DNA of 64,000 nt from Niallia sp. FSL W8-0635 (GTDB lineage: Bacteria; Bacillota; Bacilli; Bacillales; Cytobacillaceae): assembly GCF_038007965.1 (NCBI RefSeq), contig NZ_JBBOYD010000001.1, forward strand, positions 4,008,501 through 4,072,500, written 5' to 3'. The notes under the pieces are model-generated. The model ran no database searches. It worked only from the letters and a program-made list of their open reading frames with translations, and was not told the DNA's origin. Positions 1-64,000 of this stretch are shown here, piece by piece; positions within the stretch are counted from its first letter, which is position 1, and each line of letters begins with the position of its first letter. The position numbers and the translations under genes are program-made.

Positions 1-795
1 ATCTGCAGTATCAGTAAATAAGATGGATTCTCGATCACCAAGTCCTAAGAATCCAAACATCCCTAAACTATCATAAAAAAGCTGATGTACCTTATTTTGA
101 AGGGCTTTATCAAAATAGATTAGTACATTCCTACAAAAAATAACATGAAACTCGTTAAATGATCGATCTGTTACTAAGTTATGCTGGGCGAACACAATAT
201 TTTTCGTTAAGCTTGAATCAAACTTTACTGTATCACCTTTTACATCATAATAATCGGAAAATGCTTTTTTGCCTCCTGCTTTTAAATAATTTGTCGTAAA
301 CTTTCTCATGCTTTCCATTGGAAATACACCAGCTTTTGCAATCGCTAATGCATCTGTACTAATATCCGTCGCATATATTTTCGTTTTTTCGTAAATGCCT
401 TCTTCTTGGAGCAGCATTGCCATAGAATATACTTCTTCCCCTGTTGAACAGCCTGCATGCCAAATTCGAATCGAGGGGTAAGTCCGTAAAACAGGTACTA
501 TTTTTTCCCGAAAGGCTAAGAAAAAAGCAGGATCACGAAACATCTCCGTCACATGGATAGAAAAATCTTGTATTAATCTTTTTAGGCAGTCAGAATCATG
601 AAGAATTTTTTCTAGTAAACCCGTGATACTCCCTAATTTCTCTGCATGCACACGATGCCATATTCTTCTTCGAATCGAATTATATGCATAATTCCGATAG
701 TCATATCCACACCAAGCGTACAGTCCTTGTAAAAGTAATTCTATTTCAATTCTTTCCTTATCTTTTCCATTTACTTGTTGGTATTCTTTCATCAT
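1..795 (-). CDS. cheR: CheR-type protein-glutamate O-methyltransferase (3' end cut by window edge)
   Basis: This would transfer methyl groups from S-adenosylmethionine to glutamates of chemoreceptor-like proteins. The reverse strand reads about 265 residues without a stop. It contains the CheR SAM-binding signature HAGCSTGEEVYSMA, the segment IYATDIS and the FCRNVLIYFD motif. The C-terminal stretch GLGDRESI matches the usual 'GHSES' region, so only about 10-20 residues are missing beyond the left edge. The start is the tandem ATG at 795/792, the first in-frame ATG after an upstream TAA. It lies 22 nt after the stop of the hybrid kinase, so the two are probably cotranscribed. No chemoreceptor or other Che gene is visible. 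A role outside classical chemotaxis, modulating the adjacent kinase pathway, is inference. Confidence 0.88.
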   Translation of the reverse strand, partial: MMKEYQQVNGKDKERIEIELLLQGLYAWCGYDYRNYAYNSIRRRIWHRVHAEKLGSITGLLEKILHDSDCLKRLIQDFSIHVTEMFRDPAFFLAFREKIVPVLRTYPSIRIWHAGCSTGEEVYSMAMLLQEEGIYEKTKIYATDISTDALAIAKAGVFPMESMRKFTTNYLKAGGKKAFSDYYDVKGDTVKFDSSLTKNIVFAQHNLVTDRSFNEFHVIFCRNVLIYFDKALQNKVHQLFYDSLGMFGFLGLGDRESILFTDTAD

Positions 796-817
796 CTCTT
801 GGTCCGCCCATTATCCA

Positions 818-3800
818 TCATTCTCTTCCCTCTACTGGGTAGAGCCACACACTAATTAAAGAAAGAAGTTGATCAGAATGGACTGGCTTCATAATATAAT
901 CAGATGCTCCAGCTTCCAAGCATTTTTCACGGTCCTCTTTCATCGCTTTTGCTGTTAGTGCAATTACGGGTAGTTCTTTTCGTTTATCATCCAGTCGTAT
1001 TCGTTTTATTGCTTCATAGCCATCCATTTCAGGCATCATAATATCCATTAACACTAAGTCAATATCTTCATTTTTAGCTAGCATTTCCAGTGCTTCTCTA
1101 CCATTCTCTGCAAATAGGATTTTCATCCCATGCATTTCTAATACACTTGATAATGCATATACATTTCGAACATCATCATCGACAAGGAGGATCAGCTTCC
1201 CCTCTAACGCTTTTGCTTTCTGAGTTTTACTAGAAGTCTGGTTTTCTTCTATATTATTTTCTTGGTTCCCGCTTAAATATAAATCCAATTCCTCTTTTAA
1301 CCGTTTTGGTGCATGTGGATCTTTAATAATGATGGTATCGGCATATTTATTTAAAAATAATTCCTCTTTAGAGGTAAGGGAACGAGCCGTATAAATAAAT
1401 ACCTTTAAATCTTTATTCGCATAATCTTTTTTGATTTCTTCTAACAAGACAAATCCGCTTGTATCTGTTAAACCTAAATCAAGAATAATACAGTCAAATT
1501 GATTTACTTTTAACTCTTCTATCGCTTCATAACCAGTAGAAACCGCTTTGATTATTACATTTTTATCACCAATATGCTCCATCAAGTAATTTCTATGAAT
1601 TCTATCATCATCCACAATTAATAGTCTTTTAATAGTGGTTTCTTGTACAACGCTTTGTGGAGAATACGGAACCTCTTCACGATAGACTGGTTCCTGAGAA
1701 GCAGCTACTTCCTCCTCCATTATAAAGGTGGACATATCTTTTATCCCCCCCTCATAATTGCCGACAATAAAGGTAAATGTACTTCCCTTTCCTTCTTCAC
1801 TTTCTACCTCAATACGACCACCTAACAGTTCCGAAAGCTCCCGGCAAATAGATAAGCCTAATCCAGTTCCACCAAATTTCCTGCTTGTTGTTCCATCAGC
1901 CTGTTGGAAGGCTTGGAAAATTATTCCTTGTTTTTCTTTTGGAATTCCAATCCCTGTATCACAAATAGAAAATCTAAATTCACCTTTTGAATCAGAAGAA
2001 ATTTCAAGTTCGATTCCACCTTGCTGGGTAAATTTAAAGGAATTTGATAATAAATTGGTTAATAACTGTTTCAATCGCTGCTCATCATTAAATAGAGCGG
2101 GTGTCAGATTATCCTTTAATACAATGTCAAAGCGTAAGTTCTTTTTATTAGCAATTGGTCTAAAATTATTTTCAAGGAAATCGCTTAATTCATCCATCTG
2201 AATATTGCTAGGATTTACTTCCATTTTTCCAGATTCAATTTTTGCTAAATCTAAAATATCATTAATTAAGATTAATAAATCGTTTCCTGATGAATAGATA
2301 GTTTTCGCATATTCTATTTGTTTATCTGATAAATTGCCACCATGATTATCGGATAGAAGCTGGGATAAAATCAATAGGCTATTTAACGGTGTTCGAAGTT
2401 CGTGAGACATATTTGCTAGAAATTCAGATTTATATTTTGAGCTTAGTGCCAGTTCCTTTGCTTTAATTTCTAACTCTGCACGGGCTTGTTCTACTTCTCG
2501 ATTTGTTTTTTCAAATTGTTTATTCTGATCTTCCAGAATAATGGCTTTTTCTTTTAATTCCGCATTGGTTTGTTCTAGTTCCTCTTGTTGCGCCTGCAAT
2601 TTTTCCTCTGATTGTCTTAGTGCCTGTGTTTGTTCTTCTAACTCTTCATTTGAAGCTCTTAGTTCTTCCTGCTGTGATTGCAGCTCTTCACTCTGAGCTT
2701 GTACCTCTTCTGTTAAAGTTTGCGATTCTTCTAATAGCCTTGCCAATTGGATTCTTCCTATTACGCTATCAATGATAATCCCTAATCCTTTGACCACTTC
2801 TTCTACAAATTCCTGTTGCTGTATGTTAAATGGGTGGAAAGATGCCATTTCTAAAACCGCTTTTACATCCCCTTCAAAAAGTATCGGAATCACATATAGA
2901 TTCAGTGGAGCTGCTTCTCCAAGACCTGACTTTACACTTACATAATCAGCAGGGACATTTGTAAGAAGAATAGTTTCCTTTTCAAGGACTGCTTGTCCAA
3001 TCAGACCTTCCCCACCTTCAAATTCAGTCGTCATATGCTTTCTTTCTTTATATGCATAGGATGCCTGCAGCTTATACATTTGCTTACCACCTTGTGAATT
3101 AGTTGATTTTATATAAAATACAGCATGACATGCATCCAATAAAGGCACTATTTGGGAAAGGAATGTACGAGATAATGATTCTAAATCATGATTCCCACTT
3201 AAGCTTGTTGTAATTTCAGCAATGTTGGATTTATTCCAAAGTAATTCCTGTTCTCTCTCCATTTGTTCTTCTAAAGACTGGGTCATCCGATTAAATGATT
3301 TTGCTACATCTCCAATCTCATCCTTACTAGTATCTTCGACCTTTGTAGACAAATCTTCTTTACCATTAGCCACGTCTGTCATCACATTAGAAACTTTGTT
3401 TAAACGCATCGATATAGACCAGACATTTTTAAAGATTAACGCAATAATTAAGAGAAGCGAGAGCATAAGGAGAATACTGCCGATTAAAATCCGCTCATAC
3501 ATACTACTTGAAACCTCTTCAAAGGAAGTAAGCAAGTTGGATTCAAAATGCTCTGTTATAGCTGAAATGACTTGAAAGAAATCTTCATGTATCAAGTTAG
3601 ATTTGCTATTAATTAATGTGCTTGCCTCCTCTAACTTTCCTTCTTTTACCAAATTCACCAGCTGATCCTTATACAGATTAAACTCCTGGTTGATCGTTTC
3701 TAATTCCTTCATCATTTTTTGTTGATCAGCGGTAGACACTTTTGCATCTAATGTCGCTATATCCTGTGAAATAGAATTACTTTCTGTTTCTAAATTCGAC

Positions 3801-4036
3801 AATTCTTTTTGGATAGATTCCTCATCCGTTAGAATAAGTAAATTTCGTAAACTGATGGCTTCATTTTTAATATTCCGATGAATTTCCTCTGCTAAAAAAG
3901 ACAATTCATAATTGGCTTGGGATGACACTTTCATTTTATTAATGGAAGAAAGCTGATACCACGCAATGGCAATTAGTAAAAAAAATAAAACGGGCAATAT
4001 ACTAAGAAGTAAAATTAATTTTGATTTTATTTTCAT
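818..4036 (-). CDS. Membrane-bound hybrid sensor histidine kinase (HAMP-GAF-HisKA-HATPase-REC-REC)
   Basis: A 1072-residue hybrid kinase. Residues 6-28 and about 182-203 are membrane helices flanking an extracellular helical sensor, probably a four-helix bundle. These are followed by HAMP (about 203-257), GAF (about 275-430) and a long Gln/Glu-rich coiled coil (about 430-540). The dimerisation/phosphoacceptor motif SHELRTP is near residue 545 and the ATPase G-box GGTGLGLS near 728. Two receiver domains follow: LLIVDDD near 807 with phospho-Asp in IILDLGL, and LILLVDDD near 949 with phospho-Asp in LVLMDIMMPEMDG. All phosphorelay residues look intact. The ATG at 4036 follows TAGGAG at good spacing. 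It is third in no obvious stress regulon but lies between a c-di-GMP protein and cheR, so these probably form one signalling operon. The signal is unknown. Confidence 0.93.
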   Translation of the reverse strand: MKIKSKLILLLSILPVLFFLLIAIAWYQLSSINKMKVSSQANYELSFLAEEIHRNIKNEAISLRNLLILTDEESIQKELSNLETESNSISQDIATLDAKVSTADQQKMMKELETINQEFNLYKDQLVNLVKEGKLEEASTLINSKSNLIHEDFFQVISAITEHFESNLLTSFEEVSSSMYERILIGSILLMLSLLLIIALIFKNVWSISMRLNKVSNVMTDVANGKEDLSTKVEDTSKDEIGDVAKSFNRMTQSLEEQMEREQELLWNKSNIAEITTSLSGNHDLESLSRTFLSQIVPLLDACHAVFYIKSTNSQGGKQMYKLQASYAYKERKHMTTEFEGGEGLIGQAVLEKETILLTNVPADYVSVKSGLGEAAPLNLYVIPILFEGDVKAVLEMASFHPFNIQQQEFVEEVVKGLGIIIDSVIGRIQLARLLEESQTLTEEVQAQSEELQSQQEELRASNEELEEQTQALRQSEEKLQAQQEELEQTNAELKEKAIILEDQNKQFEKTNREVEQARAELEIKAKELALSSKYKSEFLANMSHELRTPLNSLLILSQLLSDNHGGNLSDKQIEYAKTIYSSGNDLLILINDILDLAKIESGKMEVNPSNIQMDELSDFLENNFRPIANKKNLRFDIVLKDNLTPALFNDEQRLKQLLTNLLSNSFKFTQQGGIELEISSDSKGEFRFSICDTGIGIPKEKQGIIFQAFQQADGTTSRKFGGTGLGLSICRELSELLGGRIEVESEEGKGSTFTFIVGNYEGGIKDMSTFIMEEEVAASQEPVYREEVPYSPQSVVQETTIKRLLIVDDDRIHRNYLMEHIGDKNVIIKAVSTGYEAIEELKVNQFDCIILDLGLTDTSGFVLLEEIKKDYANKDLKVFIYTARSLTSKEELFLNKYADTIIIKDPHAPKRLKEELDLYLSGNQENNIEENQTSSKTQKAKALEGKLILLVDDDVRNVYALSSVLEMHGMKILFAENGREALEMLAKNEDIDLVLMDIMMPEMDGYEAIKRIRLDDKRKELPVIALTAKAMKEDREKCLEAGASDYIMKPVHSDQLLSLISVWLYPVEGRE

Positions 4037-4081
4037 AAAAGCGGCTCCTAAAAGTCTATATTTCTAATAAATTGGCAGGTA

Positions 4082-6613
4082 TTAAGCTTGACGAATTTTC
4101 CCTTCTTCCATACAGGCATTGTAGACCTTTGCCATTGCTTGTAAGCGGTCATTCACCATTAGCTTTTGAAAAATTTTTGTAATATGATTCTTAACTGTAT
4201 GCTCACTAATAAATAGCTTATCTGAAATTTCCTTATTACTTAAGCCTTGTACAATCAACTCAAACACATCCATTTCTCTATTAGAGATTGCATAAATCTT
4301 TTTGGTTTTGTTTAAGGCAGCAGTTAATATTTCCTGATTGGTGTCAAAGCTTCCATTCATAGGAGGAGCAATTGTATATGGAACCTCATTTTTTACTAAT
4401 GTTAGCTCATTTTCTAGTAAACTATTACTTTTAAGCGTTTTATTTCCTTGGTTTTCCATTAATAGAGCTTCGAATTTCTCCGAAGAAATAGGAGGGCTAA
4501 ATAAATATCCCTGCATTTCTTGGCAACGAAGTTCTTTTAGTAGTTTTAATTGCTCCTTTGTTTCCACTCCCTCTGCTATGACAGTCATATTCAAAGCCTT
4601 TGCCAAAGAAATAATAGACTGGATCAATGCGATACTTTCTGTCTGTTTGTTGGATAAATCGTGAATAAATGACTTATCTATTTTTAATGTTTGAAACGGG
4701 AAACGTCTTAAATAATTTAAGGAAGAAAATCCTGTTCCAAAATCATCAATCGTAATATGAATTCCCAGTTTTTTAAACTGATGAAATAGCTTGCCGATAT
4801 TATTTTCATTTCCTAATAGAACAGACTCTGTAATCTCTATCTCGATAAGGCTGGGATTTGTTTCAGTTTTCATAAGAATCTCTTCCACTTTTGCTGATAT
4901 ATCCTTTTGCAGAAACTGTCGAGCTGAAAAATTAACAGCTATACGTATGGAATCAATCCCTTTCTTTTCCCATCGTTTTACTTGCTCGCAGGCTGATTGA
5001 AATACCCATTCCCCCATTTCAATAATTACTCCTGTTTCCTCTGCTAATGGGATAAATTCACTTGGCATAATTGTTCCCCAGTTTGGATGTTCCCAACGAA
5101 CCAATGCTTCTGCACCATTAATTTGGTTTGTTTCTAAATCCAACTTGGGCTGATAAACTAGCTTGAGCTCCTTTCTTTCCAATGCCTTACGTAAATCATT
5201 TTGCATAATGAATTTTCGATAGGATTGGAGATTCATTCCAGAATGAAAAACATTATACTGATTTTTCCCTGCTTCCTTCGCTCTATACAATGCCGCATCT
5301 GCATTTTTGGTTAATATAGAAGCATCCTCGCCATCGTAGGGGAAAACACTAATACCGATACTAGTTGTAATAAATAGTTCATAATTATCAATATAAATAG
5401 GCTTCCTAAATTCTTTTAAAATATATTCTGCTTTTTCTAAGGCAGTTTCTCTATTCGTATTTGGTAGAATGATATTAAATTCATCCCCACCAACTCTAGC
5501 AACAAAATCATGATTGTGCATACATCGTTTTAATAATTTTGAAATTTCACACAAAATTCTATCCCCAATAAAATGTCCAAGGGAGTCATTTATATATTTA
5601 AAGCGGTCCATATCAAGGTATAGTAAGGCTAACGGTTCAAAATTGTCTTTCGCCTTATTTACATATTGCTTTAATTGATCATTAAACAATCTTCTGTTCG
5701 GTAAATCTGTTAGACCATCATGATATGCCATATGCGTAATCCGTCTCTCATCTTCTTTTTTCCTCGTGATATCGCGGATTGTGCAGGCAACAATACATTT
5801 CTCTTGCACATACCTTTTTCCAAATTGAATTTCCGCTGGAAAATGCGTTCCGTCTTTTCTAGTCAACTCCACTTCTTTGTTATTTTCATAGCCATGAATG
5901 CTCTCCAGATTATGTATTGCTGTCAGGATAGCATGTACATATTTTTGCGTTTTCTCACTAGAAAACAACCTCTTAATATTTTGATGGAGTAATTCTTGAT
6001 TAGTGTAAAGAAACATTCTTTCCACTGTAGGATTCACTTTCAAGATAAACCCATCTTTATCTAGAACAAGCATTGAATCACTAGATGTTTCACTTGTTAC
6101 ATTCGCTAAAGCTTCAGAAACTAATAAATCAGAGGAAATTCTCATTAGCTCTTTATTGGCTTTCTCTAATTCCACTTTCTTTTCTTCCAATCGTTCTGCT
6201 TGTTTTTTTAGCATTTGATTCATTTTGTAAATTTCTACAAGTCTTTCTACTTTCGTCTTTAGAATAATAGGATCAAAGGGTTTTAATATATAATCAATTG
6301 CCCCAAGTAAATAGCCTGTAAAAATATGCTCCGAATCCATATTATTAGCTGTAATAAAAAGAATTGGGATGTTTTTTGTTTTTTCTCGGGCTTTAATAAT
6401 CTTCGCCGTTCCAAAGCCATCCATTCCTGGCATCTGCACATCTAATAAAATCGCCGCAAAGTCATACTTTAATAAATATTTCAACGCCTCTTCCCCAGAA
6501 AAAGCCTTTATCAAATTGTATTCCTTCTGTTCGATAATCGCCTCTAAAGCAAGTAAATTTTCCGGTCGATCATCTACTAATAATATATTTATCTTCATTT
6601 CATTACTTACCAA
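4082..6613 (-). CDS. REC-PAS-GGDEF-EAL protein with C-terminal LuxR-type HTH
   Basis: An 843-residue multidomain regulator. It has a receiver (LLVDDRPENLLALE; phospho-Asp in ILLDVQMPGMDG), a coiled coil, PAS (about 170-285), GGDEF (about 290-455), EAL (about 465-720) and a NarL/LuxR helix-turn-helix (about 780-835, SNREMDVFELIVQGLSNKEI). GGDEF is intact, but the inhibitory RxxD site reads HNHD, so product inhibition is probably absent. The EAL phosphodiesterase residues are present (EALVRWEHP, EITES, DDFGTGFSS, KIDKSF, AEGVE). Cyclic-di-GMP turnover is therefore likely and could be coupled to DNA binding. The start is TTG at 6613 because AAGGGGTGA lies 6 nt upstream; the internal ATG at 6598 lacks such a site. 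It is followed after 45 nt by the hybrid kinase, whose receivers or phosphotransfer may feed this REC domain (inference). Confidence 0.9.
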   Translation of the reverse strand: MVSNEMKINILLVDDRPENLLALEAIIEQKEYNLIKAFSGEEALKYLLKYDFAAILLDVQMPGMDGFGTAKIIKAREKTKNIPILFITANNMDSEHIFTGYLLGAIDYILKPFDPIILKTKVERLVEIYKMNQMLKKQAERLEEKKVELEKANKELMRISSDLLVSEALANVTSETSSDSMLVLDKDGFILKVNPTVERMFLYTNQELLHQNIKRLFSSEKTQKYVHAILTAIHNLESIHGYENNKEVELTRKDGTHFPAEIQFGKRYVQEKCIVACTIRDITRKKEDERRITHMAYHDGLTDLPNRRLFNDQLKQYVNKAKDNFEPLALLYLDMDRFKYINDSLGHFIGDRILCEISKLLKRCMHNHDFVARVGGDEFNIILPNTNRETALEKAEYILKEFRKPIYIDNYELFITTSIGISVFPYDGEDASILTKNADAALYRAKEAGKNQYNVFHSGMNLQSYRKFIMQNDLRKALERKELKLVYQPKLDLETNQINGAEALVRWEHPNWGTIMPSEFIPLAEETGVIIEMGEWVFQSACEQVKRWEKKGIDSIRIAVNFSARQFLQKDISAKVEEILMKTETNPSLIEIEITESVLLGNENNIGKLFHQFKKLGIHITIDDFGTGFSSLNYLRRFPFQTLKIDKSFIHDLSNKQTESIALIQSIISLAKALNMTVIAEGVETKEQLKLLKELRCQEMQGYLFSPPISSEKFEALLMENQGNKTLKSNSLLENELTLVKNEVPYTIAPPMNGSFDTNQEILTAALNKTKKIYAISNREMDVFELIVQGLSNKEISDKLFISEHTVKNHITKIFQKLMVNDRLQAMAKVYNACMEEGKIRQA

Positions 6614-6806
6614 TTTTCTTCACCCCTTAGGAATAAAGTCTGAATCCTGCTTATTTTTTCCTATATATATATTAAGAATATAGTAAAATCCTAATAATTC
6701 CAATAGAAGATTTTTCTAAATGGAAGGGAAATAAGAATGGCTTTTCTCCTAATTATCTAAATGAAAATCTTCGGAATCGTCACTTCGAATTCGAAAAAAA
6801 GTGAAA

Positions 6807-6832
6807 AAGGACATTAACTGGGAGTTAGTGTC
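6807..6832 (-). terminator. Rho-independent terminator of the LCP gene
   Basis: On the minus strand this is a 12-bp stem (AGGACACTAACT / AGTTAATGTCCT, one G-T pair), a CCC loop and then TTTTTC, 30 nt after the LCP stop codon. Confidence 0.8.
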
Positions 6833-6861
6833 CTAGTTATTGTCCTTTTCCGTCTCAATTA

Positions 6862-7806
6862 TTATTGCATATTACCAATTAACATATCATGCACTTTTGT
6901 CTTCTCTTCATCTGAAACATTTAAATAATAGGTTTGTCCAGGAGAAGTACCTACACCAGAAACTTCATATTGCTCTACTGATTTACGGACGTTTCGATAA
7001 TTTTTTTGAATATCCATCATCTGATCAAATGTAATGTTAGTTTTTACATTTGATCCAAGAGCATCAAGAATTTCATCGAAATGAGTCACTGTAGATATCC
7101 CTGTAGCCTTGTCAATTATTGCATTAATGACTTCTCGTTGTCTGTCATTTCTACCAAAGTCGCCATTAGGATCCAAATGACGCATTCTTACAAATCCAAG
7201 TGTTTGTGGCCCATCTAATGTTAATGTACCTTTTTTATAATGATAGCCCTTTTTATAATACCCTTCATCAATCCAATCCAAATCGTTTTGTACGGTAATT
7301 CCTTCAATGGCATCAACCAAGTCACTTAGTGCTTCCATGTTTACTTGAATATAGTAATCCATCTTCACGTCAGTGAAAGCTTCTACTGTATCCTTAGTCA
7401 TTTTAACACCGCCCCAAGCATATGCAGCGTTGATTTTTGTCACTCGTCCATCCCCGATGATTTCTGTTTTCGTATCACGAGGTATACTTACCATTTGCAT
7501 TTTTTCTTTTTGAGGATTCAAAGTCATGACAATAAGTGTATCCGATCTGCCGACATCCCCATCTCTTTCATCGACTCCCATCAGTAGAATGGAGATTGGC
7601 TGTTTATCATTAAGTTTTGCTTCTCTTTCTTTTTTTTCTGAATTTGAATCTTCATCAAGAGGATTATACATCTTGTTTGCTGTCTCTTCTACACTATGAA
7701 ATAGATAAAATACATATGATCCTAGCCCAATAGCAAGTATTCCAATGATTGCCCCTAAAGTAATCCATATCTTTTTCTTTTTCTTTTTGCTTTTCCTTAT
7801 TCTCAT
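6862..7806 (-). CDS. LytR-CpsA-Psr (LCP) family glycopolymer transferase, TagU-like
   Basis: LCP proteins attach undecaprenyl-linked wall teichoic acid or other glycopolymers to peptidoglycan on the outer face of the membrane. The protein has a very basic N-terminus (KSKKKKKK), one membrane helix (about residues 14-35) and an LCP domain with the conserved LLMGVDERDG, RSDTLIV, SIPRDT and a GRNDRQREVI region. These carry the Arg and Asp residues that bind polyprenyl phosphate. The ATG at 7806 is preferred because AAGTGAG lies 7 nt upstream; a GTG at 7818 is in frame but has a poor ribosome site. It is monocistronic, with a terminator downstream. The exact glycopolymer substrate cannot be told. 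Confidence 0.92.
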   Translation of the reverse strand: MRIRKSKKKKKKIWITLGAIIGILAIGLGSYVFYLFHSVEETANKMYNPLDEDSNSEKKEREAKLNDKQPISILLMGVDERDGDVGRSDTLIVMTLNPQKEKMQMVSIPRDTKTEIIGDGRVTKINAAYAWGGVKMTKDTVEAFTDVKMDYYIQVNMEALSDLVDAIEGITVQNDLDWIDEGYYKKGYHYKKGTLTLDGPQTLGFVRMRHLDPNGDFGRNDRQREVINAIIDKATGISTVTHFDEILDALGSNVKTNITFDQMMDIQKNYRNVRKSVEQYEVSGVGTSPGQTYYLNVSDEEKTKVHDMLIGNMQ

Positions 7807-7981
7807 TCCCGCTCTCACTTTCTTTTTAATTGTTTTATTCCATGAATTTTACAATACAAAAATGAGAAAATGATGAAAACAGAGAAATGGTTCAGGGTCA
7901 CTGAAAAACTGCTAACTATTGTTATTGAAAGTAGCCCTTTTCATATTTAGTTAGTGAATTTTCTCCGCGGTCTCCATATCC

Positions 7982-9532
7982 CTAATATACTCGCTTTGCC
8001 CCTACATAATACTGTGACCAATAGGAGTTATCCATGGAATAGGCAGCGATTCCTTTTGAGCTTGTGGCGGAGATGAATTGGTTATCGCCCATATAAAATC
8101 CTACATGGGAAATTGTCCCTGTTGTATTCACGGCGAAGAAAACTAAATCTCCTGGCTGCAGGTTAGCTCTTTGAATGGCTGTTCCTGTATTATACATACC
8201 AGCAGAAGTATTGCGAGCCATGGATACTCCATGCTGATTAAACATATAGGATACAAATCCTGAGCAGTCAAACCCTTTTGGAGTAGTTCCACCCCATACA
8301 TAAGGGACCCCAAGATAATTATTGGTATCACTTATTAGCGCTTTTTTTACAATGGCATGATTGATGGCCGTTGTTGTTGCTTCGTCTGCATTACCTGTTA
8401 CAGGTAACAGATAATCCCTTTGAAAATTTTGAATTGCCTCTTTGGCAGACACACTTGTATTTCCAGTCGTTGCGGGGACAGCATAGTAACCAAGTGTTTG
8501 TAGATTTTTCTGAACTGCTGTTGTAGTGGTGTTAGTTGGAGTAGTAGTGCCGGCTACTTGTCCATTCGGAATGGTTAGTACTTGCCCAACACGGATTATG
8601 TCACTAGTAAGATTATTGGTCTCCTTAATTTGATTTACAGTTACATTGTACTTTCTTGCGATTAAAGATAAAGAATCGCCACTTACAACTGTATACGTTT
8701 GGTTTTGGCTTATATCACTGCTTCCGTTCGAACTAGTTCCTGACACGGTTAAAACTTGTCCTACATAAATGGTATTAGACGACAATCCATTCATACTCTT
8801 AAGATTATCTACAGTCGTACCATATCGACTGGCAATTGCTGAAAGCGTATCTCCTGAAACAACGGTGTATTTACCTGTTTGATTGGTTGAAGCAGAAGGA
8901 GATGAATTGGAATTGCTCGTCGTGCTTGTATCTCCAGTTATTAGTTTTGGAATAATTAGGACTTGCCCGATTGTTGTGCTATCACTAGTTAAGTTATTTG
9001 CTTCTTTTATCGCATCTACACTAACGCTGTATTTTTTTGCCAAAACCGTCAAATAGTCTCCTGTTCCTACTTTATGAAAAGCTTGTGGAATAATAAGCTT
9101 TTGATTAAGATTTAGCGTGTTGGATGATAATTGATTTGCTTGCTTTATTTCATCTACAGAGGAATTATACTTTTGTGAAATATTCCAAAGTGTATCTCCC
9201 GATTTAACTACATAATAAACGGAATTTGAAGTTTGTGATTGAACAGTTGTGGGGCTTAATGCTGCTGCTTGTGCTGAGGTTGGCGGATCCATCATAAAAG
9301 GGATTGCAGTTATCGCAATGCCGCCGACAACCACTTTTATCATCTTAACTTTAAGACTTGGATAACGATCATGTAGCATCTTTTTAGCAGCTGCTAAAAG
9401 AGAAGTCTTTTCCTTATTAATCGATCCCAGTTCCTCACCAAACTCCGATAAATAATCATCCGCAAAAATAATTAATGTATACTCATCACTTTGCGGATCC
9501 TTCTTCAGCTCATACCTTTGAAACGTTTCCAT
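7982..9532 (-). CDS. Secreted 4xLysM NlpC/P60 peptidoglycan DL-endopeptidase
   Basis: A predicted wall hydrolase of 516 residues. It has an unusual cytoplasmic N-terminal region of about 60 residues, a signal-type membrane helix at about 62-80 and a cleavage-like AQA near residue 88. Four LysM repeats follow between about 105 and 320 (each beginning like [11 protein letters not shown]), then a degenerate PG_binding_1-like unit (about 335-395). The C-terminal NlpC/P60 domain has Cys in FDCSGFVS (near 421) and His in ISHVGFY (near 474), resembling LytE/CwlS enzymes. The start is the ATG at 9532 with GGAG upstream. An upstream in-frame extension to 9625 runs through a palindromic repeat and is rejected. 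The first 90 residues align with those of the GH18 protein at 10114-12201. Confidence 0.9.
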   Translation of the reverse strand: METFQRYELKKDPQSDEYTLIIFADDYLSEFGEELGSINKEKTSLLAAAKKMLHDRYPSLKVKMIKVVVGGIAITAIPFMMDPPTSAQAAALSPTTVQSQTSNSVYYVVKSGDTLWNISQKYNSSVDEIKQANQLSSNTLNLNQKLIIPQAFHKVGTGDYLTVLAKKYSVSVDAIKEANNLTSDSTTIGQVLIIPKLITGDTSTTSNSNSSPSASTNQTGKYTVVSGDTLSAIASRYGTTVDNLKSMNGLSSNTIYVGQVLTVSGTSSNGSSDISQNQTYTVVSGDSLSLIARKYNVTVNQIKETNNLTSDIIRVGQVLTIPNGQVAGTTTPTNTTTTAVQKNLQTLGYYAVPATTGNTSVSAKEAIQNFQRDYLLPVTGNADEATTTAINHAIVKKALISDTNNYLGVPYVWGGTTPKGFDCSGFVSYMFNQHGVSMARNTSAGMYNTGTAIQRANLQPGDLVFFAVNTTGTISHVGFYMGDNQFISATSSKGIAAYSMDNSYWSQYYVGAKRVY

Positions 9533-9568
9533 AATATATCGCTCCTTTTTTATTGACCTAAAAGACCT

Positions 9569-9641
9569 CGGAGGGACGGTTCTACTGCTTCCCTTTTCAA
9601 TCAGGTATTTCTTAATCGGAAGCATAAGAACCGTCCCTCCG
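9569..9641. repeat. GGGACGGTTC palindromic repeat, inverted pair
   Basis: Two inverted half-units form a 24-bp arm pair, CGGAGGGACGGTTCTACTGC... and its complement with two mismatches, around a 25-nt loop. It lies between the NlpC/P60 gene and the small secreted protein gene, just upstream of the former's ribosome binding site. Confidence 0.85.
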
Positions 9642-9664
9642 TAAACATATGCATCCTGATTCTC

Positions 9665-10096
9665 TTATTTTATAAAGAATTCTGTCTTTGTTTTTGTTGG
9701 GGTAAGTACCATTACATCTATTTGTGATGTGGTGCTTTTCATTTTGTATGGAACTGAAAATGTTTGCCAGTTATCGGTAAGTTCTATTGGCAATTTCTTT
9801 TCATTGATAAAGGTTCCTCTTGCATCTGTTTCCTGTATTACTATTAGATATTTTCCATTCCCTTTTAAATTTATGCTAGGTTGAATTTGGAGAGAGGAAA
9901 ATTCCCCTGATAATGTATAAACAACTCCTTCTTCCGTTTTCTCTCCTTTAGTCTTTACTACGTACTCATCTTGATTAATCTTCTCTACTGTGGCATTCAC
10001 TCCAAAATACTTTGCCGCTTCTTCCCTTGCCATAAATGAAGTTGGAAAGAAAAATAAAAATAAAACAAATGGAATAAAAATTAATTGTTTTTTCAT
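9665..10096 (-). CDS. Small secreted protein of unknown function
   Basis: A 143-residue protein with a classical signal peptide: MKKQ followed by a strongly hydrophobic Phe/Leu-rich stretch to about residue 20. The remainder is a beta-rich extracellular domain with no motif I recognise. The ATG at 10096 is chosen because AGGAG lies 8 nt upstream; the earlier in-frame GTG and ATG sit on top of that site. The gene is 17 nt downstream of the GH18 hydrolase, so it is probably cotranscribed with it and may act at the envelope. Function unknown. Confidence 0.72.
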   Translation of the reverse strand: MKKQLIFIPFVLFLFFFPTSFMAREEAAKYFGVNATVEKINQDEYVVKTKGEKTEEGVVYTLSGEFSSLQIQPSINLKGNGKYLIVIQETDARGTFINEKKLPIELTDNWQTFSVPYKMKSTTSQIDVMVLTPTKTKTEFFIK

Positions 10097-10113
10097 ATAC
10101 ATCACTCCTATTT

Positions 10114-12201
10114 TTATTTAGTCACGCTATCCAATTTAGCAAGTGTAACGGGACCCGCAATCCCATCTGCTGCCAGCTTATATTTTTTCTGAAAGGCAAT
10201 TACCGCTTTTTTAGTAGCAGCATCATATTTCCCAAGCGCCTTCCCTTTATAGCTCTTTGTTTTAATTAATTTATTCTGCATATCCTTAACAGCCGTTCCT
10301 TGAGAACCTTGCTTTAAGGTAGGATATTTTTTTACAGCGGTGGTCGTCGTTTTAGTTGCAGCAGCTACACTGTCTAATTTTGTTAACGTTGCTGGACCTG
10401 CAATCCCATCTGCTTTTAGCTTATATTTTTTTTGAAAAGCAAGGACTGCTTTCTTCGTAGCAGTGTCGTAAACCCCATTAACTTTCCCTGTATACATCTT
10501 CGTTTTCTTAAGCTTATTTTGCATATCCGTCACAGCGGCCCCTTTAGAACCAGATTTCAATGTTGGATATTTCGTTTGTTTAGCGGGCGCAACGGCTTTT
10601 GTAGTGGTAGTGCTTTTGGTAGCTTGCTTAACCGTTGTTGTCTTTGCAGGTGGAACAACGACAGTCGTTTCTGCTGGCTTTGTGACCTTTTCTGGTTCTG
10701 GTTTGCTTACTTCATTTGTATTAGATGCAACATCTGTAGATGGACTTTGCATATTTTCTGTTGTAGAAGAAACGTTTAATACTTGTCCGACAAAAATAGT
10801 ATCGCTTGTTAAATTATTTAATTGTTTCAACTGATCGACCGATAAATTATTGGATGTAGCAATTTTCCATAAAGTATCACCAGATTTAACGGTGTATGTG
10901 GAGGTTGCTTGAGTAGATGGTAATTGCTGTGGCTGTTGAGTCACCTGACCATTATCAGACATCCAAGCACGATAATTTTGCCAGATAGATACGCTTTCCT
11001 GTCCTAAACTCCAGCTACCTGATCCTTTTAAATTATATTTATGAATTAACTCAAATTTCGCGGCAATCGAATCACTGTTTTCATACCAAATTTTATAGGT
11101 TCCTGGCGTTAATGTTTTTCCCGCAATTGTTGTAACAGGATCCCCTTGTTTAATCGTAATTGTCGCTTTTGGAGACTTTGTCGCTTCATCAAATACTACT
11201 GTTCCTCCATATCTAGCTAACAGCTCATCTACGCGAACGTTAGAAATCCCTGTCCCTCCAGTCGCTTCTCCTTCTTTCCAATAGCGCCCGTAAAAGGGGA
11301 TTCCCAGTACTATTTTATCTGGAGAAATACCTTGCTTTAATGCGTATTGAATCGATTTTTCCACCCATCCATAGCTTGCAACGGGACCTTCAGGACTTCC
11401 TTCATAGCTTTCATCATATGCCATCACCATTAGATAGCTCGAATACTTTGCTAATTCCTTGTAATCGTAGGTACCATGCCATCCTTTCGTCCATCCATTC
11501 GGATTCGCAGCAACCGCCACCGATACTTCTTTATTGGAAGGCAATTTTTCTCTCAAAAGCCTCACTAAATCAGTATAGGCATCTCGATCGACTTCAGTCG
11601 TGTTTTCAATATCTACCTGTATACCATCTAAATTATTTTTGATAATAAAATCTGCAATTTGCGTGGTTAACTTCTCTCGATTATTTAATGCAGCACGCCC
11701 TACATTTCGGTCCCAATGGTTACTTAAAAAAGGCACTACTTTAATGCCCCGATTATGCATTTCGTTAACAAAGGCAGAATCATATTGCGTAGTTAACTTC
11801 AAAGAACCATCCGCGTTTATATCAAAATAACTTGGGGAAACTAAGCTTAAATTTCCCTGTGTTTTATCAATTTGGGAAATATACGATTTGGTATTCCCAA
11901 AATAAAGATAGGACATATTAAAAGTCACTTCATGTGCTTCCGCCTTTTGAAAAGGAAAGCTTGTCAAAATAACCGTTCCAACAGCTAAAACAATCGTTGC
12001 CTTTTTAATTTTGGGAAATTCCTTTTTGATAAACTGTTTAGCCGAAGTCATTAAAGCCTTTCCACTCTCTTTCGTCGTGTGAAAAAACTCACTCCCAAAT
12101 TCCGTATCAAATGACGGCTCTTCCCCTTTCATACGCAAAATAAGCGTATACTCCCCATTCACCTCTTTAATATCCACTTGATCAAAATTACTCAGGTCCA
12201 T
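10114..12201 (-). CDS. GH18 glycosidase with LysM and two peptidoglycan-binding repeats
   Basis: A 695-residue exported hydrolase. Residues 1-65 are a cytoplasmic region like that of the 7982-9532 protein, followed by a membrane/signal helix at about 67-83 and AEA near 89. A GH18 TIM barrel spans about 92-385, with the catalytic DGIQVDIE motif near 190-197 and the proton-donor Glu intact. The family includes YaaH/SleL-type enzymes that cleave N-acetylglucosamine bonds in peptidoglycan or spore cortex. One LysM (about 430-473), a Thr/Pro/Lys-rich linker and two PG_binding_1 repeats (about 555-622 and 633-695, both with [13 protein letters not shown]) complete it. ATG 12201 follows AGGGGGTG. 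Whether it acts on vegetative wall, cortex or chitin is not decidable here. Confidence 0.9.
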
Positions 12202-12279
12202 TTATTTCACCCCCTACCAATTAGTATGGATTCAGACAGACAGTTCTACAGCCAACACCACAATGCCAATTCATGGAAA

Positions 12280-12353
12280 GGGAAACAGAGGGACGGTTCT
12301 ACTGTTTCCCTTTATCCACTAAATGGAAAGGAAGCAATAGAACCGTCCCTCCG
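12280..12353. repeat. GGGACGGTTC palindromic repeat, 31-bp unit plus inverted partner
   Basis: Positions 12280-12310 form a 31-bp unit with perfect 9-bp terminal inverted repeats (GGGAAACAG / CTGTTTCCC) around AGGGACGGTTCTA. A second, inverted half ends at 12353. It lies between the divergent GH18 and CAP genes. Confidence 0.85.
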
Positions 12354-12450
12354 AACTCCTTTGTATTTGCTTTTAATTCCCATATGTAATTTTGGTTAAA
12401 GAAGAAAAAATAAAAGGGTAAAAACTTAATAATAAAAGGAGCAAAATATA

Positions 12451-13209
12451 ATGATGAAAATTAAAAATATATTTTCCATTCTTGCTTGCATGCTTCTTCT
12501 TGCGCTAGCTGGATGTAACAACAATGATCGTGAAGCGATGGATTGGGATTCTAACCATCGTTATAATGAGGATACTATATCTAGCTTAACGACAAATGTA
12601 AGCAGTAAAAAATATCCACATACACAGCCAATAAAGGTTCAAGATGCAAAATATGAATTCCGAACAATTGTAGGAACTTACGAGCCTAATGCAGCAAATA
12701 GACAAATCCAAAAAGCTACACCAAGACAACAAGCTACACCAAAACAAGCTACACCGAAACAACAAACGAATCAAGGGGCTCAGCCGGCACCACAGACTAC
12801 TCCTTCAACGAATGCTGATAATAAGAAAGAACCGAGCAACTTTATTGAGTCAGTTATTGATTTAACAAATGCTGAGAGAAAGAAACAAGGTCTTCCTGCA
12901 TTACAAGCGTATCCAGAACTAAACAATGTTGCTGATATGAAAGCGAAGGATATGAACGATAAAGGATATTTCTCTCATACAAGTCCAACGTATGGATCAC
13001 CATTCGACATGATGAGAGACTTTGGAATCACTTATCAATCCGCTGGGGAAAACATCGCTCAAGGACAGCGTACACCTGAAGAAGTGGTAGAGGCTTGGAT
13101 GAATAGTGAAGGACACCGTGCTAATATACTAAATGATAAGTACACACATATCGGCGTTGGGTTTGACGAAGGCGGTTATGAATGGGTACAGATGTTTGTT
13201 AAGAAATAA
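12451..13209 (+). CDS. CAP/SCP-domain lipoprotein, YkwD-like
   Basis: A 252-residue lipoprotein. The lipobox LALAGC places the lipidated Cys at about residue 22. A low-complexity linker with ATPKQ-type repeats (about 88-125) leads to a CAP domain (about 132-252) with YFSHTSPTYGSPF, GENIAQGQRTPEEVV and EGHRANI, so the family His and Glu residues are present. Bacterial CAP proteins are surface proteins of mostly unknown role. Tandem ATGs follow AAAGGAG. The gene is single, with a hairpin after the stop. Confidence 0.88.
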   Translation: MMKIKNIFSILACMLLLALAGCNNNDREAMDWDSNHRYNEDTISSLTTNVSSKKYPHTQPIKVQDAKYEFRTIVGTYEPNAANRQIQKATPRQQATPKQATPKQQTNQGAQPAPQTTPSTNADNKKEPSNFIESVIDLTNAERKKQGLPALQAYPELNNVADMKAKDMNDKGYFSHTSPTYGSPFDMMRDFGITYQSAGENIAQGQRTPEEVVEAWMNSEGHRANILNDKYTHIGVGFDEGGYEWVQMFVKK

Positions 13210-13214
13210 GAAAA

Positions 13215-13240
13215 AGAGGGGCGGTTTTACCGCACCCTCT
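13215..13240 (+). terminator. Hairpin downstream of the CAP gene
   Basis: Stem AGAGGGGCGGT / ACCGCACCCTCT with one bulged A and a TTT loop, 6 nt after the CAP stop; a T-run follows about 18 nt later. Its sequence also resembles a decayed copy of the GGGACGGTTC repeat. Confidence 0.55.
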
Positions 13241-13296
13241 CATACATAATAAAGCAATTTTTTTCATTTAATCATACATGTAATGGTTAACTATCA

Positions 13297-13328
13297 GGGG
13301 AAGCGGTAGAACCGTCCCCCTGATTCCC
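13297..13328. repeat. GGGACGGTTC repeat, single ~31-bp unit
   Basis: Reverse orientation: GGGAATCAG, then the core GGGGACGGTTCTAC, then CGCTTCCCC. It lies between the convergent CAP and ROK genes and ends 2 nt before the ROK stop codon. Confidence 0.82.
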
Positions 13329-13329
13329 A

Positions 13330-14454
13330 CTAAATCTTATCCAAAAAAGATTGGACAAACGGAATAGCTGCTCCAATTGGAACGCCTTTTGCCGGTGAGC
13401 TACTTATATGAATAAAGCGTTCGTTACTTGGAAATGCAGACTTTTCATTTGTTTTTTCATGAAGAATGTGGATATCTTCTTCTATTAAGTAGGAGGAGAT
13501 ATGCCCTCCAATAATAAATTCTCTGTTAAGGACAAGATGCAAATTGTTCATGGAAAATGCTAAATAGTCTAAAAAAGTATTCCATCTTTCTACAAAAGAA
13601 ATTACCCCAGATCGCACATTTTCAAAGAAAGTATCTAACGTCTCTCCACTTTCCAATAGGGCATTAACAGAACTGTAGGTTTCCATGCATCCTTTCTTTC
13701 CGCAATAACACAAAGGTCCATCCGGATTTATTGTCATATGCTCCACCGTTCCACTATGCCCTTCTTTTCCCATATATATTTGATTATTGATGATGATAGC
13801 ACCGCCAAGATGTGGGCCAATTGATAAGTAGACAGCATCTCCAATATCATTTCTCACCCATAATTCTGTTGTTGCTGCACATTTAGCATCATGTAAAAAC
13901 ATACAAGGGTACGGGAGATATTGGGAAAATACTTCTACATCTAATCCAGTAGAAATTAAGATTTTCCCATAGGTTATTTTTTTCCCGTCATTGGATGTTA
14001 GTCCCTGAACAGCGAAGCCAACTCCAAGAACCTGATTCTCCGCAATATCAAGAGACGCAATAAACTTCTGAATCGAATCGCTCACTTCTTTATAATAGCT
14101 TGCTTCACTCGAATATTTTATAAAGAGCTTTTCTTCCTGAAAGGCTTGTCCAAGTAGATCTATCGCTAAAAATTGAACAGTATTTGCCTGAATCTCTACT
14201 CCAATACTGATATAGGCTTGTGGAGAAATTGCATAGGCTGTTGCCCTTCTTCCAACAGAAGATTCAAACTGCCCACTCTTCTCAATCAATTGTTCCTTTT
14301 CCAAACGTACTAAATTCTGTGTAACTGTCGGCAAACTTAAATGCAGCTGATTCGCAATCTCTTGTTTGGAAAGCTTCCCATTTTGATAAAGAAGATGATA
14401 GATCGATGAGTAATTCCCTTTTTTTATATCTTGAAATGTTATGTTATTATCCAT
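13330..14454 (-). CDS. ROK-family transcriptional repressor (XylR/NagC type)
   Basis: A 374-residue regulator. It has an N-terminal winged helix-turn-helix (about 10-70, LSKQEIANQLHLSLPTVTQN), then a ROK sugar-kinase-like domain with the zinc-binding CYCGKKGCME motif near 245 and glycine-rich sugar/ATP-site segments. It is divergent from the polyol dehydrogenase-kinase-transporter operon. The intergenic region carries three TTTTATAAAA palindromes, so it probably represses that operon and itself, with release by a sugar or polyol (inference). The ATG start at 14454 has only a weak GGGG ribosome site. The stop lies 2 nt from a repeat unit. Confidence 0.88.
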   Translation of the reverse strand: MDNNITFQDIKKGNYSSIYHLLYQNGKLSKQEIANQLHLSLPTVTQNLVRLEKEQLIEKSGQFESSVGRRATAYAISPQAYISIGVEIQANTVQFLAIDLLGQAFQEEKLFIKYSSEASYYKEVSDSIQKFIASLDIAENQVLGVGFAVQGLTSNDGKKITYGKILISTGLDVEVFSQYLPYPCMFLHDAKCAATTELWVRNDIGDAVYLSIGPHLGGAIIINNQIYMGKEGHSGTVEHMTINPDGPLCYCGKKGCMETYSSVNALLESGETLDTFFENVRSGVISFVERWNTFLDYLAFSMNNLHLVLNREFIIGGHISSYLIEEDIHILHEKTNEKSAFPSNERFIHISSSPAKGVPIGAAIPFVQSFLDKI

Positions 14455-14466
14455 GAAAAAACCCCA

Positions 14467-14489
14467 TTTTATAAAAAAGTTTTATAAAA
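14467..14489. promoter_or_regulatory. Two candidate ROK operator palindromes
   Basis: Two TTTTATAAAA palindromes at 14467-14476 and 14480-14489; the second extends to AGTTTTATAAAACT (14478-14491). They sit just upstream of the ROK start codon. A third copy lies at the divergent promoter. Confidence 0.6.
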
Positions 14490-14582
14490 CTACTTCATTA
14501 AATTCTCCTTTAATATATCACAAAACCTATTTTTATCCTATCTTTGTCAATAATAGTTTGACATTTTTAAATTTTCTTCTTA

Positions 14583-14611
14583 TTGACTATTTAAAGAAAA
14601 CGTTTTATTAT
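14583..14611 (+). promoter_or_regulatory. Sigma-A promoter of the polyol operon with a cre-like site
   Basis: TTGACT at 14583-14588, a 17-nt spacer and TATTAT at 14606-14611. The spacer and -10 contain AGAAAACGTTTTAT (14596-14609), close to the CcpA cre consensus core, so catabolite repression is plausible. Confidence 0.7.
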
Positions 14612-14620
14612 GTAAATATA

Positions 14621-14630
14621 TTTTATAAAA
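14621..14630. promoter_or_regulatory. Third candidate ROK operator
   Basis: A TTTTATAAAA palindrome 10 bp downstream of the -10 box, overlapping the expected transcription start and well placed for repression. A related ATTTTACAAAAT follows at 14633-14644. Confidence 0.6.
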
Positions 14631-14669
14631 CTATTTTACAAAATAACTTAACGAAAAGGAATGATAAAT

Positions 14670-15446
14670 ATGGGCATTATAGAAAAAATGAGATTAGATG
14701 GGAAGAAAATCTTTGTTACTGGTGGAGCTAGAGGAATTGGAAAAAGTGTTGCAACGGCTTTCGCTGAAGCTGGCGCTGATATCGCAATCGTTGATTTAGA
14801 TATAGAAGAAGCAACAAAAACAGCAAAAGAATTGGAAGAAAACAATGGGATAAAATCCATCGCAATTAAAGCAGATGTAACAAATCCTGAAGATGTAAAC
14901 GCTATGATGGATACTATATTAGAAGCTTTTGGTCGTTTAGATGTTGCTTTTTGTAATGCTGGAATTTGTTTGAATGTCCCAGCTGAAGAAATGACTTTTG
15001 ATCAATGGAAAAAAGTCATTGATATTAATTTGACAGGTGTGTTCCTAACAGCGCAAGCAGCAGGAAAAGTTATGCTGAAACAGGGTGGCGGTTCGATTAT
15101 TAATACAGCGTCTATGTCAGGACATATTGTAAACGTTCCCCAACCACAATGTTCTTACAATGCTTCAAAAGCAGGCGTGATTCAACTAACAAAATCACTA
15201 GCAGTCGAGTGGGCATCAAGAAATGTACGTGTTAATTGCATTAGTCCAGGATATATCGGCACAGAGCTTACGCTAAATTCTCCAAGCTTACAACCTTTAA
15301 TTAAACAGTGGAATGAAATGGCACCGCTTAATCGCATGGGGAAACCAGAAGAGCTTCAATCCATTTGTGTTTATCTAGCTGGAGACACTAGCAGCTTTAC
15401 GACAGGATCAGACTTTGTAATCGACGGTGCTTTCACTGCGATTTAA
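14670..15446 (+). CDS. Short-chain dehydrogenase/reductase, probable polyol dehydrogenase
   Basis: A 258-residue classical SDR. It has the cofactor motif TGGARGIG near residues 16-23, a CNAG motif, a catalytic Ser in INTASMSG and the YNASK Tyr/Lys pair. The C-terminal segment is the usual VNCISPGYI and FVIDGAF. It probably oxidises a sugar alcohol to a ketose with NAD, because the next genes are an FGGY kinase and a sugar transporter (inference from context). The ATG at 14670 lies 9 nt after AAGGA; the ATG at 14661 directly abuts that site and is rejected. The substrate (such as arabitol, xylitol or sorbitol) is undetermined. Confidence 0.88.
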   Translation: MGIIEKMRLDGKKIFVTGGARGIGKSVATAFAEAGADIAIVDLDIEEATKTAKELEENNGIKSIAIKADVTNPEDVNAMMDTILEAFGRLDVAFCNAGICLNVPAEEMTFDQWKKVIDINLTGVFLTAQAAGKVMLKQGGGSIINTASMSGHIVNVPQPQCSYNASKAGVIQLTKSLAVEWASRNVRVNCISPGYIGTELTLNSPSLQPLIKQWNEMAPLNRMGKPEELQSICVYLAGDTSSFTTGSDFVIDGAFTAI

Positions 15447-15479
15447 TAGACTCATAGATTTCTATAGGGGGAACTATTT

Positions 15480-17009
15480 ATGAATTACTTACTCGGTACG
15501 GATATCGGAACTTCTGGAACAAAAACGATTCTAATGGATACTGATGGAAACTTAATTGCACAAGATTTACAAGAATACGATGTGTTAACTCCAAAGCCTT
15601 TATGGGCGGAACAATGGCCAGATGTTTGGCTTGAAGCAACAAAAGCCTCCATTAAAAACACGGTGCAAAAAGCAGGAATTCCACCTGAGAAAATACGCGG
15701 CATCGCAATCAGCGGTTTATATGGAGGTTCCGGTATTCCATTGGACGAAAACATGGAGCCTGTTAGACCTTGTATGATTTGGATGGATCGAAGAGCAGAA
15801 GCAGAATCTAACTGGGTACTTGAGCATATCGGAAAAGAAAAGCTTCTTGAAATTACCCATAATGGCGCTGACCCTTATTATGGATACACAAAAATCCTCT
15901 GGATGAAAAACAACGAACCAGAGAACTGGCAAAAAACCAAGCTATTTCTTCCACCAAATGATTATGTGATTTTCAAACTAACCGGAGAAGTTGCAATTGA
16001 TTATTCTTCTGCAGGGAATATCGGTGGAATCTTTGATATGAATAACAGAACATGGTCAAAAGAAATGATGGATGCGATGGGAATTCCAGCTTCGTTAATG
16101 CCGGAAAAAATTGTGGAATCAACCGATATTGTCGGCGGCTTAACGAAAGAAGCAGCAGCAGAGTTAGGACTGTCAGAAGGAATGCCAGTTATCGCTAGTG
16201 GTATTGACTGTGGCGCTGCGAATATCGGCCTTGGTGTATTAGAATCTGGCATTTATGCAGCAGCAATTGGAACTTCCATGTGTGCGGCACTAATATCTGA
16301 TAAACCAGTCAAAGGAACGGACTTAATTGTTTGGCCCTATTTATATGATGCGAAAAGACTTTCCTATTATTTTGCTGGTGGAGCTACTGCGGGTGCGATT
16401 GTCAAATGGTTCCGTCAAACAATGTGCCAATACGAATTGGAAGTCGAAAAGGCTGGCGGAAAGAATGCGTACGATGTTTTAAATGAACAAGCATCTAACA
16501 TTCCAGTCGGGAGTGATGGCTTGATTGTCCTTCCTTATTTTATGGGCGAAAGAAGTCCAATTTGGGATTCAGACGCAAAAGGAACTATTGTCGGACTATC
16601 ATTAGCACATACAAAAGCTCACATCTATCGTGCATTTCTTGAAGCAGTTGCCTTCTCTTTACGTGATGCAATTGAAGCGACTGGTGAAGATCTTGGAGAA
16701 TATATCTTACTTGCAGGCGGTGTAACCAAATCTAAATTGTGGCGCCAAATTTTTGCAGATGTTACAGGCTATCCAGTTGTCTGTCCGATTCATGATGTAG
16801 AAGCCAATATGGGCGATGTTATGCTTGCCGGAATTGGAACTGGCCTTCTCTCTTATGAAGAAGTAAAGAAATGGCAGGTTCTCGATGAAAAAATTATGCC
16901 AAATACAGAGAATCATCAAAAATACAATGAATATTATCATGTTTATAAATCTATCTATAAGAATTTAAAAACAGATATGAAAACGTTGACAAGAATTTCC
17001 GCAATATAA
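15480..17009 (+). CDS. FGGY-family carbohydrate kinase, xylulokinase-like
   Basis: A 509-residue kinase of the actin-like ATPase fold. The N-terminal phosphate loop is GTDIGTSGTKTIL. Other features are CMIWMDRRA, a hinge glycine-rich ASGIDCGAANIGLG, and the C-terminal FGGY signature region near LPYFMGERSPIWD with LLAGGVTKSKLWRQI. Family members phosphorylate pentuloses, polyols or glycerol; the closest feel is xylulokinase. It is 33 nt downstream of the SDR with GGGGGAA upstream of the ATG. With the SDR it would convert an imported polyol to a ketose phosphate (inference). Confidence 0.88.
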   Translation: MNYLLGTDIGTSGTKTILMDTDGNLIAQDLQEYDVLTPKPLWAEQWPDVWLEATKASIKNTVQKAGIPPEKIRGIAISGLYGGSGIPLDENMEPVRPCMIWMDRRAEAESNWVLEHIGKEKLLEITHNGADPYYGYTKILWMKNNEPENWQKTKLFLPPNDYVIFKLTGEVAIDYSSAGNIGGIFDMNNRTWSKEMMDAMGIPASLMPEKIVESTDIVGGLTKEAAAELGLSEGMPVIASGIDCGAANIGLGVLESGIYAAAIGTSMCAALISDKPVKGTDLIVWPYLYDAKRLSYYFAGGATAGAIVKWFRQTMCQYELEVEKAGGKNAYDVLNEQASNIPVGSDGLIVLPYFMGERSPIWDSDAKGTIVGLSLAHTKAHIYRAFLEAVAFSLRDAIEATGEDLGEYILLAGGVTKSKLWRQIFADVTGYPVVCPIHDVEANMGDVMLAGIGTGLLSYEEVKKWQVLDEKIMPNTENHQKYNEYYHVYKSIYKNLKTDMKTLTRISAI

Positions 17010-17040
17010 GAGTTTTTTTACGAAATGGATGGTGATAGGG

Positions 17041-18387
17041 ATGGAAAAATGGAGAAAAAGGATTGGATACGGAGCTGGGGACTTCGCATGTAATCTTGTA
17101 TTTAGTACAATGGCATCTTATTTACTGTTTTTCTATACAGATGTCTTTGGAATTACCGCAGCGGTTGCTGGAACTTTAATGCTCGTAACAAAGATTATCG
17201 ATGCATTTGCTGATACAGGCATGGGATTATTAGTAGACAGAACGAATACTAGATGGGGACAAGGACGACCTTATTTCCTTATTGGAGCTATTCCATTTGC
17301 CGTCTTTACAATTTTAACTTTCATTGTACCGGATTTCAGTATGGGCGGAAAAATTGTATGGGCTTACGTAACGTATTGTTTATTAAACATTGCCTATACA
17401 GTAGTAAATATTCCATTAAACACCATTGTGCCAAGATTAACTTCGGATAATCATGAACGAAACTGGCTAGTCTCAACTAGAATGATTTGTGCCTTAATTG
17501 GAACCGCTTTAGTTATGACCATAACAAATCCACTTGTTACTTTTTTCGGAAAAGGGGATACCCAAAAAGGATATCTCATTACAATGACTATTTACGGGGT
17601 TGCAGCAGTAATTGTGTTTATCTTTACGTTTATGAATACAAAAGAAGTCGTACCACCTACTGTAGAACGAGGAAAATCTACTTTTAAAGAAGATTTAAAA
17701 GGATTAACTGGCCATGCGATGATCTTTTTTATCTTGAATTTTCTTTACTTCGCCCTTTTTGTTATAAGAAACACTACGGTTATCTATTATTTCACATACA
17801 ATCTTGGGCGGACAGATTGGCTCACATTTGTAGGACTTTTCGGTATTCTCTCTGGACTGCCAATGCTGCTACTTCTACCTTGGCTTCAAAAGAAATTACC
17901 GAAAAAAACCGTATTGCTATTAAGTACAGTGATTTATATTGTTGGAGATTTAATGATTTATTTCGGAAAAACATCTCCTGTCTTACTAATTACTGGTTTG
18001 GCAATTACCGGACTTGGAATTTACGGGATCTTTGGAACCACTTTTGCAATCCAACCAGATATTATCGATTATTCCGAGTATAAAAACAACAAAAGTATCG
18101 CTGGAATGATTGCAGCCTTTCAAGGTTTCGCCGTAAAAATAAGCCTAGGTCTTGGTAGCGCACTTGTCGGCGTTTTCCTACAAATGGGCGGCTATGTACC
18201 AAATTCCACACAAACACCCAAAGCTTTATCCTATATCGAAATAAGCTTCATCTGGGTTCCACTAGCCATTTGCTTACTAATCGGAATAACCATGTTGTTC
18301 TACAAGCTCGATAATCAACGAGCATCAATGGACATAGAGCTGAACCGCAGACGTAGCGAATTTAATAAAAATGTGGTGAATCTATAA
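17041..18387 (+). CDS. GPH-family sugar/polyol:cation symporter
   Basis: About 448 residues and twelve hydrophobic segments. The N-terminus MEKWRKRIGYGAGDFACN and the loop RTNTRWGQGRPY are hallmarks of the glycoside-pentoside-hexuronide branch of the MFS superfamily (XylP/MelB relatives). The ATG at 17041 is preferred because GGTGAT precedes it; the ATG at 17029 has no site. As last gene of the operon it probably imports the substrate of the dehydrogenase and kinase. The stop is 1 nt before a palindromic repeat. Confidence 0.88.
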   Translation: MEKWRKRIGYGAGDFACNLVFSTMASYLLFFYTDVFGITAAVAGTLMLVTKIIDAFADTGMGLLVDRTNTRWGQGRPYFLIGAIPFAVFTILTFIVPDFSMGGKIVWAYVTYCLLNIAYTVVNIPLNTIVPRLTSDNHERNWLVSTRMICALIGTALVMTITNPLVTFFGKGDTQKGYLITMTIYGVAAVIVFIFTFMNTKEVVPPTVERGKSTFKEDLKGLTGHAMIFFILNFLYFALFVIRNTTVIYYFTYNLGRTDWLTFVGLFGILSGLPMLLLLPWLQKKLPKKTVLLLSTVIYIVGDLMIYFGKTSPVLLITGLAITGLGIYGIFGTTFAIQPDIIDYSEYKNNKSIAGMIAAFQGFAVKISLGLGSALVGVFLQMGGYVPNSTQTPKALSYIEISFIWVPLAICLLIGITMLFYKLDNQRASMDIELNRRRSEFNKNVVNL

Positions 18388-18388
18388 A

Positions 18389-18443
18389 GGGAAGCAGAGG
18401 GACGGTTCTTGTGAGGACATTCATCCACATAAACCGCCCCTCT
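18389..18443. repeat. GGGACGGTTC repeat, long form with decayed right half
   Basis: The left half GGGAAGCAGAGGGACGGTTC continues TTGTGAGGACAT. The right half is degenerate (AAACCGCCCCTCT). It sits between convergent genes, beginning 1 nt after the transporter stop and ending 5 nt before the Mrr-like gene stop. Confidence 0.75.
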
Positions 18444-18448
18444 CCTTT

Positions 18449-19048
18449 TTACACTAAATCTGGCAATATCTCTTTCATTTCTTTTTCCACCTTGCTTAAA
18501 CTCCCTAACCAGCTTTCTACAAACTTTACTCCATCGATTAATTCAACATTTAATTCTTTGGCATACTCATACGCAGCAGGTGTAAAGCTACCTGTTGTAA
18601 TAACATACCCGCCTACTGCAACTCTTTTCACCATATTGGAATGAATTAGCGCAATCGGGTCAAAAGGTAAGTCTCCCTGATAACATTTCACTTGTCCAAG
18701 GAATAGCCCATTTTCTGTTTCATGTTCGAAATCAACCCCAAAATCTCTTGTTGGAGGGGTAACCCAAGTCGACCCTCCTCTTGTTTTTTCTATGATTTCA
18801 GCAGCAAAGGTTTCAAACTGGATAGGGTCCTGTTTTATATAAATCTCAGAATAATTTGGTGGATTATCCTCGTTTTCTTTTCGAAATCGCAAATAAAGCC
18901 CCATTGCCAGCGTCTTTTTCAATTCATTACTTGATTCGATATGTTTTGCCAAAAGCGAAGTTTGATATTGATCTTCCTTTTTAGTCCAAAAATACTTAAT
19001 AAAAGCCATTGTTAAAAGAATTGCTACGATAATCTCCATATAGAACAT
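18449..19048 (-). CDS. Membrane-anchored Mrr-like restriction endonuclease domain protein
   Basis: A 199-residue protein with one N-terminal membrane helix (about 4-21), a charged linker and a PD-(D/E)xK nuclease-like domain of the Mrr_cat type. Visible candidate catalytic residues are QFETFAAEII (Glu near 79), RDFGVDF (Asp near 102/106) and GQVKCYQ (Gln119-x-Lys121). Such domains cleave modified DNA in Mrr, but membrane-tethered versions are of uncertain role. The ATG at 19048 follows AAGGAG by 8 nt; longer starts are rejected. No methylase or other restriction gene adjoins it. Confidence 0.8.
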   Translation of the reverse strand: MFYMEIIVAILLTMAFIKYFWTKKEDQYQTSLLAKHIESSNELKKTLAMGLYLRFRKENEDNPPNYSEIYIKQDPIQFETFAAEIIEKTRGGSTWVTPPTRDFGVDFEHETENGLFLGQVKCYQGDLPFDPIALIHSNMVKRVAVGGYVITTGSFTPAAYEYAKELNVELIDGVKFVESWLGSLSKVEKEMKEILPDLV

Positions 19049-19147
19049 TCTCATCACTCCTTGCATTATTAAAGGGTAGGCAGTAATGATTCTTTTTATA
19101 CAGAGATTCGCATTATTATCCTTATCCAACTTTCCGCGTATTAAAAA

Positions 19148-19609
19148 TTAGTTAGTTTCCCCTGTACCTTCCTTTAATAACATATCAACATGAGGAATAT
19201 TGTCTTCTAAATATACTTCTGAAATCGGTTGAAAGCCAAAGGACTGATAAAACCTTCGTAAATATTCTTGAGCCTGTATTTTTATCACATCTTCGTTTAA
19301 TTCCTTTTTGATGTAATCAATCCCTCGACTCACAAGCTCTTCTGCCAAGCCTTGTCCTCTCCATTCTTTCTTCACTAAAATTCTTCCTAGCGAAGCCTCT
19401 GAATAAGAAACCCCTGGTGGTAAAATTCTTAAATAAGCAACCAGCTCCCCCTCTCTTTCAGCAAATAAATGATAAGAATCAGGATCTCTCCCATCAACCT
19501 CTAAATACGGACAATTTTGTTCCACCACAAAAACAGCCGTTCTCTCCTTCAAAAGCGTATATAATTCCATGTTCGTTAACTCATTAAAATTCTTTATATG
19601 CCATTTCAT
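19148..19609 (-). CDS. GNAT acetyltransferase, ElaA-like
   Basis: A 153-residue N-acetyltransferase. ElaA features are WHIKNFNELT, ERTAVFVVEQNCPYLEVDGRD, LRILPPG and the acetyl-CoA pyrophosphate loop VKKEWRGQGLAEELV, followed by YLRRFYQSFGF. Substrate unknown. The ATG at 19609 lies 5 nt after GAGGTGA; an in-frame GTG overlaps that site. Probably monocistronic; a repeat element lies between its 5' region and the glycosyltransferase stop. Confidence 0.88.
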   Translation of the reverse strand: MKWHIKNFNELTNMELYTLLKERTAVFVVEQNCPYLEVDGRDPDSYHLFAEREGELVAYLRILPPGVSYSEASLGRILVKKEWRGQGLAEELVSRGIDYIKKELNEDVIKIQAQEYLRRFYQSFGFQPISEVYLEDNIPHVDMLLKEGTGETN

Positions 19610-19630
19610 TTGTTTCACCTCTCCATAATG

Positions 19631-19695
19631 TCCTCAGAGGGACGGTTCTACTGAGGACACGAAGGGAATCAGTAGAACCGTCCCCCCGCTTCCCT
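19631..19695. repeat. GGGACGGTTC repeat, imperfect long form
   Basis: The left half CAGAGGGACGGTTCTACTGA and the right half TCAGTAGAACCGTCCCCCCG face each other. The right half is read on the minus strand as the C-terminus and TGA stop of the glycosyltransferase gene. Confidence 0.85.
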
Positions 19696-20736
19696 CAACT
19701 CTCCCACTATCTCTTCTACTTCATTCTTAAACCCATTTTCCTTCTTCTCTTGCTTCTCACCTTGATACTGATATTTCTGCATTTCTTCCCACTCTATTGT
19801 TTTACCCAGTCCATGCTGGCGAATATAGTTAATCGTATGTTGGTCTTCCGTCATTCCTTCTCTATTCAAAATCAACAACGGAACATTATAGACAACTGCC
19901 TCGCTTATCGTTCCCCATCCTGCTTTTGTAATGACTAAATCACTCGCCGCGATATATGCTTGAGATTCCGTTTCCTCTATTGGAATGGAGAATACATTGT
20001 CTCTATCTACCTTTACATTCGACGATACGATAAACACACAGTTCTCACTTTCCCATAGAGGAAGCGATTCAACTTCTATTCCTTCTATCTTCATCCCTAA
20101 TCCAAAAAAGATAATGGTCTTCTTCCTAGTCGGATTAATCTGGTCAATAATACGCTCTACCATATCCTCCTGTACTTTGCGAGCGAAAAAAGGAAATAAT
20201 CGCTTTTCGCAAGGCCAATTGCTTTCCTGATTTCCAGCTAATAGAAAAAAACAGGACATTTTCGCGTAGGAACTTTTCCAAATCTCTAATCTTTTTTGGT
20301 CCAATAAGCTTTCATATGCCGTGTACCAGGTAAAGTTAGATATACCTATCGTAGGAATTCCTACTCTATCAGCAGCTTCCAATGGCAGTGGAGAAATATC
20401 TGTGATAATCAAATCCACTTTCGCCAGTTGGAAAAATGGAACCTCTGATAGAATCTTCTTCTCCCAATCCTCTACAAACCGATCAAATTCTTTCGCCAGC
20501 TTCTCCTTATCTGGCTCTAAGCTTCCCTCTTTTAAAAAATAGCCAACATCTGTGGCAATCTTTCGAAAGGAAACTTGATCATATGGAAGAGAATTGCGCA
20601 AAAAATCCATTGCAAAAGAATGGCTTATAATGACTCGATAGGAAGGTTCCTTTTCTAAAAGTTCACGAATAATCGCAATAGAACGAGCCGCATGCCCAAA
20701 TCCATAGTCAGAAATATAATAGGCGATTGTTTTCAT
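19669..20736 (-). CDS. GT-B glycosyltransferase (MurG/GT28-like) with repeat-encoded C-terminus
   Basis: A 355-residue protein of the GT-B fold. The N-terminal YYISDYGFGHAARS resembles the glycine-rich acceptor loop of MurG-like and MJ1255/VC2487-type transferases. The C-terminal donor-binding part has FFGLGM, DLVITKAGWGTISEA and a QHTINY segment. Donor and acceptor cannot be read from sequence. The last residues (REAGGRFY) and the TGA come from the palindromic repeat at 19631-19695, so the native C-terminus has been replaced or extended. The ATG at 20736 follows a plausible GGAG-like site. Confidence 0.82.
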   Translation of the reverse strand: MKTIAYYISDYGFGHAARSIAIIRELLEKEPSYRVIISHSFAMDFLRNSLPYDQVSFRKIATDVGYFLKEGSLEPDKEKLAKEFDRFVEDWEKKILSEVPFFQLAKVDLIITDISPLPLEAADRVGIPTIGISNFTWYTAYESLLDQKRLEIWKSSYAKMSCFFLLAGNQESNWPCEKRLFPFFARKVQEDMVERIIDQINPTRKKTIIFFGLGMKIEGIEVESLPLWESENCVFIVSSNVKVDRDNVFSIPIEETESQAYIAASDLVITKAGWGTISEAVVYNVPLLILNREGMTEDQHTINYIRQHGLGKTIEWEEMQKYQYQGEKQEKKENGFKNEVEEIVGELREAGGRFY

Positions 20737-20852
20737 TTCGATACTCCTTTATTAAGTCTCCTGCAAAAAGAAATCGAAGAAACCTATTCTTTTAATACAA
20801 CTATAAATTATTCCTATTTAAATGAAAACTACACTTATAAAACAGTAACCAA

Positions 20853-20890
20853 AGAAACGGTTCCCATAAGAACCGTCCCTCTATTTCCCT
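20853..20890. repeat. GGGACGGTTC repeat, short variant
   Basis: AGAAACGGTTCCCATAAGAA followed by CCGTCCCTCTATTTCCC. It abuts the amidohydrolase stop codon, which begins at 20890, and marks the 3' end of the long opp operon. Confidence 0.75.
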
Positions 20891-22500
20891 TATTTAACCA
20901 CTGCTGCTTCATTCCCATACACGATTTCTCCGTTAATTACGGTATGTTTAATTGGGATGTCTTTAATTTGCTCTGCGTTTGTGTTCAGAATAGATCCCTC
21001 TAGGACAACGAAATCTGCTAGTTTTCCTGGTTCAATACTTCCTTTGATTTCTTCTTCAAAGGAGGCATAGGCACCGTTTATAGTGAACATTCGAATCGCA
21101 TCTTCAAGAGAGGTACATTCTATTTCTCCGATAACCGTTCCATTTTTTGTTTTTCGAATAACAATCTCCTGTATGCCTAAAAGAGGTTCGAAGTCTGTAA
21201 TGGGACTGTCTGAGCCAGCTGCCACCTTCACTCCATGATTTAGATATGATTGGGATGGAAACATCCATTCTGCTTTTGATCCAATATATTTAACATATTC
21301 ATCCCCAAAATCATAAAAGAAAGCAGGATTTATGACAATGATTGCATTCAATTTCTTGATTCTTTGTATTAACTCAGGATTACATACTGAAGCGTGCTCG
21401 ATACGATGACGGTGATTTTCCCGTGGGAACTTTGTTACTACATGTTCAATACAATTGACCATCAGTTCAACAGCGCTATCTCCAATCGCATGGGCGGTAA
21501 TCTGGCAACCAGCATTATGCGGACGTTCCATAATTTGATTGACCTCTTCTTGGCTCTTATATAAAATCCCTTTATTATCTGAATCGGTTACATAGCCCTC
21601 ACTCATCGCAGCGGTTTGTCCTGTAATACTTCCGTCTAAAAATAGTTTACTAGGACCTATTTTAAATTTTTCATTCCCTAAGCCTGTTAAAATGCTTGCA
21701 TCTAATGTCTTATCAATTGCATCGGAAGAGTTATCAAATGACACAATCGATGCATATACGCGCATTTTGAAATCTGGATCCTTCGCCACTTTTTGTAAAT
21801 AAAGGAGATGGTCCCTTTCTTTTCCTCCCATATCATGAACACTTGTGATTCCTGATTGGATATAATCCTTCGCAGCCAAATGCAAACCAGATAATACTTC
21901 TTCATCTGTATAAACATCCTTATCAAGAACTTTTGAGCGCGCGGCTTCCTTTAGGACACCTGTCACTTCTCCATTTACTCTTTCGATTTCTCCTCCTGCT
22001 GGATTAGGTGTTTCAGCTGTTATCTCACCAAACTCCAAAGCTTTACTATTCGCTGCAATTACATGTCCACATGAACGCTGCACATAGATAGGATGCACAG
22101 TGGAGACAGAATCCAACTCTTTTCGATTAGGCATACGATTTTCTGCCACATTATTGTCATTATAGGCCCAACCTCTGATCCAGCCTCCCGCCGGTGTTTC
22201 ATCAGCTTTAGCCTTAAGCAATTCTAACGTCTCATCTATCGACTTACATGGTTTTAGATTGGTTGCTACCTTCGTTAGTCCGAAATTAAGAAGGTGCAGG
22301 TGGGCATCTATAAACCCAGGTAGTAACGAGTCTCCTCCTAAATCTACTACATTTGTATCTTCCCCAATCCAGGTCTTTATTTCTTCATTAGACCCAACCG
22401 CCACAATTTTATTATCCACAACCGCCACTGCTTCTTTGACAGAAAATCCAGTATCCACCGTAATAATTTCACCGTTTAAATATACTAATGAAGCTTTCAT
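20890..22500 (-). CDS. Amidohydrolase family protein, YtcJ-like
   Basis: A 536-residue metal-dependent hydrolase of the amidohydrolase_3 type. It has LLPGFIDAHLHLLNFG (metal-binding HxH), RSCGHV, ITAHAIGDSAVE, HRIEHASVC and AAGSDSPI (metal/catalytic Asp), plus a C-terminal beta-sandwich segment PGKLADFVVL. YtcJ-like enzymes hydrolyse amide or formamide bonds of largely unknown substrates. The ATG at 22500 follows GGGGGAG; an in-frame ATG at 22524 lies before that site. It is 16 nt after oppF, so it is last in the operon. It may release an amino compound from an imported amide for the aminotransferase and dehydrogenase (inference). Confidence 0.87.
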   Translation of the reverse strand: MKASLVYLNGEIITVDTGFSVKEAVAVVDNKIVAVGSNEEIKTWIGEDTNVVDLGGDSLLPGFIDAHLHLLNFGLTKVATNLKPCKSIDETLELLKAKADETPAGGWIRGWAYNDNNVAENRMPNRKELDSVSTVHPIYVQRSCGHVIAANSKALEFGEITAETPNPAGGEIERVNGEVTGVLKEAARSKVLDKDVYTDEEVLSGLHLAAKDYIQSGITSVHDMGGKERDHLLYLQKVAKDPDFKMRVYASIVSFDNSSDAIDKTLDASILTGLGNEKFKIGPSKLFLDGSITGQTAAMSEGYVTDSDNKGILYKSQEEVNQIMERPHNAGCQITAHAIGDSAVELMVNCIEHVVTKFPRENHRHRIEHASVCNPELIQRIKKLNAIIVINPAFFYDFGDEYVKYIGSKAEWMFPSQSYLNHGVKVAAGSDSPITDFEPLLGIQEIVIRKTKNGTVIGEIECTSLEDAIRMFTINGAYASFEEEIKGSIEPGKLADFVVLEGSILNTNAEQIKDIPIKHTVINGEIVYGNEAAVVK

Positions 22501-22516
22501 TTTTTCTCCCCCTTTT

Positions 22517-23488
22517 TTATTCATAAAGATGACATGCTACAAAATGCTCTTGTTTCACTTCTTTCCATTCAGGTCTTACTGTCTGACATTTTTCCATGCT
22601 AAAAGGGCATATCCCTTTATATTTACAACCAATATTATCTGCACTAGGTTCTATTATTTCTGTTTCAGTCTTCATGGGATTACTTTCTTCCGCTGAAAAA
22701 GAATCTATAGTAGGTACCGATTTCAATAATAGCTGTGTATAAGGGTGAAGCGGATTAGAAAATAAGGCATCTGTTGGTGCCTCTTCCACAATATTCCCTA
22801 AATACATGGTCCCTACCCGATCGGAGATATGTCTAACAACACTTAAATCATGCGCAATAAAAATTTGCGTTAAATTCATATCTTTCTTTAAATCTAGCAA
22901 TAAATTAATAATTTGTGCTTGAATCGAAACATCGAGAGCGGAGACAGGCTCATCACAAACAAGTACACTCGGATTAATAATTAAAGCACGCGCGATGCAT
23001 ACTCGCTGCGCCTGCCCTCCAGACAATTGATGGGGATACTTAAAGAAATGCTCAGCTGCAAGCCCCACTTTTTCAAGCATCTCTATACAACGATAAACGC
23101 GTTCTTTCGGAGAATATAATTTATGAATCTTTAATACTTCTACTAAGGTCTGCCCAACCCTCTTTTTCGGATCGAGGGAAGAAATGGGTTCTTGAAAAAT
23201 CATTTGAAGCTCTTTTCTATATTTACGGAACTGCCTCTGTGAAACATTCCCAATATCATTTCCCTTATACAAAATATGTCCTGACGTAATATCGACTAAA
23301 TTCATTATAGCTCTTACGGTTGTACTTTTTCCCGAACCTGATTCACCGACAAGGCCATACGTTTCCCCTTCCTTTATATGAAATGAGATATTATTAACAG
23401 CAATAAAAGGTTCCTTTGTTTTCGATTGAAATTGAATCGTCATATTATTAACTTCAATGATTTTTTTCTCTGTCTCAAGCATTACCAT
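22517..23488 (-). CDS. Oligopeptide/dipeptide ABC transporter ATPase, OppF/DppF type
   Basis: A 323-residue ATPase powering uptake. Walker A is GESGSGKST, the Q-loop FQEPISSLDP, the signature LSGGQAQR and Walker B LVCDEPVSALD, with the H-loop in FIAHDLSV. The C-terminal oligo_HPY region carries cysteines (CKYKGICPF, C near VACHLYE) as in Opp/Dpp ATPases. The start ATG overlaps the previous gene by 7 nt after GGAGGTGA, indicating translational coupling. It is the partner of the ATPase at 23482-24501. Confidence 0.93.
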   Translation of the reverse strand: MVMLETEKKIIEVNNMTIQFQSKTKEPFIAVNNISFHIKEGETYGLVGESGSGKSTTVRAIMNLVDITSGHILYKGNDIGNVSQRQFRKYRKELQMIFQEPISSLDPKKRVGQTLVEVLKIHKLYSPKERVYRCIEMLEKVGLAAEHFFKYPHQLSGGQAQRVCIARALIINPSVLVCDEPVSALDVSIQAQIINLLLDLKKDMNLTQIFIAHDLSVVRHISDRVGTMYLGNIVEEAPTDALFSNPLHPYTQLLLKSVPTIDSFSAEESNPMKTETEIIEPSADNIGCKYKGICPFSMEKCQTVRPEWKEVKQEHFVACHLYE

Positions 23489-24501
23489 ATCTTCACCTCC
23501 ATACTCTCAATGGCATCATGCTTCCAACACCTTACTGTATGATTTGTGCCACAGTCCTCCAAGCCTGGTTTTACTTGGCTACATTTTTCTTCCACAAACG
23601 GACAGCGGTTAGCAAAGCGACACCCAGTGGGAATGGCACTTAGTGGAGGAACGCTTCCCTCTATGTTATAAAGTCTTTCCTTTCGATTTCCATCTATTCT
23701 CGGAGCTGCTTTTAGCAATCCCTTTGTATAGGGATGCTTTGGATTTGTGAATAAAGATTTCACATCTGTATATTCAACCACTTGACCTAAATACATTACC
23801 ATAACCTTCTTGCAAAATTTCGCCACTACCCCTAAGTCATGGGTAATAAAAACAATCGACATATTAAATTCCTTTTGTAAGTCCTGTAATAAAGTTAATA
23901 TTTGTGCTTGTATTGTGACATCTAATGCAGTAGTTGGCTCATCTGCTATCAAAATATCAGGCTCACAAGCAAGGGCAATGGCGATCATCACTCTTTGCTT
24001 CATCCCTCCAGATAACTGATGGGGATAGGCGTGAAATTTAACTGGAGCAGAAGGAATCCCAACCTTTTGTAAAAGTTCAATAGCCTTTTGCTTGGCATTC
24101 TGCTTCGAAATTTTTTTATGCAAACGAATCGTTTCAACTAATTGGGTACCGACCGTATATAACGGATCTAATGCAGTCATTGGATTTTGATGGACCATCG
24201 AGATAATACTGCCTCTTATTTTCAGAAATTCTTTTTCCTTCAAAGTAGCTAGATTGATCCCCTGACATAAAATCTGTCCATCAACCACTGCTTTCTTCGT
24301 ATCAAGTAACCCTAATAAAGAAGAAGCCGTTACACTTTTTCCACAACCTGATTCACCTACAACTCCAAGAATATCTCCTCTTTCTAGCTGAAAAGAAACA
24401 TCTTCCACAGCAGTCAATAGCCCTTTATTCGTCTTAAAAGAAACTTTCAAATGTTGAACATCCAATATAGTCTCAGGAATCGGTTGATTTATTTCTCCCA
24501 T
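23482..24501 (-). CDS. Oligopeptide/dipeptide ABC transporter ATPase, OppD/DppD type
   Basis: A 339-residue ATPase. Walker A is GESGCGKSV, the signature LSGGMKQR and Walker B ILIADEPTTALD, with H-loop FITHDLGVV. A C-terminal Cys cluster (CRFANRCPFVEEKC) is typical of OppD/DppD. AAGGAGGGG precedes the ATG and the gene is 12 nt after the permease. It would form a heterodimer with the OppF-type ATPase. Confidence 0.93.
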   Translation of the reverse strand: MGEINQPIPETILDVQHLKVSFKTNKGLLTAVEDVSFQLERGDILGVVGESGCGKSVTASSLLGLLDTKKAVVDGQILCQGINLATLKEKEFLKIRGSIISMVHQNPMTALDPLYTVGTQLVETIRLHKKISKQNAKQKAIELLQKVGIPSAPVKFHAYPHQLSGGMKQRVMIAIALACEPDILIADEPTTALDVTIQAQILTLLQDLQKEFNMSIVFITHDLGVVAKFCKKVMVMYLGQVVEYTDVKSLFTNPKHPYTKGLLKAAPRIDGNRKERLYNIEGSVPPLSAIPTGCRFANRCPFVEEKCSQVKPGLEDCGTNHTVRCWKHDAIESMEVKIW

Positions 24502-24513
24502 CTAATCCCCTCC

Positions 24514-25434
24514 TTACTCATTAGAATGAGGATCTAATAAATCCCTGATCCCATCCCCTAATAAATTTAGACCAATTACCGTAATCATAATTGCTAGACC
24601 TGGAAAAGCAGTCATCCACCAAGCAACATCAATAACGGTAGCTCCTTCTTGAAGGATAGTTCCCCAGCTAGGTGCTGGCGGCGGTGTTCCTAAACCAAGA
24701 AAGCTTAAGGATGCCTCGACAATAATCGAATAGGCAAATACAAAGGTAACCTGCACTAACAAGGAGGACATACAGTTCGGTAAAATATGATAAAAAATGA
24801 TACGAGAAGAATTGGCGCCAGAAGCCTTTAGTGCCTCCACAAATGGAATTTCCTTCACAGCTAAAGCAGCAGAGCGAACAGTACGAGCAATACTAGGTAC
24901 AAAAATAATACTAAGGGCAATAATAATATTGACCTTACTTGGACCTAAAGCTGCCATTAAAGCAATCGCAAGAAGAATTTCTGGAATAGCCATTATCCCA
25001 TCCATAATCCGCATCATGATGTTATCCAACACCCGATAGTAGGAAGTAAGGAGCCCAATAACCGTTCCTATTACGGTGCTGAACAAAGCAACAAAGACAG
25101 CTACCATTAAGGAGGATCTAGCACCAAAAAGAACGCGACTAAATACATCTCTCCCCAAATTATCTGTTCCAAAAAAATGCTCCACACTTGGTCCCTTCAT
25201 TCGATCAATAGGATTAATCGCTACTGGATCATATTTAGCAATAAAAGGGGTTAATAAGGTTAATAGTAGAACGAAAAAAACCATTATAGAGCCTGTAACT
25301 ACCAGCTTATTCACGGAAATTTTCTTCCATTGAATAACGCGCTGTTCTTTTTTATATTTTTTTTCAATATTATTCACAACATCATCAAGGTTACTAATGA
25401 CTAATGGATTTTCTCCCTTTTCAATAATCATCAT
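24514..25434 (-). CDS. ABC transporter permease, OppC/DppC type
   Basis: A 306-residue membrane permease with a long cytoplasmic N-terminus, the N-terminal OppC TM segment and five further helices. The EAA-like loop EALKASGANSSRIIFYHILPN contacts the ATPases, and HFFGTDNLGRDVFSR is the OppC signature. The ATG overlaps the oppB stop by 4 nt (ATGA). Confidence 0.93.
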   Translation of the reverse strand: MMIIEKGENPLVISNLDDVVNNIEKKYKKEQRVIQWKKISVNKLVVTGSIMVFFVLLLTLLTPFIAKYDPVAINPIDRMKGPSVEHFFGTDNLGRDVFSRVLFGARSSLMVAVFVALFSTVIGTVIGLLTSYYRVLDNIMMRIMDGIMAIPEILLAIALMAALGPSKVNIIIALSIIFVPSIARTVRSAALAVKEIPFVEALKASGANSSRIIFYHILPNCMSSLLVQVTFVFAYSIIVEASLSFLGLGTPPPAPSWGTILQEGATVIDVAWWMTAFPGLAIMITVIGLNLLGDGIRDLLDPHSNE

Positions 25435-26414
25435 GTACTCCTTTCTTTCTTAAAAGAATACTTTGGTCCTGCTGTTAATTGAACACGTGGATCAATGATG
25501 GTATATAGAATATCAATCACTAAATTTATAAGTATATAAATAACACCCACAAATAAAATGGTTCCTTGAATGACTGAATAGTCTCGTCTTAATACGGAAT
25601 TTACGGTCATTTGTCCAACTCCAGGGATATTAAATAAGCTTTCCGTAATAACAGCCCCTCCAAATAAAGTTACAATGGACATCCCAATAACCGTTATAAT
25701 TGGTAATAATGCATTTCGAAACGCATGCAAGATCAATAGACGTAAAGGCTTAACACCTCGTGACTTCGCAGCTTTTATAAAGTTAGACTGGAGAACATCT
25801 AGCATGGAGGATCTCGCCATTCGCATAATTAGTGCTGCCTGTAAGAGTCCTAATGTAAATGCTGGTAATATTAAATAACGAAAATGTCCCACTATTCCTT
25901 CACTCAACGGCTTATATCCCGATACCGGTAGCCACCCTAAATGGACTCCAAATAATATCATAAGGAAAATTCCGATTAAAAAGGTTGGAGTGGATATTCC
26001 AATAAGTGCCAAACTAATAATAGATGTATCTAAAAAAGTCCCCTGTTTCACAGCAGCCAGCACACCTAAAGGAATGGCGATAATAATCGAAATAAGAATA
26101 GCCATGATGGTAAGAGAAAGAGTTGGCTGAACACGATTCATAATAACCTCTGTTACTGGTAGATTTTCATAAATAGAAATACCAAAATCTCCTTTTACAA
26201 TCCCAGCTAGCCATGCAAAATATTGTTGAATTAATGGATCATCAAGACCAAGTTGATTACGTAATCGCTGCAAATCCTCCTCTGGTGCATCTGCACCTAA
26301 CATATAGATAGCCGGATCTCCAGGAGTTAGATGAATAATACTAAAAACAATGATAGAAATGATAAACAGTAATGGAATTGCCGCTAGTACACGTTTTATT
26401 AGATAATATAGCAA
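25431..26414 (-). CDS. ABC transporter permease, OppB/DppB type
   Basis: A 327-residue permease with six predicted helices, the N-terminal LIKRVLAAIPLLFIISIIVF helix, FSIIHLTPGDPA, and the coupling loop KAAKSRGVKPLRLLILHAFRNALLP. It starts with TTG at 26414; GAGGTGATTAGAGA upstream decides the start. It pairs with the OppC-type permease by a 4-nt overlap and lies downstream of the binding protein beyond a stem-loop. Confidence 0.92.
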   Translation of the reverse strand: MLYYLIKRVLAAIPLLFIISIIVFSIIHLTPGDPAIYMLGADAPEEDLQRLRNQLGLDDPLIQQYFAWLAGIVKGDFGISIYENLPVTEVIMNRVQPTLSLTIMAILISIIIAIPLGVLAAVKQGTFLDTSIISLALIGISTPTFLIGIFLMILFGVHLGWLPVSGYKPLSEGIVGHFRYLILPAFTLGLLQAALIMRMARSSMLDVLQSNFIKAAKSRGVKPLRLLILHAFRNALLPIITVIGMSIVTLFGGAVITESLFNIPGVGQMTVNSVLRRDYSVIQGTILFVGVIYILINLVIDILYTIIDPRVQLTAGPKYSFKKERST

Positions 26415-26483
26415 TCTCTAATCACCTCTAATAGAATTTCGTTTCTTTCCATGAAATCATTCCTATTCAAAAAAATAAATCCT

Positions 26484-26528
26484 ACTGAAGTTGTCTCGTA
26501 AACTTGCATATCTCGAGACAACTTCAGT
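26484..26528 (-). promoter_or_regulatory. Intercistronic stem-loop between binding protein and permease genes
   Basis: Perfect 15-bp arms ACTGAAGTTGTCTCG / CGAGACAACTTCAGT with a 15-nt loop, 16 nt after the binding-protein stop. A weak T-rich stretch follows about 8 nt later. Probably a partial terminator or 3' mRNA stabiliser giving excess binding protein (inference). Confidence 0.75.
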
Positions 26529-26543
26529 CAACTTTAATTTTCT

Positions 26544-28115
26544 CTATTCCCAAAATACATTTAGTGAAAATATCGTACTTGTTTTAACACCTTTTTGGCT
26601 CGCATTGAATTGGAAATTATCCCCCAATTTAATAACAGGTACATCCTTCCAATAAAGTTCTTGTGCCTCTTCCCAAGCTGTATATGCTTCCTCCTGTGTT
26701 GGAGCAGTTCGTATTTTATTTAGGAAATTATCCATCTCTTCACTTGCATAACCGGAAGCATGACCATTTTTTGAATCTAAAAATAAGGTTTGTGTTGGTT
26801 GAGCTACCATTGGAAATCCTGAAACAAATGCATCCCACTCATTTCGCTCCGCACGTTTCGCTAACAAAGTTGGCCAATCATAAATCTCTAAATTAACATT
26901 CATGCCAATCTCTGCTAATTGTGATTGAATGACTAGTGCTGCATTATACATGTAATCATAATCTTGAGTGGCCATAATGGTAATTGGTTCCCCATTATAT
27001 CCAGCTTTTTTTAACAATTCCTTTGCCTCTTCCTGATCCTTTCGATTATAAAGACCTCCATCCTTATCCGTGAACCAAGTTGTCTGCTCCTCCATTAATA
27101 GTCCTGGACTCACTCGGTAAAAATCCTTATGGCCAGCTGATGCTAACATAATTTCATCAAAATCTAATGCAGCAAGGACTGCTTGTCTAGCATCGACCTC
27201 ACTGAATATGCCAGTAGTATTGTCAAAAATTAATCCAGGATAACTTGCTGGCTTAACAATTGTAGTTTCTAAATCTTGGTTCCCCTGAAGAGAATCATAT
27301 TGATCGGTAGTTAAGGAAAGTGCTAAGTCATATTCACCAGATTTAATCCCATTTAAACGAGTAGAAGCATCTGTGACAATATAAAAACGAAGCTGTTTGT
27401 AAGATAGCTCCTTCGCCCCTGCTAAGCCAGAACTTTCGAATGAAGGATTATTATATTCTGTATTTTCCGACAATTGGATGTATTGATCAGCCTTCCATTC
27501 ATCAAATTTATATGGACCCGTTCCTATAAATTCTGTGATAACATCGTCACCGAATTTATCAATGATCTTTTTAGGTAATATATAAGCAGCTTGAGAAGTA
27601 GGATACGCTAAGTCATACAATATCGTATTAGAAGCTTGTTTTAATTTCATCACAACTGTTTGTTCATCTTGCTCTTCAAGTTCTACATCTGCCATCGCAT
27701 TTCTTCCAACTGGCGATAATCTGCCCCATCGTTCTAGAGATGCAATCACGTCTGCAGCTGTTAATTTTTCTCCATCATGAAACGTTATATCCCGCAATGG
27801 AAAAGTATAGGTCTTGCCATCTTCACTAATCTCAATTTTTTCTGCTAGTGATGGCTGCACCTCATAGTTTTCATCAAAGGTTACTAACGTTTCAAACATA
27901 TTCAGTACAACCTGCCCAGTCACAGCAGCAACACTTAAATGCGGATCTAAGTTTGGCGGCGCTGCTGGCATGGCAATATTTAATTCCTCTTTATTAAATT
28001 CTTTTGTTCCACCTGTACTATTATTATTCGTATCAGTAGCTGTATTATCGCTTGAGCACGCACTAACAAGCAAAGTTAAAATAATGACCAGAACTGCTAT
28101 TGCTCTTTTTTTCAT
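26544..28115 (-). CDS. Oligopeptide/dipeptide-type substrate-binding lipoprotein
   Basis: A 523-residue family 5 solute-binding protein. The lipobox LLVSAC puts the lipid anchor near residue 20, followed by a Thr/Asn-rich linker. The SBP_bac_5 domain starts at LNIAMPAAPPNLDPHLS and includes YTFPLRDITFHDGEKLTAADV and FIGTGPYKFDEW. The start ATG at 28115 follows GGGGGGAG. The ligand is probably a peptide, amide or other amino compound catabolised by the flanking enzymes (inference). Confidence 0.92.
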   Translation of the reverse strand: MKKRAIAVLVIILTLLVSACSSDNTATDTNNNSTGGTKEFNKEELNIAMPAAPPNLDPHLSVAAVTGQVVLNMFETLVTFDENYEVQPSLAEKIEISEDGKTYTFPLRDITFHDGEKLTAADVIASLERWGRLSPVGRNAMADVELEEQDEQTVVMKLKQASNTILYDLAYPTSQAAYILPKKIIDKFGDDVITEFIGTGPYKFDEWKADQYIQLSENTEYNNPSFESSGLAGAKELSYKQLRFYIVTDASTRLNGIKSGEYDLALSLTTDQYDSLQGNQDLETTIVKPASYPGLIFDNTTGIFSEVDARQAVLAALDFDEIMLASAGHKDFYRVSPGLLMEEQTTWFTDKDGGLYNRKDQEEAKELLKKAGYNGEPITIMATQDYDYMYNAALVIQSQLAEIGMNVNLEIYDWPTLLAKRAERNEWDAFVSGFPMVAQPTQTLFLDSKNGHASGYASEEMDNFLNKIRTAPTQEEAYTAWEEAQELYWKDVPVIKLGDNFQFNASQKGVKTSTIFSLNVFWE

Positions 28116-28135
28116 ATATTCTCCCCCCAACACTT

Positions 28136-29563
28136 TTATATACTTTGATAAATTGTTTTACTCATTGTATAAAACTCGATTGCTTCCTTCCCTTGTTCTT
28201 TAGGGCCGTAACTGGAATCTTTCATACCTCCAAAAGGTGCTTGAAGCTCTGTAAAGACAGTGCCTGTGTTTATATGTACCATACCTACATCAACGTGCTG
28301 AATAAATCGCTGTGCATTTTCTAGATTAGTAGTAAAGATGGATGCACTTAATCCATATTTCGATCGATTTACTTCTTTTATCGCTTCATTCATGTTATTT
28401 ATTTCTAGCAATGTGATAACTGGTCCAAAAATTTCTTGGTCTATAAATTCACTTACAGGATCTTTCGTTTCAAATATAGTAGGCTTAATATAGTAGCCTT
28501 CCTGCATCTCTATGTTTTTTTCTATTACCAGATTCATCGTTGCCTTACCATTTTCCATCTTTTGTTGCACCAAATCATATTGTTTCTCCGTAGCAACTGG
28601 TCCTAACAGTGTCCCTTCTTTATGAGGATCCCCAATAGCTATTTCCTCCGTGCGTTCTTTGAGCATGTTTTTCACTTGATTATATACCTCAGCTTCAATC
28701 AAGATTCGGCTAGCTGCAGTACATTTTTGCCCGGCAGCAGAATAGGCATCTGTAATAATAGAATCTACCGCTTTTTGTAAATTTGCATCCTTAAGGACCA
28801 CAATGGCATTTTTTCCGCCCATTTCTAGCTGTACTTTTTTCCCTTTACTTGCAGCTTGTACTCCAATAATTTTTCCCACTTCAGTCGAACCAGTGAAAGA
28901 GATTCCTTTAATTTTCTCTGAATCTACTAACGTTTTCCCAATATCTACTTGAGTGCCAAAAACACAATTCACAACACCAGCAGGAATTCTTGCGTGATCC
29001 AATGCTTTCATTAAATAATAAGCAGATTTAGGAGCATACTCCGACGGTTTTAATACAACTGTATTCCCATAAATAAGTGCCGGCGCAAGCTTCCATGTCG
29101 GAATGGCAATCGGAAAATTCCATGGCGTAATCAAGCCAACCGGTCCAATTGGTTCACGTTTTGTATAGATTAGTATATTTTCATTAGAAGAAGGAATAAC
29201 TTCGCCAATCGGCTGCAATCCTTCAGCCGCATAATAATATAGCGTCTGAATAGATCGATTCACTTCTCCCTTTGCTTCTCCAATTGTTTTACCAATTTCC
29301 CTCGTCAAATCATAGGCAATCTCCTCTAAATGATCAGCCAACCACTTAGCAGCCTCTATCAAATAGTGACCTCTTTTCGGAGAAGGCATATGTTTCCATC
29401 CTTCACTTGCCGCATTTGCTGCATCAATCGCTGCTTTCATATCGTCTATGGTGCTTTCTCCTATTTGTTCAAGTATTGCTTTCGAATGTGGATTAATGGT
29501 TTGAAAACACTCCATCCCTGAAGGATCTAGCCATTGACCATTGATATAATTGGTTATTTGCAA
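28136..29563 (-). CDS. NAD(P)-dependent aldehyde dehydrogenase
   Basis: About 475 residues of the ALDH superfamily, similar to succinate-semialdehyde or related omega-aldehyde dehydrogenases. Visible are [18 protein letters not shown], the NAD loop FTGSTEVGK, general base Glu in LEMGGKNA, catalytic Cys in [11 protein letters not shown] and EIFGPVI. The start is a TTG at 29563 encoding [18 protein letters not shown] lies 7 nt upstream and this matches the family N-terminus. An earlier in-frame TTG would overlap the upstream gene. It would oxidise the semialdehyde formed by the adjacent aminotransferase. Confidence 0.9.
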
Positions 29564-29576
29564 AATACATTCCCCC

Positions 29577-30878
29577 TTATCCACCAATCTTTGGAAGAAT
29601 ACTAGAATAAGCTTCTTCTAATGACGTACGGATAATCGAAATGGCTTCATCTATTTCCTCTTTTTTTACAATCGTTGGAGGAATAAAGCGAATGACATTC
29701 TTATCCACTCCACAAACTAAAAGCAATAACCCTTTATCTAATGCTATCTTTTGGACGATGCTCGCTATCTTTTTATCAGGTTCTCCCTTTTCATCAAAAA
29801 ACTCAATCCCAATCATTAAACCTTTTCCGCGTATATCTACAATGCTTGGAAACTCTGTTTGTAGCTCTGTTAATTTATCAATAAAGTAATCCCCCATTAT
29901 AGCTGCATTAGAAATTAGTCCTCCTTCTAGCAACTCAATTACCGCTAAAGCAGCTGCACAGGATACTGGATTTCCACCATAGGTTCCACCATGAGCCCCT
30001 TCTTCCCATTGATCCATTATTTCCTTTTTCGCAATCATGGCACTTAGTGGGAAGCCATTGGCAATCCCTTTTGCTACCGACAAAATATCTGGTTTAATGC
30101 CATAGTGCTCCCATGCAAACATTTTTCCAGTACGCCCAAATCCTGTTTGGACCTCATCAAAAATAAGCATAATTCCATGTTTATCACAAATCGCACGCAT
30201 TTCTTTGATAAATTCCATTGGCGGAACAATATAGCCACCTTCTCCTTGAATAGGTTCTAAAATGATCGCAGCAACTTGATCAGGAGCAATTAAATAGGAA
30301 AAAATATCCTCTAAGCTTTTTACACAACGTTTTACTTCTTCCGCTTCTGTTAAACCAGAACGTAACGCATAAGGATATTCCGCATAATAGACACTTGGTA
30401 ATAATCCTTCATAGTTTTTTCGATAATGGGAACTAGAGGCAGTTATACTAGTAGCTCCCATTGTTCTTCCATGAAAGCTTCGTTTAAAGGAAATAATTCC
30501 TGGGCGTTTTGTGACCCTTTTTGCTAGTTTTATCACTCCTTCTACTGCTTCTGCTCCACTATTGGAAAAATAAACTTTATAATCTCCACCCATTAATTCC
30601 ACTAGTTTCTCTGCTAATTCTACATAGACAGGATAATAGACAATATTATGGCAACCATGCACTAAAGAATCAATTTGCTTTTTCGCCATATCATTGACAT
30701 ATGGGTGATTATGACCGACATTCGTTACACCAATTCCACTGCCAAAGTCTAAATACTTCTTTCTATTTTCATCATATAAATACATGCCTTCTGCCTTTAC
30801 AATCCCTAATTCTGTAATTCTTTTTCCTACTGGTGGAATAACAGAAAGTGCTCTTTCATATAAAGATCTTGATTCCAT
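29577..30878 (-). CDS. Class III aminotransferase, GABA/omega-amino acid type
   Basis: A 433-residue PLP enzyme. Typical motifs are YLDFGSGIGVTNVGHNHP, SNSGAEAVEGVIKLA, FHGRTMGATSIT, EPIQGEGGYIVPP, FDEVQTGFGRTG and the Schiff-base Lys in SVAKGIANGFP. It resembles 4-aminobutyrate or ornithine-type transaminases. First gene of the operon, with the ATG 10 nt after GGGAG. Directly upstream lie a promoter and a GntR-type operator. Its partner aldehyde dehydrogenase follows after 13 nt, so a terminal amine is probably converted to a carboxylate (inference). Exact substrate unknown. Confidence 0.9.
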   Translation of the reverse strand: MESRSLYERALSVIPPVGKRITELGIVKAEGMYLYDENRKKYLDFGSGIGVTNVGHNHPYVNDMAKKQIDSLVHGCHNIVYYPVYVELAEKLVELMGGDYKVYFSNSGAEAVEGVIKLAKRVTKRPGIISFKRSFHGRTMGATSITASSSHYRKNYEGLLPSVYYAEYPYALRSGLTEAEEVKRCVKSLEDIFSYLIAPDQVAAIILEPIQGEGGYIVPPMEFIKEMRAICDKHGIMLIFDEVQTGFGRTGKMFAWEHYGIKPDILSVAKGIANGFPLSAMIAKKEIMDQWEEGAHGGTYGGNPVSCAAALAVIELLEGGLISNAAIMGDYFIDKLTELQTEFPSIVDIRGKGLMIGIEFFDEKGEPDKKIASIVQKIALDKGLLLLVCGVDKNVIRFIPPTIVKKEEIDEAISIIRTSLEEAYSSILPKIGG

Positions 30879-30911
30879 TAGGCAAAACTCCCTTTTTTAT
30901 CATAATTATTC

Positions 30912-30928
30912 AACTGGTACTACCGGTT
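30912..30928. promoter_or_regulatory. Candidate GntR-family operator before the aminotransferase operon
   Basis: AACTGGTACTACCGGTT, a near-perfect palindrome just downstream of the -10 box. The same box (one base different) lies upstream of the neighbouring gntR gene at 31806-31821. Confidence 0.75.
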
Positions 30929-30938
30929 GGATAACCCT

Positions 30939-30967
30939 AATATAAATCACTAATTATCCCCCTGCAA
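30939..30967 (-). promoter_or_regulatory. Promoter of the aminotransferase-opp operon
   Basis: On the minus strand TTGCAG (30967-30962), a 17-nt spacer and TATATT (30944-30939). The operator lies about 10 bp downstream, over the likely start point. Confidence 0.65.
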
Positions 30968-31026
30968 TCAATCGGTTATATAATCTGACACACTTTTTAT
31001 AATTTTCTGATATTTCATAAATAAAA

Positions 31027-31056
31027 AATAAACCAATAGCATTCCACTGGTTTATT
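31027..31056 (-). terminator. Terminator of the gntR gene, overlapping its stop codon
   Basis: 9-bp arms AATAAACCA / TGGTTTATT followed on the minus strand by TTTTTTATTTAT. Confidence 0.7.
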
Positions 31057-31759
31057 CCAAAGCACTATTCACTTGCTTTCCTGCATTTTCTAACAGTTGA
31101 ATATCTTCCTTGACTGTATTTAGATGCTGCTTCATTACCTTTACTGCTCTCTTTTCATCCCTTGTTTGTATTGCTTCAATCATTTCTAAATGCTGCCTTT
31201 GCGCTAATTCAATACTTGCTGGATTAATCTTTGTCAAATAAACAACTTGATCAGATAAGTCGGAAAAGGACTTGGTCAATATATAAAATAATTCATTGGG
31301 TACCGATTTTGCCAGTTCCATATGAAATTTTGCATCTAATTGAACATATTGATCCACGAAAAAACGATTTTGCTCCATTTCTTCATAAATAGATTTCAAT
31401 GTATCCATATTTTTCTGTGTAGCATAGACCGATGCCCTTTGAATAATAGAAATTTCTAGTACTTCACGAACCTCTAGTATATTGCGAATACCTGATAAAG
31501 ACTTATCGACAAATCGGCTTAAGGAATCTGCTACAACAGATGCTTCTGGCTTCTTTACATAAGCTCCCTTACCAACATGTACTTGTACATAGCCTTTTTC
31601 CTTTAAGATTTTTATCGCTTCTCTTACGACATTTCTACTAACCTGATAATATGCTGCTAGCTCCCTTTCTGACATAAGTTTCGATCCAACTTTTAATTCC
31701 CCATTTAAAATGCTATTCTCAATTGTTTTCACAATATCATTATAAAGAGCCGCGTTCAT
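31052..31759 (-). CDS. GntR/FadR-subfamily transcriptional regulator (FCD domain)
   Basis: About 235 residues. An N-terminal winged helix (SKLMSERELAAYYQVSRNVVREAIKILKEKG region, about 20-70) is followed by an all-helical FCD ligand domain with His/Asp residues typical of metal and acid binding (QLDAKFHMELA, RQHLEMIEAI, MKQHL). The ATG at 31759 follows AAAGGTGG; an in-frame GTG at 31771 overlaps that site. Shared operator boxes indicate it controls itself and the aminotransferase-opp operon. The effector is probably an amino or carboxylic acid of that pathway (inference). Confidence 0.9.
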   Translation of the reverse strand: MNAALYNDIVKTIENSILNGELKVGSKLMSERELAAYYQVSRNVVREAIKILKEKGYVQVHVGKGAYVKKPEASVVADSLSRFVDKSLSGIRNILEVREVLEISIIQRASVYATQKNMDTLKSIYEEMEQNRFFVDQYVQLDAKFHMELAKSVPNELFYILTKSFSDLSDQVVYLTKINPASIELAQRQHLEMIEAIQTRDEKRAVKVMKQHLNTVKEDIQLLENAGKQVNSALE

Positions 31760-31805
31760 GCTGTTTACCACCTTTTTACGAGAACAAATTCTCCTTTTTC
31801 ATCCT

Positions 31806-31821
31806 ACCGGTAATACCAGTT
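31806..31821. promoter_or_regulatory. Candidate GntR-family operator before gntR
   Basis: ACCGGTAATACCAGTT; its complement AACTGGTATTACCGGT matches the box before the aminotransferase operon. This implies autoregulation. A second palindrome GAGAACAAATTCTC lies at 31780-31793. Confidence 0.72.
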
Positions 31822-31863
31822 TATTCTGAATATTATTACTTTATCATTTTTTTCCGCATCTGC

Positions 31864-32475
31864 CTAGTGAACATTAACCGTTTCGTGTTGGATAGTGCAT
31901 TCTACCATAATAAATAACCCTTTATAGTAATACTTTATTTCCTTGATCTGCAATCCAGCGTCTTTAATTATTTCTACCGTATTTCGATTTAAATGGCAGC
32001 CATCGCAAATAACTTTCCAAAATGGAGTTAAAAGATCTTGCGTCTTCCCCAATATGGCATTATCCATTTTCACATGTTCAAAGAAGTAAAAGGTTGCATT
32101 TGGTTTACTTACGCGAATCATTTCTTTCAATGCCGCTTCAGGGTTAGGAATCGTACAAAAAACAAGAGTAGAAATTACATAATCAAACGTTTGATTAGGA
32201 AAAAGAAGCTGTTCTGCCTTTTGTTCATGACAAAAAATCGGCACAGCTGCCTTCTCTAATTTACTTCTAGCTTTCTTCCTCATGGCAGGATTTGGTTCAA
32301 TCGCATCTACTTGCTCCACATTTCGATAGAAGGGGAAATTAATACCCGAACCAGAGCCGATTTCTAATACTCTCCCCTTCACTTTACTAATCAGTTCTTT
32401 TCTTATTGTGTAAAACCTTCCATCCTCTAACGGCTTCATTCCTAAATCATATAAATACGGAAACAACTTGCCCAC
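31864..32475 (-). CDS. Class I SAM-dependent methyltransferase, UbiE/METTL7-like
   Basis: A 203-residue methyltransferase. Motif I is VLEIGSGSGINFPFY, the acidic residue is in VDAIEPNP, and DYVISTLVFCTIPNPEAALKEM is motif II. The HLNRNT and GLQIKEIKYYYKG ends resemble methyltransferase_11 proteins that act on small molecules. Start is GTG at 32475 with AAAGGAGG 10 nt upstream. Substrate unknown; apparently a single gene. Confidence 0.85.
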   Translation of the reverse strand: MGKLFPYLYDLGMKPLEDGRFYTIRKELISKVKGRVLEIGSGSGINFPFYRNVEQVDAIEPNPAMRKKARSKLEKAAVPIFCHEQKAEQLLFPNQTFDYVISTLVFCTIPNPEAALKEMIRVSKPNATFYFFEHVKMDNAILGKTQDLLTPFWKVICDGCHLNRNTVEIIKDAGLQIKEIKYYYKGLFIMVECTIQHETVNVH

Positions 32476-32510
32476 GTCGTTTCAGCCTCCTTTGTTCATT
32501 CTATTATACC

Positions 32511-32536
32511 TCAGAGGGATGGTTCTTCTGCTTCCC
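32511..32536. repeat. GGGACGGTTC repeat fragment
   Basis: TCAGAGGGATGGTTCTTCTG followed by CTTCCC, a diverged single unit upstream of the methyltransferase gene. Confidence 0.65.
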
Positions 32537-32641
32537 TTTGTGAACTATCTATATAAAAACGCCCCTTTTTATTGGATTAAGTTTCCTTTTCTTGTAGAAT
32601 TAAAGGAAACTCAAATCACAAAAAAACTCGAGGTGATCTCA

Positions 32642-32779
32642 TTGAATTTACTAAACTGGTTGTTAATATCTAACTTATTTGCTTGGTCTATAGTTGGCGT
32701 TCTGAAACTAAGAAGTATCTATTGGGGAATACAATTAAAGAAAGGTCAAAAGGAATTAGACCGACTAAAGTGTGAGTAA
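32642..32779 (+). CDS. Small membrane protein of 45 residues
   Basis: A short ORF opened by TTG at 32642 with a strong GAGGTGAT site 4 nt upstream. The product MNLLNWLLISNLFAWSIVGV is one hydrophobic helix. It is followed by a basic tail (about LKLRSIYWGIQLKKGQKELD). A longer in-frame ORF from 32468 runs through a repeat fragment and lacks a ribosome site, so it is rejected. No family recognised. Confidence 0.55.
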   Translation: MNLLNWLLISNLFAWSIVGVLKLRSIYWGIQLKKGQKELDRLKCE

Positions 32780-32786
32780 AACCTCT

Positions 32787-32883
32787 TAGGAACGGTCCTT
32801 CTTCTGCCCTTTCATAGAATGGGGGGGCAATTATCAGACTCATATAAAAAAGGTCCTCAGTAGAACCGTCCCCCTGATTCCCC
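32787..32883. repeat. Two diverged GGGACGGTTC repeat fragments
   Basis: 32787-32812 is a decayed copy (TTAGGAACGGTCCTTCTTCT). 32853-32883 is a clear half unit (CAGTAGAACCGTCCCCCTGA then TTCCCC). They lie between the small membrane gene and the Gfo/Idh gene. Confidence 0.65.
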
Positions 32884-32950
32884 TGCTATACTAGTAAAGA
32901 TACAGAATTAATTCTGTATCTTACAACATACTTATTGAGGTGAATTCACA

Positions 32951-33859
32951 TTGAAGATTGGTCTTATCGGATTAGGAGATATTGCAAAGAAAGCCTATTT
33001 ACCAGTGCTGTCTGAAAAAGAAGGAATAGAGCTCGTCCTTTGTACTAGAAATGAGGAGACACTAAACAAGCTATCAAAGAAATATAGAATAAAAGAAAAT
33101 GTTCAAACGGTAGAAGAACTAATCAGCAGAAAAATTGATGCAGCATTTATTAGTACAGCTACAGAAGCTCATTTCGAGATAGCGGAAAAATTGTTAGAAA
33201 ATGATATTCATATTTACATAGACAAGCCCATTTCGATGGACTACAAGGAAACAGAACGAATCGTAACCCTAGCAAAAAAAACGGGAAAAATCGCGATGGT
33301 CGGATTCAACAGAAGATTTATCCCCAAAGTAAAGGAATTAAAGGAATCTGGGAAGGCAAATCTCATTCTTATGCAAAAAAATCGCTACGCTGCACCAGAC
33401 TATATAAGAAGATTTGTTGTAGAGGATTTTATTCACGTCATAGATACCCTTAGATTTTTGATGGGTACTGAAGTAAAAGATGTAAAGGTAGAATGCCTGA
33501 AAGAAGGAGACACACTTAACAGCTTAGTTATTCAACTGATTGGAGAAGGCTGTATTGCCATCGGAATAATGAACAGAAACGGCGGGGTAACGGAAGAAAT
33601 CATTGAATATTCCACAGGAAAAGATAAATACGTCGTAAACAGCCTTGTGGAGACAACCCACTTCCATAACAAAGAAATCCACATTTCTAAATTCGGAGAC
33701 TGGGAGCCTACCCTATACAAAAGAGGATTCTATCAGATCATTGACCATTTTATCGATTGCATCCAAAACAAGAAAGACCCAGATCCATCAATTGGCGACT
33801 CATTGAAAACACATGAGATTTGTGAAAGGATTGTAAGGGAAGCAGAGGGACGGTTCTAA
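32951..33859 (+). CDS. Gfo/Idh/MocA oxidoreductase with repeat-encoded C-terminus
   Basis: A 302-residue NAD(P)-dependent oxidoreductase. It has the Rossmann motif GLIGLGDIAKKAY, AAFISTATEAH, the family Lys-Pro in YIDKPIS and MVGFNRRF. It is somewhat shorter than the three paralogues at 35-39 kb and lies on the opposite strand, so it is not part of their operon. Start is TTG at 32951 with GAGGTGA upstream. The last residues REAEGRF and the TAA come from the repeat at 33837-33867. Substrate unknown. Confidence 0.85.
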   Translation: MKIGLIGLGDIAKKAYLPVLSEKEGIELVLCTRNEETLNKLSKKYRIKENVQTVEELISRKIDAAFISTATEAHFEIAEKLLENDIHIYIDKPISMDYKETERIVTLAKKTGKIAMVGFNRRFIPKVKELKESGKANLILMQKNRYAAPDYIRRFVVEDFIHVIDTLRFLMGTEVKDVKVECLKEGDTLNSLVIQLIGEGCIAIGIMNRNGGVTEEIIEYSTGKDKYVVNSLVETTHFHNKEIHISKFGDWEPTLYKRGFYQIIDHFIDCIQNKKDPDPSIGDSLKTHEICERIVREAEGRF

Positions 33860-33867
33860 CGCTTCCC
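33837..33867. repeat. GGGACGGTTC repeat, 31-bp unit containing a stop codon
   Basis: GGGAAGCAGAGGGACGGTTC then TAACGCTTCCC. The in-repeat TAA ends the upstream Gfo/Idh gene. Inverted relative to the unit at 33936; the pair brackets a terminator. Confidence 0.85.
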
Positions 33868-33881
33868 TCTCATACTCAAAA

Positions 33882-33914
33882 AGGCATCTATCCCCTTTAC
33901 TGGTATAGATGCCT
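33882..33914. terminator. Terminator hairpin between convergent genes
   Basis: 10-bp arms AGGCATCTAT / ATAGATGCCT, loop about 13 nt, with A-rich left and T-containing right flanks. It serves the Gfo/Idh gene (plus) and possibly the MsmX-like gene (minus). Confidence 0.65.
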
Positions 33915-33935
33915 GCTTATCCTATATATTCCAAA

Positions 33936-33965
33936 GGGAAGCAGTAGAACCGTCCCCACGATTCC
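33936..33965. repeat. GGGACGGTTC repeat, ~30-bp unit
   Basis: GGGAAGCAGTAGAACCGTCC then CCACGATTCC. It ends immediately before the MsmX-like stop codon at 33966. Confidence 0.82.
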
Positions 33966-35057
33966 TTATATCTTTTCTTCGGTTTCTTTATCAAAAAAGT
34001 GGCATTTATCTATATCAAAATAAAATGGGATGGTTTCGCCTGGTTTTACGTTGGTACTGCCGTCTACTTTTGCTACATAGGAATTATCTTCTCCTATGGA
34101 GGAATAAAGCAGGGTTTCTGCTCCCATAAGTTCCACCACATCAACCCTAGCATTTACTTGGGCATAGGATTGATGATCACTTTGTTTTACATAAATATTC
34201 TCTGGTCTAATACCAAGGATGATAGCTTCCCCTGATTTTTTTAACGCATTTAATTTTTCTACCTTTTCCTCTGGCAAATGAATGATCTCTCCCTCTGTTA
34301 GAAAGGCATTTCCTTCGATTCGTCCAGAGAAGAAATTCATAGCAGGTGATCCAATAAATCCTGCAACGAAGACATTAACTGGATGGTCATAAACCTCTTT
34401 CGGTGTCCCTACTTGTTGAATCACTCCATCTTTCATTACGACCAATCGAGTCGCCATCGTCATTGCTTCTGTTTGGTCATGTGTTACATAAATCGTTGTC
34501 GTCTGCAGTCTTTGATGGAGCTTTGATATTTCTGCACGCATTTGTACACGGAGTTTTGCATCTAGATTGGAAAGTGGTTCATCCATTAAAAATACCTTGG
34601 CATCTCTGACAATTGCCCGCCCTAAAGCAACACGCTGCCGCTGTCCTCCTGATAGAGCTTTCGGCTTTCTTTTTAAATATGGTTCTAATCCAAGCATCTT
34701 TGCGGCTTCCTCTACACGGCGCTTTATTTCCTCCTTTGGAAATTTGCGAAGCTTCAATCCGAATGCCATATTATCAAAGACATTCATATGAGGATACAAA
34801 GCATAATTTTGGAAAACCATTGCGATATCGCGATCTTTAGGGGCTATATCATTCACCAGCTCATCATCGATATAAAATTCCCCTTCTGAAATTTCTTCAA
34901 GACCTGCGACCATTCTTAAAGTCGTCGATTTTCCACATCCTGAAGGTCCTACAAATACGATAAATTCTTTATCTTTAATATGTAGATTAAAATCTTTCAC
35001 TGCTGCCAAATCTTTATCGTATATTTTGTAAATATGCTTTAAATTTAATTCAGCCAT
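33966..35057 (-). CDS. Sugar ABC transporter ATPase, MsmX/UgpC type
   Basis: A 363-residue ATPase. Walker A is GPSGCGKST, the Q-loop FQNYALYPHM, the signature LSGGQRQR, Walker B VFLMDEPLSNLD and H-loop VTHDQTEAM. A C-terminal TOBE region (ILGIRPENIYV) is typical of CUT1 ATPases. It is last in the sugar operon, 177 nt after the Gfo/Idh gene. It would energise the permease pair at 39-41 kb, although MsmX-like ATPases often serve several transporters. AGGAGGAATAGT precedes the ATG. Confidence 0.93.
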   Translation of the reverse strand: MAELNLKHIYKIYDKDLAAVKDFNLHIKDKEFIVFVGPSGCGKSTTLRMVAGLEEISEGEFYIDDELVNDIAPKDRDIAMVFQNYALYPHMNVFDNMAFGLKLRKFPKEEIKRRVEEAAKMLGLEPYLKRKPKALSGGQRQRVALGRAIVRDAKVFLMDEPLSNLDAKLRVQMRAEISKLHQRLQTTTIYVTHDQTEAMTMATRLVVMKDGVIQQVGTPKEVYDHPVNVFVAGFIGSPAMNFFSGRIEGNAFLTEGEIIHLPEEKVEKLNALKKSGEAIILGIRPENIYVKQSDHQSYAQVNARVDVVELMGAETLLYSSIGEDNSYVAKVDGSTNVKPGETIPFYFDIDKCHFFDKETEEKI

Positions 35058-35233
35058 ACTATTCCTCCTATTAACATCCTAAAAAACGGGATTTTTTCTT
35101 TCCTTCTAAGTGCTCTCTTCCCTTGCAATCACCGCTAATCTAGATGTTTTTTCAGCAGAGGCATAGCATATCAGTATCTGCTCTCTTTTTTTTGCAAGTA
35201 ATACAACATTTATATTCTTGAATCAAGTAATGA

Positions 35234-36217
35234 TTACATAGAAGCATAATATTCCCTTAAATCTATCGGTGTCCCCTTTTCCTGCGATTTATTTGCTGCA
35301 AGCGTAGCAGCCAGTGTTTGCGCTCCATTTTCATAGGAGGACAGAATTAAATCAGGCTGATTAGTCGCGATTGCTTTAATAAAAGCTTGATCCTGTGCCT
35401 CATAATAATTCAGCTTCGGTCGATAGGTAATCGTTGAATATTTATCTGTAATCGTTACATTCGAGCCATCAACGGCAACGCGAAACTCCTTTCCCAAAAT
35501 TTCTAGTCCCATTCGGTGATCTGGTTGAATAAAGGAACAGCTTAAATGACCAATTGCCCCGTTCTTGAATGTAAAATTAACAGAAGTGACATCTGGTATA
35601 TCAATATTAGGAATATCCTTTGAAACTAATAGATTCATATTGGCATAGATTTTATCCATATCCCCTGTTAAGTATCGGATTAAATCTAACGTATGGGTTG
35701 CTTGTTCTACTAATTGTCCCCCAGATTTGGATTGCTCACGATACCACGGAGTTGGTACAAATTTAGTAAAATAATAGCCGTTAACCATAGCAATCTCTTT
35801 ATCTTGTAAATATTCCTTTGCTTTCGCGACAGTATCTAAGTAACGCAAACAGTAGCCTGTCGCACAAATAATCCCAGAGTCTTTAATAACCTCATATTTC
35901 TTCTTTACTGTCTCTAAGTCTAGGCCAACTGGTTTTTCTACCATTAAATGAATGCCCTTTGCTGCTGCCTTTTCTTCTATATCCCCATGGGCAAATGGGG
36001 GCACACATATAAATAGAGCATCAAATGAATTTTCCTCCAGCATTTTATTCACATCCGTATAGGAAGGAACTTGATATTGTTTGCCCACAGCTACCGCTTG
36101 CTCTGCGGAAATATCACATACTGCTACCATTTCTGCTTGTTCATTCAAATCAATGTTTTTCAAATGGACCGATCCTATTCCTCCGACACCTACAAAGCCA
36201 ACGCGAACTTTCCCCAT
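35234..36217 (-). CDS. Gfo/Idh/MocA family oxidoreductase (third of the operon)
   Basis: A 327-residue dehydrogenase with Rossmann GFVGVGGIGSVHLKN, FICVPPFAHG, the conserved MVEKPVG, and the substrate-domain motif GGQLVEQATHTLDLIRYL with the family His. Family members oxidise or reduce sugar or inositol hydroxyls using bound NAD. The ATG at 36217 lies after AAGGGTGG and the gene is 13 nt downstream of the TIM-barrel isomerase. Confidence 0.9.
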   Translation of the reverse strand: MGKVRVGFVGVGGIGSVHLKNIDLNEQAEMVAVCDISAEQAVAVGKQYQVPSYTDVNKMLEENSFDALFICVPPFAHGDIEEKAAAKGIHLMVEKPVGLDLETVKKKYEVIKDSGIICATGYCLRYLDTVAKAKEYLQDKEIAMVNGYYFTKFVPTPWYREQSKSGGQLVEQATHTLDLIRYLTGDMDKIYANMNLLVSKDIPNIDIPDVTSVNFTFKNGAIGHLSCSFIQPDHRMGLEILGKEFRVAVDGSNVTITDKYSTITYRPKLNYYEAQDQAFIKAIATNQPDLILSSYENGAQTLAATLAANKSQEKGTPIDLREYYASM

Positions 36218-36230
36218 GACTTCCACCCTT

Positions 36231-37064
36231 CTAATGGTTCACCATTTCGTGTTTTAACATAATATCCAGATGCTTCGCCGTATCTTCGGCAAGGTATTGT
36301 GGTCCATAGGCATAGGCTGGTATTTCAGCAGTAACAGTATCCTTATACCCTATCTGCTTTAATGCCTGGAACACTTTTTTCCAATTTACATCACCTGCTA
36401 AAAGTGGGACAAAACCAGTAATATTCCCCACACTTTGCTTGAAATCCTTGACGTGAATTTTTCGGATTCGGTCTCCTAATATCTCAATCCATTGTTCTGG
36501 ATATCCAAATTGCAAGGTATTCCCGACATCATAATAGGCACCCATATAATCGGAATGGAACTCGTCAATATACCTGGCCATCTCTAATGGAGAAAGCAAA
36601 AACTTATTCCATACATTTTCAATTCCTATATGAACATTTTGTTTTTCAGCAAGTGGCACTACTTTTCTTAACTCTTCTTGACTGCGATTATAACAATCAA
36701 GATAAGAAGTTTCCTCATTGACCACGCCTGGCACGACTAAAACCGTATCGGCACCAATAAAAGAAGCTAATTCTATTTGTTTTTCCACCACTTTTCTCCC
36801 TTGTTCCCGCACCTTATCATCCTGATGAGAAAGGGGAAATTTCCATAATAGGTTCGTAGAAATACTTTTAAGCTGTAAACCATAATGATCTGCCATTTCT
36901 CGAATTTGCTTTGCCTCTTCCCTAGACGTATTCATCGTAAGACCAATGCCATCCATGCTAATATTTAGCTCTACCGCTTCAAATCCTGCGTCACGACTAT
37001 ACTGAAATACCATCTCTAATGGCGTATTATCTGGATAACACCACTGGTTAATCCCTTTTAGCAT
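36231..37064 (-). CDS. Sugar phosphate isomerase/epimerase-like TIM barrel (AP_endonuc_2/IolE type)
   Basis: A 277-residue TIM barrel with GFEAVELNISMDG, VLVVPG, GIENVWNKFLLSPLEM, YYDVGNTL, KIHVKDFK and TAEIPAY, the metal-binding Glu/Asp/His positions of the xylose-isomerase-like superfamily. Family members isomerise, epimerise or dehydrate inosose-type and keto-sugars. Together with three Gfo/Idh oxidoreductases this suggests processing of a keto-sugar or inositol-like intermediate (inference). GGGAGG precedes the ATG. Confidence 0.88.
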   Translation of the reverse strand: MLKGINQWCYPDNTPLEMVFQYSRDAGFEAVELNISMDGIGLTMNTSREEAKQIREMADHYGLQLKSISTNLLWKFPLSHQDDKVREQGRKVVEKQIELASFIGADTVLVVPGVVNEETSYLDCYNRSQEELRKVVPLAEKQNVHIGIENVWNKFLLSPLEMARYIDEFHSDYMGAYYDVGNTLQFGYPEQWIEILGDRIRKIHVKDFKQSVGNITGFVPLLAGDVNWKKVFQALKQIGYKDTVTAEIPAYAYGPQYLAEDTAKHLDIMLKHEMVNH

Positions 37065-37103
37065 TATTTATTCCTCCCAAAATAGATTGCAGTAGTAGTA
37101 TTT

Positions 37104-38075
37104 TTATCCGATTAATACCGGACCTTTTCTTTTCGCAGATTCATAGCCTGCAAGCGCAACCTCCATTGCTTTTAGACCATCTTCCCCTGTAATAGTTGGC
37201 GGTACTCCATTCTTCACGTTCGAAACAAAATCTTCCACAAGATCCTGGTTCATATCTTCTCCCCAAAAATCCCATGTTGCTCCGTCCATGCTATATACAT
37301 CCGTTTTCTGTGCAAAAGCATCAACTGTCAGCGTTCCTTTCGTCCCAACAATTTCTAATGTAACATCTCCCCATGTTGGGAATGTCTTATTACGTGACCA
37401 ACTGCAATCAATAGAGGCAAACACATTGTTTTCAAATTCCATTGTTACAATTCCACAATCATCAATAGCAATATCGGAAATAAGATTGTCTACCTCCGCA
37501 TAAACTTCCTTCACATCGGAGCCCATATACCATCGCATAATGTCCACTAAATGAACGGTATGGTCCATTACTGCTCCACCGCCAGATTTTTCTTTATCCA
37601 CAAACCAGCCACCTGGATTTGTTCCGCGATTCGTCCCTTTAATTGCGACAATACTTCCAAGTTCGCCGTCTTCAATAATTTGCTTTGCTTTCGCAACTGG
37701 TGTACTAAAGCGTACAGGAAAGGCAATTTGCAGGAACACATTATTTTCTTTACAAGCCTTAATCATTTCAACTGCATCCTGCTTGTTTGTTGCAATTGGC
37801 TTTTCGCATAAAATATGTTTTCCTTGCTTCGCAGCAGCAAGCACATGTTCATGATGTTTCGCGTTTTCGGAAGTGATAATGACAGCTTCCAAATCCTGAT
37901 TCAAAAGCTCCTCATAGGTAGGATAATAGCTAGTATTGTATCTCATTGAGGCTTCTACTCCTCGTGTTTCATTGTCATCAGCTATCCCCACTAATTCAAC
38001 GCCTTCCATTTTTTTTAATGCCTCCGCATATGCATACGCATGACCATGGGCAAAACTAATAATTCCTACTTTCAT
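37104..38075 (-). CDS. Gfo/Idh/MocA family oxidoreductase (second of the operon)
   Basis: A 323-residue protein. The N-terminus GIISFAHGHAYAY replaces the usual GxGxxG, so the cofactor loop is atypical (His-rich). It keeps VIITSENAKHHE, LCEKPIATN and the substrate motif KSGGGAVMDHTVHLVDIMRW. The ATG overlaps the upstream gene's stop by 4 nt (ATGA) and follows GGAGGTAAGA, so translation is coupled. Substrate unknown. Confidence 0.88.
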   Translation of the reverse strand: MKVGIISFAHGHAYAYAEALKKMEGVELVGIADDNETRGVEASMRYNTSYYPTYEELLNQDLEAVIITSENAKHHEHVLAAAKQGKHILCEKPIATNKQDAVEMIKACKENNVFLQIAFPVRFSTPVAKAKQIIEDGELGSIVAIKGTNRGTNPGGWFVDKEKSGGGAVMDHTVHLVDIMRWYMGSDVKEVYAEVDNLISDIAIDDCGIVTMEFENNVFASIDCSWSRNKTFPTWGDVTLEIVGTKGTLTVDAFAQKTDVYSMDGATWDFWGEDMNQDLVEDFVSNVKNGVPPTITGEDGLKAMEVALAGYESAKRKGPVLIG

Positions 38076-39085
38076 ATTCTTACCTCCATTTCTTGATTAC
38101 GTAATTCCACTACTTTTCCTTGCTTAATTGACTCAATAGCAGCTAACGCAATTTCCATTGCTTTATAAGCATCTAGAGGAGTTACAATTGGTTCTTCCTG
38201 ATTTTTAATACATGAAATAAAATGCTTTAATTCGGTTACATATGGATTTTCTTTTAACGGACTATCTGGAACAGCAACACCGACTGAACCTGTATCACTT
38301 TGATTAATGCCTTTCACAAGCGGAGCTGTTTTTGAGCTATCATATTGAATGATTCCTTCTTTGCCAGCCATTTCAAATTTAGTGGAGAAATTTTGATGTG
38401 CCCATGTTCCTTCCAAATGAGCAATTACACCACTTTTAAAGCGTAATGTTACTAATGCATAATCCAGCTTCGCGATTGCTCTTCCTTGTGCACTTTTTGC
38501 ATATACTCGTTCTACCTCACCAAAGCACCAACGTAAGTAGTCAAAATCGTGGATCATTAAATCTAATACTAATCCACCACTGCTGTTATAATCGGCATAC
38601 CAATCTCTAGAAGCTGATGGAAAACCTCCACCCCTTTTCGTATTTACGACAGCTGGTTTGCCAATTTTCCCTTCTTCTACTATCTGCTTTGCACGCTTGT
38701 ATTCTGGGAAAAAACGAACGACATGACCTACAAAGAGCTTCACTTCTTTTTCCTTACAATAATCCATAATTTCTTGTGCATCTTTTAAATTTCGAGCTAA
38801 TGGCTTTTCACAAATAACGTCGAATTGACAATCTGCTACCTTTTTTACATATTCTTTATGAAAAGGGGTCGGCACACAAACAGATACAACATCAATGACC
38901 TCAAGTGTATTTAGCGCTTCCTCATAGCTTGCAAATGCTTTAGTTCCAAGAATTCCTGCTAATTCTTTCGCTTTTGAAAGGTTTGTGTCCACAATTCCTA
39001 CTAATTGAACATCTTCCATTGTCGAATAAGCGAAGGAATGGGTACTTCCCATTGTTCCCGCACCAATGACTAGTGCTTTTAACAT
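38072..39085 (-). CDS. Gfo/Idh/MocA family oxidoreductase (first of the operon)
   Basis: A 337-residue dehydrogenase. Cofactor motif VIGAGTMGSTHSFAY, VSVCVPTPFH, ICEKPLARN, and substrate motif SSGGLVLDLMIHDFDYLRW with the conserved Asp/His pair. It resembles inositol 2-dehydrogenase-like and glycoside 3-dehydrogenase-like members. ATG 39085 lies 7 nt after GGGAGTG; an in-frame TTG upstream is rejected. It follows the permease gene by 62 nt. Confidence 0.9.
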   Translation of the reverse strand: MLKALVIGAGTMGSTHSFAYSTMEDVQLVGIVDTNLSKAKELAGILGTKAFASYEEALNTLEVIDVVSVCVPTPFHKEYVKKVADCQFDVICEKPLARNLKDAQEIMDYCKEKEVKLFVGHVVRFFPEYKRAKQIVEEGKIGKPAVVNTKRGGGFPSASRDWYADYNSSGGLVLDLMIHDFDYLRWCFGEVERVYAKSAQGRAIAKLDYALVTLRFKSGVIAHLEGTWAHQNFSTKFEMAGKEGIIQYDSSKTAPLVKGINQSDTGSVGVAVPDSPLKENPYVTELKHFISCIKNQEEPIVTPLDAYKAMEIALAAIESIKQGKVVELRNQEMEVRI

Positions 39086-39147
39086 AAACAAACACTCCCT
39101 TTTCTTTTTTTATTAATGAATCTGTTACTACTACCGGAAGCTTCCTT

Positions 39148-39957
39148 TTATCTTCTAACGCCGCCAAGGGCAATTCCCGCAAGTAAATGTTTTTGCAGAA
39201 AAATGAACATTAGCAGCATAGGAATCGTAGATAAGACAGCACCTGCCATTAATAAAGGATAATCTGTTGAATATTGACCAGAAAATGTTGATATTCCAAC
39301 AGACAATACCCTCATGGAGTCGGAGCTGGTCATAACAAGTGGCCATAAAAAGTCATTCCACGCAGCAAGAATCGTAAAAATACCTAAAGCAGTAAGTGCT
39401 GGTGTAGAATTCGGCAAAATAATTCTCCAGTAGATTCCAAAGTACGAGCAGCCATCAATTTTCGCTGCCTCATCTAGCTCTTTCGGGATTCCCATGAAGA
39501 ATTGGCGTAATAAGAAGGTGCCATATGCGCTAAAGATACCTGGAACAATCAAGGCAAAGAAGGTATCAATCCAACCTAATTGTGTTAACGTTGCATAGTT
39601 TGGTATTAAAATAACTTGAGCAGGAACCATCAACACGGAAAGCATTAAAATAAAGAGAACATTTTTCCCTGGAAAGTTTAATCGAGCAAAAGCAAATGCC
39701 GCCAAGGAACACAAAATTAACTGACCAATCGTTCTACCTAAGGTGAGAATGATGGTATTAATGTAATATTTTAAGAAATTTACAGAATCAAAGACGTTAC
39801 TATAATTCTCAAAATGCCATTCTTTTGGAATAATCGTTGGCGGAACTTGCATGGATTCTCCATAAGACTTTAGAGAAGTTGTAATCATCCATAAAAATGG
39901 CACAATCATGATAAATGCGCCGATAATTAGTAGTAAATGTTTAGAAACACGCTTCAA
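39148..39957 (-). CDS. Sugar ABC transporter permease, MalG/CUT1 type
   Basis: A 269-residue permease with six helices and the coupling loop EAAKIDGCSYFGIYWRIILP (EAA-x3-G). It begins with TTG at 39957 after a G-rich AAGGGGGGGG site, which decides the start. It pairs with the MalF-type permease 15 nt upstream. Confidence 0.92.
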   Translation of the reverse strand: MKRVSKHLLLIIGAFIMIVPFLWMITTSLKSYGESMQVPPTIIPKEWHFENYSNVFDSVNFLKYYINTIILTLGRTIGQLILCSLAAFAFARLNFPGKNVLFILMLSVLMVPAQVILIPNYATLTQLGWIDTFFALIVPGIFSAYGTFLLRQFFMGIPKELDEAAKIDGCSYFGIYWRIILPNSTPALTALGIFTILAAWNDFLWPLVMTSSDSMRVLSVGISTFSGQYSTDYPLLMAGAVLSTIPMLLMFIFLQKHLLAGIALGGVRR

Positions 39958-39972
39958 GCAACCCCCCCCTTA

Positions 39973-40914
39973 TTAAGAATCGTAATAAACCCATTTCTTT
40001 TGGAAAATAAATTGGATAATCGTCATCAACAGAATCGCAAGAAACAAGATAAATGCTTGTGCAGAGGCTATCCCCATTTCTCCATATTTAAAGCCAGATT
40101 CATATACTCCATAAACAATAGTACGAAGTGGTTCCAATAGTGCTGTACTATTACCAATCATGACAAATAATAAGTCGAATACTTGTAGGGAACTAATCAT
40201 TCCTGTAATAAAAACAAAGAATAATGTTGGTGTTAAAAGTGGCAGGGTAATACTAAAAAACTTTCGAATCCTTGATGCACCATCAATTTCTGCTGCTTCA
40301 TAATAGGATTTCTCAATTCCTTGAAGCCCTGCCAAAATTAAAATGATGTTATTTCCGACACTCATCCATATGTAGACGATAATAACGGATATTAAAGAAA
40401 TCTTCGGATCAAATAGCCAAGATGGCTGTGGAAGATGAAGGATACCTAGAATGTAGTTAATTAAGCCATAATCGGTATTATAGAGCCATTTCCATACCAT
40501 CCCAACAGCTACAGGCATTGTAACTACTGGTAAGAAATACAAGGTTCGGTAAAATACAATTCCTTTTATTCTTTGGTTCAGCATGACCGCTATTAAAATA
40601 GCAATGATGACAGTAAACGGAACGGAGACAAAGGTAAATACTGCTGTGTTAACAATGGAACGAAGAAAAGAAGAATCTGTAAATAACTTAATCAAATTTT
40701 CTAATCCGACATATTCTGGAGTCGATATACCATTCCATCTTGTAAAGGACAGAGCAAAGGAAGCAATTGCAGGATATATATAAAACATGATGAGTCCTAA
40801 CATAGTAGGCGCGATAAATAAATAGGCAGCGATTGCTTCACGATTGAATCGTCTTTTCTTTCTCTTTCTTGCTACAGTCTCTGGACTTTTCTTAGTCACT
40901 ACCATAGTTTCCAT
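39973..40914 (-). CDS. Sugar ABC transporter permease, MalF/CUT1 type
   Basis: A 313-residue permease. It has a basic N-terminus (RKRKKRRFNRE), six helices and the coupling loop EAAEIDGASRIRKFFSITLP. ATG 40914 follows AAGGGAGAG; the in-frame extension to 40935 covers that site. It lies between the binding protein and the second permease. Confidence 0.92.
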   Translation of the reverse strand: METMVVTKKSPETVARKRKKRRFNREAIAAYLFIAPTMLGLIMFYIYPAIASFALSFTRWNGISTPEYVGLENLIKLFTDSSFLRSIVNTAVFTFVSVPFTVIIAILIAVMLNQRIKGIVFYRTLYFLPVVTMPVAVGMVWKWLYNTDYGLINYILGILHLPQPSWLFDPKISLISVIIVYIWMSVGNNIILILAGLQGIEKSYYEAAEIDGASRIRKFFSITLPLLTPTLFFVFITGMISSLQVFDLLFVMIGNSTALLEPLRTIVYGVYESGFKYGEMGIASAQAFILFLAILLMTIIQFIFQKKWVYYDS

Positions 40915-40951
40915 ATGAACTCTCCCTTCTTCCATTATTTATTTCAAAGCA

Positions 40952-40994
40952 ACTTCCCTTTTGTTCCAGCATTCATATGGAACAAAAGGGAAGT
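40952..40994 (-). promoter_or_regulatory. Intercistronic stem-loop after the sugar-binding protein gene
   Basis: Perfect 17-bp arms ACTTCCCTTTTGTTCCA / TGGAACAAAAGGGAAGT with a 9-nt loop, 14 nt after the binding-protein stop. No T-run follows, so an mRNA stabiliser or partial attenuator is more likely than a full terminator. Confidence 0.75.
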
Positions 40995-41008
40995 ATTCTG
41001 TTGAACCG

Positions 41009-42265
41009 TTAATCCTTCTGTTCTTCTTCTAAGATGGCATCCATTTCTGTCGCAATTTTTTCTAAAGCTTCATCAATTGATTTTTGTCCTAAGAAGGCAC
41101 CTTGGATTTCTGTTGTTTCAACCGTTTGCCATTCTGACGTTCTTTCGGATACTGGGTATGCTGTCGCTTTTTCAAGCGCATCTAAAAATACTTGTAGTTC
41201 AACATTTGGAAGGGAATCTAACCAAACTTTACTGATTTCCATATGTGCTGGTGTAGCAAATCCTGTTTCAGCCATAACGGTTGTTCCTTCTTTATTGGAT
41301 AAGCTCTTAATTAATTCCCAAGCTAAATCTTCATCTTTCGTTTTGCTATTCATTGCCCAGCCAATCCCATGAACGATAGATGTGTCCACTTTTCCTTTTG
41401 GTAACGGGGCAACACCTAAATCTTCGCCTAGAACTTCCTCATATTCAGCTGCATGAACCGAAATTTCTGGAATCATTGCTACCTTTTGAGACATAAACCA
41501 CTGATCTGCTTCTGTTTCAATTTGCGCCTGTGCAGTTGGAGAAATTTTCTTTTCAATTAATCGATTTAAGAACTCAAATGTTTCTTTAGCTTCTGGTGTA
41601 TTAAATCCAGATTTCGTTTTGTCTTCACTGATGACATATCCACCAGCCTGATGCATGAGGTTATAATATCCTGCTTGATTTCGTACGACTTGGTTTAGAT
41701 AACCATAAGTCCCTTCTTCAGGCTTCGTAAGCTCAGCTCCAACCTTTTCAATATCTTCCCAAGTCCAAGTTTCATCAGGGTAATCTAGACCTGCTTCATC
41801 AAAAAACTTTTTGTTATAAAAAAGTCCAACAGAATCCACAAAGTACGGAGCAGCATATAGCTTATCTTCATAAGAATAAAGATCTACAACAGCTGGATAA
41901 TAATTTTCTTTCGCGAATTCTTCGTCCCCTTCAAGGAATGGTTCAAGATCTTTAATTAAATCGGACGTAACATATTGATAAAAGTTAGGTCCATTCATCC
42001 AAAAGACATCTGGTCCACTACCACCGCCAAGACTTGTACGTAATTTTGTCCAGTATTCAGCAAATGGCGTATAGGTTACTTTCACATTTACATCTGGATG
42101 TTCTTTTTTGAATGATTCAATCGATGCATCCACCGCATCACTTACATTTTCATCCCATAGCGCCACTTCTAAGGTTTGTTTTCCATCACCAGAGGATTTG
42201 CCGCTACATGCTACAAGCATTACAGAAACTACCATTACTATGCAAAAGCTTACTAACTTTTTCAT
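41009..42265 (-). CDS. Sugar-binding lipoprotein of a CUT1 ABC transporter
   Basis: A 418-residue family 1 solute-binding protein. The lipobox VMLVAC places the lipidated Cys near residue 20. LEVALWDENVSDAVDASIESF and GPDVFWMNGPN are typical of SBP_bac_1. Of the tandem ATGs, the second (42265) has better spacing from GGAGGGG. First structural gene of the sugar operon, 86 nt after the ROK gene. Ligand unknown; probably a glycoside or oligosaccharide. Confidence 0.92.
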   Translation of the reverse strand: MKKLVSFCIVMVVSVMLVACSGKSSGDGKQTLEVALWDENVSDAVDASIESFKKEHPDVNVKVTYTPFAEYWTKLRTSLGGGSGPDVFWMNGPNFYQYVTSDLIKDLEPFLEGDEEFAKENYYPAVVDLYSYEDKLYAAPYFVDSVGLFYNKKFFDEAGLDYPDETWTWEDIEKVGAELTKPEEGTYGYLNQVVRNQAGYYNLMHQAGGYVISEDKTKSGFNTPEAKETFEFLNRLIEKKISPTAQAQIETEADQWFMSQKVAMIPEISVHAAEYEEVLGEDLGVAPLPKGKVDTSIVHGIGWAMNSKTKDEDLAWELIKSLSNKEGTTVMAETGFATPAHMEISKVWLDSLPNVELQVFLDALEKATAYPVSERTSEWQTVETTEIQGAFLGQKSIDEALEKIATEMDAILEEEQKD

Positions 42266-42301
42266 CATACCCCTCCATTTTTCTTTTTCTTATCCTTTTT
42301 T

Positions 42302-42347
42302 CATTCTGAATATTACGAAAAAACATTTGACAACTATAAACAGAATG
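42302..42347. promoter_or_regulatory. Inverted repeat upstream of the sugar operon
   Basis: CATTCTG at 42302-42308 and CAGAATG at 42341-42347 face each other across 32 bp between the ROK gene and the binding-protein gene. TTGTCA on the minus strand lies inside. A candidate ROK operator pair; weak evidence. Confidence 0.35.
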
Positions 42348-42351
42348 TCCC

Positions 42352-43557
42352 TTATAATTGGAAACGAAATTTCCCCTGAAGTATGACAGATGCCGCACCT
42401 AATAAATCAAAGTCTGATCCTAAGGACGTACTTTGAATGTTTATTTCATTTTTTAAAATCGGGATAACCATTTTAGATAATTTCTGTCTTATTTTTGCAA
42501 TCAATAACGGATTATCTTGTACAACTTCTCCGCTTATAATAATTAGCTCTGGATTTAGTAAATGAATGGTATTTGATATTGCAATAGATAGATAGGAAAC
42601 AAGCTCCTCGAGAATTTCCAAGCTTAATGTATCATGTAAATTAATTGCTTCCACAAAAATTTCTGGTGTGATTTTTCGAATATCGTTATCAATTAATTGT
42701 TTTATTACCGTATCACGTCCTTTAGTCAAAATAGATGAAACAATATTTGAATAAATAGCCGGCCAGTTCACATAGTTTTCTAGACAGCCATTATTTCCAC
42801 ATTCACATTTCGTGCCACCTGGGACGACTGTTGTATGGCCAATTTCTCCAGAGCTTCCTTTGAAACCCCGATATACAGCGCCATTAATCATGAGACCAGA
42901 GCCTACTCCATCACCAATAGTGAGATACATAATATCTTTATAGCTACTAAAAGATCCAAAATAATATTCTCCTAATGCAAATGCATTTACATCATTATCT
43001 AAATAAGTTGGTAAATTAAATTTCGACTCTACCATTTCTCTTAATGGAACATCATAAAGCTTGAGCTTCGTATTGTAACAGATCATCCCGGTATTGGAAT
43101 CAACAATCCCTGGAGTTATGATGGATATCCCTTCACAAAATGCTAATCGATCACTTTCCGCTACGAATTGTTCGATTATGTCCATCAAAAAAGAAATAAT
43201 TTCCTCGCCGTATAGGTGATTGACAGAGTGAATTTTCTTCCTTAATATTTTGCCTTCTAAGTCCATATCAGCAATTTTGATATAAGAATTAGTAATAGAG
43301 ATCCCCATAATGGAGTGCTGATTCGGGTTAAAGCGGAGAAGAACGGGCTTTCTACCACCACTGGAACGACCAACTCCATCTTCAATTACCATTCCATTAC
43401 GAATTAAGTCATTGACTGCTGAAGTTACAGTAGTGGGGCTTATTTTTAAATTTTTTGCCACCTGACTTCGGGATATTGGGCCTTTTTTCCGAATCGTATC
43501 TAGGATGATGGACCGATTCAATTCTTGTATGAGTTTTAAATCTCCAGTTCTTTGCAC
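42352..43557 (-). CDS. ROK-family transcriptional regulator of the sugar operon
   Basis: A 401-residue repressor. Winged helix-turn-helix (about 15-75, GPISRSQVAKNLKISPTTVT) plus a ROK domain with LTIGDGVGSGLMINGAVYRG, GEIGHTTV and the zinc motif CECGNNGCLENYV. It starts with GTG at 43557, 9 nt after GAGG. It is in the same orientation as, and immediately upstream of, the transporter and oxidoreductase operon, which it probably regulates. Confidence 0.9.
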   Translation of the reverse strand: MQRTGDLKLIQELNRSIILDTIRKKGPISRSQVAKNLKISPTTVTSAVNDLIRNGMVIEDGVGRSSGGRKPVLLRFNPNQHSIMGISITNSYIKIADMDLEGKILRKKIHSVNHLYGEEIISFLMDIIEQFVAESDRLAFCEGISIITPGIVDSNTGMICYNTKLKLYDVPLREMVESKFNLPTYLDNDVNAFALGEYYFGSFSSYKDIMYLTIGDGVGSGLMINGAVYRGFKGSSGEIGHTTVVPGGTKCECGNNGCLENYVNWPAIYSNIVSSILTKGRDTVIKQLIDNDIRKITPEIFVEAINLHDTLSLEILEELVSYLSIAISNTIHLLNPELIIISGEVVQDNPLLIAKIRQKLSKMVIPILKNEINIQSTSLGSDFDLLGAASVILQGKFRFQL

Positions 43558-43907
43558 AAATGATATCCTCTCCCTCTACTTACTTTTACCAATGACATTA
43601 ATAAGATTTGTGTGTTTTTCTCTAATGAAGGAATAAATTTGGTTGACTGTGATGAGTATTGTAGGAATTGAATTGTATTCGTGGGTGTAGTGTAGATTCT
43701 ATTAACTTACTTTTTCTAGTGCTGTTATTAAGTATTGTAAAATAAATGTTGATCGTTGTAAATCCAATTTTCGCAATTTTTGAAATTGTTTGTCTTCTTT
43801 GTCAGACTATCTTACAAATTAAATGGTTATGTATGATGAAGAAGGCGTCGAGTTATATCAAATATATTATCTGGCTATAGAAAATAGTACTCTTAAAAAC
43901 GAAAGAT
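43558..43907. other. Intergenic stretch without a gene
   Basis: An AT-rich region between the ROK gene's 5' end and the terminator of the wall-anchored protein gene. It must hold the ROK promoter; I see no convincing ORF or structured RNA. Confidence 0.5.
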
Positions 43908-43941
43908 AGCGATAGAACCAAATGGAATGGGTTCTATCGCT
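43908..43941 (-). terminator. Terminator of the wall-anchored phosphoesterase gene
   Basis: Perfect 12-bp arms AGCGATAGAACC / GGTTCTATCGCT with a 10-nt loop, followed on the minus strand by ATCTTTCGTTTTT. Confidence 0.75.
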
Positions 43942-43968
43942 CTTTTATGAAATAGGAAGTCTGCCGAT

Positions 43969-43999
43969 GGGAATCAGTAGAACCGTCCCTACGCTTCTT
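43969..43999. repeat. GGGACGGTTC repeat supplying a stop codon
   Basis: GGGAATCAGTAGAACCGTCC then CTACGCTTCTT. Read on the minus strand it provides the final Glu-Ala codons and the TAG stop of the 1988-residue gene. Confidence 0.82.
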
Positions 44000-46900
44000 T
44001 TCTTGTTCTTCTGAAGGAAACAATCACTATTCCTACTACTAATAATACTAATCCTATCAGCATAATTGTATAATTTGCTGTGGCTGTATTTGGTAGTTGG
44101 ATGGTTGGTTTTTCTTTGTTTGGTTCTGTTGTGGATGGAGTGGTTGGTTCGTTTCCTCCACTATTTCCAATATTGTTATCTGGCGTTGGGGTTGGGGGTT
44201 CTTCCCCTTCCCCACTATTTCCATTATTACCATCTGGATTCGATGGTGTTGGTGGTTCTGGTTCTTCACTTCCTTCACCATCTCCACCTTCATCACCTGG
44301 CTTTGTTGGTTCTTCAGGTGATGGTTGTCCTTTTGTGAAAGACCAAATATCTGAAATAGCTGTTCCAGTATACTTGTCGGATGCGACTACATACCAGTCA
44401 TATGCTTGGCCCTCTTCAAGGTTCTTCCAAACGACTTGTGCAGTATCCCCGCTTGCTACGTTTTCTTGGTTGCCAATTTCTTCATTTGTATAAACATTGA
44501 CCGCAAAGTAATCAGTAGCAACCTGTTTCTCTTGAACGGATAAATCTAAATCAATCACTAATTCATCCTTCAATGGATATTCTGCTGGATCATAGAAATT
44601 ATAATCATCTAAATACGGTGAGTACGTATTAACAAGGATTCGATTATTGGTTTGATCGAAGTGAAGCAGCTTCATATAGCCTTGTCCGCCTTCTGGACCA
44701 CCTTGGTAGTCACCTAGCATTTGATAGACTTTTCGATCTGCTACTCCGTCTTGATCATCGTCGATTTCGCTTATTAGTGTCTCTGAATCATGATAGTGCC
44801 CACATAATACAAGAAATACATTTTCATTTTTCTCTACTACTTTTTGAAAAATTTCTTCCCCAATTGGGCTACGATTTCCTGAAACTAATAGATATTCATG
44901 GAAATTCAGAATGGCTTTTCGATCAGGATATTGTTTTAACACACTGTTAATCCATTCCATATCCTCGTCATTTACACCCCATCCCATGTATATCATGATA
45001 AAATCATTTCCCCCAGCTGAAATCAAGTCATAATGACCACGATTATCTTTATACGATTCTCCATAATGCGGTTGGTCTTTATAACGATCCTCTCCAAACC
45101 ATTTCGAAAACTCGGAGTAATCATTGGATAATTGGTCTACATCATGATTTCCTGCCAGTACTCCATACGGAATTTTGTAGTCTTCTAATGTGCGCATATA
45201 TTCATCCGCATAAATCCATTGCTGTTCATCATCAAATTCATCTACCACATCACCTGTATGCAAGACATATTTGATTTTCAGCTCTTCTTGTTTTTCCGCA
45301 ATCCATTCTGTTTGTCGTTTATAAATATATGGATAGCTTTCTGCATAGTATTGGGTATCCGACATCCACACAAATGTAAAATCATAATCATCTGGAGAGC
45401 TTGGAATTTCATCCTGAATTAACACATTGATTTTATTAGCCTTATCAGCATACTCGTTTACCTGTACATCTGCCTTTAAGGCAAAATCTTCTGCACCTGC
45501 AATTTTATACGTTAGCAGTTTCCATTTATTCTCATTCATACTCCATGCATACATGGAAACCTTTCTTCCTTCTAATGATTTCCCATTCCACACTAACTCG
45601 ACTCGGTCCTCTTCATCAATAGAAGGGTCTAGTTCCACTTCAAAGCGATGGTATGGGAATTGAGTGCTAGAATCAGTTGTTAAGTACTTTCCATCTAAGG
45701 TAGAAATCGCTGAAGCATCCTCAGCTGTTAATGCTTTTTCTCCAGCGGGCACAAGCTCAACTGGCGGTTCTGTATCACTCGCATTTTCAAATGATTGAAC
45801 ATTACTATCTGTTGCCTCATATTTATAGCCTTTATAATAATGAACATCCATCGAATCCTCTGTTGGATCGGTTACTCTTACCTTTAACGCTGGATCCCCG
45901 TCTACTGGAGTAGCTGTATTATTAGCTGGCGAGATTAATTCTGGCTTATTTGGATTTTCATTCGTCACACTGAATGCAATAACAGACTCCGCTTTATTAC
46001 CAGCCTTATCTACTGCAACGACCTTTAACTCATGGACACCTGGAGCAAGCTGAGAAGAAGCAGTATCAAATGGAACACTTATAGTTTCATTATCTAACGT
46101 TACAGCTATTGACTCGACTCCAGCTAATGCATCCTCTGCACTTGCTTCAATCGTAAAGGCTCCCTTATATTCTTTTTCTGCTTTCATATTCGTCTTAATG
46201 ACTGGCGCTGTATTATCTACTTGAATTGCAGCAGTTACTTCCTCTTCTTTATCCGTTGCTTTAATACTGTACGCTCCATCTGAAACAGTTGTTGTATCCC
46301 AGACATACGTTTTTGCTTTCATTTGTTCTTCTGTTAATGTAAAAGTAAAGTCTTCGAACGGACGATAGGTACCATCGTCTCCCATATCAAATACTTGAGA
46401 TGCATTCGCTTTTTGCGGATCTCTAATTACCGTGCCATCCGCTAAAATAAGACGAACATTTCTTACATTATAGTCATCTCTATTTTCTTCACTTTCTTCT
46501 AATTGGAATGGAGATGCTTTATTTCCTGAACGAACGGTAATAATATTTTCCCCAATGGATAGTTTATTTGGATCAATTGGAATCGTAAAGGTTTTCCAAT
46601 CTGAATTATTATCTTGATCCAATAGATGAATAATGTCCTCTCCCATTGCGATTGCATTTTTGAAATACATGTTTAACCCACTAATATCCACAGCAAGATA
46701 AGCTTGGGATTCCAAGGAGCTATATGTTTCTTCCAATACTCTTTTTCCATCAATTGAAAGCTCTACATCGTCTGCAGTAGCTTCCTTCGATACGGCTTTT
46801 AAAATAACATTTCCAGATAAAATATCATGATCCTGAACATTTAAATGAATTGGTTCATTGTTAACATCATTTTTAATGGTGATGACATATTTCTCTGAAG

Positions 46901-49900
46901 TCACTTCATTTTGTCCATCTGTTGCGACAAAATAATATTCGATGCTTTCTTTTGCAATAAAGTTCGCTGCATACAAGACAGCGGCATAATATTCGATATC
47001 ACTCGGATCTACCGTTAATAATACCTTTTCATAATCGGTTTGATCATTTGTGCGATAATAAAGAACAACAGATTTAATGCCCTTATCATCCGTTGCTTTT
47101 GCACGAATTGTTAAGTCATCCATTTGATGGATTTCTTCCACATTCGTAGCATTTGTTAAGATTGGGGCAACGAGATCCTCTTCTACATGAACAGGCTGAG
47201 TTGGAACTTGGTTAGCCTCTACCATTCCTGGTGTTCCTGGCTTTGTCTTTGTACTAATTTTTACGGATTGTGTGGAACCATCCTCTGGGAATTTATAAAG
47301 AATCCCCATATTCATTGCCGTATCTAATTGAGTTGCCTCATCATTATAATATGCAACGTTTATCTCTTCCTTTGTATTCGTAGCAATCACTAAGCCACGC
47401 ATACTGCCATTTGCCATTCCATCACTTTTAATTCGCACAATCTCTTTATTTTCAACGAGATTTGTTCCGTAATTGGCATTGAAATCAGCAACTGTTTTTT
47501 CACCGTTTTGACCATTAATAATCCAGAATACCAGTGTCTTTTGCGGTTCAATTACCACATCATCTGGAATAGATGGCCAAACAACATCCGTTGCGGGATC
47601 GGCATTATAACGATATTGAATTTTATAATCCTTAAAGTTTATCGCCTGATCGGTATTATTGTAGATTTCAATATACTCATATCCATCGGCCGTTCCAACA
47701 TTTGCACTATCAGGAACTACCTCTGTAACGAGTAATTTAGGAACCTTAGTAAAATCAATATCCGATTTTTCCACAGAAAGGCTGAATGCTTCTGTTTGAC
47801 TTTCGTTGATTCCGTCACTAGCTACAAGATAATAAGTGATTTCTCCATCTATATCCGCAGCTGGAATGGTTGTCGAATATTTCCCATTTGTATCCTTATT
47901 CAACGCTAATGATTTAAAGCTTTCGTCTGCCGAGTTTTTATAAAATACAGTGACAATTGGATTTGCTACCACGGTATCTGTCACACTTGCTTCAATTGGA
48001 ACTGCTGTAAAGGCTTTTGCTGTTTTAATTGGATCATGGGAAATAACCGGTGGCTCCGTATCCTTTGGCGCCTCAGGCAATTCCACTACATTTGTTGGAA
48101 CCTGATCTACTTCCATGCTTCCAGGAGTAGGATCAGCTAATACTTTGTACTTCGCCATTTCGGTTCCTTCTTGTGGAAATTGATAATGAATAACTTTGCC
48201 GTCATTGTCATTTTCAGAACCTAAATAACTAGCGGAAATCACAACATTTCCTTGGGCATCCCTTATTTCAAGGGCACGGTTTCCACCATTAGCGAAGCCT
48301 GGGAATGCCGTGTCTGTAAACATTACTAATTCGTTGCTTGTAAGGCTTGTCCCATATTCTTTATTAAAATCTTCTACTGTTTTATTCCCGTTATTAAACC
48401 AAAACACTAGCTTTTCTTTTGATTGAATCTCTGTAGCTGGTAATGGAAATAAAATGGGTTCTCTTGAATTATCGGTATATACATAGTAAAAAGAATAGGT
48501 TGCTAGATTTAAAGCTTGATTCGAATTATTATATAGCTCAAAGTATTCGTAATAATCCGTTCCTCCACCAATCGAATTAGGAGAAAGCTCCGTAATTAAG
48601 AGTGGTCGATCGCTATATGTATCCTGCTCTGGTTCTGCCCCTTCTTCTTTTTCTAGTTCAATCGTATATATTGCTGTTTTTGCTAGAAGATTACCATCAG
48701 TTGCTTCTAAATAGTACTCAATCGTACCTTGTACTTCTTCCTGTGGTATGCTTGCTGAAAATTTTTGAGGATTTGCTGAATCTTGTTTCATCTCTATTGC
48801 TTTAAATGCTGTGTCTGATTCTACTTGATAATAGATTGTAGCGGTTGGATTTTTCTGATTATCTGCTATTGTTGCTTCAATCGCAATAGCCTCTCCCGCT
48901 TTTGTTGTTGTTATTGCTTCATGCGTGATAATAGGTGCTTCTGTATCTTCTGTTATCGGACTTACCTGGAGCGGCTCTGCTGGCACTTGTCCCTCTCCTA
49001 ACACACCTGGTGTTGGGGATGCTTTAACCTGCTGCTTCTCCATTTCGGTTCCTTCCGTCGGGAAAGCATACTGCACATCTAAGCCTGTATTATCTGTTTC
49101 ACTTGGTAAATATGCCGCAGATACTACTTCTTGACCTTCGATATTTTTGACGATAATTCCACGATTTCCGCCATTTGCAAAACCAGGAAAATCTCCCTTA
49201 AAAGAAATAACTTGTTGTTCTGTTAAAGACGTGCTGAAATGATTGTTGAAATCCTCTAGTAAAAGATCTTTTGTATTAAACCAAAGGATAATCGATTCTT
49301 GAGGTGCAATTGTTGCTGCTGGAATAGACATTATTTTATCAGCTGTACTACCACCAATATAATGGTAATAAAAATAATAGCTATTTAAGTCCATCGGTTG
49401 ATTGGTATTGTTATAGAGTTCGATAAATTCAAAGTTATCCGTTCCTTTTGAATCAGGTGATAACTCTGTAATAAGTAGGGGTGGTAGCTTTGTATAATCA
49501 ACGGTTTCTTGTTGGTTGTCCACTTGCTGTTGTTCGTTTTCGTTTGGAGCTTCTTCGGTTGGTTCTGTTTTTTCATCCTTTACTACATCTGTTTTTTCAC
49601 TTTCTCGAGGCTGATTTTCCTCATTTGTTACAGGCTCTTCTTTTTGTTCCGAAACCTTAGGTAATTCTTCTTGTTCAGAATCAGGAGATGATTGTTCTTC
49701 TAAACTAGTATTTCCTTCTTCCTTTTTTGCTTCATCCGCTACTTTCTTTTCTTCTTCGACTATAGTGTCAGATACTTCTTGACTGCTATCCTCTTCTGTA
49801 TGTGTTTTCTCCTCTGCCTTTTCTCCAGTTGGCTCAGTTGGTTCAGCTGCATAAGTAGTTAAACCTGGCAAAGCTGGAAAATAAGTAGAAAAGAAAAATA

Positions 49901-49955
49901 CCACCATAACAAAGATGACAAAAGCCCTCCTTGTTATCCTCTTTTTTAAAGACAC
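43989..49955 (-). CDS. Giant wall-anchored lamin-tail-domain metallophosphoesterase (LPNTA sortase substrate)
   Basis: A 1988-residue surface protein. A signal peptide (about 8-35) is followed by a Glu/Thr-rich region (about 38-150). Three lamin-tail (LTD) domains follow, starting at PLLITELSPDS (about 160), PLLITELSPNS (about 455) and KLLVTEVVPDS (about 740). They are separated by Ig-like modules with DTEAPIITHEAI or DTEPPVISHDPI. More Ig-like modules cover about 930-1500. A calcineurin-like phosphoesterase (about 1528-1800) has metal ligands in SDTQYY, HTGDVVDE, GNHD, NFHEYL and GHYHDSE. Then come a fibronectin-like segment, a Pro/Gly/Glu linker, LPNTA near 1957, a membrane helix and RRTRKEA. 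LPNTA suggests a class D sortase. Start GTG after GGGAGG. The substrate (nucleotides, nucleic acid or phosphate esters) is unknown. Confidence 0.9.
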   Translation of the reverse strand: MSLKKRITRRAFVIFVMVVFFFSTYFPALPGLTTYAAEPTEPTGEKAEEKTHTEEDSSQEVSDTIVEEEKKVADEAKKEEGNTSLEEQSSPDSEQEELPKVSEQKEEPVTNEENQPRESEKTDVVKDEKTEPTEEAPNENEQQQVDNQQETVDYTKLPPLLITELSPDSKGTDNFEFIELYNNTNQPMDLNSYYFYYHYIGGSTADKIMSIPAATIAPQESIILWFNTKDLLLEDFNNHFSTSLTEQQVISFKGDFPGFANGGNRGIIVKNIEGQEVVSAAYLPSETDNTGLDVQYAFPTEGTEMEKQQVKASPTPGVLGEGQVPAEPLQVSPITEDTEAPIITHEAITTTKAGEAIAIEATIADNQKNPTATIYYQVESDTAFKAIEMKQDSANPQKFSASIPQEEVQGTIEYYLEATDGNLLAKTAIYTIELEKEEGAEPEQDTYSDRPLLITELSPNSIGGGTDYYEYFELYNNSNQALNLATYSFYYVYTDNSREPILFPLPATEIQSKEKLVFWFNNGNKTVEDFNKEYGTSLTSNELVMFTDTAFPGFANGGNRALEIRDAQGNVVISASYLGSENDNDGKVIHYQFPQEGTEMAKYKVLADPTPGSMEVDQVPTNVVELPEAPKDTEPPVISHDPIKTAKAFTAVPIEASVTDTVVANPIVTVFYKNSADESFKSLALNKDTNGKYSTTIPAADIDGEITYYLVASDGINESQTEAFSLSVEKSDIDFTKVPKLLVTEVVPDSANVGTADGYEYIEIYNNTDQAINFKDYKIQYRYNADPATDVVWPSIPDDVVIEPQKTLVFWIINGQNGEKTVADFNANYGTNLVENKEIVRIKSDGMANGSMRGLVIATNTKEEINVAYYNDEATQLDTAMNMGILYKFPEDGSTQSVKISTKTKPGTPGMVEANQVPTQPVHVEEDLVAPILTNATNVEEIHQMDDLTIRAKATDDKGIKSVVLYYRTNDQTDYEKVLLTVDPSDIEYYAAVLYAANFIAKESIEYYFVATDGQNEVTSEKYVITIKNDVNNEPIHLNVQDHDILSGNVILKAVSKEATADDVELSIDGKRVLEETYSSLESQAYLAVDISGLNMYFKNAIAMGEDIIHLLDQDNNSDWKTFTIPIDPNKLSIGENIITVRSGNKASPFQLEESEENRDDYNVRNVRLILADGTVIRDPQKANASQVFDMGDDGTYRPFEDFTFTLTEEQMKAKTYVWDTTTVSDGAYSIKATDKEEEVTAAIQVDNTAPVIKTNMKAEKEYKGAFTIEASAEDALAGVESIAVTLDNETISVPFDTASSQLAPGVHELKVVAVDKAGNKAESVIAFSVTNENPNKPELISPANNTATPVDGDPALKVRVTDPTEDSMDVHYYKGYKYEATDSNVQSFENASDTEPPVELVPAGEKALTAEDASAISTLDGKYLTTDSSTQFPYHRFEVELDPSIDEEDRVELVWNGKSLEGRKVSMYAWSMNENKWKLLTYKIAGAEDFALKADVQVNEYADKANKINVLIQDEIPSSPDDYDFTFVWMSDTQYYAESYPYIYKRQTEWIAEKQEELKIKYVLHTGDVVDEFDDEQQWIYADEYMRTLEDYKIPYGVLAGNHDVDQLSNDYSEFSKWFGEDRYKDQPHYGESYKDNRGHYDLISAGGNDFIMIYMGWGVNDEDMEWINSVLKQYPDRKAILNFHEYLLVSGNRSPIGEEIFQKVVEKNENVFLVLCGHYHDSETLISEIDDDQDGVADRKVYQMLGDYQGGPEGGQGYMKLLHFDQTNNRILVNTYSPYLDDYNFYDPAEYPLKDELVIDLDLSVQEKQVATDYFAVNVYTNEEIGNQENVASGDTAQVVWKNLEEGQAYDWYVVASDKYTGTAISDIWSFTKGQPSPEEPTKPGDEGGDGEGSEEPEPPTPSNPDGNNGNSGEGEEPPTPTPDNNIGNSGGNEPTTPSTTEPNKEKPTIQLPNTATANYTIMLIGLVLLVVGIVIVSFRRTRKEA

Positions 49956-50070
49956 AAGACCATTCCTCCCTAAAGCTGATTTACGTACACACTAGAATCA
50001 TAGATTTCTTATTTTAAGGAATATTTAAGCCACTATTAATAAACATGAAGTTTTGTTAAATATGTGTAAA

Positions 50071-50132
50071 GGGAAACAGGGGGACGGTTCTAGTGAGGAC
50101 TAGTCCTCACTAGAACCGTCCCCCTGTTTCCC
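50071..50132. repeat. Perfect 62-bp palindrome of the GGGACGGTTC family
   Basis: 31-bp arms GGGAAACAGGGGGACGGTTC... meeting at GAGGACT/AGTCCTC without mismatch or loop. It is placed between the divergent wall-anchored protein and PadR genes and is the best-preserved copy in the window. Confidence 0.93.
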
Positions 50133-50169
50133 CCTATTTGCTCAAAAATTTTTTAACATTTTACTTCAC

Positions 50170-50209
50170 CTGTCGTAGTATATATGGTAAAGTAAAATTA
50201 CTACGACAG
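50170..50209. promoter_or_regulatory. Candidate PadR operator
   Basis: CTGTCGTAGTA (50170-50180) and TACTACGACAG (50199-50209) are a perfect 11-bp inverted repeat with an 18-nt AT-rich spacer, 40 nt upstream of the PadR start. Autoregulation is likely. Confidence 0.7.
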
Positions 50210-50249
50210 TCATAGTATGATAAATGAAGTATCAGTGAGGAGGGATTCT

Positions 50250-50585
50250 GTGATAAGCAGTGATGTCATACGAGGATATAATGACACCATCATTCTTTTT
50301 TTCCTATTGGAAAAGGATTCTTATGGTTATGAGATCTCCAAAGATATAAGAACACGAACAAACGAAAAATACATTATTAAAGAAACAACCCTTTACTCAG
50401 CCTTTAGCCGATTGATTAAGAATAACTATATTAACTCCTATTACAAAGAAGGCGAATATGGAAAAAGAAGGACTTACTACACCATTACTGCAGAAGGAAG
50501 AAAGTATTATCAGGAAAAGTGCCAAGAATGGGCTATAACACAAGAAGTGATTAACCTATTTATTAAGGAGGGATATAATGAATAG
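50250..50585 (+). CDS. PadR-family transcriptional regulator
   Basis: A 111-residue winged-helix regulator: LLEKDSYGYEISKDIRT, TTLYSAFSRLIKNNYINSYY and GKRRTYYTITAEGRKYYQ are PadR hallmarks. The GTG at 50250 (MISSDVIRGYND) is chosen because GAGGAGGG lies 5 nt upstream and it matches the usual family N-terminus; an ATG at 50217 has no site. It overlaps the next gene by 8 nt, forming the common PadR plus membrane protein pair. Confidence 0.9.
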   Translation: MISSDVIRGYNDTIILFFLLEKDSYGYEISKDIRTRTNEKYIIKETTLYSAFSRLIKNNYINSYYKEGEYGKRRTYYTITAEGRKYYQEKCQEWAITQEVINLFIKEGYNE

Positions 50586-51549
50586 CATCATTAGTTATTT
50601 AGACAACGTCTTTGCTAATTTGCCGAAAACATCCGAAATGGAAAAGCTGAAACTAGAAATGCTTTCAAACATGGAGGATAAATATTATGAATTAAAAGAA
50701 GCAGGGAAATCAGAAAATGAAGCAATCGGGATTGTAATATCGGAATTTGGTAATATTGATGAACTTTTAAGCGAGTTGGACATTCCATTAAATGAAGAGA
50801 AACCATCAGAACGTCAACTTTCGGAGGAAGAAGTAAATCTTTTTTTTCAACTAACCTCAAAAGCAATGAATTTGATTGGAATTGGCGTGATGCTTTGCAT
50901 CCTTGGTTCCTCTATCTTAGTGCTCTTCTTAACGTTATATGATAATGGATTTCTAAACGGAATAGCAGAAAATACAGCTACATTAATTGGCGTTGCACAA
51001 TTACTTCTATTTGTAGCAATCGCAGTTAGTTTATTCATTTATAGTGGTCTGCTATTAGAGAAATATAAATTCATCGAAAAAAAGGGTAACTTTACGATTC
51101 CAATTCATTTGCTCAAAAAAATTGAGATGGCAAAAGAAGCTTATCAGCCAATCTTTTTTCGTTCCATTATTATCGGTGTTTCCCTATGCATCTTATCACC
51201 CGTTGTTTTATTAGTAACGATCGCAATCAATGAACAGGCAGTTACCTATGGTGTTTGTGTTCTACTACTTCTTATTGCCATTGCTACTTATGTTTTTATT
51301 GTGAATGGTGGAAAAATGGATGCTTACACAAAACTACTAAAGGAAGAATCCTATTCCATTGAAAAAAAGAAAGAAGAAAAAGTAATCGGCGCCTTCGCAG
51401 CAATCATCTGGCCACTCGCCACCGCCATTTTCTTATTCACCGGATTCGTGTACGGAAACTGGCATATAAATTGGATCATATTCCCAATAGCAGGACTACT
51501 AATGGCCATGTTCAGCGGAGCCTACACCATTATGAAAAAAGAAGAATAA
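50578..51549 (+). CDS. Membrane protein with N-terminal DUF1700-like/permease-prefix domain
   Basis: A 323-residue protein. Residues 1-75 form a helical cytoplasmic domain (KLKLEMLSNMEDKYYELKEAGKSENEA) as seen in PadR-linked proteins. About six hydrophobic segments follow between residues 95 and 320. The start overlaps padR after AAGGAGGG, so translation is coupled. These pairs are thought to respond to envelope stress; the function here is unknown. Confidence 0.8.
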   Translation: MNSIISYLDNVFANLPKTSEMEKLKLEMLSNMEDKYYELKEAGKSENEAIGIVISEFGNIDELLSELDIPLNEEKPSERQLSEEEVNLFFQLTSKAMNLIGIGVMLCILGSSILVLFLTLYDNGFLNGIAENTATLIGVAQLLLFVAIAVSLFIYSGLLLEKYKFIEKKGNFTIPIHLLKKIEMAKEAYQPIFFRSIIIGVSLCILSPVVLLVTIAINEQAVTYGVCVLLLLIAIATYVFIVNGGKMDAYTKLLKEESYSIEKKKEEKVIGAFAAIIWPLATAIFLFTGFVYGNWHINWIIFPIAGLLMAMFSGAYTIMKKEE

Positions 51550-51550
51550 A

Positions 51551-51607
51551 GGGAAACAGAGGGACGGTTCTTGTGAGGTCAAGTCCTCACAAGAACCGTC
51601 CCTCTGC
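51551..51607. repeat. GGGACGGTTC repeat, long palindrome
   Basis: 22-bp perfect arms (CAGAGGGACGGTTCTTGTGA...) around TCAAGT. It fills the gap between convergent genes, 1 nt after one stop codon and 5 nt before the other. Confidence 0.9.
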
Positions 51608-51612
51608 ACTCA

Positions 51613-52008
51613 TTATTTTGCTTTTTCATCTGTTTGATGAATACCGAATAAATTTCCTTCCGAATCTTTATAGTAGCCTTGCCATGCCATACTAGGTAGT
51701 GCGTGCTTAGGAAGTGCTACTGTTCCACCATTTTCAAGAATTTTTGCTTCTGTAGAATCATAGTCTTCCACCCCCATCGTACAAGCATACCCATTTACAG
51801 CCTGATTATTGTCCGAAAGAGGAACTGGTCGTTTAATTAAAGCACCATTAATTCCCATCTCGTGATTATCGCCAGTCACAGCCCCAAAATACGGCATGCC
51901 AGCATAATCGCTCCAATCTTCAAATTTCCAATCAAATACCTCTCCATAAAACGTTTTAGCGCGTTCCATGTTATCCACATGAATTTCAAAATGAATTGGT
52001 CTACCCAT
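51613..52008 (-). CDS. VOC-family (glyoxalase/bleomycin resistance-like) protein
   Basis: 131 residues with two beta-alpha-beta-beta-beta modules of the vicinal oxygen chelate fold. IHFEIHVDNMERAKTFYGEVFDW is module one, and KDSEGNLFGIHQ ends module two with the usual metal-position residues. Substrate unknown. ATG 52008 lies 9 nt after AGGAGG; the in-frame extension upstream is rejected. Confidence 0.87.
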   Translation of the reverse strand: MGRPIHFEIHVDNMERAKTFYGEVFDWKFEDWSDYAGMPYFGAVTGDNHEMGINGALIKRPVPLSDNNQAVNGYACTMGVEDYDSTEAKILENGGTVALPKHALPSMAWQGYYKDSEGNLFGIHQTDEKAK

Positions 52009-52109
52009 TTTATCCAACCTCCTATTTTCACGAATCTTCTGACTTATTTCTATCAAAAACATAGAATTCCTTCACCATTATTGTAAATATTAGATATATT
52101 TTATACGGT

Positions 52110-52171
52110 GGGAAGCAGGGGGACGGTTCTTGTTAGGTCAAGTCCTCACAAGAACCGTCCCCCTGCTTCCC
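52110..52171. repeat. GGGACGGTTC repeat, long palindrome
   Basis: GGGAAGCAGGGGGACGGTTC... with a near-perfect inverted right half; one mismatch in the inner arm (GTTAGG against CCTCAC). It lies between the divergent VOC and VanW-like genes. Confidence 0.88.
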
Positions 52172-52261
52172 CTGTTCCTACTCATTTTACAAAAAAATAC
52201 ATAAATCGAAAAAATAAACACATATTAAGGATAGCGGAGATTATTATGGAGGTTTGCATCG

Positions 52262-53140
52262 ATGAATTCCCATTTGTTACTCGGACTCATTTTATTTTTT
52301 CATACACTGATTGCACCCAGTAATTTTTTTAGTACGATTAAAAGTCAACCCTCACAACTAAATGATAAGGAACAAGACTTTTTATGGAAATCCCCTAGTT
52401 TGCCTGTTATTGATACAGAAGAATTTAATAAAGTAATGGATGGATTAGATAATAAGGTTTACATCGCACCAAAGGATGCCATCATTAATCCATACGGAAA
52501 TATCGTTCCAGAACAAGTCGGATATCGTTTACATCGTGTTAAATTTATTAGACAAATGTATGCTCATTATTTCAATGATACTTCCAGTAAACAAGAACTT
52601 CCCCTACAAGTTATTTATCCTAGAGTAGATAGTGAATTATTAGATAGTATTCGTAGAAAAAAAATCGGCAGATATATAACAGCCTTTAACAGTAATAACA
52701 AAGAACGAAGCATGAATATTTCGTTGGCTACAGAGGCGATTAATAATAGTGTTATTTTTCCAAAGGAACAATTCTCATTTAATCAGATTGTAGGAAAAAG
52801 AACCGTAGAAAAGGGATATTTACAAGCTCCCGTTATCATAAACGGAAAATTCTCTGAAGATATCGGCGGGGGCATTTGCCAAGTATCCTCCACCTTATTC
52901 AATGCGGTAGACAATGCTGGATTAAAGATCGTTCAACGGTATTCACACAGTAGAAAAATTCCTTATGTCCCTCCTAAGCGAGATGCAACCGTTAGTTGGG
53001 ATGGACCTGATTTCGTCTTTGAAAATACCTATGAAAGACCAGTACTCATCCAAGCTAAAATGCTAGGCAATCATTTACTCATCGAAATCTATTCAGCTGA
53101 AACAATTTCTTATCAGCCTAGAAATGTCCCATACCTTTAA
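52262..53140 (+). CDS. VanW-family protein, YoaR-like
   Basis: A 292-residue protein with an N-terminal hydrophobic export segment. A C-terminal VanW domain has FSFNQIVGKRTVEKGYLQAP, GGGICQVSSTLFNA and YSHSRKIPYVPPKRDATV. VanW proteins occur with vancomycin-resistance and peptidoglycan-related genes, but the activity is unknown. The ATG follows GGAGG. It stands alone between two repeat elements. Confidence 0.88.
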   Translation: MNSHLLLGLILFFHTLIAPSNFFSTIKSQPSQLNDKEQDFLWKSPSLPVIDTEEFNKVMDGLDNKVYIAPKDAIINPYGNIVPEQVGYRLHRVKFIRQMYAHYFNDTSSKQELPLQVIYPRVDSELLDSIRRKKIGRYITAFNSNNKERSMNISLATEAINNSVIFPKEQFSFNQIVGKRTVEKGYLQAPVIINGKFSEDIGGGICQVSSTLFNAVDNAGLKIVQRYSHSRKIPYVPPKRDATVSWDGPDFVFENTYERPVLIQAKMLGNHLLIEIYSAETISYQPRNVPYL

Positions 53141-53154
53141 ACACTTGGGCCAGA

Positions 53155-53215
53155 GGAAACAGGGGGACGGTTCTAGTGAGGTCAAGTCCTCACTAGAACC
53201 GTCCCCCTGTTTCCC
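53155..53215. repeat. GGGACGGTTC repeat, long palindrome
   Basis: GGAAACAGGGGGACGGTTCT... with inverted right half ending CTGTTTCCC; the centre is GAGGTCAAGTCCTC. Nearly identical to the 50071 copy. Lies between two tandem plus-strand genes. Confidence 0.9.
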
Positions 53216-53294
53216 TTGATTCCCTTTAAAATTGACAGGCAATGCTACTTGCCTTAAACTTCTAACCATTCTTACAGTGAAAGGATGTTATTGG

Positions 53295-53687
53295 ATGGAT
53301 CAGAAGTATACATCGACTCAATCCCAAAAGGAAACAGCAATCTCGTTTTTAAAGCTCGTAGCATCAACAAAAGTTCGCGAGGCCTTTCAGAACTACATAG
53401 GGTCAGACTTCCGCCACCACAATCCCTATTTTAATGGTGATGCTGATTCCTTAATGATCGCAATGGAAGAAAATGCCGTACGAAATCCTTATAAGAATTT
53501 AGAAATCAAGCTAGCTATCCAGGAGGAAGATAAAGTCGTGGTGTATTCCCACATAAAGCAGCATCCAGAAGACCTAGGCGGCGCAGTTGTACATATCTTT
53601 CGTTTCCAAAATGAGCAGATTATTGAATTATGGGATATCGGTCAACCGATACCTGAGGATTCTCCCAATGAGAATGGAATGTTCTAA
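53295..53687 (+). CDS. SnoaL-like/NTF2-fold protein
   Basis: A 130-residue alpha+beta cone protein. YIGSDFRHHNPYFNGDADSL, VVVYSHIKQ and VHIFRFQNEQIIELWDIGQPIPE match SnoaL-like polyketide cyclase/NTF2 domains found in many bacterial stress proteins. The ATG at 53295 follows AAAGGATG; the in-frame upstream extension lacks a site. Reaction unknown. Confidence 0.8.
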   Translation: MDQKYTSTQSQKETAISFLKLVASTKVREAFQNYIGSDFRHHNPYFNGDADSLMIAMEENAVRNPYKNLEIKLAIQEEDKVVVYSHIKQHPEDLGGAVVHIFRFQNEQIIELWDIGQPIPEDSPNENGMF

Positions 53688-53695
53688 AAACAAAA

Positions 53696-53718
53696 GGGAC
53701 GGTTCCCATATTTCTCTT
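53696..53718. repeat. GGGACGGTTC repeat fragment
   Basis: GGGACGGTTCCCATATTTCT, a truncated copy between convergent genes that touches the stop codon of the dioxygenase gene. Confidence 0.6.
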
Positions 53719-54700
53719 ACAAGTATTCTTTTTCAATTTTCAAGTTGCTGCGAACGGTATTGATTGGTCGAACTAGCTGCTCGATTTTTTCTCTGTTGGA
53801 TTCAAAGAATGGTGGTAAGGATAATTTTTCTCCTAGCGTTTCGTATGGCTCATCTCCCATGAAGCCTGGGCCGTCTGTTGCTAATTCAAATAGAATTTGT
53901 GGTGCTATATTTGAATAGAGAGAACCGAAATAGTATCGTTCTACAAATCCCGAATTCGCTAATTTAAAGCTACTCAAACGTTCTTGCCATTGATTTAATT
54001 CTGCCCGATCCTCGACACGGAAAGCAGCATGGTGTACAGTTCCAAATCCTTGTCTTGCCTGCGAAAGAATGGTATTGAATTCCACAATGACTTGCGCGCC
54101 ATTTCCTCCTTCTCCCATTTCAAATAGATGGAAGGATCCCTCCTGAGCAGCTTCCTTCATCAAGAATACCTTCTCTAAAACTTCCTTAAAATAATCCAGA
54201 TATGCAGTTCGTACAAATATTGGTCCTAACCCAGTGATTGCAAATTCCAGAGGAACTGGTCCATTCTGCCATGGCGTCCCTGCTGCAACCCCTTCATTCT
54301 GTTCATCTGAAATCAGTTGATATTGCTGATCATCAAAATCCACGAAAGACAATGTCTTTTTCCCAAACTGTTCTTGAATTCCTTTATGCTTCACTTCATA
54401 CTTATCAAAGCGCTTTACCCAATATTCAAGAGCAGCATCAGTCGGCACACGGAATGATGTTTTCGAAATTTCGTTCGTACCGTGCACGCCTTTTGGAATA
54501 CCTGGGAAATCAAAAAATGTCATGTCTGTACCGGGACTTCCTACATCATCAGTAAAGTACAAATGGTAAGTTTGAATATCATCTTGATTGACCGTTTTCT
54601 TTACTAATCGAAGCCCTAGAACATATGTGAAAAACTCATAGATTTTTTCTGCACTACTTGTAATTGCTGTAATATGATGAAGTCCTTTTAGCTCATTCAT
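53717..54700 (-). CDS. Ring-cleaving dioxygenase, MhqO/MhqA-like
   Basis: A 327-residue two-module VOC protein. Fe(II) ligands are expected at GLHHIT, GTVHHAAF and FELATDGPGF. Bacillus MhqO/MhqA proteins are induced by hydroquinones and catechols and confer resistance to them. A palindrome like the MhqR operator lies 22 bp upstream, supporting this assignment. The ATG follows AGGAAAAGGCGA. Likely monocistronic. Confidence 0.88.
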   Translation of the reverse strand: MNELKGLHHITAITSSAEKIYEFFTYVLGLRLVKKTVNQDDIQTYHLYFTDDVGSPGTDMTFFDFPGIPKGVHGTNEISKTSFRVPTDAALEYWVKRFDKYEVKHKGIQEQFGKKTLSFVDFDDQQYQLISDEQNEGVAAGTPWQNGPVPLEFAITGLGPIFVRTAYLDYFKEVLEKVFLMKEAAQEGSFHLFEMGEGGNGAQVIVEFNTILSQARQGFGTVHHAAFRVEDRAELNQWQERLSSFKLANSGFVERYYFGSLYSNIAPQILFELATDGPGFMGDEPYETLGEKLSLPPFFESNREKIEQLVRPINTVRSNLKIEKEYL

Positions 54701-54721
54701 TCGCCTTTTCCTCCTGAAAAT

Positions 54722-54739
54722 TATCTCGAAATTGAGATA
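54722..54739. promoter_or_regulatory. MhqR-like operator
   Basis: TATCTCGAAATTGAGATA, matching the TATCTCGAATTCGAGATA-type box bound by MhqR in Bacillus subtilis (recalled consensus). A weaker copy, TATCTTTAATTCGAAATA, lies about 30 bp further upstream. Confidence 0.75.
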
Positions 54740-54922
54740 TTTATATAAAAATTATTTTTAATTAATATATCTTTAATTCGAAATAATTTTAGCATCTAAT
54801 AGAATTTTCGTCAATAGGAAAGAAAAACAACCAATTGTAAATAAACATCCCATTTCTTTTCCCTCATACAGATAAAGCTATTTGCCAAACTTCCCTCTCC
54901 CTTTGTTCCATTCTTGCTCCTT

Positions 54923-55393
54923 CTATCTCCACATGTCCTTTTTATCTAAGTATCTTATTAACCCAAAGAATCCTCTTATGGTAAATAAAGTGAAATTTAC
55001 ACTTGCAAAAGTATGTAGCGGTGACCACTTCTTCCACTTAAATAATTTGCTGTTCTTCTCAAAGTACCACTGACCAAAGCTCATTGGAACGCTAAACACC
55101 AAACTTTTCAATAGTTTCTTTCCAAATCGGTCCCTCTCCGTCATTTTTACCCAAAGTACACTTAATAGAGGAAAAAATAACACATCATAAATGATATTTG
55201 TTTTAAAAATCTTCGGAAAAGGTCGCACTGGATAAGCAATTTTATTTGTCCCCACAACATAAGCATCTACTAAAGTTGCAAGAACACCTTTTGCGAAAAA
55301 TATTAAGAAATTCTCTCTTCTCTTACCTCTAAACAAAAATGGGATAAAAACCATACAACCAGCCGTTAATACACGCAATAATATTTTTTCCAT
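54923..55393 (-). CDS. Membrane protein, possibly CBO0543 family
   Basis: 156 residues with four hydrophobic segments, a conserved-looking YPVRPFPKIFK, IIYDVLFFPLLSVLW and a WYFEKNSKLFKWKKW region near the C-terminus. I think this resembles the CBO0543-type membrane proteins of Bacilli but cannot be sure. AGGAG precedes the ATG. Function unknown. Confidence 0.65.
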   Translation of the reverse strand: MEKILLRVLTAGCMVFIPFLFRGKRRENFLIFFAKGVLATLVDAYVVGTNKIAYPVRPFPKIFKTNIIYDVLFFPLLSVLWVKMTERDRFGKKLLKSLVFSVPMSFGQWYFEKNSKLFKWKKWSPLHTFASVNFTLFTIRGFFGLIRYLDKKDMWR

Positions 55394-55470
55394 AAATAGT
55401 CTCCTGTTTTCAACATTAAGATTCCTTTTTTTACCTTTCCCATTTCCACAAGATAATATTCGAAAAAAAA

Positions 55471-55515
55471 GACGGTTCTTGTGAGTCGAATGACCTCACA
55501 AGAACCGTCCCTCTG
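55471..55515. repeat. GGGACGGTTC repeat, 'GTGAGTCGAATGACC' subtype
   Basis: AAAAAAAGACGGTTCTTGTG then AGTCGAATGACC then CTCACAAGAACCGTCCCTCT. The left 45 nt are identical to the copy at 62.5 kb, defining a subfamily with a truncated left end. Lies 6 nt before the transporter stop. Confidence 0.85.
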
Positions 55516-55520
55516 TGCAC

Positions 55521-56888
55521 TTATGCAAGCTGTTTGCGGATATTTTCTTCGTTTCGCTCATATTTGGTGTAGTTTAGCATAATAAGAGCACCTATGATGA
55601 AGAAGATTGCTGGTAGCCAGGTAAAGCAGAATTTAATTGCTGCTAATGATGTAGCTGTTTGGCTTGCGTTTGCTACATATCCTGCTTGCCCCATAATTAT
55701 AGATGGAATAAAACTTCCTAATCCTGAACCAATTTTGATACAGAAGGAGCTTCCAATGGCAGTTAGGAATCCACTTGCTCGGATACCTGTTTTCCATTCT
55801 CCGTAATCGACGGTATCTGATAGCATCGCAAATGGCAATGTTACAGCAATCCCTGTACCAAGAGAAGCGACCACCCATCCGAAGATAATCATCGATATAC
55901 TGCTTCCAGCAAATGCGATAATAATTTGACCAAGAGCAGCAACAATAAAGCCAAGAATCTGCGTATGCGTTTTCAAGAATTTCTTAACGATAAATGGAAT
56001 GATTGTAATAGATACCATTTGGAAAATAACGAGTCCATTTAAAAGGGAAGCAAGATTTTTATGATCTAAATTATACTGAGCATAATAGATTACGGTTGCC
56101 GTTCTCGATGTATTGCCTAACCAATAAAAGATAAAGGCAAGCACCAACGTAATCCAAGGCCAATTTCCTTTCATTGCTCTGAAGCTTTCACGAATAGGAA
56201 TCGATTTGATGCTACTCGTATTAATTTCTCTTGTTCCAGAAAAAGCAAACAGTAATAGAGCAATGGCGATAACAGCGTAAATTCCTACTGTTATTTGAAA
56301 TCCAAGTTTATCATTTCCATTCCCAAAGAAAGCAACAAGTGGCAATGTAAAGGAAGCAGTAATTAAGTACCCAATCATTCCCCCATTACTTCTCCAAGAA
56401 TTTAATCGAACTCTTTCTGTAGAATTATTCGTTAAGTTCGGCAAGATTGCAGTAATCGGCGTTGCTACTCCTGTATAAACCATCCCAGCAACAATATACG
56501 TAATTAAAGCATAAACCACTTTCGCAGTAGGTGATAAATCAGGTGCTAAGAAGGTCAAAAATACGGTTAGCCCGAAAGGAATAGCTAGCCATAGCCAATA
56601 TGGACGATTCTTTCCCCATTTTGTATTGGTATGGTCGATAATTAATCCCCAAATCGGTGCATCCAATGCATCAAAAATTCGCGCAATTAGAAGAATAGTC
56701 CCCGTAGCAGCTACTGATATACCAAATACATCTGTATAGAAATACATGATAAAGCTAGTCATTGTACAGTACAGCAAATTCCCTGCTGTATCTGTACTTG
56801 CATAAGCCAACACTTTTTTTAAAGACATTTTTGATTCTTGGTCTTTAGGTATTTCTTCTTGTATATACTCCGCTCTATTTTCACTCAT
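55521..56888 (-). CDS. GPH-family sugar symporter
   Basis: A 455-residue transporter with twelve hydrophobic segments and the GPH loop HTNTKWGKNRPYW. It resembles XylP/UidP-like glycoside or hexuronide symporters. It follows the 797-residue enzyme gene by 15 nt and starts at ATG after AAAGGATC. It probably imports the product or substrate of that enzyme (inference). Confidence 0.87.
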   Translation of the reverse strand: MSENRAEYIQEEIPKDQESKMSLKKVLAYASTDTAGNLLYCTMTSFIMYFYTDVFGISVAATGTILLIARIFDALDAPIWGLIIDHTNTKWGKNRPYWLWLAIPFGLTVFLTFLAPDLSPTAKVVYALITYIVAGMVYTGVATPITAILPNLTNNSTERVRLNSWRSNGGMIGYLITASFTLPLVAFFGNGNDKLGFQITVGIYAVIAIALLLFAFSGTREINTSSIKSIPIRESFRAMKGNWPWITLVLAFIFYWLGNTSRTATVIYYAQYNLDHKNLASLLNGLVIFQMVSITIIPFIVKKFLKTHTQILGFIVAALGQIIIAFAGSSISMIIFGWVVASLGTGIAVTLPFAMLSDTVDYGEWKTGIRASGFLTAIGSSFCIKIGSGLGSFIPSIIMGQAGYVANASQTATSLAAIKFCFTWLPAIFFIIGALIMLNYTKYERNEENIRKQLA

Positions 56889-56903
56889 TATCTATGATCC
56901 TTT

Positions 56904-59297
56904 CTAATAGGAAATTAATTCTTTGCTTTTAAATTCACCATCAACGAACAATATTTGAGGCGTATACTTTCCTTTTTCTGAAACATAGTGTATATCTAGG
57001 TCGTAAAAATGATATTCCATTGGATATGGTGCATAGCTAGTAATGAGTAAGCCGTCTGGCGTTTCTTCCAGTGAACCATTGATTACAGCTATTTGTCCTT
57101 CTTCTTTATATAGATAAGTCTTTTTCCCAAATCCATCTAAATAGGCAACTAACTCTTCTCCCATATCCCAATCTGCCGTTTCCTCTTCTTTTGTAAATAA
57201 GCGGGTAAATATTCCGCCATCTCTATAAAAGGTGGATTGACCAAATCGATTTCTTGATAAATCTGGTCTGTTTACATGAGGCCCCGCAATACTATAGGTA
57301 GAAGCAGCCTCTCCACTTGCTAGCTTTGTATCCGTTGCTTTTGCATTTGTATCATAGCAATAAAGTATACCAACCGTTGCTCGATAGGCTGCCTTTAAAA
57401 ATCGAATATCCTTTAGCTTTTCGTATGCTTTAAGAGAAGCAGCTGCTGTAACGCCACCCCATAAGGAATGAATCATATAGGAAAGTGCTTCCCACCAGCG
57501 ATCAGGGCTTTGCGCACGGAAATCATTAGAGAATCCAATATTAGCAAGCACTAACTCGCCATATTTCTTCGCCTCTTCTAAATGTCCTGTAGTCGCTAAT
57601 GCTCCTGTCGCCGGACCAAATCCTGCATTATCATAAAAATGTTCTGTCACAGTCGCTTTATATTTTTCGCTGTCAGCAGATACCTTCACCGCTATTTGGG
57701 ACCATAAAGCTTGAATATGTTGATATTTTTCAAGAAGTCCTCGATTTTTCAATTCTGCTAATAGGTCATCAATATAGAGGAAAAATACCCCTAGCATTTG
57801 CGCCTCTTCTTTGCCTCTTTCATTGTCATGCAGTGCAGGATCTACTCTTAGGGAAAAGACATCTGCAGCCCAAGATAAATACGTATCAGGATGATGAAGC
57901 TTTAGTATCTCTTCATCGAACTGAGAAAGAAGGAAAAAAACGTGTGCAATATATTCAAAATCCATGCAGCGGTAAAACTCGCCATATAAATAAGCCGGTT
58001 TTGTAAAATCACCATTTATAAACCACTTTTGGCGAATATAATTTACACACGAAGCTTCTACTTTTTGAACTTCTTCTACAATCGTTTCCCGCAGCAAATT
58101 GTCTTTTAATACAAGACTTAGCTTTCCAAGAGATTCACCTTGATTGGAGATTGGCGAATAACTATAAGGCACAGGTCTTTCCGGTCCATTAAATAAAGTG
58201 TTACTAATATAATTCGAACGGTTTTCCATTATTTTCTGAATTGGCTCCATCACATTTAAAATAATGCTGTCAGAATACGTGTGATTCAATTCAATCGTAA
58301 TTTTATGCTCTCCTGGCGAATCGAAAGAAAGAGAAGCCTGATACTTCCTACCCTTTTGTTGAATAAAGGGTAGGATTGTGACCTTTTGCTTTTGCTCCTT
58401 ATCATCTAAATACTCCATATATGCATCTGTGCAAAACGCCTCACCAGGCAATTCAAACGAAAAATCATAGTGCTTGTTTACAATCGCCAATGGCTCAAAA
58501 TCAAAAATCGGATGTCCGTAGTTTTTGAGTCCATTCTCATAAAATGCTTCTTGATCGGCAAATGGCTCCAATGCATATTCCCATTCTTTTTCACCAGAAG
58601 CAGAAAGCGTTAATCCTGTCTTTTCATATATCCAATCAGCATTTTCAAAATTCTCTGGGTAGCCGCCAGCTAATACTAATTGATGAAATAATATTCCATC
58701 CAAGGAAGGCGAAACGCTTTCAAAAAATAAATTGCGATAAGCACAATATGTTCCTACTGAAAGGGTTCTTCCTTTCTTTTGATAGATTCCTAAGTGCGGT
58801 GCTAGATTGCTTCTGCGAACACATGCTAGTTTTGTAAAATCCCCTGAAATAGACGGATAGACCGCTGTAGAGTTGTTCGTCTGCACTTGATAATCATTAA
58901 TGCGAAACATCACATAGCTAACAGACGCCCATAGGTGAAAATTAGTAACGGTTAAGGCTTGGTCCGTTTGATTTTTCAAGTTAATATTCCACAATAGTTG
59001 GCCATCAGATTGCTCTAAGTCGTACTTCATACTTACTTTTACTAAAGGAAACGTATAGGTTAGCAGTATTGTTTTCTGTTCTTGTGTGATAATTGGCGTT
59101 ACATCTGTACTTGTATACTTTTCACCATTAACAGTAAGTGAAAAATTTCCAAATAATTTATCTTTTTCATCATATCCGTATTTTTCAAGATACTGAGAAT
59201 CAATAACCCAATTCATTTGATGAGCATCTTCATTCAGTACCAATTTCGCTAAATTTCCACACGGAGAAATTTCCAAATGGAATTGCTTATTATCCAA
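56904..59297 (-). CDS. Large putative glycan-active enzyme, DUF5695-like
   Basis: A 797-residue cytoplasmic protein without a signal peptide. The first about 300 residues look like a beta-sandwich. The last about 400 are helical and rich in aromatic residues (MDFEYIAHVFFLLSQF, DRWWEALSYMIHSLWGG, AGPHVNRPD, YRDGGIF), as in six-hairpin glycosidases and lyases. I believe it resembles DUF5695 proteins but cannot name the catalytic residues. The neighbouring GPH transporter and divergent AraC regulator point to sugar metabolism. Start is TTG at 59297 with GGAGGAGAATGTA upstream. A cre-like site lies in the 5' region. Confidence 0.7.
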   Translation of the reverse strand: MDNKQFHLEISPCGNLAKLVLNEDAHQMNWVIDSQYLEKYGYDEKDKLFGNFSLTVNGEKYTSTDVTPIITQEQKTILLTYTFPLVKVSMKYDLEQSDGQLLWNINLKNQTDQALTVTNFHLWASVSYVMFRINDYQVQTNNSTAVYPSISGDFTKLACVRRSNLAPHLGIYQKKGRTLSVGTYCAYRNLFFESVSPSLDGILFHQLVLAGGYPENFENADWIYEKTGLTLSASGEKEWEYALEPFADQEAFYENGLKNYGHPIFDFEPLAIVNKHYDFSFELPGEAFCTDAYMEYLDDKEQKQKVTILPFIQQKGRKYQASLSFDSPGEHKITIELNHTYSDSIILNVMEPIQKIMENRSNYISNTLFNGPERPVPYSYSPISNQGESLGKLSLVLKDNLLRETIVEEVQKVEASCVNYIRQKWFINGDFTKPAYLYGEFYRCMDFEYIAHVFFLLSQFDEEILKLHHPDTYLSWAADVFSLRVDPALHDNERGKEEAQMLGVFFLYIDDLLAELKNRGLLEKYQHIQALWSQIAVKVSADSEKYKATVTEHFYDNAGFGPATGALATTGHLEEAKKYGELVLANIGFSNDFRAQSPDRWWEALSYMIHSLWGGVTAAASLKAYEKLKDIRFLKAAYRATVGILYCYDTNAKATDTKLASGEAASTYSIAGPHVNRPDLSRNRFGQSTFYRDGGIFTRLFTKEEETADWDMGEELVAYLDGFGKKTYLYKEEGQIAVINGSLEETPDGLLITSYAPYPMEYHFYDLDIHYVSEKGKYTPQILFVDGEFKSKELISY

Positions 59298-59362
59298 TAC
59301 ATTCTCCTCCTTTTATTAGAATGATTCTAGCTAAAGTAGAGGTTAAGCAGTATAATCAAATC

Positions 59363-59376
59363 AGAAAACGTTTTCT
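59363..59376. promoter_or_regulatory. cre-like CcpA site
   Basis: AGAAAACGTTTTCT, a perfect palindrome with the cre core, in the divergent region between the glycan enzyme and the AraC gene. Suggests catabolite repression of the sugar cluster. Confidence 0.65.
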
Positions 59377-59488
59377 TTTTTAAAATATATCAGAGTTCTT
59401 TATAAAATTATATATAGGATTCAAGTCAAAATTTAAGATATTTCACACGGACATTTTAAAAAAAGGAAGGTAAAACGAGGTGTATTAG

Positions 59489-60373
59489 ATGGAAATAATA
59501 TCGATTGCTGTTCCTCCATTTCCTATTTTCATTGAAGGAAATCTTACAAAATATGAAAAAAAAACATGGCATCCTGATCGAAATGACTTAGCGTATTTTG
59601 ATATTATTCTAGTAAAAGAAGGACGGCTTTTCTTAACCGAGGAAGGAAGAGAATTTACGATAAATAAGAATGAAATGCTGGTATTACAGCCATTAAAGCA
59701 TCACTACCCTTTTAAGCCGACAGACGAATATACAGAATTTTATTGGCTCCATTTCTATACAAATAGCTATTATACAGAGGCGAAGGAGCCGACTAACTTA
59801 ACATCCTCCATCCCTATTCCGTCCTTGCATTATCATAATCATAGCTATACGATTCATTTGCAAAAGAAAGGGATATTGGTCGACTATGAGGAAATTTATC
59901 AAAAAATAGACCAGCTATTATTAACAACCACTAATGAAAATAAGGATCTATCATTTTGGGATATCCAGCTAAGCTTTTTCTCTTTGATTAATCTATTAGA
60001 ATCGCAGGGCATCGCAAAGGATACTAGCTATGTTATGGCAGAAAAGGTAGTACAATTTTTAAGAGAAAATTACCACCAGCCCATTACAAACGATACATTA
60101 ACCGAGCGTTTCAACATTCACGAAAATACGATTGCTAAATATATGAAAAAATTCTATAAAGTTACCGCATTAGAATATTTAAATTCTTATCGGTTAGAGC
60201 AAGCGAGAATCTTACTATTAAAAACAGATGACTCGATTCAAACAATCGCAGAAAAATGCGGCTATGCCTATGGGCAATACTTCTCGAGCGTTTTCAAAAA
60301 GAAATATAGCATTTCTCCATTAAACTATCGAAAAAAGCATTTAGAAAGGGAAGCGAAGGGACGGTTCTTGTGA
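59489..60373 (+). CDS. AraC-family regulator with repeat-encoded C-terminus
   Basis: A 294-residue regulator. The N-terminal cupin-like ligand domain (LAYFDIILVKEGRLFLTEEG, MLVLQPLKHHYPF) is followed by a double helix-turn-helix (about 190-285) with the AraC signature QTIAEKCGYAYGQYFSSVFKKKYSISPLNYRK. It is divergent from the glycan enzyme and transporter genes and so probably activates them. The last residues EAKGRFL and the TGA derive from the repeat at 60348. ATG after CGAGGTG. Confidence 0.88.
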   Translation: MEIISIAVPPFPIFIEGNLTKYEKKTWHPDRNDLAYFDIILVKEGRLFLTEEGREFTINKNEMLVLQPLKHHYPFKPTDEYTEFYWLHFYTNSYYTEAKEPTNLTSSIPIPSLHYHNHSYTIHLQKKGILVDYEEIYQKIDQLLLTTTNENKDLSFWDIQLSFFSLINLLESQGIAKDTSYVMAEKVVQFLRENYHQPITNDTLTERFNIHENTIAKYMKKFYKVTALEYLNSYRLEQARILLLKTDDSIQTIAEKCGYAYGQYFSSVFKKKYSISPLNYRKKHLEREAKGRFL

Positions 60374-60419
60374 GGACATGACCTCACAAGAACCGTCCCT
60401 CTGCGCCCCCTTGCTTCCC
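60348..60419. repeat. GGGACGGTTC repeat, long palindrome
   Basis: GGGAAGCGAAGGGACGGTTC..., inner arms GTGAGG/CCTCAC around ACATGA, and an extended right end CTGCGCCCCCTTGCTTCCC. It encodes the end of the AraC gene and touches the stop of the convergent 609-residue gene. Confidence 0.9.
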
Positions 60420-62248
60420 TATAGCAACAACTGTTTTGCCAATTTACGTTCTTCTTTATCTTTTGTAATGGTGTTTATCATTTTAATACTTTGTTGGATT
60501 TCTGGTTGTTGTCTAAAGGTTGGTGACCATTCTGTCAGTATATTCAGGGCGTGCCAGCGTAGGTTTTCATTTTCTGATTCGAGCGCTGCTTGAATTAATG
60601 AAACTCCTATGCCCTCGAATGGGTATAAATCTTGCATGATAATTTCTAAACAATTCTGTTCGTCTATCGATAAGCTTGATAAAGAAAAGCTCGATTGTGC
60701 AAAGGCACAGAGATCTTTAATAGACTGTTGCTCTTTCGTTTCCATGATAGAGAAAAATAGCACACTGTTTGTTGGTTCCTTCTTTAGTAATTCAGATAAT
60801 TGTGTGGTGATATCCAATTGATAGAATCGTGCAATCTCAATCGCTTGGAAATCAACTTGCTCACCTGCTTGTAAAATATTCATCGCAAGCTTTGACCATT
60901 CAGGATTATTTATGAATGGTTGAACTGCTTCTTGAAGTGCCGTTCGTTCATGCTGTTTCCATTGCTCATTCAATCGACCTTCCCAAATTTCTTCCTCTGC
61001 GTTAATATATTCACTTATTTTAATAATCGGATAGAAATCCTCCAACGTTTCGCAGTGGGTATGGGCATGGTGAAGGAAACGAGTCAGCACAATTCCAGCA
61101 TAAGGATAGTTGTCAATGCCATCTGGATTCGACTCATCTAATAACCCCACAATAATCGTAGCTGCTCCAGTGTATAGTTCCTTCGAAATTTTCTTTTCAT
61201 AGAGCGCTACATCAAGCTCTCCCTTTGTAGCACAACGAAGAGCGATAAAATCAATAAGTCTTCTATTTTCACAGCCTTTTGTTAACAGCCAATATTTCAT
61301 TTCAGGCGTTTTTGCTTCCACTTGCTCAATGGCGGTCATTTTTCCCAGCCCTTGAACAGACTGAACTAGTTTCCATATTTGATCATTTACTCCCTTCCCT
61401 CCACTTCTTATTGCGAAAATGGCATATGCCGTAAATTCATCGTGTAAGCCAATTGTATATAAAAGCTCTTGATATTCCTCACAATTAGTAAAGCCGAGTA
61501 CAAGAATCGCGAACTTGACAACATCTCTATGCGCAGCATGCTCAAGAAGCCATAATGCCTCTTGCTGTAGAACACGCTCATCAAATGCGAGTTGTCCTAA
61601 TTCCTGAATGATCTCATCTCGATAGATGGCAATATGGTCAAATATAATTTGATCATATGTCGCTTTTCTTGCTTTTACAGTAGGATTTTCCAGTTGATCT
61701 TTAAAAAGCTTCATAAGCTTGCTCACAAAAAATGGCGTCTTTGGTTCATTGATAATTAAATCAAAAAGGCCAGGATTTAGCCTCGGCTTATCTGTACCAA
61801 AGAAGTAGTCATCATCCGGTAAGTATTCATCTACTATTCTATTATTTTCTTGCACCTGTTTTTGTATAAAAGGAATGATTTTTTCCTTATGCTCCCATGG
61901 AAGAAATTCAAGCTTTTCTGATTCATTCATAATCGTCTCATTATCCATTTTAATGATACAGTTAAGACTTATATAACCACCAATTTTGACAGAAACTTTA
62001 TGAGTTTTTCCATCTTTCAAAGTAAGAATGCCTGATAATCTAATGTAAGGAAGAAGATGTGAAAAGATAGATTTCCGCTTGTTCGCATCAACTATCACCC
62101 CATCAATGATAAGCATTTCCTCCTTCATTTTATTAACCACTTCTATACAATGCCCTTTATAATCAATCTTCCAACCCTTATGGACTTCTTTTTCAATATC
62201 CTTTTTCAAGTTTTGCATTTCATGTTTAAATTCATCTCGAAACCCCAT
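60419..62248 (-). CDS. Unrecognised 609-residue protein with HEAT-like helical repeats
   Basis: A soluble protein with no signal peptide or membrane helix. The first about 150 residues are beta-rich (IDYKGHCIEVVNKMKEEMLIID). The rest is almost wholly alpha-helical with repeated pairs such as QQEALWLLEHAAHRDVVKFA and NLRWHALNILTEWSP, suggesting HEAT/ARM-type repeats. I recognise no catalytic motif. GGGAGG precedes the ATG. It stands alone between a repeat element and the AraR-like gene; function unknown. Confidence 0.7.
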   Translation of the reverse strand: MGFRDEFKHEMQNLKKDIEKEVHKGWKIDYKGHCIEVVNKMKEEMLIIDGVIVDANKRKSIFSHLLPYIRLSGILTLKDGKTHKVSVKIGGYISLNCIIKMDNETIMNESEKLEFLPWEHKEKIIPFIQKQVQENNRIVDEYLPDDDYFFGTDKPRLNPGLFDLIINEPKTPFFVSKLMKLFKDQLENPTVKARKATYDQIIFDHIAIYRDEIIQELGQLAFDERVLQQEALWLLEHAAHRDVVKFAILVLGFTNCEEYQELLYTIGLHDEFTAYAIFAIRSGGKGVNDQIWKLVQSVQGLGKMTAIEQVEAKTPEMKYWLLTKGCENRRLIDFIALRCATKGELDVALYEKKISKELYTGAATIIVGLLDESNPDGIDNYPYAGIVLTRFLHHAHTHCETLEDFYPIIKISEYINAEEEIWEGRLNEQWKQHERTALQEAVQPFINNPEWSKLAMNILQAGEQVDFQAIEIARFYQLDITTQLSELLKKEPTNSVLFFSIMETKEQQSIKDLCAFAQSSFSLSSLSIDEQNCLEIIMQDLYPFEGIGVSLIQAALESENENLRWHALNILTEWSPTFRQQPEIQQSIKMINTITKDKEERKLAKQLLL

Positions 62249-62494
62249 ACTAGCCTCCCTTTTTCTCCTTTTTCTATTAAAATTGGATAGTATAGTATAT
62301 TAATCCATTTTCTACTATTTTCATCCTTTCTTCTATTAAATACTATCTTTTGCCTAGAGGAAAGATTATTAAGTTAAAAATAAGCAGATAAATAGAAAAA
62401 AATCGAAATACATTGCTTCCCCGTCCCAGTGTTTGTTTTGTAGAGGAAAAAGCAGGAACTCCCTCAGCTCCCGGATGCCTGTCGGAAAGCATAT

Positions 62495-62551
62495 CAAAAA
62501 AGACGGTTCTTGTGAGTCGAATGACCTCACAAGAACCGTCCCTCTGCTTCC
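62495..62551. repeat. GGGACGGTTC repeat, 'GTGAGTCGAATGACC' subtype
   Basis: Same subtype as the 55471 copy. The right half, read on the minus strand, encodes EAEGRFL and the TGA stop of the AraR-like gene. Confidence 0.88.
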
Positions 62552-63633
62552 GTTATAGCTTTAACCGTTTCGCCTTCTATTAATTTTGGTTGGTAGTAGT
62601 TTTCGTTTTGTAGTTCTTTTTTTCCTTGTAATTTTTTTATGATCCAATCGGCTGCATCGTGTCCCATTTGTTCTTGGGGGTGGGTTAATGTGGTGAGTTT
62701 GATGTTTGCGTTTTTGGCAATATAGGAATTATCCTGTCCTATAATGGATAGATTTTCTGGAATCGAAATATCAAGTTGTCTGCATACATTTACAACTTCT
62801 AAAGCAACTTCGTCGTTATAGCATACAATTGCGGTCATTGCCTCGATATTTTTGTGTAAGAATTCTTTCAAGTTACTGTTTAAATCTAGCTTCGTCTCTG
62901 TAGTAAAGGAAAAGACATGCTCGGCCTGGAATCGCAACTTAGCTTCTCCCAACGCTTTAATATAACCTTTCATGCGAAATTTCCCTTGCAAGTCATCCAT
63001 TTTGGCAATAAGACCAATTTTTGTATGTCCTTTCGCAATTAATTCATTGGTAGCCAGATAGCTAGACTGCACGTCATCGAGGCAAAAGAAGGGAACCTCT
63101 AGCTCCTCGTAATAGGCATTAACCATAATAAATGGAACATCCTGTTCTTTGAATGATAGGTAGTAAGCAATATTAGGATTGTATAGATTACTTTTCGTCG
63201 GTTCGACAATTAATCCATCTACCCCAAATGATAGCATCATTTCTAATGCTTTCTTTTCTTGTTCCACATCATTATTTGTACTAGCTAAGAGCAGCGAGTA
63301 ATCTTCTACATTCAATCTCCCTTCAATGCCACGAATAATAGAAGGAAAAATGTAATCCGATATATAGGTCGTAATGACACCAATTGTTTTACTATTTGAT
63401 TTCCCACTCGTTTTAGACTGATATTGATTACTAACATAAGTACCAGATCCTTTTTCACTTCTCAGAAAGCCTTCGTTCGATAGCTCTAATATAGCCTTTC
63501 GAACCGTGTGACGGCTAACCTTGTACTTTTCCTGCAAGATAGATTCAGTCGGAATTTGTTCTCCTACACTATAGTCACCTGAAAGAATTTTACTTTTTAT
63601 ATCATCAAAGATAATCTGATACTTTAATTTCAT
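62527..63633 (-). CDS. araR: AraR-type repressor (GntR winged helix plus LacI-type sensor) with repeat-encoded tail
   Basis: About 368 residues. The N-terminal GntR winged helix (YQIIFDDIKSKILSGDY, IPTESILQEKYKVSRHTVRK) is fused to a LacI/GalR-type periplasmic-binding-protein-like sensor (IGVITTYISDYIFPSIIRGI, FGVDGLIVEP, CYNDEVALEVV). This architecture is that of AraR, the arabinose-responsive repressor. AraR-like boxes upstream support it. ATG 63633 aligns with the family N-terminus; an in-frame ATG at 63651 also has a usable site. The tail EAEGRFL and TGA come from the repeat at 62495. Confidence 0.87.
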   Translation of the reverse strand: MKLKYQIIFDDIKSKILSGDYSVGEQIPTESILQEKYKVSRHTVRKAILELSNEGFLRSEKGSGTYVSNQYQSKTSGKSNSKTIGVITTYISDYIFPSIIRGIEGRLNVEDYSLLLASTNNDVEQEKKALEMMLSFGVDGLIVEPTKSNLYNPNIAYYLSFKEQDVPFIMVNAYYEELEVPFFCLDDVQSSYLATNELIAKGHTKIGLIAKMDDLQGKFRMKGYIKALGEAKLRFQAEHVFSFTTETKLDLNSNLKEFLHKNIEAMTAIVCYNDEVALEVVNVCRQLDISIPENLSIIGQDNSYIAKNANIKLTTLTHPQEQMGHDAADWIIKKLQGKKELQNENYYQPKLIEGETVKAITEAEGRFL

Positions 63634-63729
63634 TGCATGCACTTCCTTCATTGTTGTTTCCCTTTTAAATCATGGCTGTTTTTAAAAAGTTTGTTGTTAA
63701 ACCCATAGCCAAAATTATTAAACCTGTAT

Positions 63730-63745
63730 ATTTGTATGGTCATAT
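63730..63745. promoter_or_regulatory. AraR-like operator 1 (autoregulation)
   Basis: ATTTGTATGGTCATAT, overlapping the -10-like TAGAAT of the araR promoter on the minus strand. Resembles the ATTTGTACGTACAAAT consensus recalled for Bacillus AraR. Confidence 0.6.
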
Positions 63746-63780
63746 TCTAGCATATGTCTGAATAAAATAAAATATCCCAC

Positions 63781-63796
63781 CATAAACCATACAAAT
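63781..63796. promoter_or_regulatory. AraR-like operator 2
   Basis: Complement ATTTGTATGGTTTATG, nearly the same as operator 1, about 50 bp further from araR. Confidence 0.55.
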
Positions 63797-63904
63797 TACA
63801 AACAAATAGGAAGCGCATAATCTCATTGTTTTTCATCAATAAAACTGCATATACTTCTTTATTTGCAAAGTATTATACGGAAAGTTTCTAATTTATCCTT
63901 ATTT

Positions 63905-63922
63905 ATTTGTATGTACATAAAT
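63905..63922. promoter_or_regulatory. AraR-like operator 3
   Basis: ATTTGTATGTACATAAAT, a strong match to the AraR consensus, near the right edge. Confidence 0.65.
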
Positions 63923-63930
63923 ATTTATAA

Positions 63931-63951
63931 TTGACAAAAGTACGTACATAT
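63931..63951 (+). promoter_or_regulatory. AraR-like operator 4 with overlapping -35 element
   Basis: TTGACA at 63931-63936 runs into AAAAGTACGTACATAT (63936-63951). Operators 3 and 4 are centred about 30 bp apart, allowing cooperative binding. They suggest an AraR-controlled plus-strand gene beyond the window. No convincing -10 was found. Confidence 0.6.
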
Positions 63952-64000
63952 ATTAAGGTGAAGATGTAATAATTATTATAAAAGCAACTCCAATCGATTA

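Follow-up and report, generated by a model that had tools for sequence, protein, structure and literature searches.

A REP/REPIN-type palindromic repeat at gene 3' ends, accompanied by a RAYT-like gene, as the likely source of a shared C-terminal tail in unrelated proteins of Niallia sp. FSL W8-0635

REP and REPIN elements with RAYT transposases were reportedly treated by Bertels and Rainey in 2011, and the REPs of E. coli are said to lie near stop codons, according to Liang, Rudd and Deutscher in 2015. In the account of Nunvar 2010 (PMC2817692), REPs occur near the rayt gene and directly after its stop, and the RAYT hallmark is given as NP(L/V)(R/K)xG beside the catalytic tyrosine. Di Nocera 2013 (PMC3733652), in its description of REPs tagged with GTAG or CGTC, does not mention Firmicutes and has the CGTC REPs without a transposase; the same paper describes Rickettsia palindromic elements (RPE), palindromes translated within unrelated proteins. 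In Coxiella, the miniature QMITE elements lie at the 3' ends of genes, to which they contribute C-terminal residues or just a stop; they are described as longer, with terminal inverted and direct repeats, and in this differ from the repeat considered here (PMC5896051). The 3'-end placement, the repeat-supplied stops and the COOH-terminal residues are thus already published for REPs and MITEs in the descriptions of these two sources (PMC3733652, PMC5896051); the kind of event is known, and the repeat family is new. Two Geobacillus genome papers tabulate RayT genes (COG1943), with no word that starts with 'palindrom' in the text concerned (PMC9693769, PMC4847372), and a pairing of a repeat with a RAYT in Bacillales was not found in the literature covered (parts of PMC3733652, PMC2817692, PMC6006769 and PMC8049555, and titles and abstracts).

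The window, that is, the whole stretch of 64,000 nt analysed here, contains four unrelated genes whose stops are held by the same palindromic repeat and whose ORF translations all end in EAxGRF(L/Y) (Table 1). This shared tail had been claimed in an initial annotation, and both the gene ends and the stop codons were exactly as it described, while Pfam confirmed four separate families (glycosyltransferase, Gfo/Idh, AraC, and GntR with a LacI-type sensor domain). Gene calls rest on a simple ORF criterion, with a minimum of 80 or 100 aa.

Table 1. Repeat copies and adjoining genes in the window
Feature	Position	Strand	Remarks
Repeat arm directly after stop of 17029-18387	18399..18409	+	no tail
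Repeat doublet over 3' end of glycosyltransferase gene	19639..19684		arms 19639 +, 19674 -
Glycosyltransferase gene	19669..20736	-	C-terminus ...LREAGGRFY; TTC TAC TGA inside repeat; Pfam
Gfo/Idh oxidoreductase gene	32951..33859	+	C-terminus ...VREAEGRF; TTC TAA inside repeat; Pfam
Two repeat arms between Gfo/Idh gene and convergent 33966-35057	33847..33956		arms 33847 +, 33946 -
Single repeat arm at stop of 43989-49955	43979..43989	-	
LTD/metallophosphatase surface protein gene	43989..49955	-	ends ...RKEA, TAG; Pfam
Perfect repeat doublet, divergent intergenic region	50081..50122		
Repeat doublet between convergent 50578-51549 and 51613-52062	51561..51602		stops 11 and 10 nt from cores
Repeat doublet, divergent region	52120..52161		
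Repeat doublet 3' of VanW-like gene 52262-53140	53164..53205		
Repeat palindrome after 55521-56888	55465..55515	-	outer arm ends in T run
AraC-family regulator gene	59489..60373	+	C-terminus ...EREAKGRFL; TTC TTG TGA inside repeat; Pfam
Repeat doublet between convergent 59489-60373 and 60419-62248	60358..60399		
Repeat palindrome at AraR-like 3' end	62496..62546	-	outer arm finishing in T run (AGAACCGTCTTTTTT)
AraR-like GntR/LacI-sensor regulator gene	62527..63651	-	C-terminus ...TEAEGRFL; TTC TTG TGA inside repeat

The conserved core of the repeat, GGGACGGTTCT, faces inward from both sides of a doublet and has 84 exact occurrences in the genome, 42 per strand; the reversed sequence, used as a control, occurs 0 and 1 times. 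With up to one mismatch, the window and the stretches fetched around exact copies hold 91 arms, which group into 58 elements: 28 are pairs in the '+-' order and none in the '-+' order, 27 are single arms, and the other three consist of three arms or of two in like orientation. None of the 58 lies within a gene, unlike the RPE, which are reported in frame inside ORFs (PMC3733652). Many intergenic copies of a short palindrome, and inverted doublets of one orientation that form a long hairpin, are what REP/REPIN families display. Of seven stretches folded as DNA, the five of doublet type gave z-scores of -3.8 to -12.1 and the two single arms -3.2 and -1.6. A covarying stem-loop of the single unit was unsupported: pairing at no fewer than 7 of 9 positions occurs in 26 of the 84 units, compared with 32.8 after shuffling. 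The repeat is therefore labelled a REP/REPIN-type family of inverted doublets and is not assigned to a named REP class. By inspection, an unpaired GTAG/CGTC end tag is absent: CGTC (on the other strand) lies in the interior of the arm, within the doublet stem, whereas in tagged REPs it is described as an unpaired end tag (PMC3733652), and GTAG is seen only opposite the TTCTAC variants. The core was not found in the REP/RAYT descriptions of PMC2817692, and an Rfam scan of the window gave 0 matches. Within the order, a strict 21-mer was matched in 5 of 397 genomes, including this one, a criterion too narrow to gauge spread; a looser pattern is present in 25 of 35 chosen genomes.

As in REP/BIME/REPIN systems with a RAYT, these short inverted intergenic palindromes lie beside a Y1 transposase gene, whose stop is 5 nt from a core; the gene is at 3.98 Mb, and 60 of the 84 arms are at 3.90-4.17 Mb. 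The encoded protein, of 264 aa, matches Y1_Tnp (PF01797) with 55.3 bits (cut-off 23), has its HUH in ...DNHVHL... and contains YIHQNPVQAG, by eye one deviation from the RAYT hallmark. It differs from described REP/RAYT systems in its Bacillales host and in falling just below the cut-off of the NCBIfam model REP_Tyr_transpos (NF047646; 76 bits against 80, E 2.7e-21). Repeat arms flank each of the 10 full-length homologues (at least 52% identity, 10 genomes, G000 included) on either side, as opposed to 0 of the 10 other RAYT-like genes examined. The arms lie 173-729 nt upstream and 5-222 nt downstream, and the flanking is looser at two of the ten loci, with distances of 621 and 729 nt to the closest arm upstream. 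The 10 RAYT genomes have a median of 70 repeats and the remaining 25 a median of 2 (Mann-Whitney p 3e-5), which should be read with the non-random choice of these 35 genomes in mind, several having been picked because they carry a Y1 gene or the repeat, or share the genus of such a carrier. Off this trend are G114 and G169, with 48 and 32 copies and without a full-length RAYT, and G245, which has the RAYT and only 4 copies. No single recent insertion could be matched to a clean empty site: in the stretches of G001 and G008 in which that of the RAYT unit was sought, the genes flanking the RAYT locus are separated by 2 kb and 19 kb, respectively. Judged from these sequence comparisons, the RAYT-like Y1 gene is a likely candidate for the transposase of the repeat, and Bacillales would then have a REPIN-type repeat paired with its likely mobiliser.

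The repeat sits preferentially at gene 3' ends. The genes around the 58 elements are convergent in 21 cases, co-directional in 28 and divergent in 9, and the median distance from core edge to a gene 3' end is 11 nt (n=70), as compared with 106 nt to a 5' end (n=46). Among the 49 elements that face a 3' end (a different set from the 49 genes at the repeat considered below), 34 overlap that end or lie within 15 nt of it, while 5000 random placements gave a mean of 17.4 and a maximum of 25. A wider sample of 40 loci, drawn from 21-mer and looser-pattern matches, six of them in the genus (G000, G001, G003, G008, G009 and G012), held 71 arms, 38 of them with an inward ORF; the stop lies 5-29 nt before the core in 22, further off in 12 and past the core in 4, so that the 3'-end peak is broader there. 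One of the four past-core ORFs is the AraR-like tail of G009, and the rest (G114, 505 aa, ending EAGGRFFCFQKPHSL; G114, 356 aa; G330, 126 aa) use the GRF or other frames.

Such placement, with the strong hairpins, would also suit a repeat retained as a transcription terminator or 3'-end RNA element, the tails being accidental to its position. T runs follow the outer arm of the copies at 62496-62546 and 55465-55515, which are identical over their 51 nt, and in the region 49900-63800 repeat doublets coincide with 8 of 21 terminator-like rows, where shuffles expect 8.1 rows in all. However, in most copies the stem is not directly followed by a T run, the two copies with T runs are missing from the terminator-like rows, and neither the elements between divergent genes nor the constant flanking of the transposase gene fits a terminator. 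As a local role of this kind would, in addition, leave the spread of the repeat unexplained, we regard it as possible but rather doubtful.

At the 84 exact arms of the genome, seven genes end in GRF. In a C-terminus scan of the kind proposed in the initial annotation, run on six-frame ORFs of at least 100 aa without a gene finder, GRF or GRFx ends 7 of 198 ORFs in the window and 14 stretches of its own genome, every one at the repeat, and 0 of 700 ORFs at 78 loci of other genera. The gene-end counts come from the same 91 arms, of no more than one mismatch, in the window and the stretches fetched around exact copies, which cover part of the genome, and tails at more diverged copies would therefore escape them. 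Most genes at the repeat (39 of 49) have their stop ahead of the core and no tail. Of the eight that read through, seven do so in the GRF frame (binomial p 0.003 vs 1/3), a bias that the removal of long extensions fits as well as anything. All four window genes indeed use one frame, as had been claimed, but this is simply the sole frame with an early stop. As to the other two frames, which had been claimed to read on, the window and the own-genome stretches fetched contain no ORF of 100 aa or more with its stop 46-600 nt beyond a core, so that long read-through in these frames is not observed, and the one read-through gene in another frame (C1:4597480, 367 aa) has a TAA that ends 26 nt after the core start.

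Comparison with orthologues supports a derivation of the tails from a mobile-type repeat. The AraR-like ORF was found in 79 of 80 loci, with the tail only in L104, a clade member, and in 0 of 77 outside the clade; none of four full-length AraC orthologues has a tail, all four ending in HMG(R/K)EK. Since the tail is missing from repeat-less orthologues, the repeat is taken to have supplied it, which agrees with the initial proposal. The tail could conversely be regarded as a conserved protein motif with only secondary resemblance to the repeat, as sister species have it in common. This is exceedingly improbable, given that the same palindrome DNA extends beyond the stop codons and follows 39 genes without being translated, and that AraR-like orthologues outside the clade are tail-less.

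The tails persist in sister species, and some have been lost. AraR-like copies of the clade end in EAEGRFL (G000, G009, G001) or EDAEGRFW (G008), and in G012 a TAG stands just ahead of a decayed repeat, much as the between-strain stop described for QMITE at enhC lies just before the element (PMC5896051). An AraC fragment of G012 ends in KKEAKRRF. The PhoD-like protein (688 aa) ends in QEKGRFL in G009 and in FLKK or FLRK in G001 and G008, and the MocR-like gene retains a tail or a stump in all 4 sister genomes and has neither at 5 more distant loci. VanZ-like proteins end in NGRFF in G009 and KGRF in G012, in both cases with the rest of the palindrome unrecognisable. The glycosyltransferase tail is confined to this genome in a comparison with two orthologues. 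Altogether, one or more sister genomes show a recognisable counterpart of six of the seven GRF tails, and several tails outlast the rest of the palindrome, which, from the sequences, indicates captures that are not fresh. Eight unrelated proteins of one genus carry a near-identical tail, seven in this genome and one more in G008.

Our preferred reading, to which we assign a probability of about 0.9, is that REP/REPIN-type doublets moved by the RAYT come to lie at gene 3' ends, where stop loss yields the shared EAxGRF(L/Y) tails. The RAYT-like Y1 (HUH) transposase would move the doublets, new copies would settle at gene 3' ends with the stop codon usually abutting the outer edge of the element, and loss of this junction stop would let the ribosome enter the repeat arm. 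Given the palindromic structure, genes that run in from outside would all meet the same sense sequence, and because one frame alone stops early (GAA GCA GAG GGA CGG TTC TTG TGA), unrelated proteins would share a tail of about 6-8 residues. The other frames would give longer extensions, which may be rare or purged. The tails, presumably nearly neutral, would later be inherited, decay by substitution or be cut off by a new stop just ahead. With near-identical peptides on eight unrelated proteins and tail-less orthologues close by, the family amounts to a replicated natural experiment in which the cost and fate of new C-termini are measurable.

The initial annotation had also seen in the tail a captured shared tag that might affect stability; its repeat origin stands, and for a function there is nothing beyond a weak, non-independent hint. 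In relatives, the sense arm of genes tailed in G000 is closer to the consensus than the antisense arm (20 gene-genome pairs, Wilcoxon p 0.02), with pairs that are not independent and a difference that may reflect just the keeping of an open frame and stop, and untailed sites show no such difference (52 pairs, p 0.95); pairs with identity below 60%, or whose alignment stopped more than 16 residues short of the query end, had been dropped beforehand. Compared directly, the sense arms of the tailed and untailed sets do not differ significantly (p 0.30). The VanZ-like ends that outlive their palindrome point the same way, although the G012 arm matches at 11 of 16 positions against a background of about 8. 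Selection on the tail is thus weakly indicated. That the translated arm is kept by selection as the rest erodes, the RAYT/REPIN system being a recurring source of C-termini genus-wide and the AraR-like and VanZ-like tails being of importance, is unlikely. A functional C-terminal tag for degradation, localisation or interaction, recruited by the spreading repeat, is more unlikely still: the tailed proteins are functionally unrelated, G012 has lost its AraR tail to the new stop, the MocR-like genes of G008 and G012 hold only a stump, and most genes at the repeat are untailed.

A fifth gene, 43989-49955, had been thought to draw its TAG stop from a copy of the repeat, and the G of this TAG is the first G of the core. 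The stop is nevertheless probably native rather than repeat-derived, because two relatives without a recognisable repeat there have a TAG in the same place.

The initial annotation had described four genes of the window as ending in a shared C-terminal tail, EAxGRF(L/Y), with stops inside a repeat, and re-reading found exactly this; the hosts were also rightly called unrelated, as they belong to four different protein families. The repeat is an inverted-doublet palindrome of the REP/REPIN type with the core GGGACGGTTCT, a single copy of which we term an arm. At copies of the core, seven genes of the genome end in the frame that gives this tail (the GRF frame), the four of the window and three elsewhere, as summarized in the table.

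Tailed genes, the fifth gene and REP-associated tyrosine transposase (RAYT) genes. Plain coordinates refer to the window and C1 to the contig of this genome.
Feature	Position	Strand	Remark
Glycosyltransferase	19669-20736	-	GRF-frame end
Gfo/Idh	32951-33859	+	GRF-frame end
AraC-like	59489-60373	+	GRF-frame end
AraR-like	62527-63651	-	GRF-frame end
VanZ-like protein, 171 aa	C1:3904859		GRF-frame end
Weakly PhoD-like protein (27.5 bits, cut-off 27), 688 aa	C1:4078433		GRF-frame end
MocR-like GntR/aminotransferase regulator, 487 aa	C1:4594931		GRF-frame end
Fifth gene	43989-49955	-	KEA TAG end
Y1_Tnp protein, 264 aa	C1:3980316-3981110		repeats flank both sides
RAYT-like gene 1	C1:3762995-3763756
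RAYT-like gene 2	C1:4132059-4132619
RAYT-like gene 3	C1:4169193-4169738

A scan akin to the proposed proteome search, here for GRF/GRFx C-termini among ORFs of at least 100 aa, recovered such ends in 7 of 198 ORFs in stretches of this genome (G000), in 1/296 and 2/267 in its congeners G001 and G008, and in none of 700 from 78 loci of other genera. One of the two G008 ends belongs to an eighth tailed protein of the genus, of 853 aa and by eye of the GGDEF-EAL type; it reads FLTEAEGRFL, at a copy of this repeat (locus L232, minus strand), and the match of its orthologue in the congener G009 reaches the last residue. In G114, a genome from a different family, a 505-aa ORF extends across a copy of this repeat to the end EAGGRFFCFQKPHSL (locus L190, minus strand); tails would thus arise outside the genus too.

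That the tails derive from the repeat, as had been suggested, is borne out by the ends of orthologues. For the AraR-like protein, 80 of 190 loci were kept, 79 of them with an ORF at the position read. Tail and core occur together only in L104, which, like L112, is not independent of our comparison, as these two loci appear to be G009 and the congener G012 themselves. A GRF end is found in none of the other 77 loci, placed outside the clade by names and 79-86% identity, where the protein stops a few residues past GETV or a variant (e.g., GETVKELEVQ or GETVKEIEVE). Within the clade, the protein ends EAEGRFL in G000, G009 and G001, and EDAEGRFW in G008, where the remainder of the palindrome has decayed; in G012, a TAG directly precedes a decayed repeat. 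A related-looking palindrome, GGAACCGTCCCTACGGTTCC, lies just past the AraR-like stop in L123 (Bacillus timonensis, another genus), perhaps having inserted there independently.

The AraC-like protein ends HMG(R/K)EK, without GRF, in 4/4 full-length orthologues, and its frameshifted G012 copy ends KKEAKRRF. Gfo/Idh ends REAEERF in G009 and QRINN in G006. Neither glycosyltransferase orthologue (G009, G001) has a GRF end; by eye, an eroded repeat can be made out at the G009 end, but its consensus match (9/16) is no better than background. The PhoD-like protein ends QEKGRFL (G009), FLKK (G001) and FLRK (G008). The MocR-like ends are KREARRRFY (G001) and KIQAKGQFY (G009), with stumps VAKG (G008) and VAEG (G012), and nothing tail-like in five more distant loci read. 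The VanZ-like protein ends NGRFF (G009), KGRF (G012) and KGMF (G008), without a tail in G001; as its arms match at 13, 11, 10 and 9 of 16 positions, respectively, only G009 is clear. These comparisons show that the tails are repeat-derived, mostly common to several species, and eroded or cut off in some lines.

None of the 58 elements lies inside a gene; 21 are in convergent, 28 in co-directional and 9 in divergent settings. The core edge is a median 11 nt from a flanking 3' end (n=70) and 106 nt from a 5' end (n=46), and 24/28 co-directional elements are closer to the 3' end (p 2e-4). A 3' end is faced by 49 elements, and 34 of them overlap it or lie within 15 nt; in 5000 random placements in the same gaps, this number averaged 17.4 and never exceeded 25. 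A stop close to a core was seen in 49 genes: in 39 it precedes the core (by 4-12 nt in 29 of these), in two it shares the core's first base, in seven it lies in the GRF frame and in one in another frame. The other-frame tail, in one gene of this genome, reads GKQRDGSNEVN (GKQRDGSTEVN in G001).

The fifth gene had been thought to take its TAG from the repeat, and one TAG base is indeed common to the core. At the same place, G001 has KEA TAG and G008 REI TAG, with no recognisable core downstream (best match 7/16 in both, background 8). The repeat may once have been present and then erased in both relatives; the same-place TAGs argue that the stop is probably native, with the repeat abutting it.

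In genes tailed in G000 (20 gene-genome pairs), the median consensus match is 13 of 16 for sense versus 10 for antisense arms (Wilcoxon p 0.02), and at untailed sites (52 pairs) 11 for both (p 0.95); it should be noted that pairs from one gene are non-independent. Compared directly, the two sets do not differ significantly in sense (p 0.30) or antisense arms (p 0.30). The better match of the sense arm would follow equally from an open frame and its stop simply being retained and from peptide selection.

The 5.14-Mb genome carries 84 copies of the core, split evenly between the strands (42 each; reversed-core control, 0 and 1), with 60 copies clustered at 3.90-4.17 Mb, the region holding the window. 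The 58 elements comprise 28 inward-facing pairs, no outward-facing pair, 27 single arms and three with three arms or two like arms; those doublets that were folded give long hairpins. The Y1_Tnp protein, the likely RAYT of this family, matches the NCBIfam REP-associated tyrosine transposase at E 2.7e-21, its 76 bits falling just short of the cut-off of 80. Full-length homologues of at least 52% identity are present in 10 of 35 genomes, G000 included, and two more at 42-44%. All 10 genes have arms on both sides, upstream (the nearest at 173-729 nt, within 350 nt in 8/10) and downstream (5-222 nt). Arms were found in 0/10 loci read for other RAYT-like genes, including the two 42-44% homologues; RAYT-like gene 3 has one arm ~0.75 kb off, on one side only. 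Repeat counts are 70, 120, 70, 132, 57, 78, 4, 55, 23 and 115 in genomes with the RAYT and 0 to 48 in the 25 without (Mann-Whitney p 3e-5, in a chosen, non-random sample). By eye, other palindromic motifs adjoin the three RAYT-like genes (GGGACAAGGAACCTG type, GGTGCCAGGCACC and GGTGTCAGACACC), which suggests one repeat family per paralogue.

Among 13 genomes of the genus, the repeat pattern numbers 70 in G000, 18 in G001, 7 in G009, 5 in G012, 4 in G008, 1 in G003 and 0 in the remaining seven. Identities of its AraR-like protein place G000 close to Niallia circulans NBRC 13626 (88%) and Bacillus sp. 522_BSPC (93%).

Passages of Di Nocera 2013 (PMC3733652) describe REPs that lie no more than 20 bp from the 3' ends of ORFs, REP termini supplying TAG stops and COOH-terminal residues coded by REPs. 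Coxiella QMITE insertions at 3' ends are likewise described, in part of PMC5896051, as adding residues or just a stop, enhC having its stop ahead of the element. Sections of Nunvar 2010 (PMC2817692) place REPs near rayt genes and directly past rayt stops, which the RAYT here resembles with 5 nt from stop to core. As these papers report it, the supply of 3'-end stops and residues by repeats is a known phenomenon; the present analysis adds the repeat family together with its likely RAYT, and follows the history of the tails through several species.

Two repeat copies 7 kb apart (62496-62546 and 55465-55515) are identical over 51 nt; their outer arms lead into T tracts and look terminator-like by eye, and neither is among the rows of the terminator scan. 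The longest-ORF start of 7982-9625 falls within a doublet (9573-9637), and its true start is probably further downstream. Finally, two direct repeats of 206 nt, 73% alike, lie at 10124-10572 within ORF 10114-12201.
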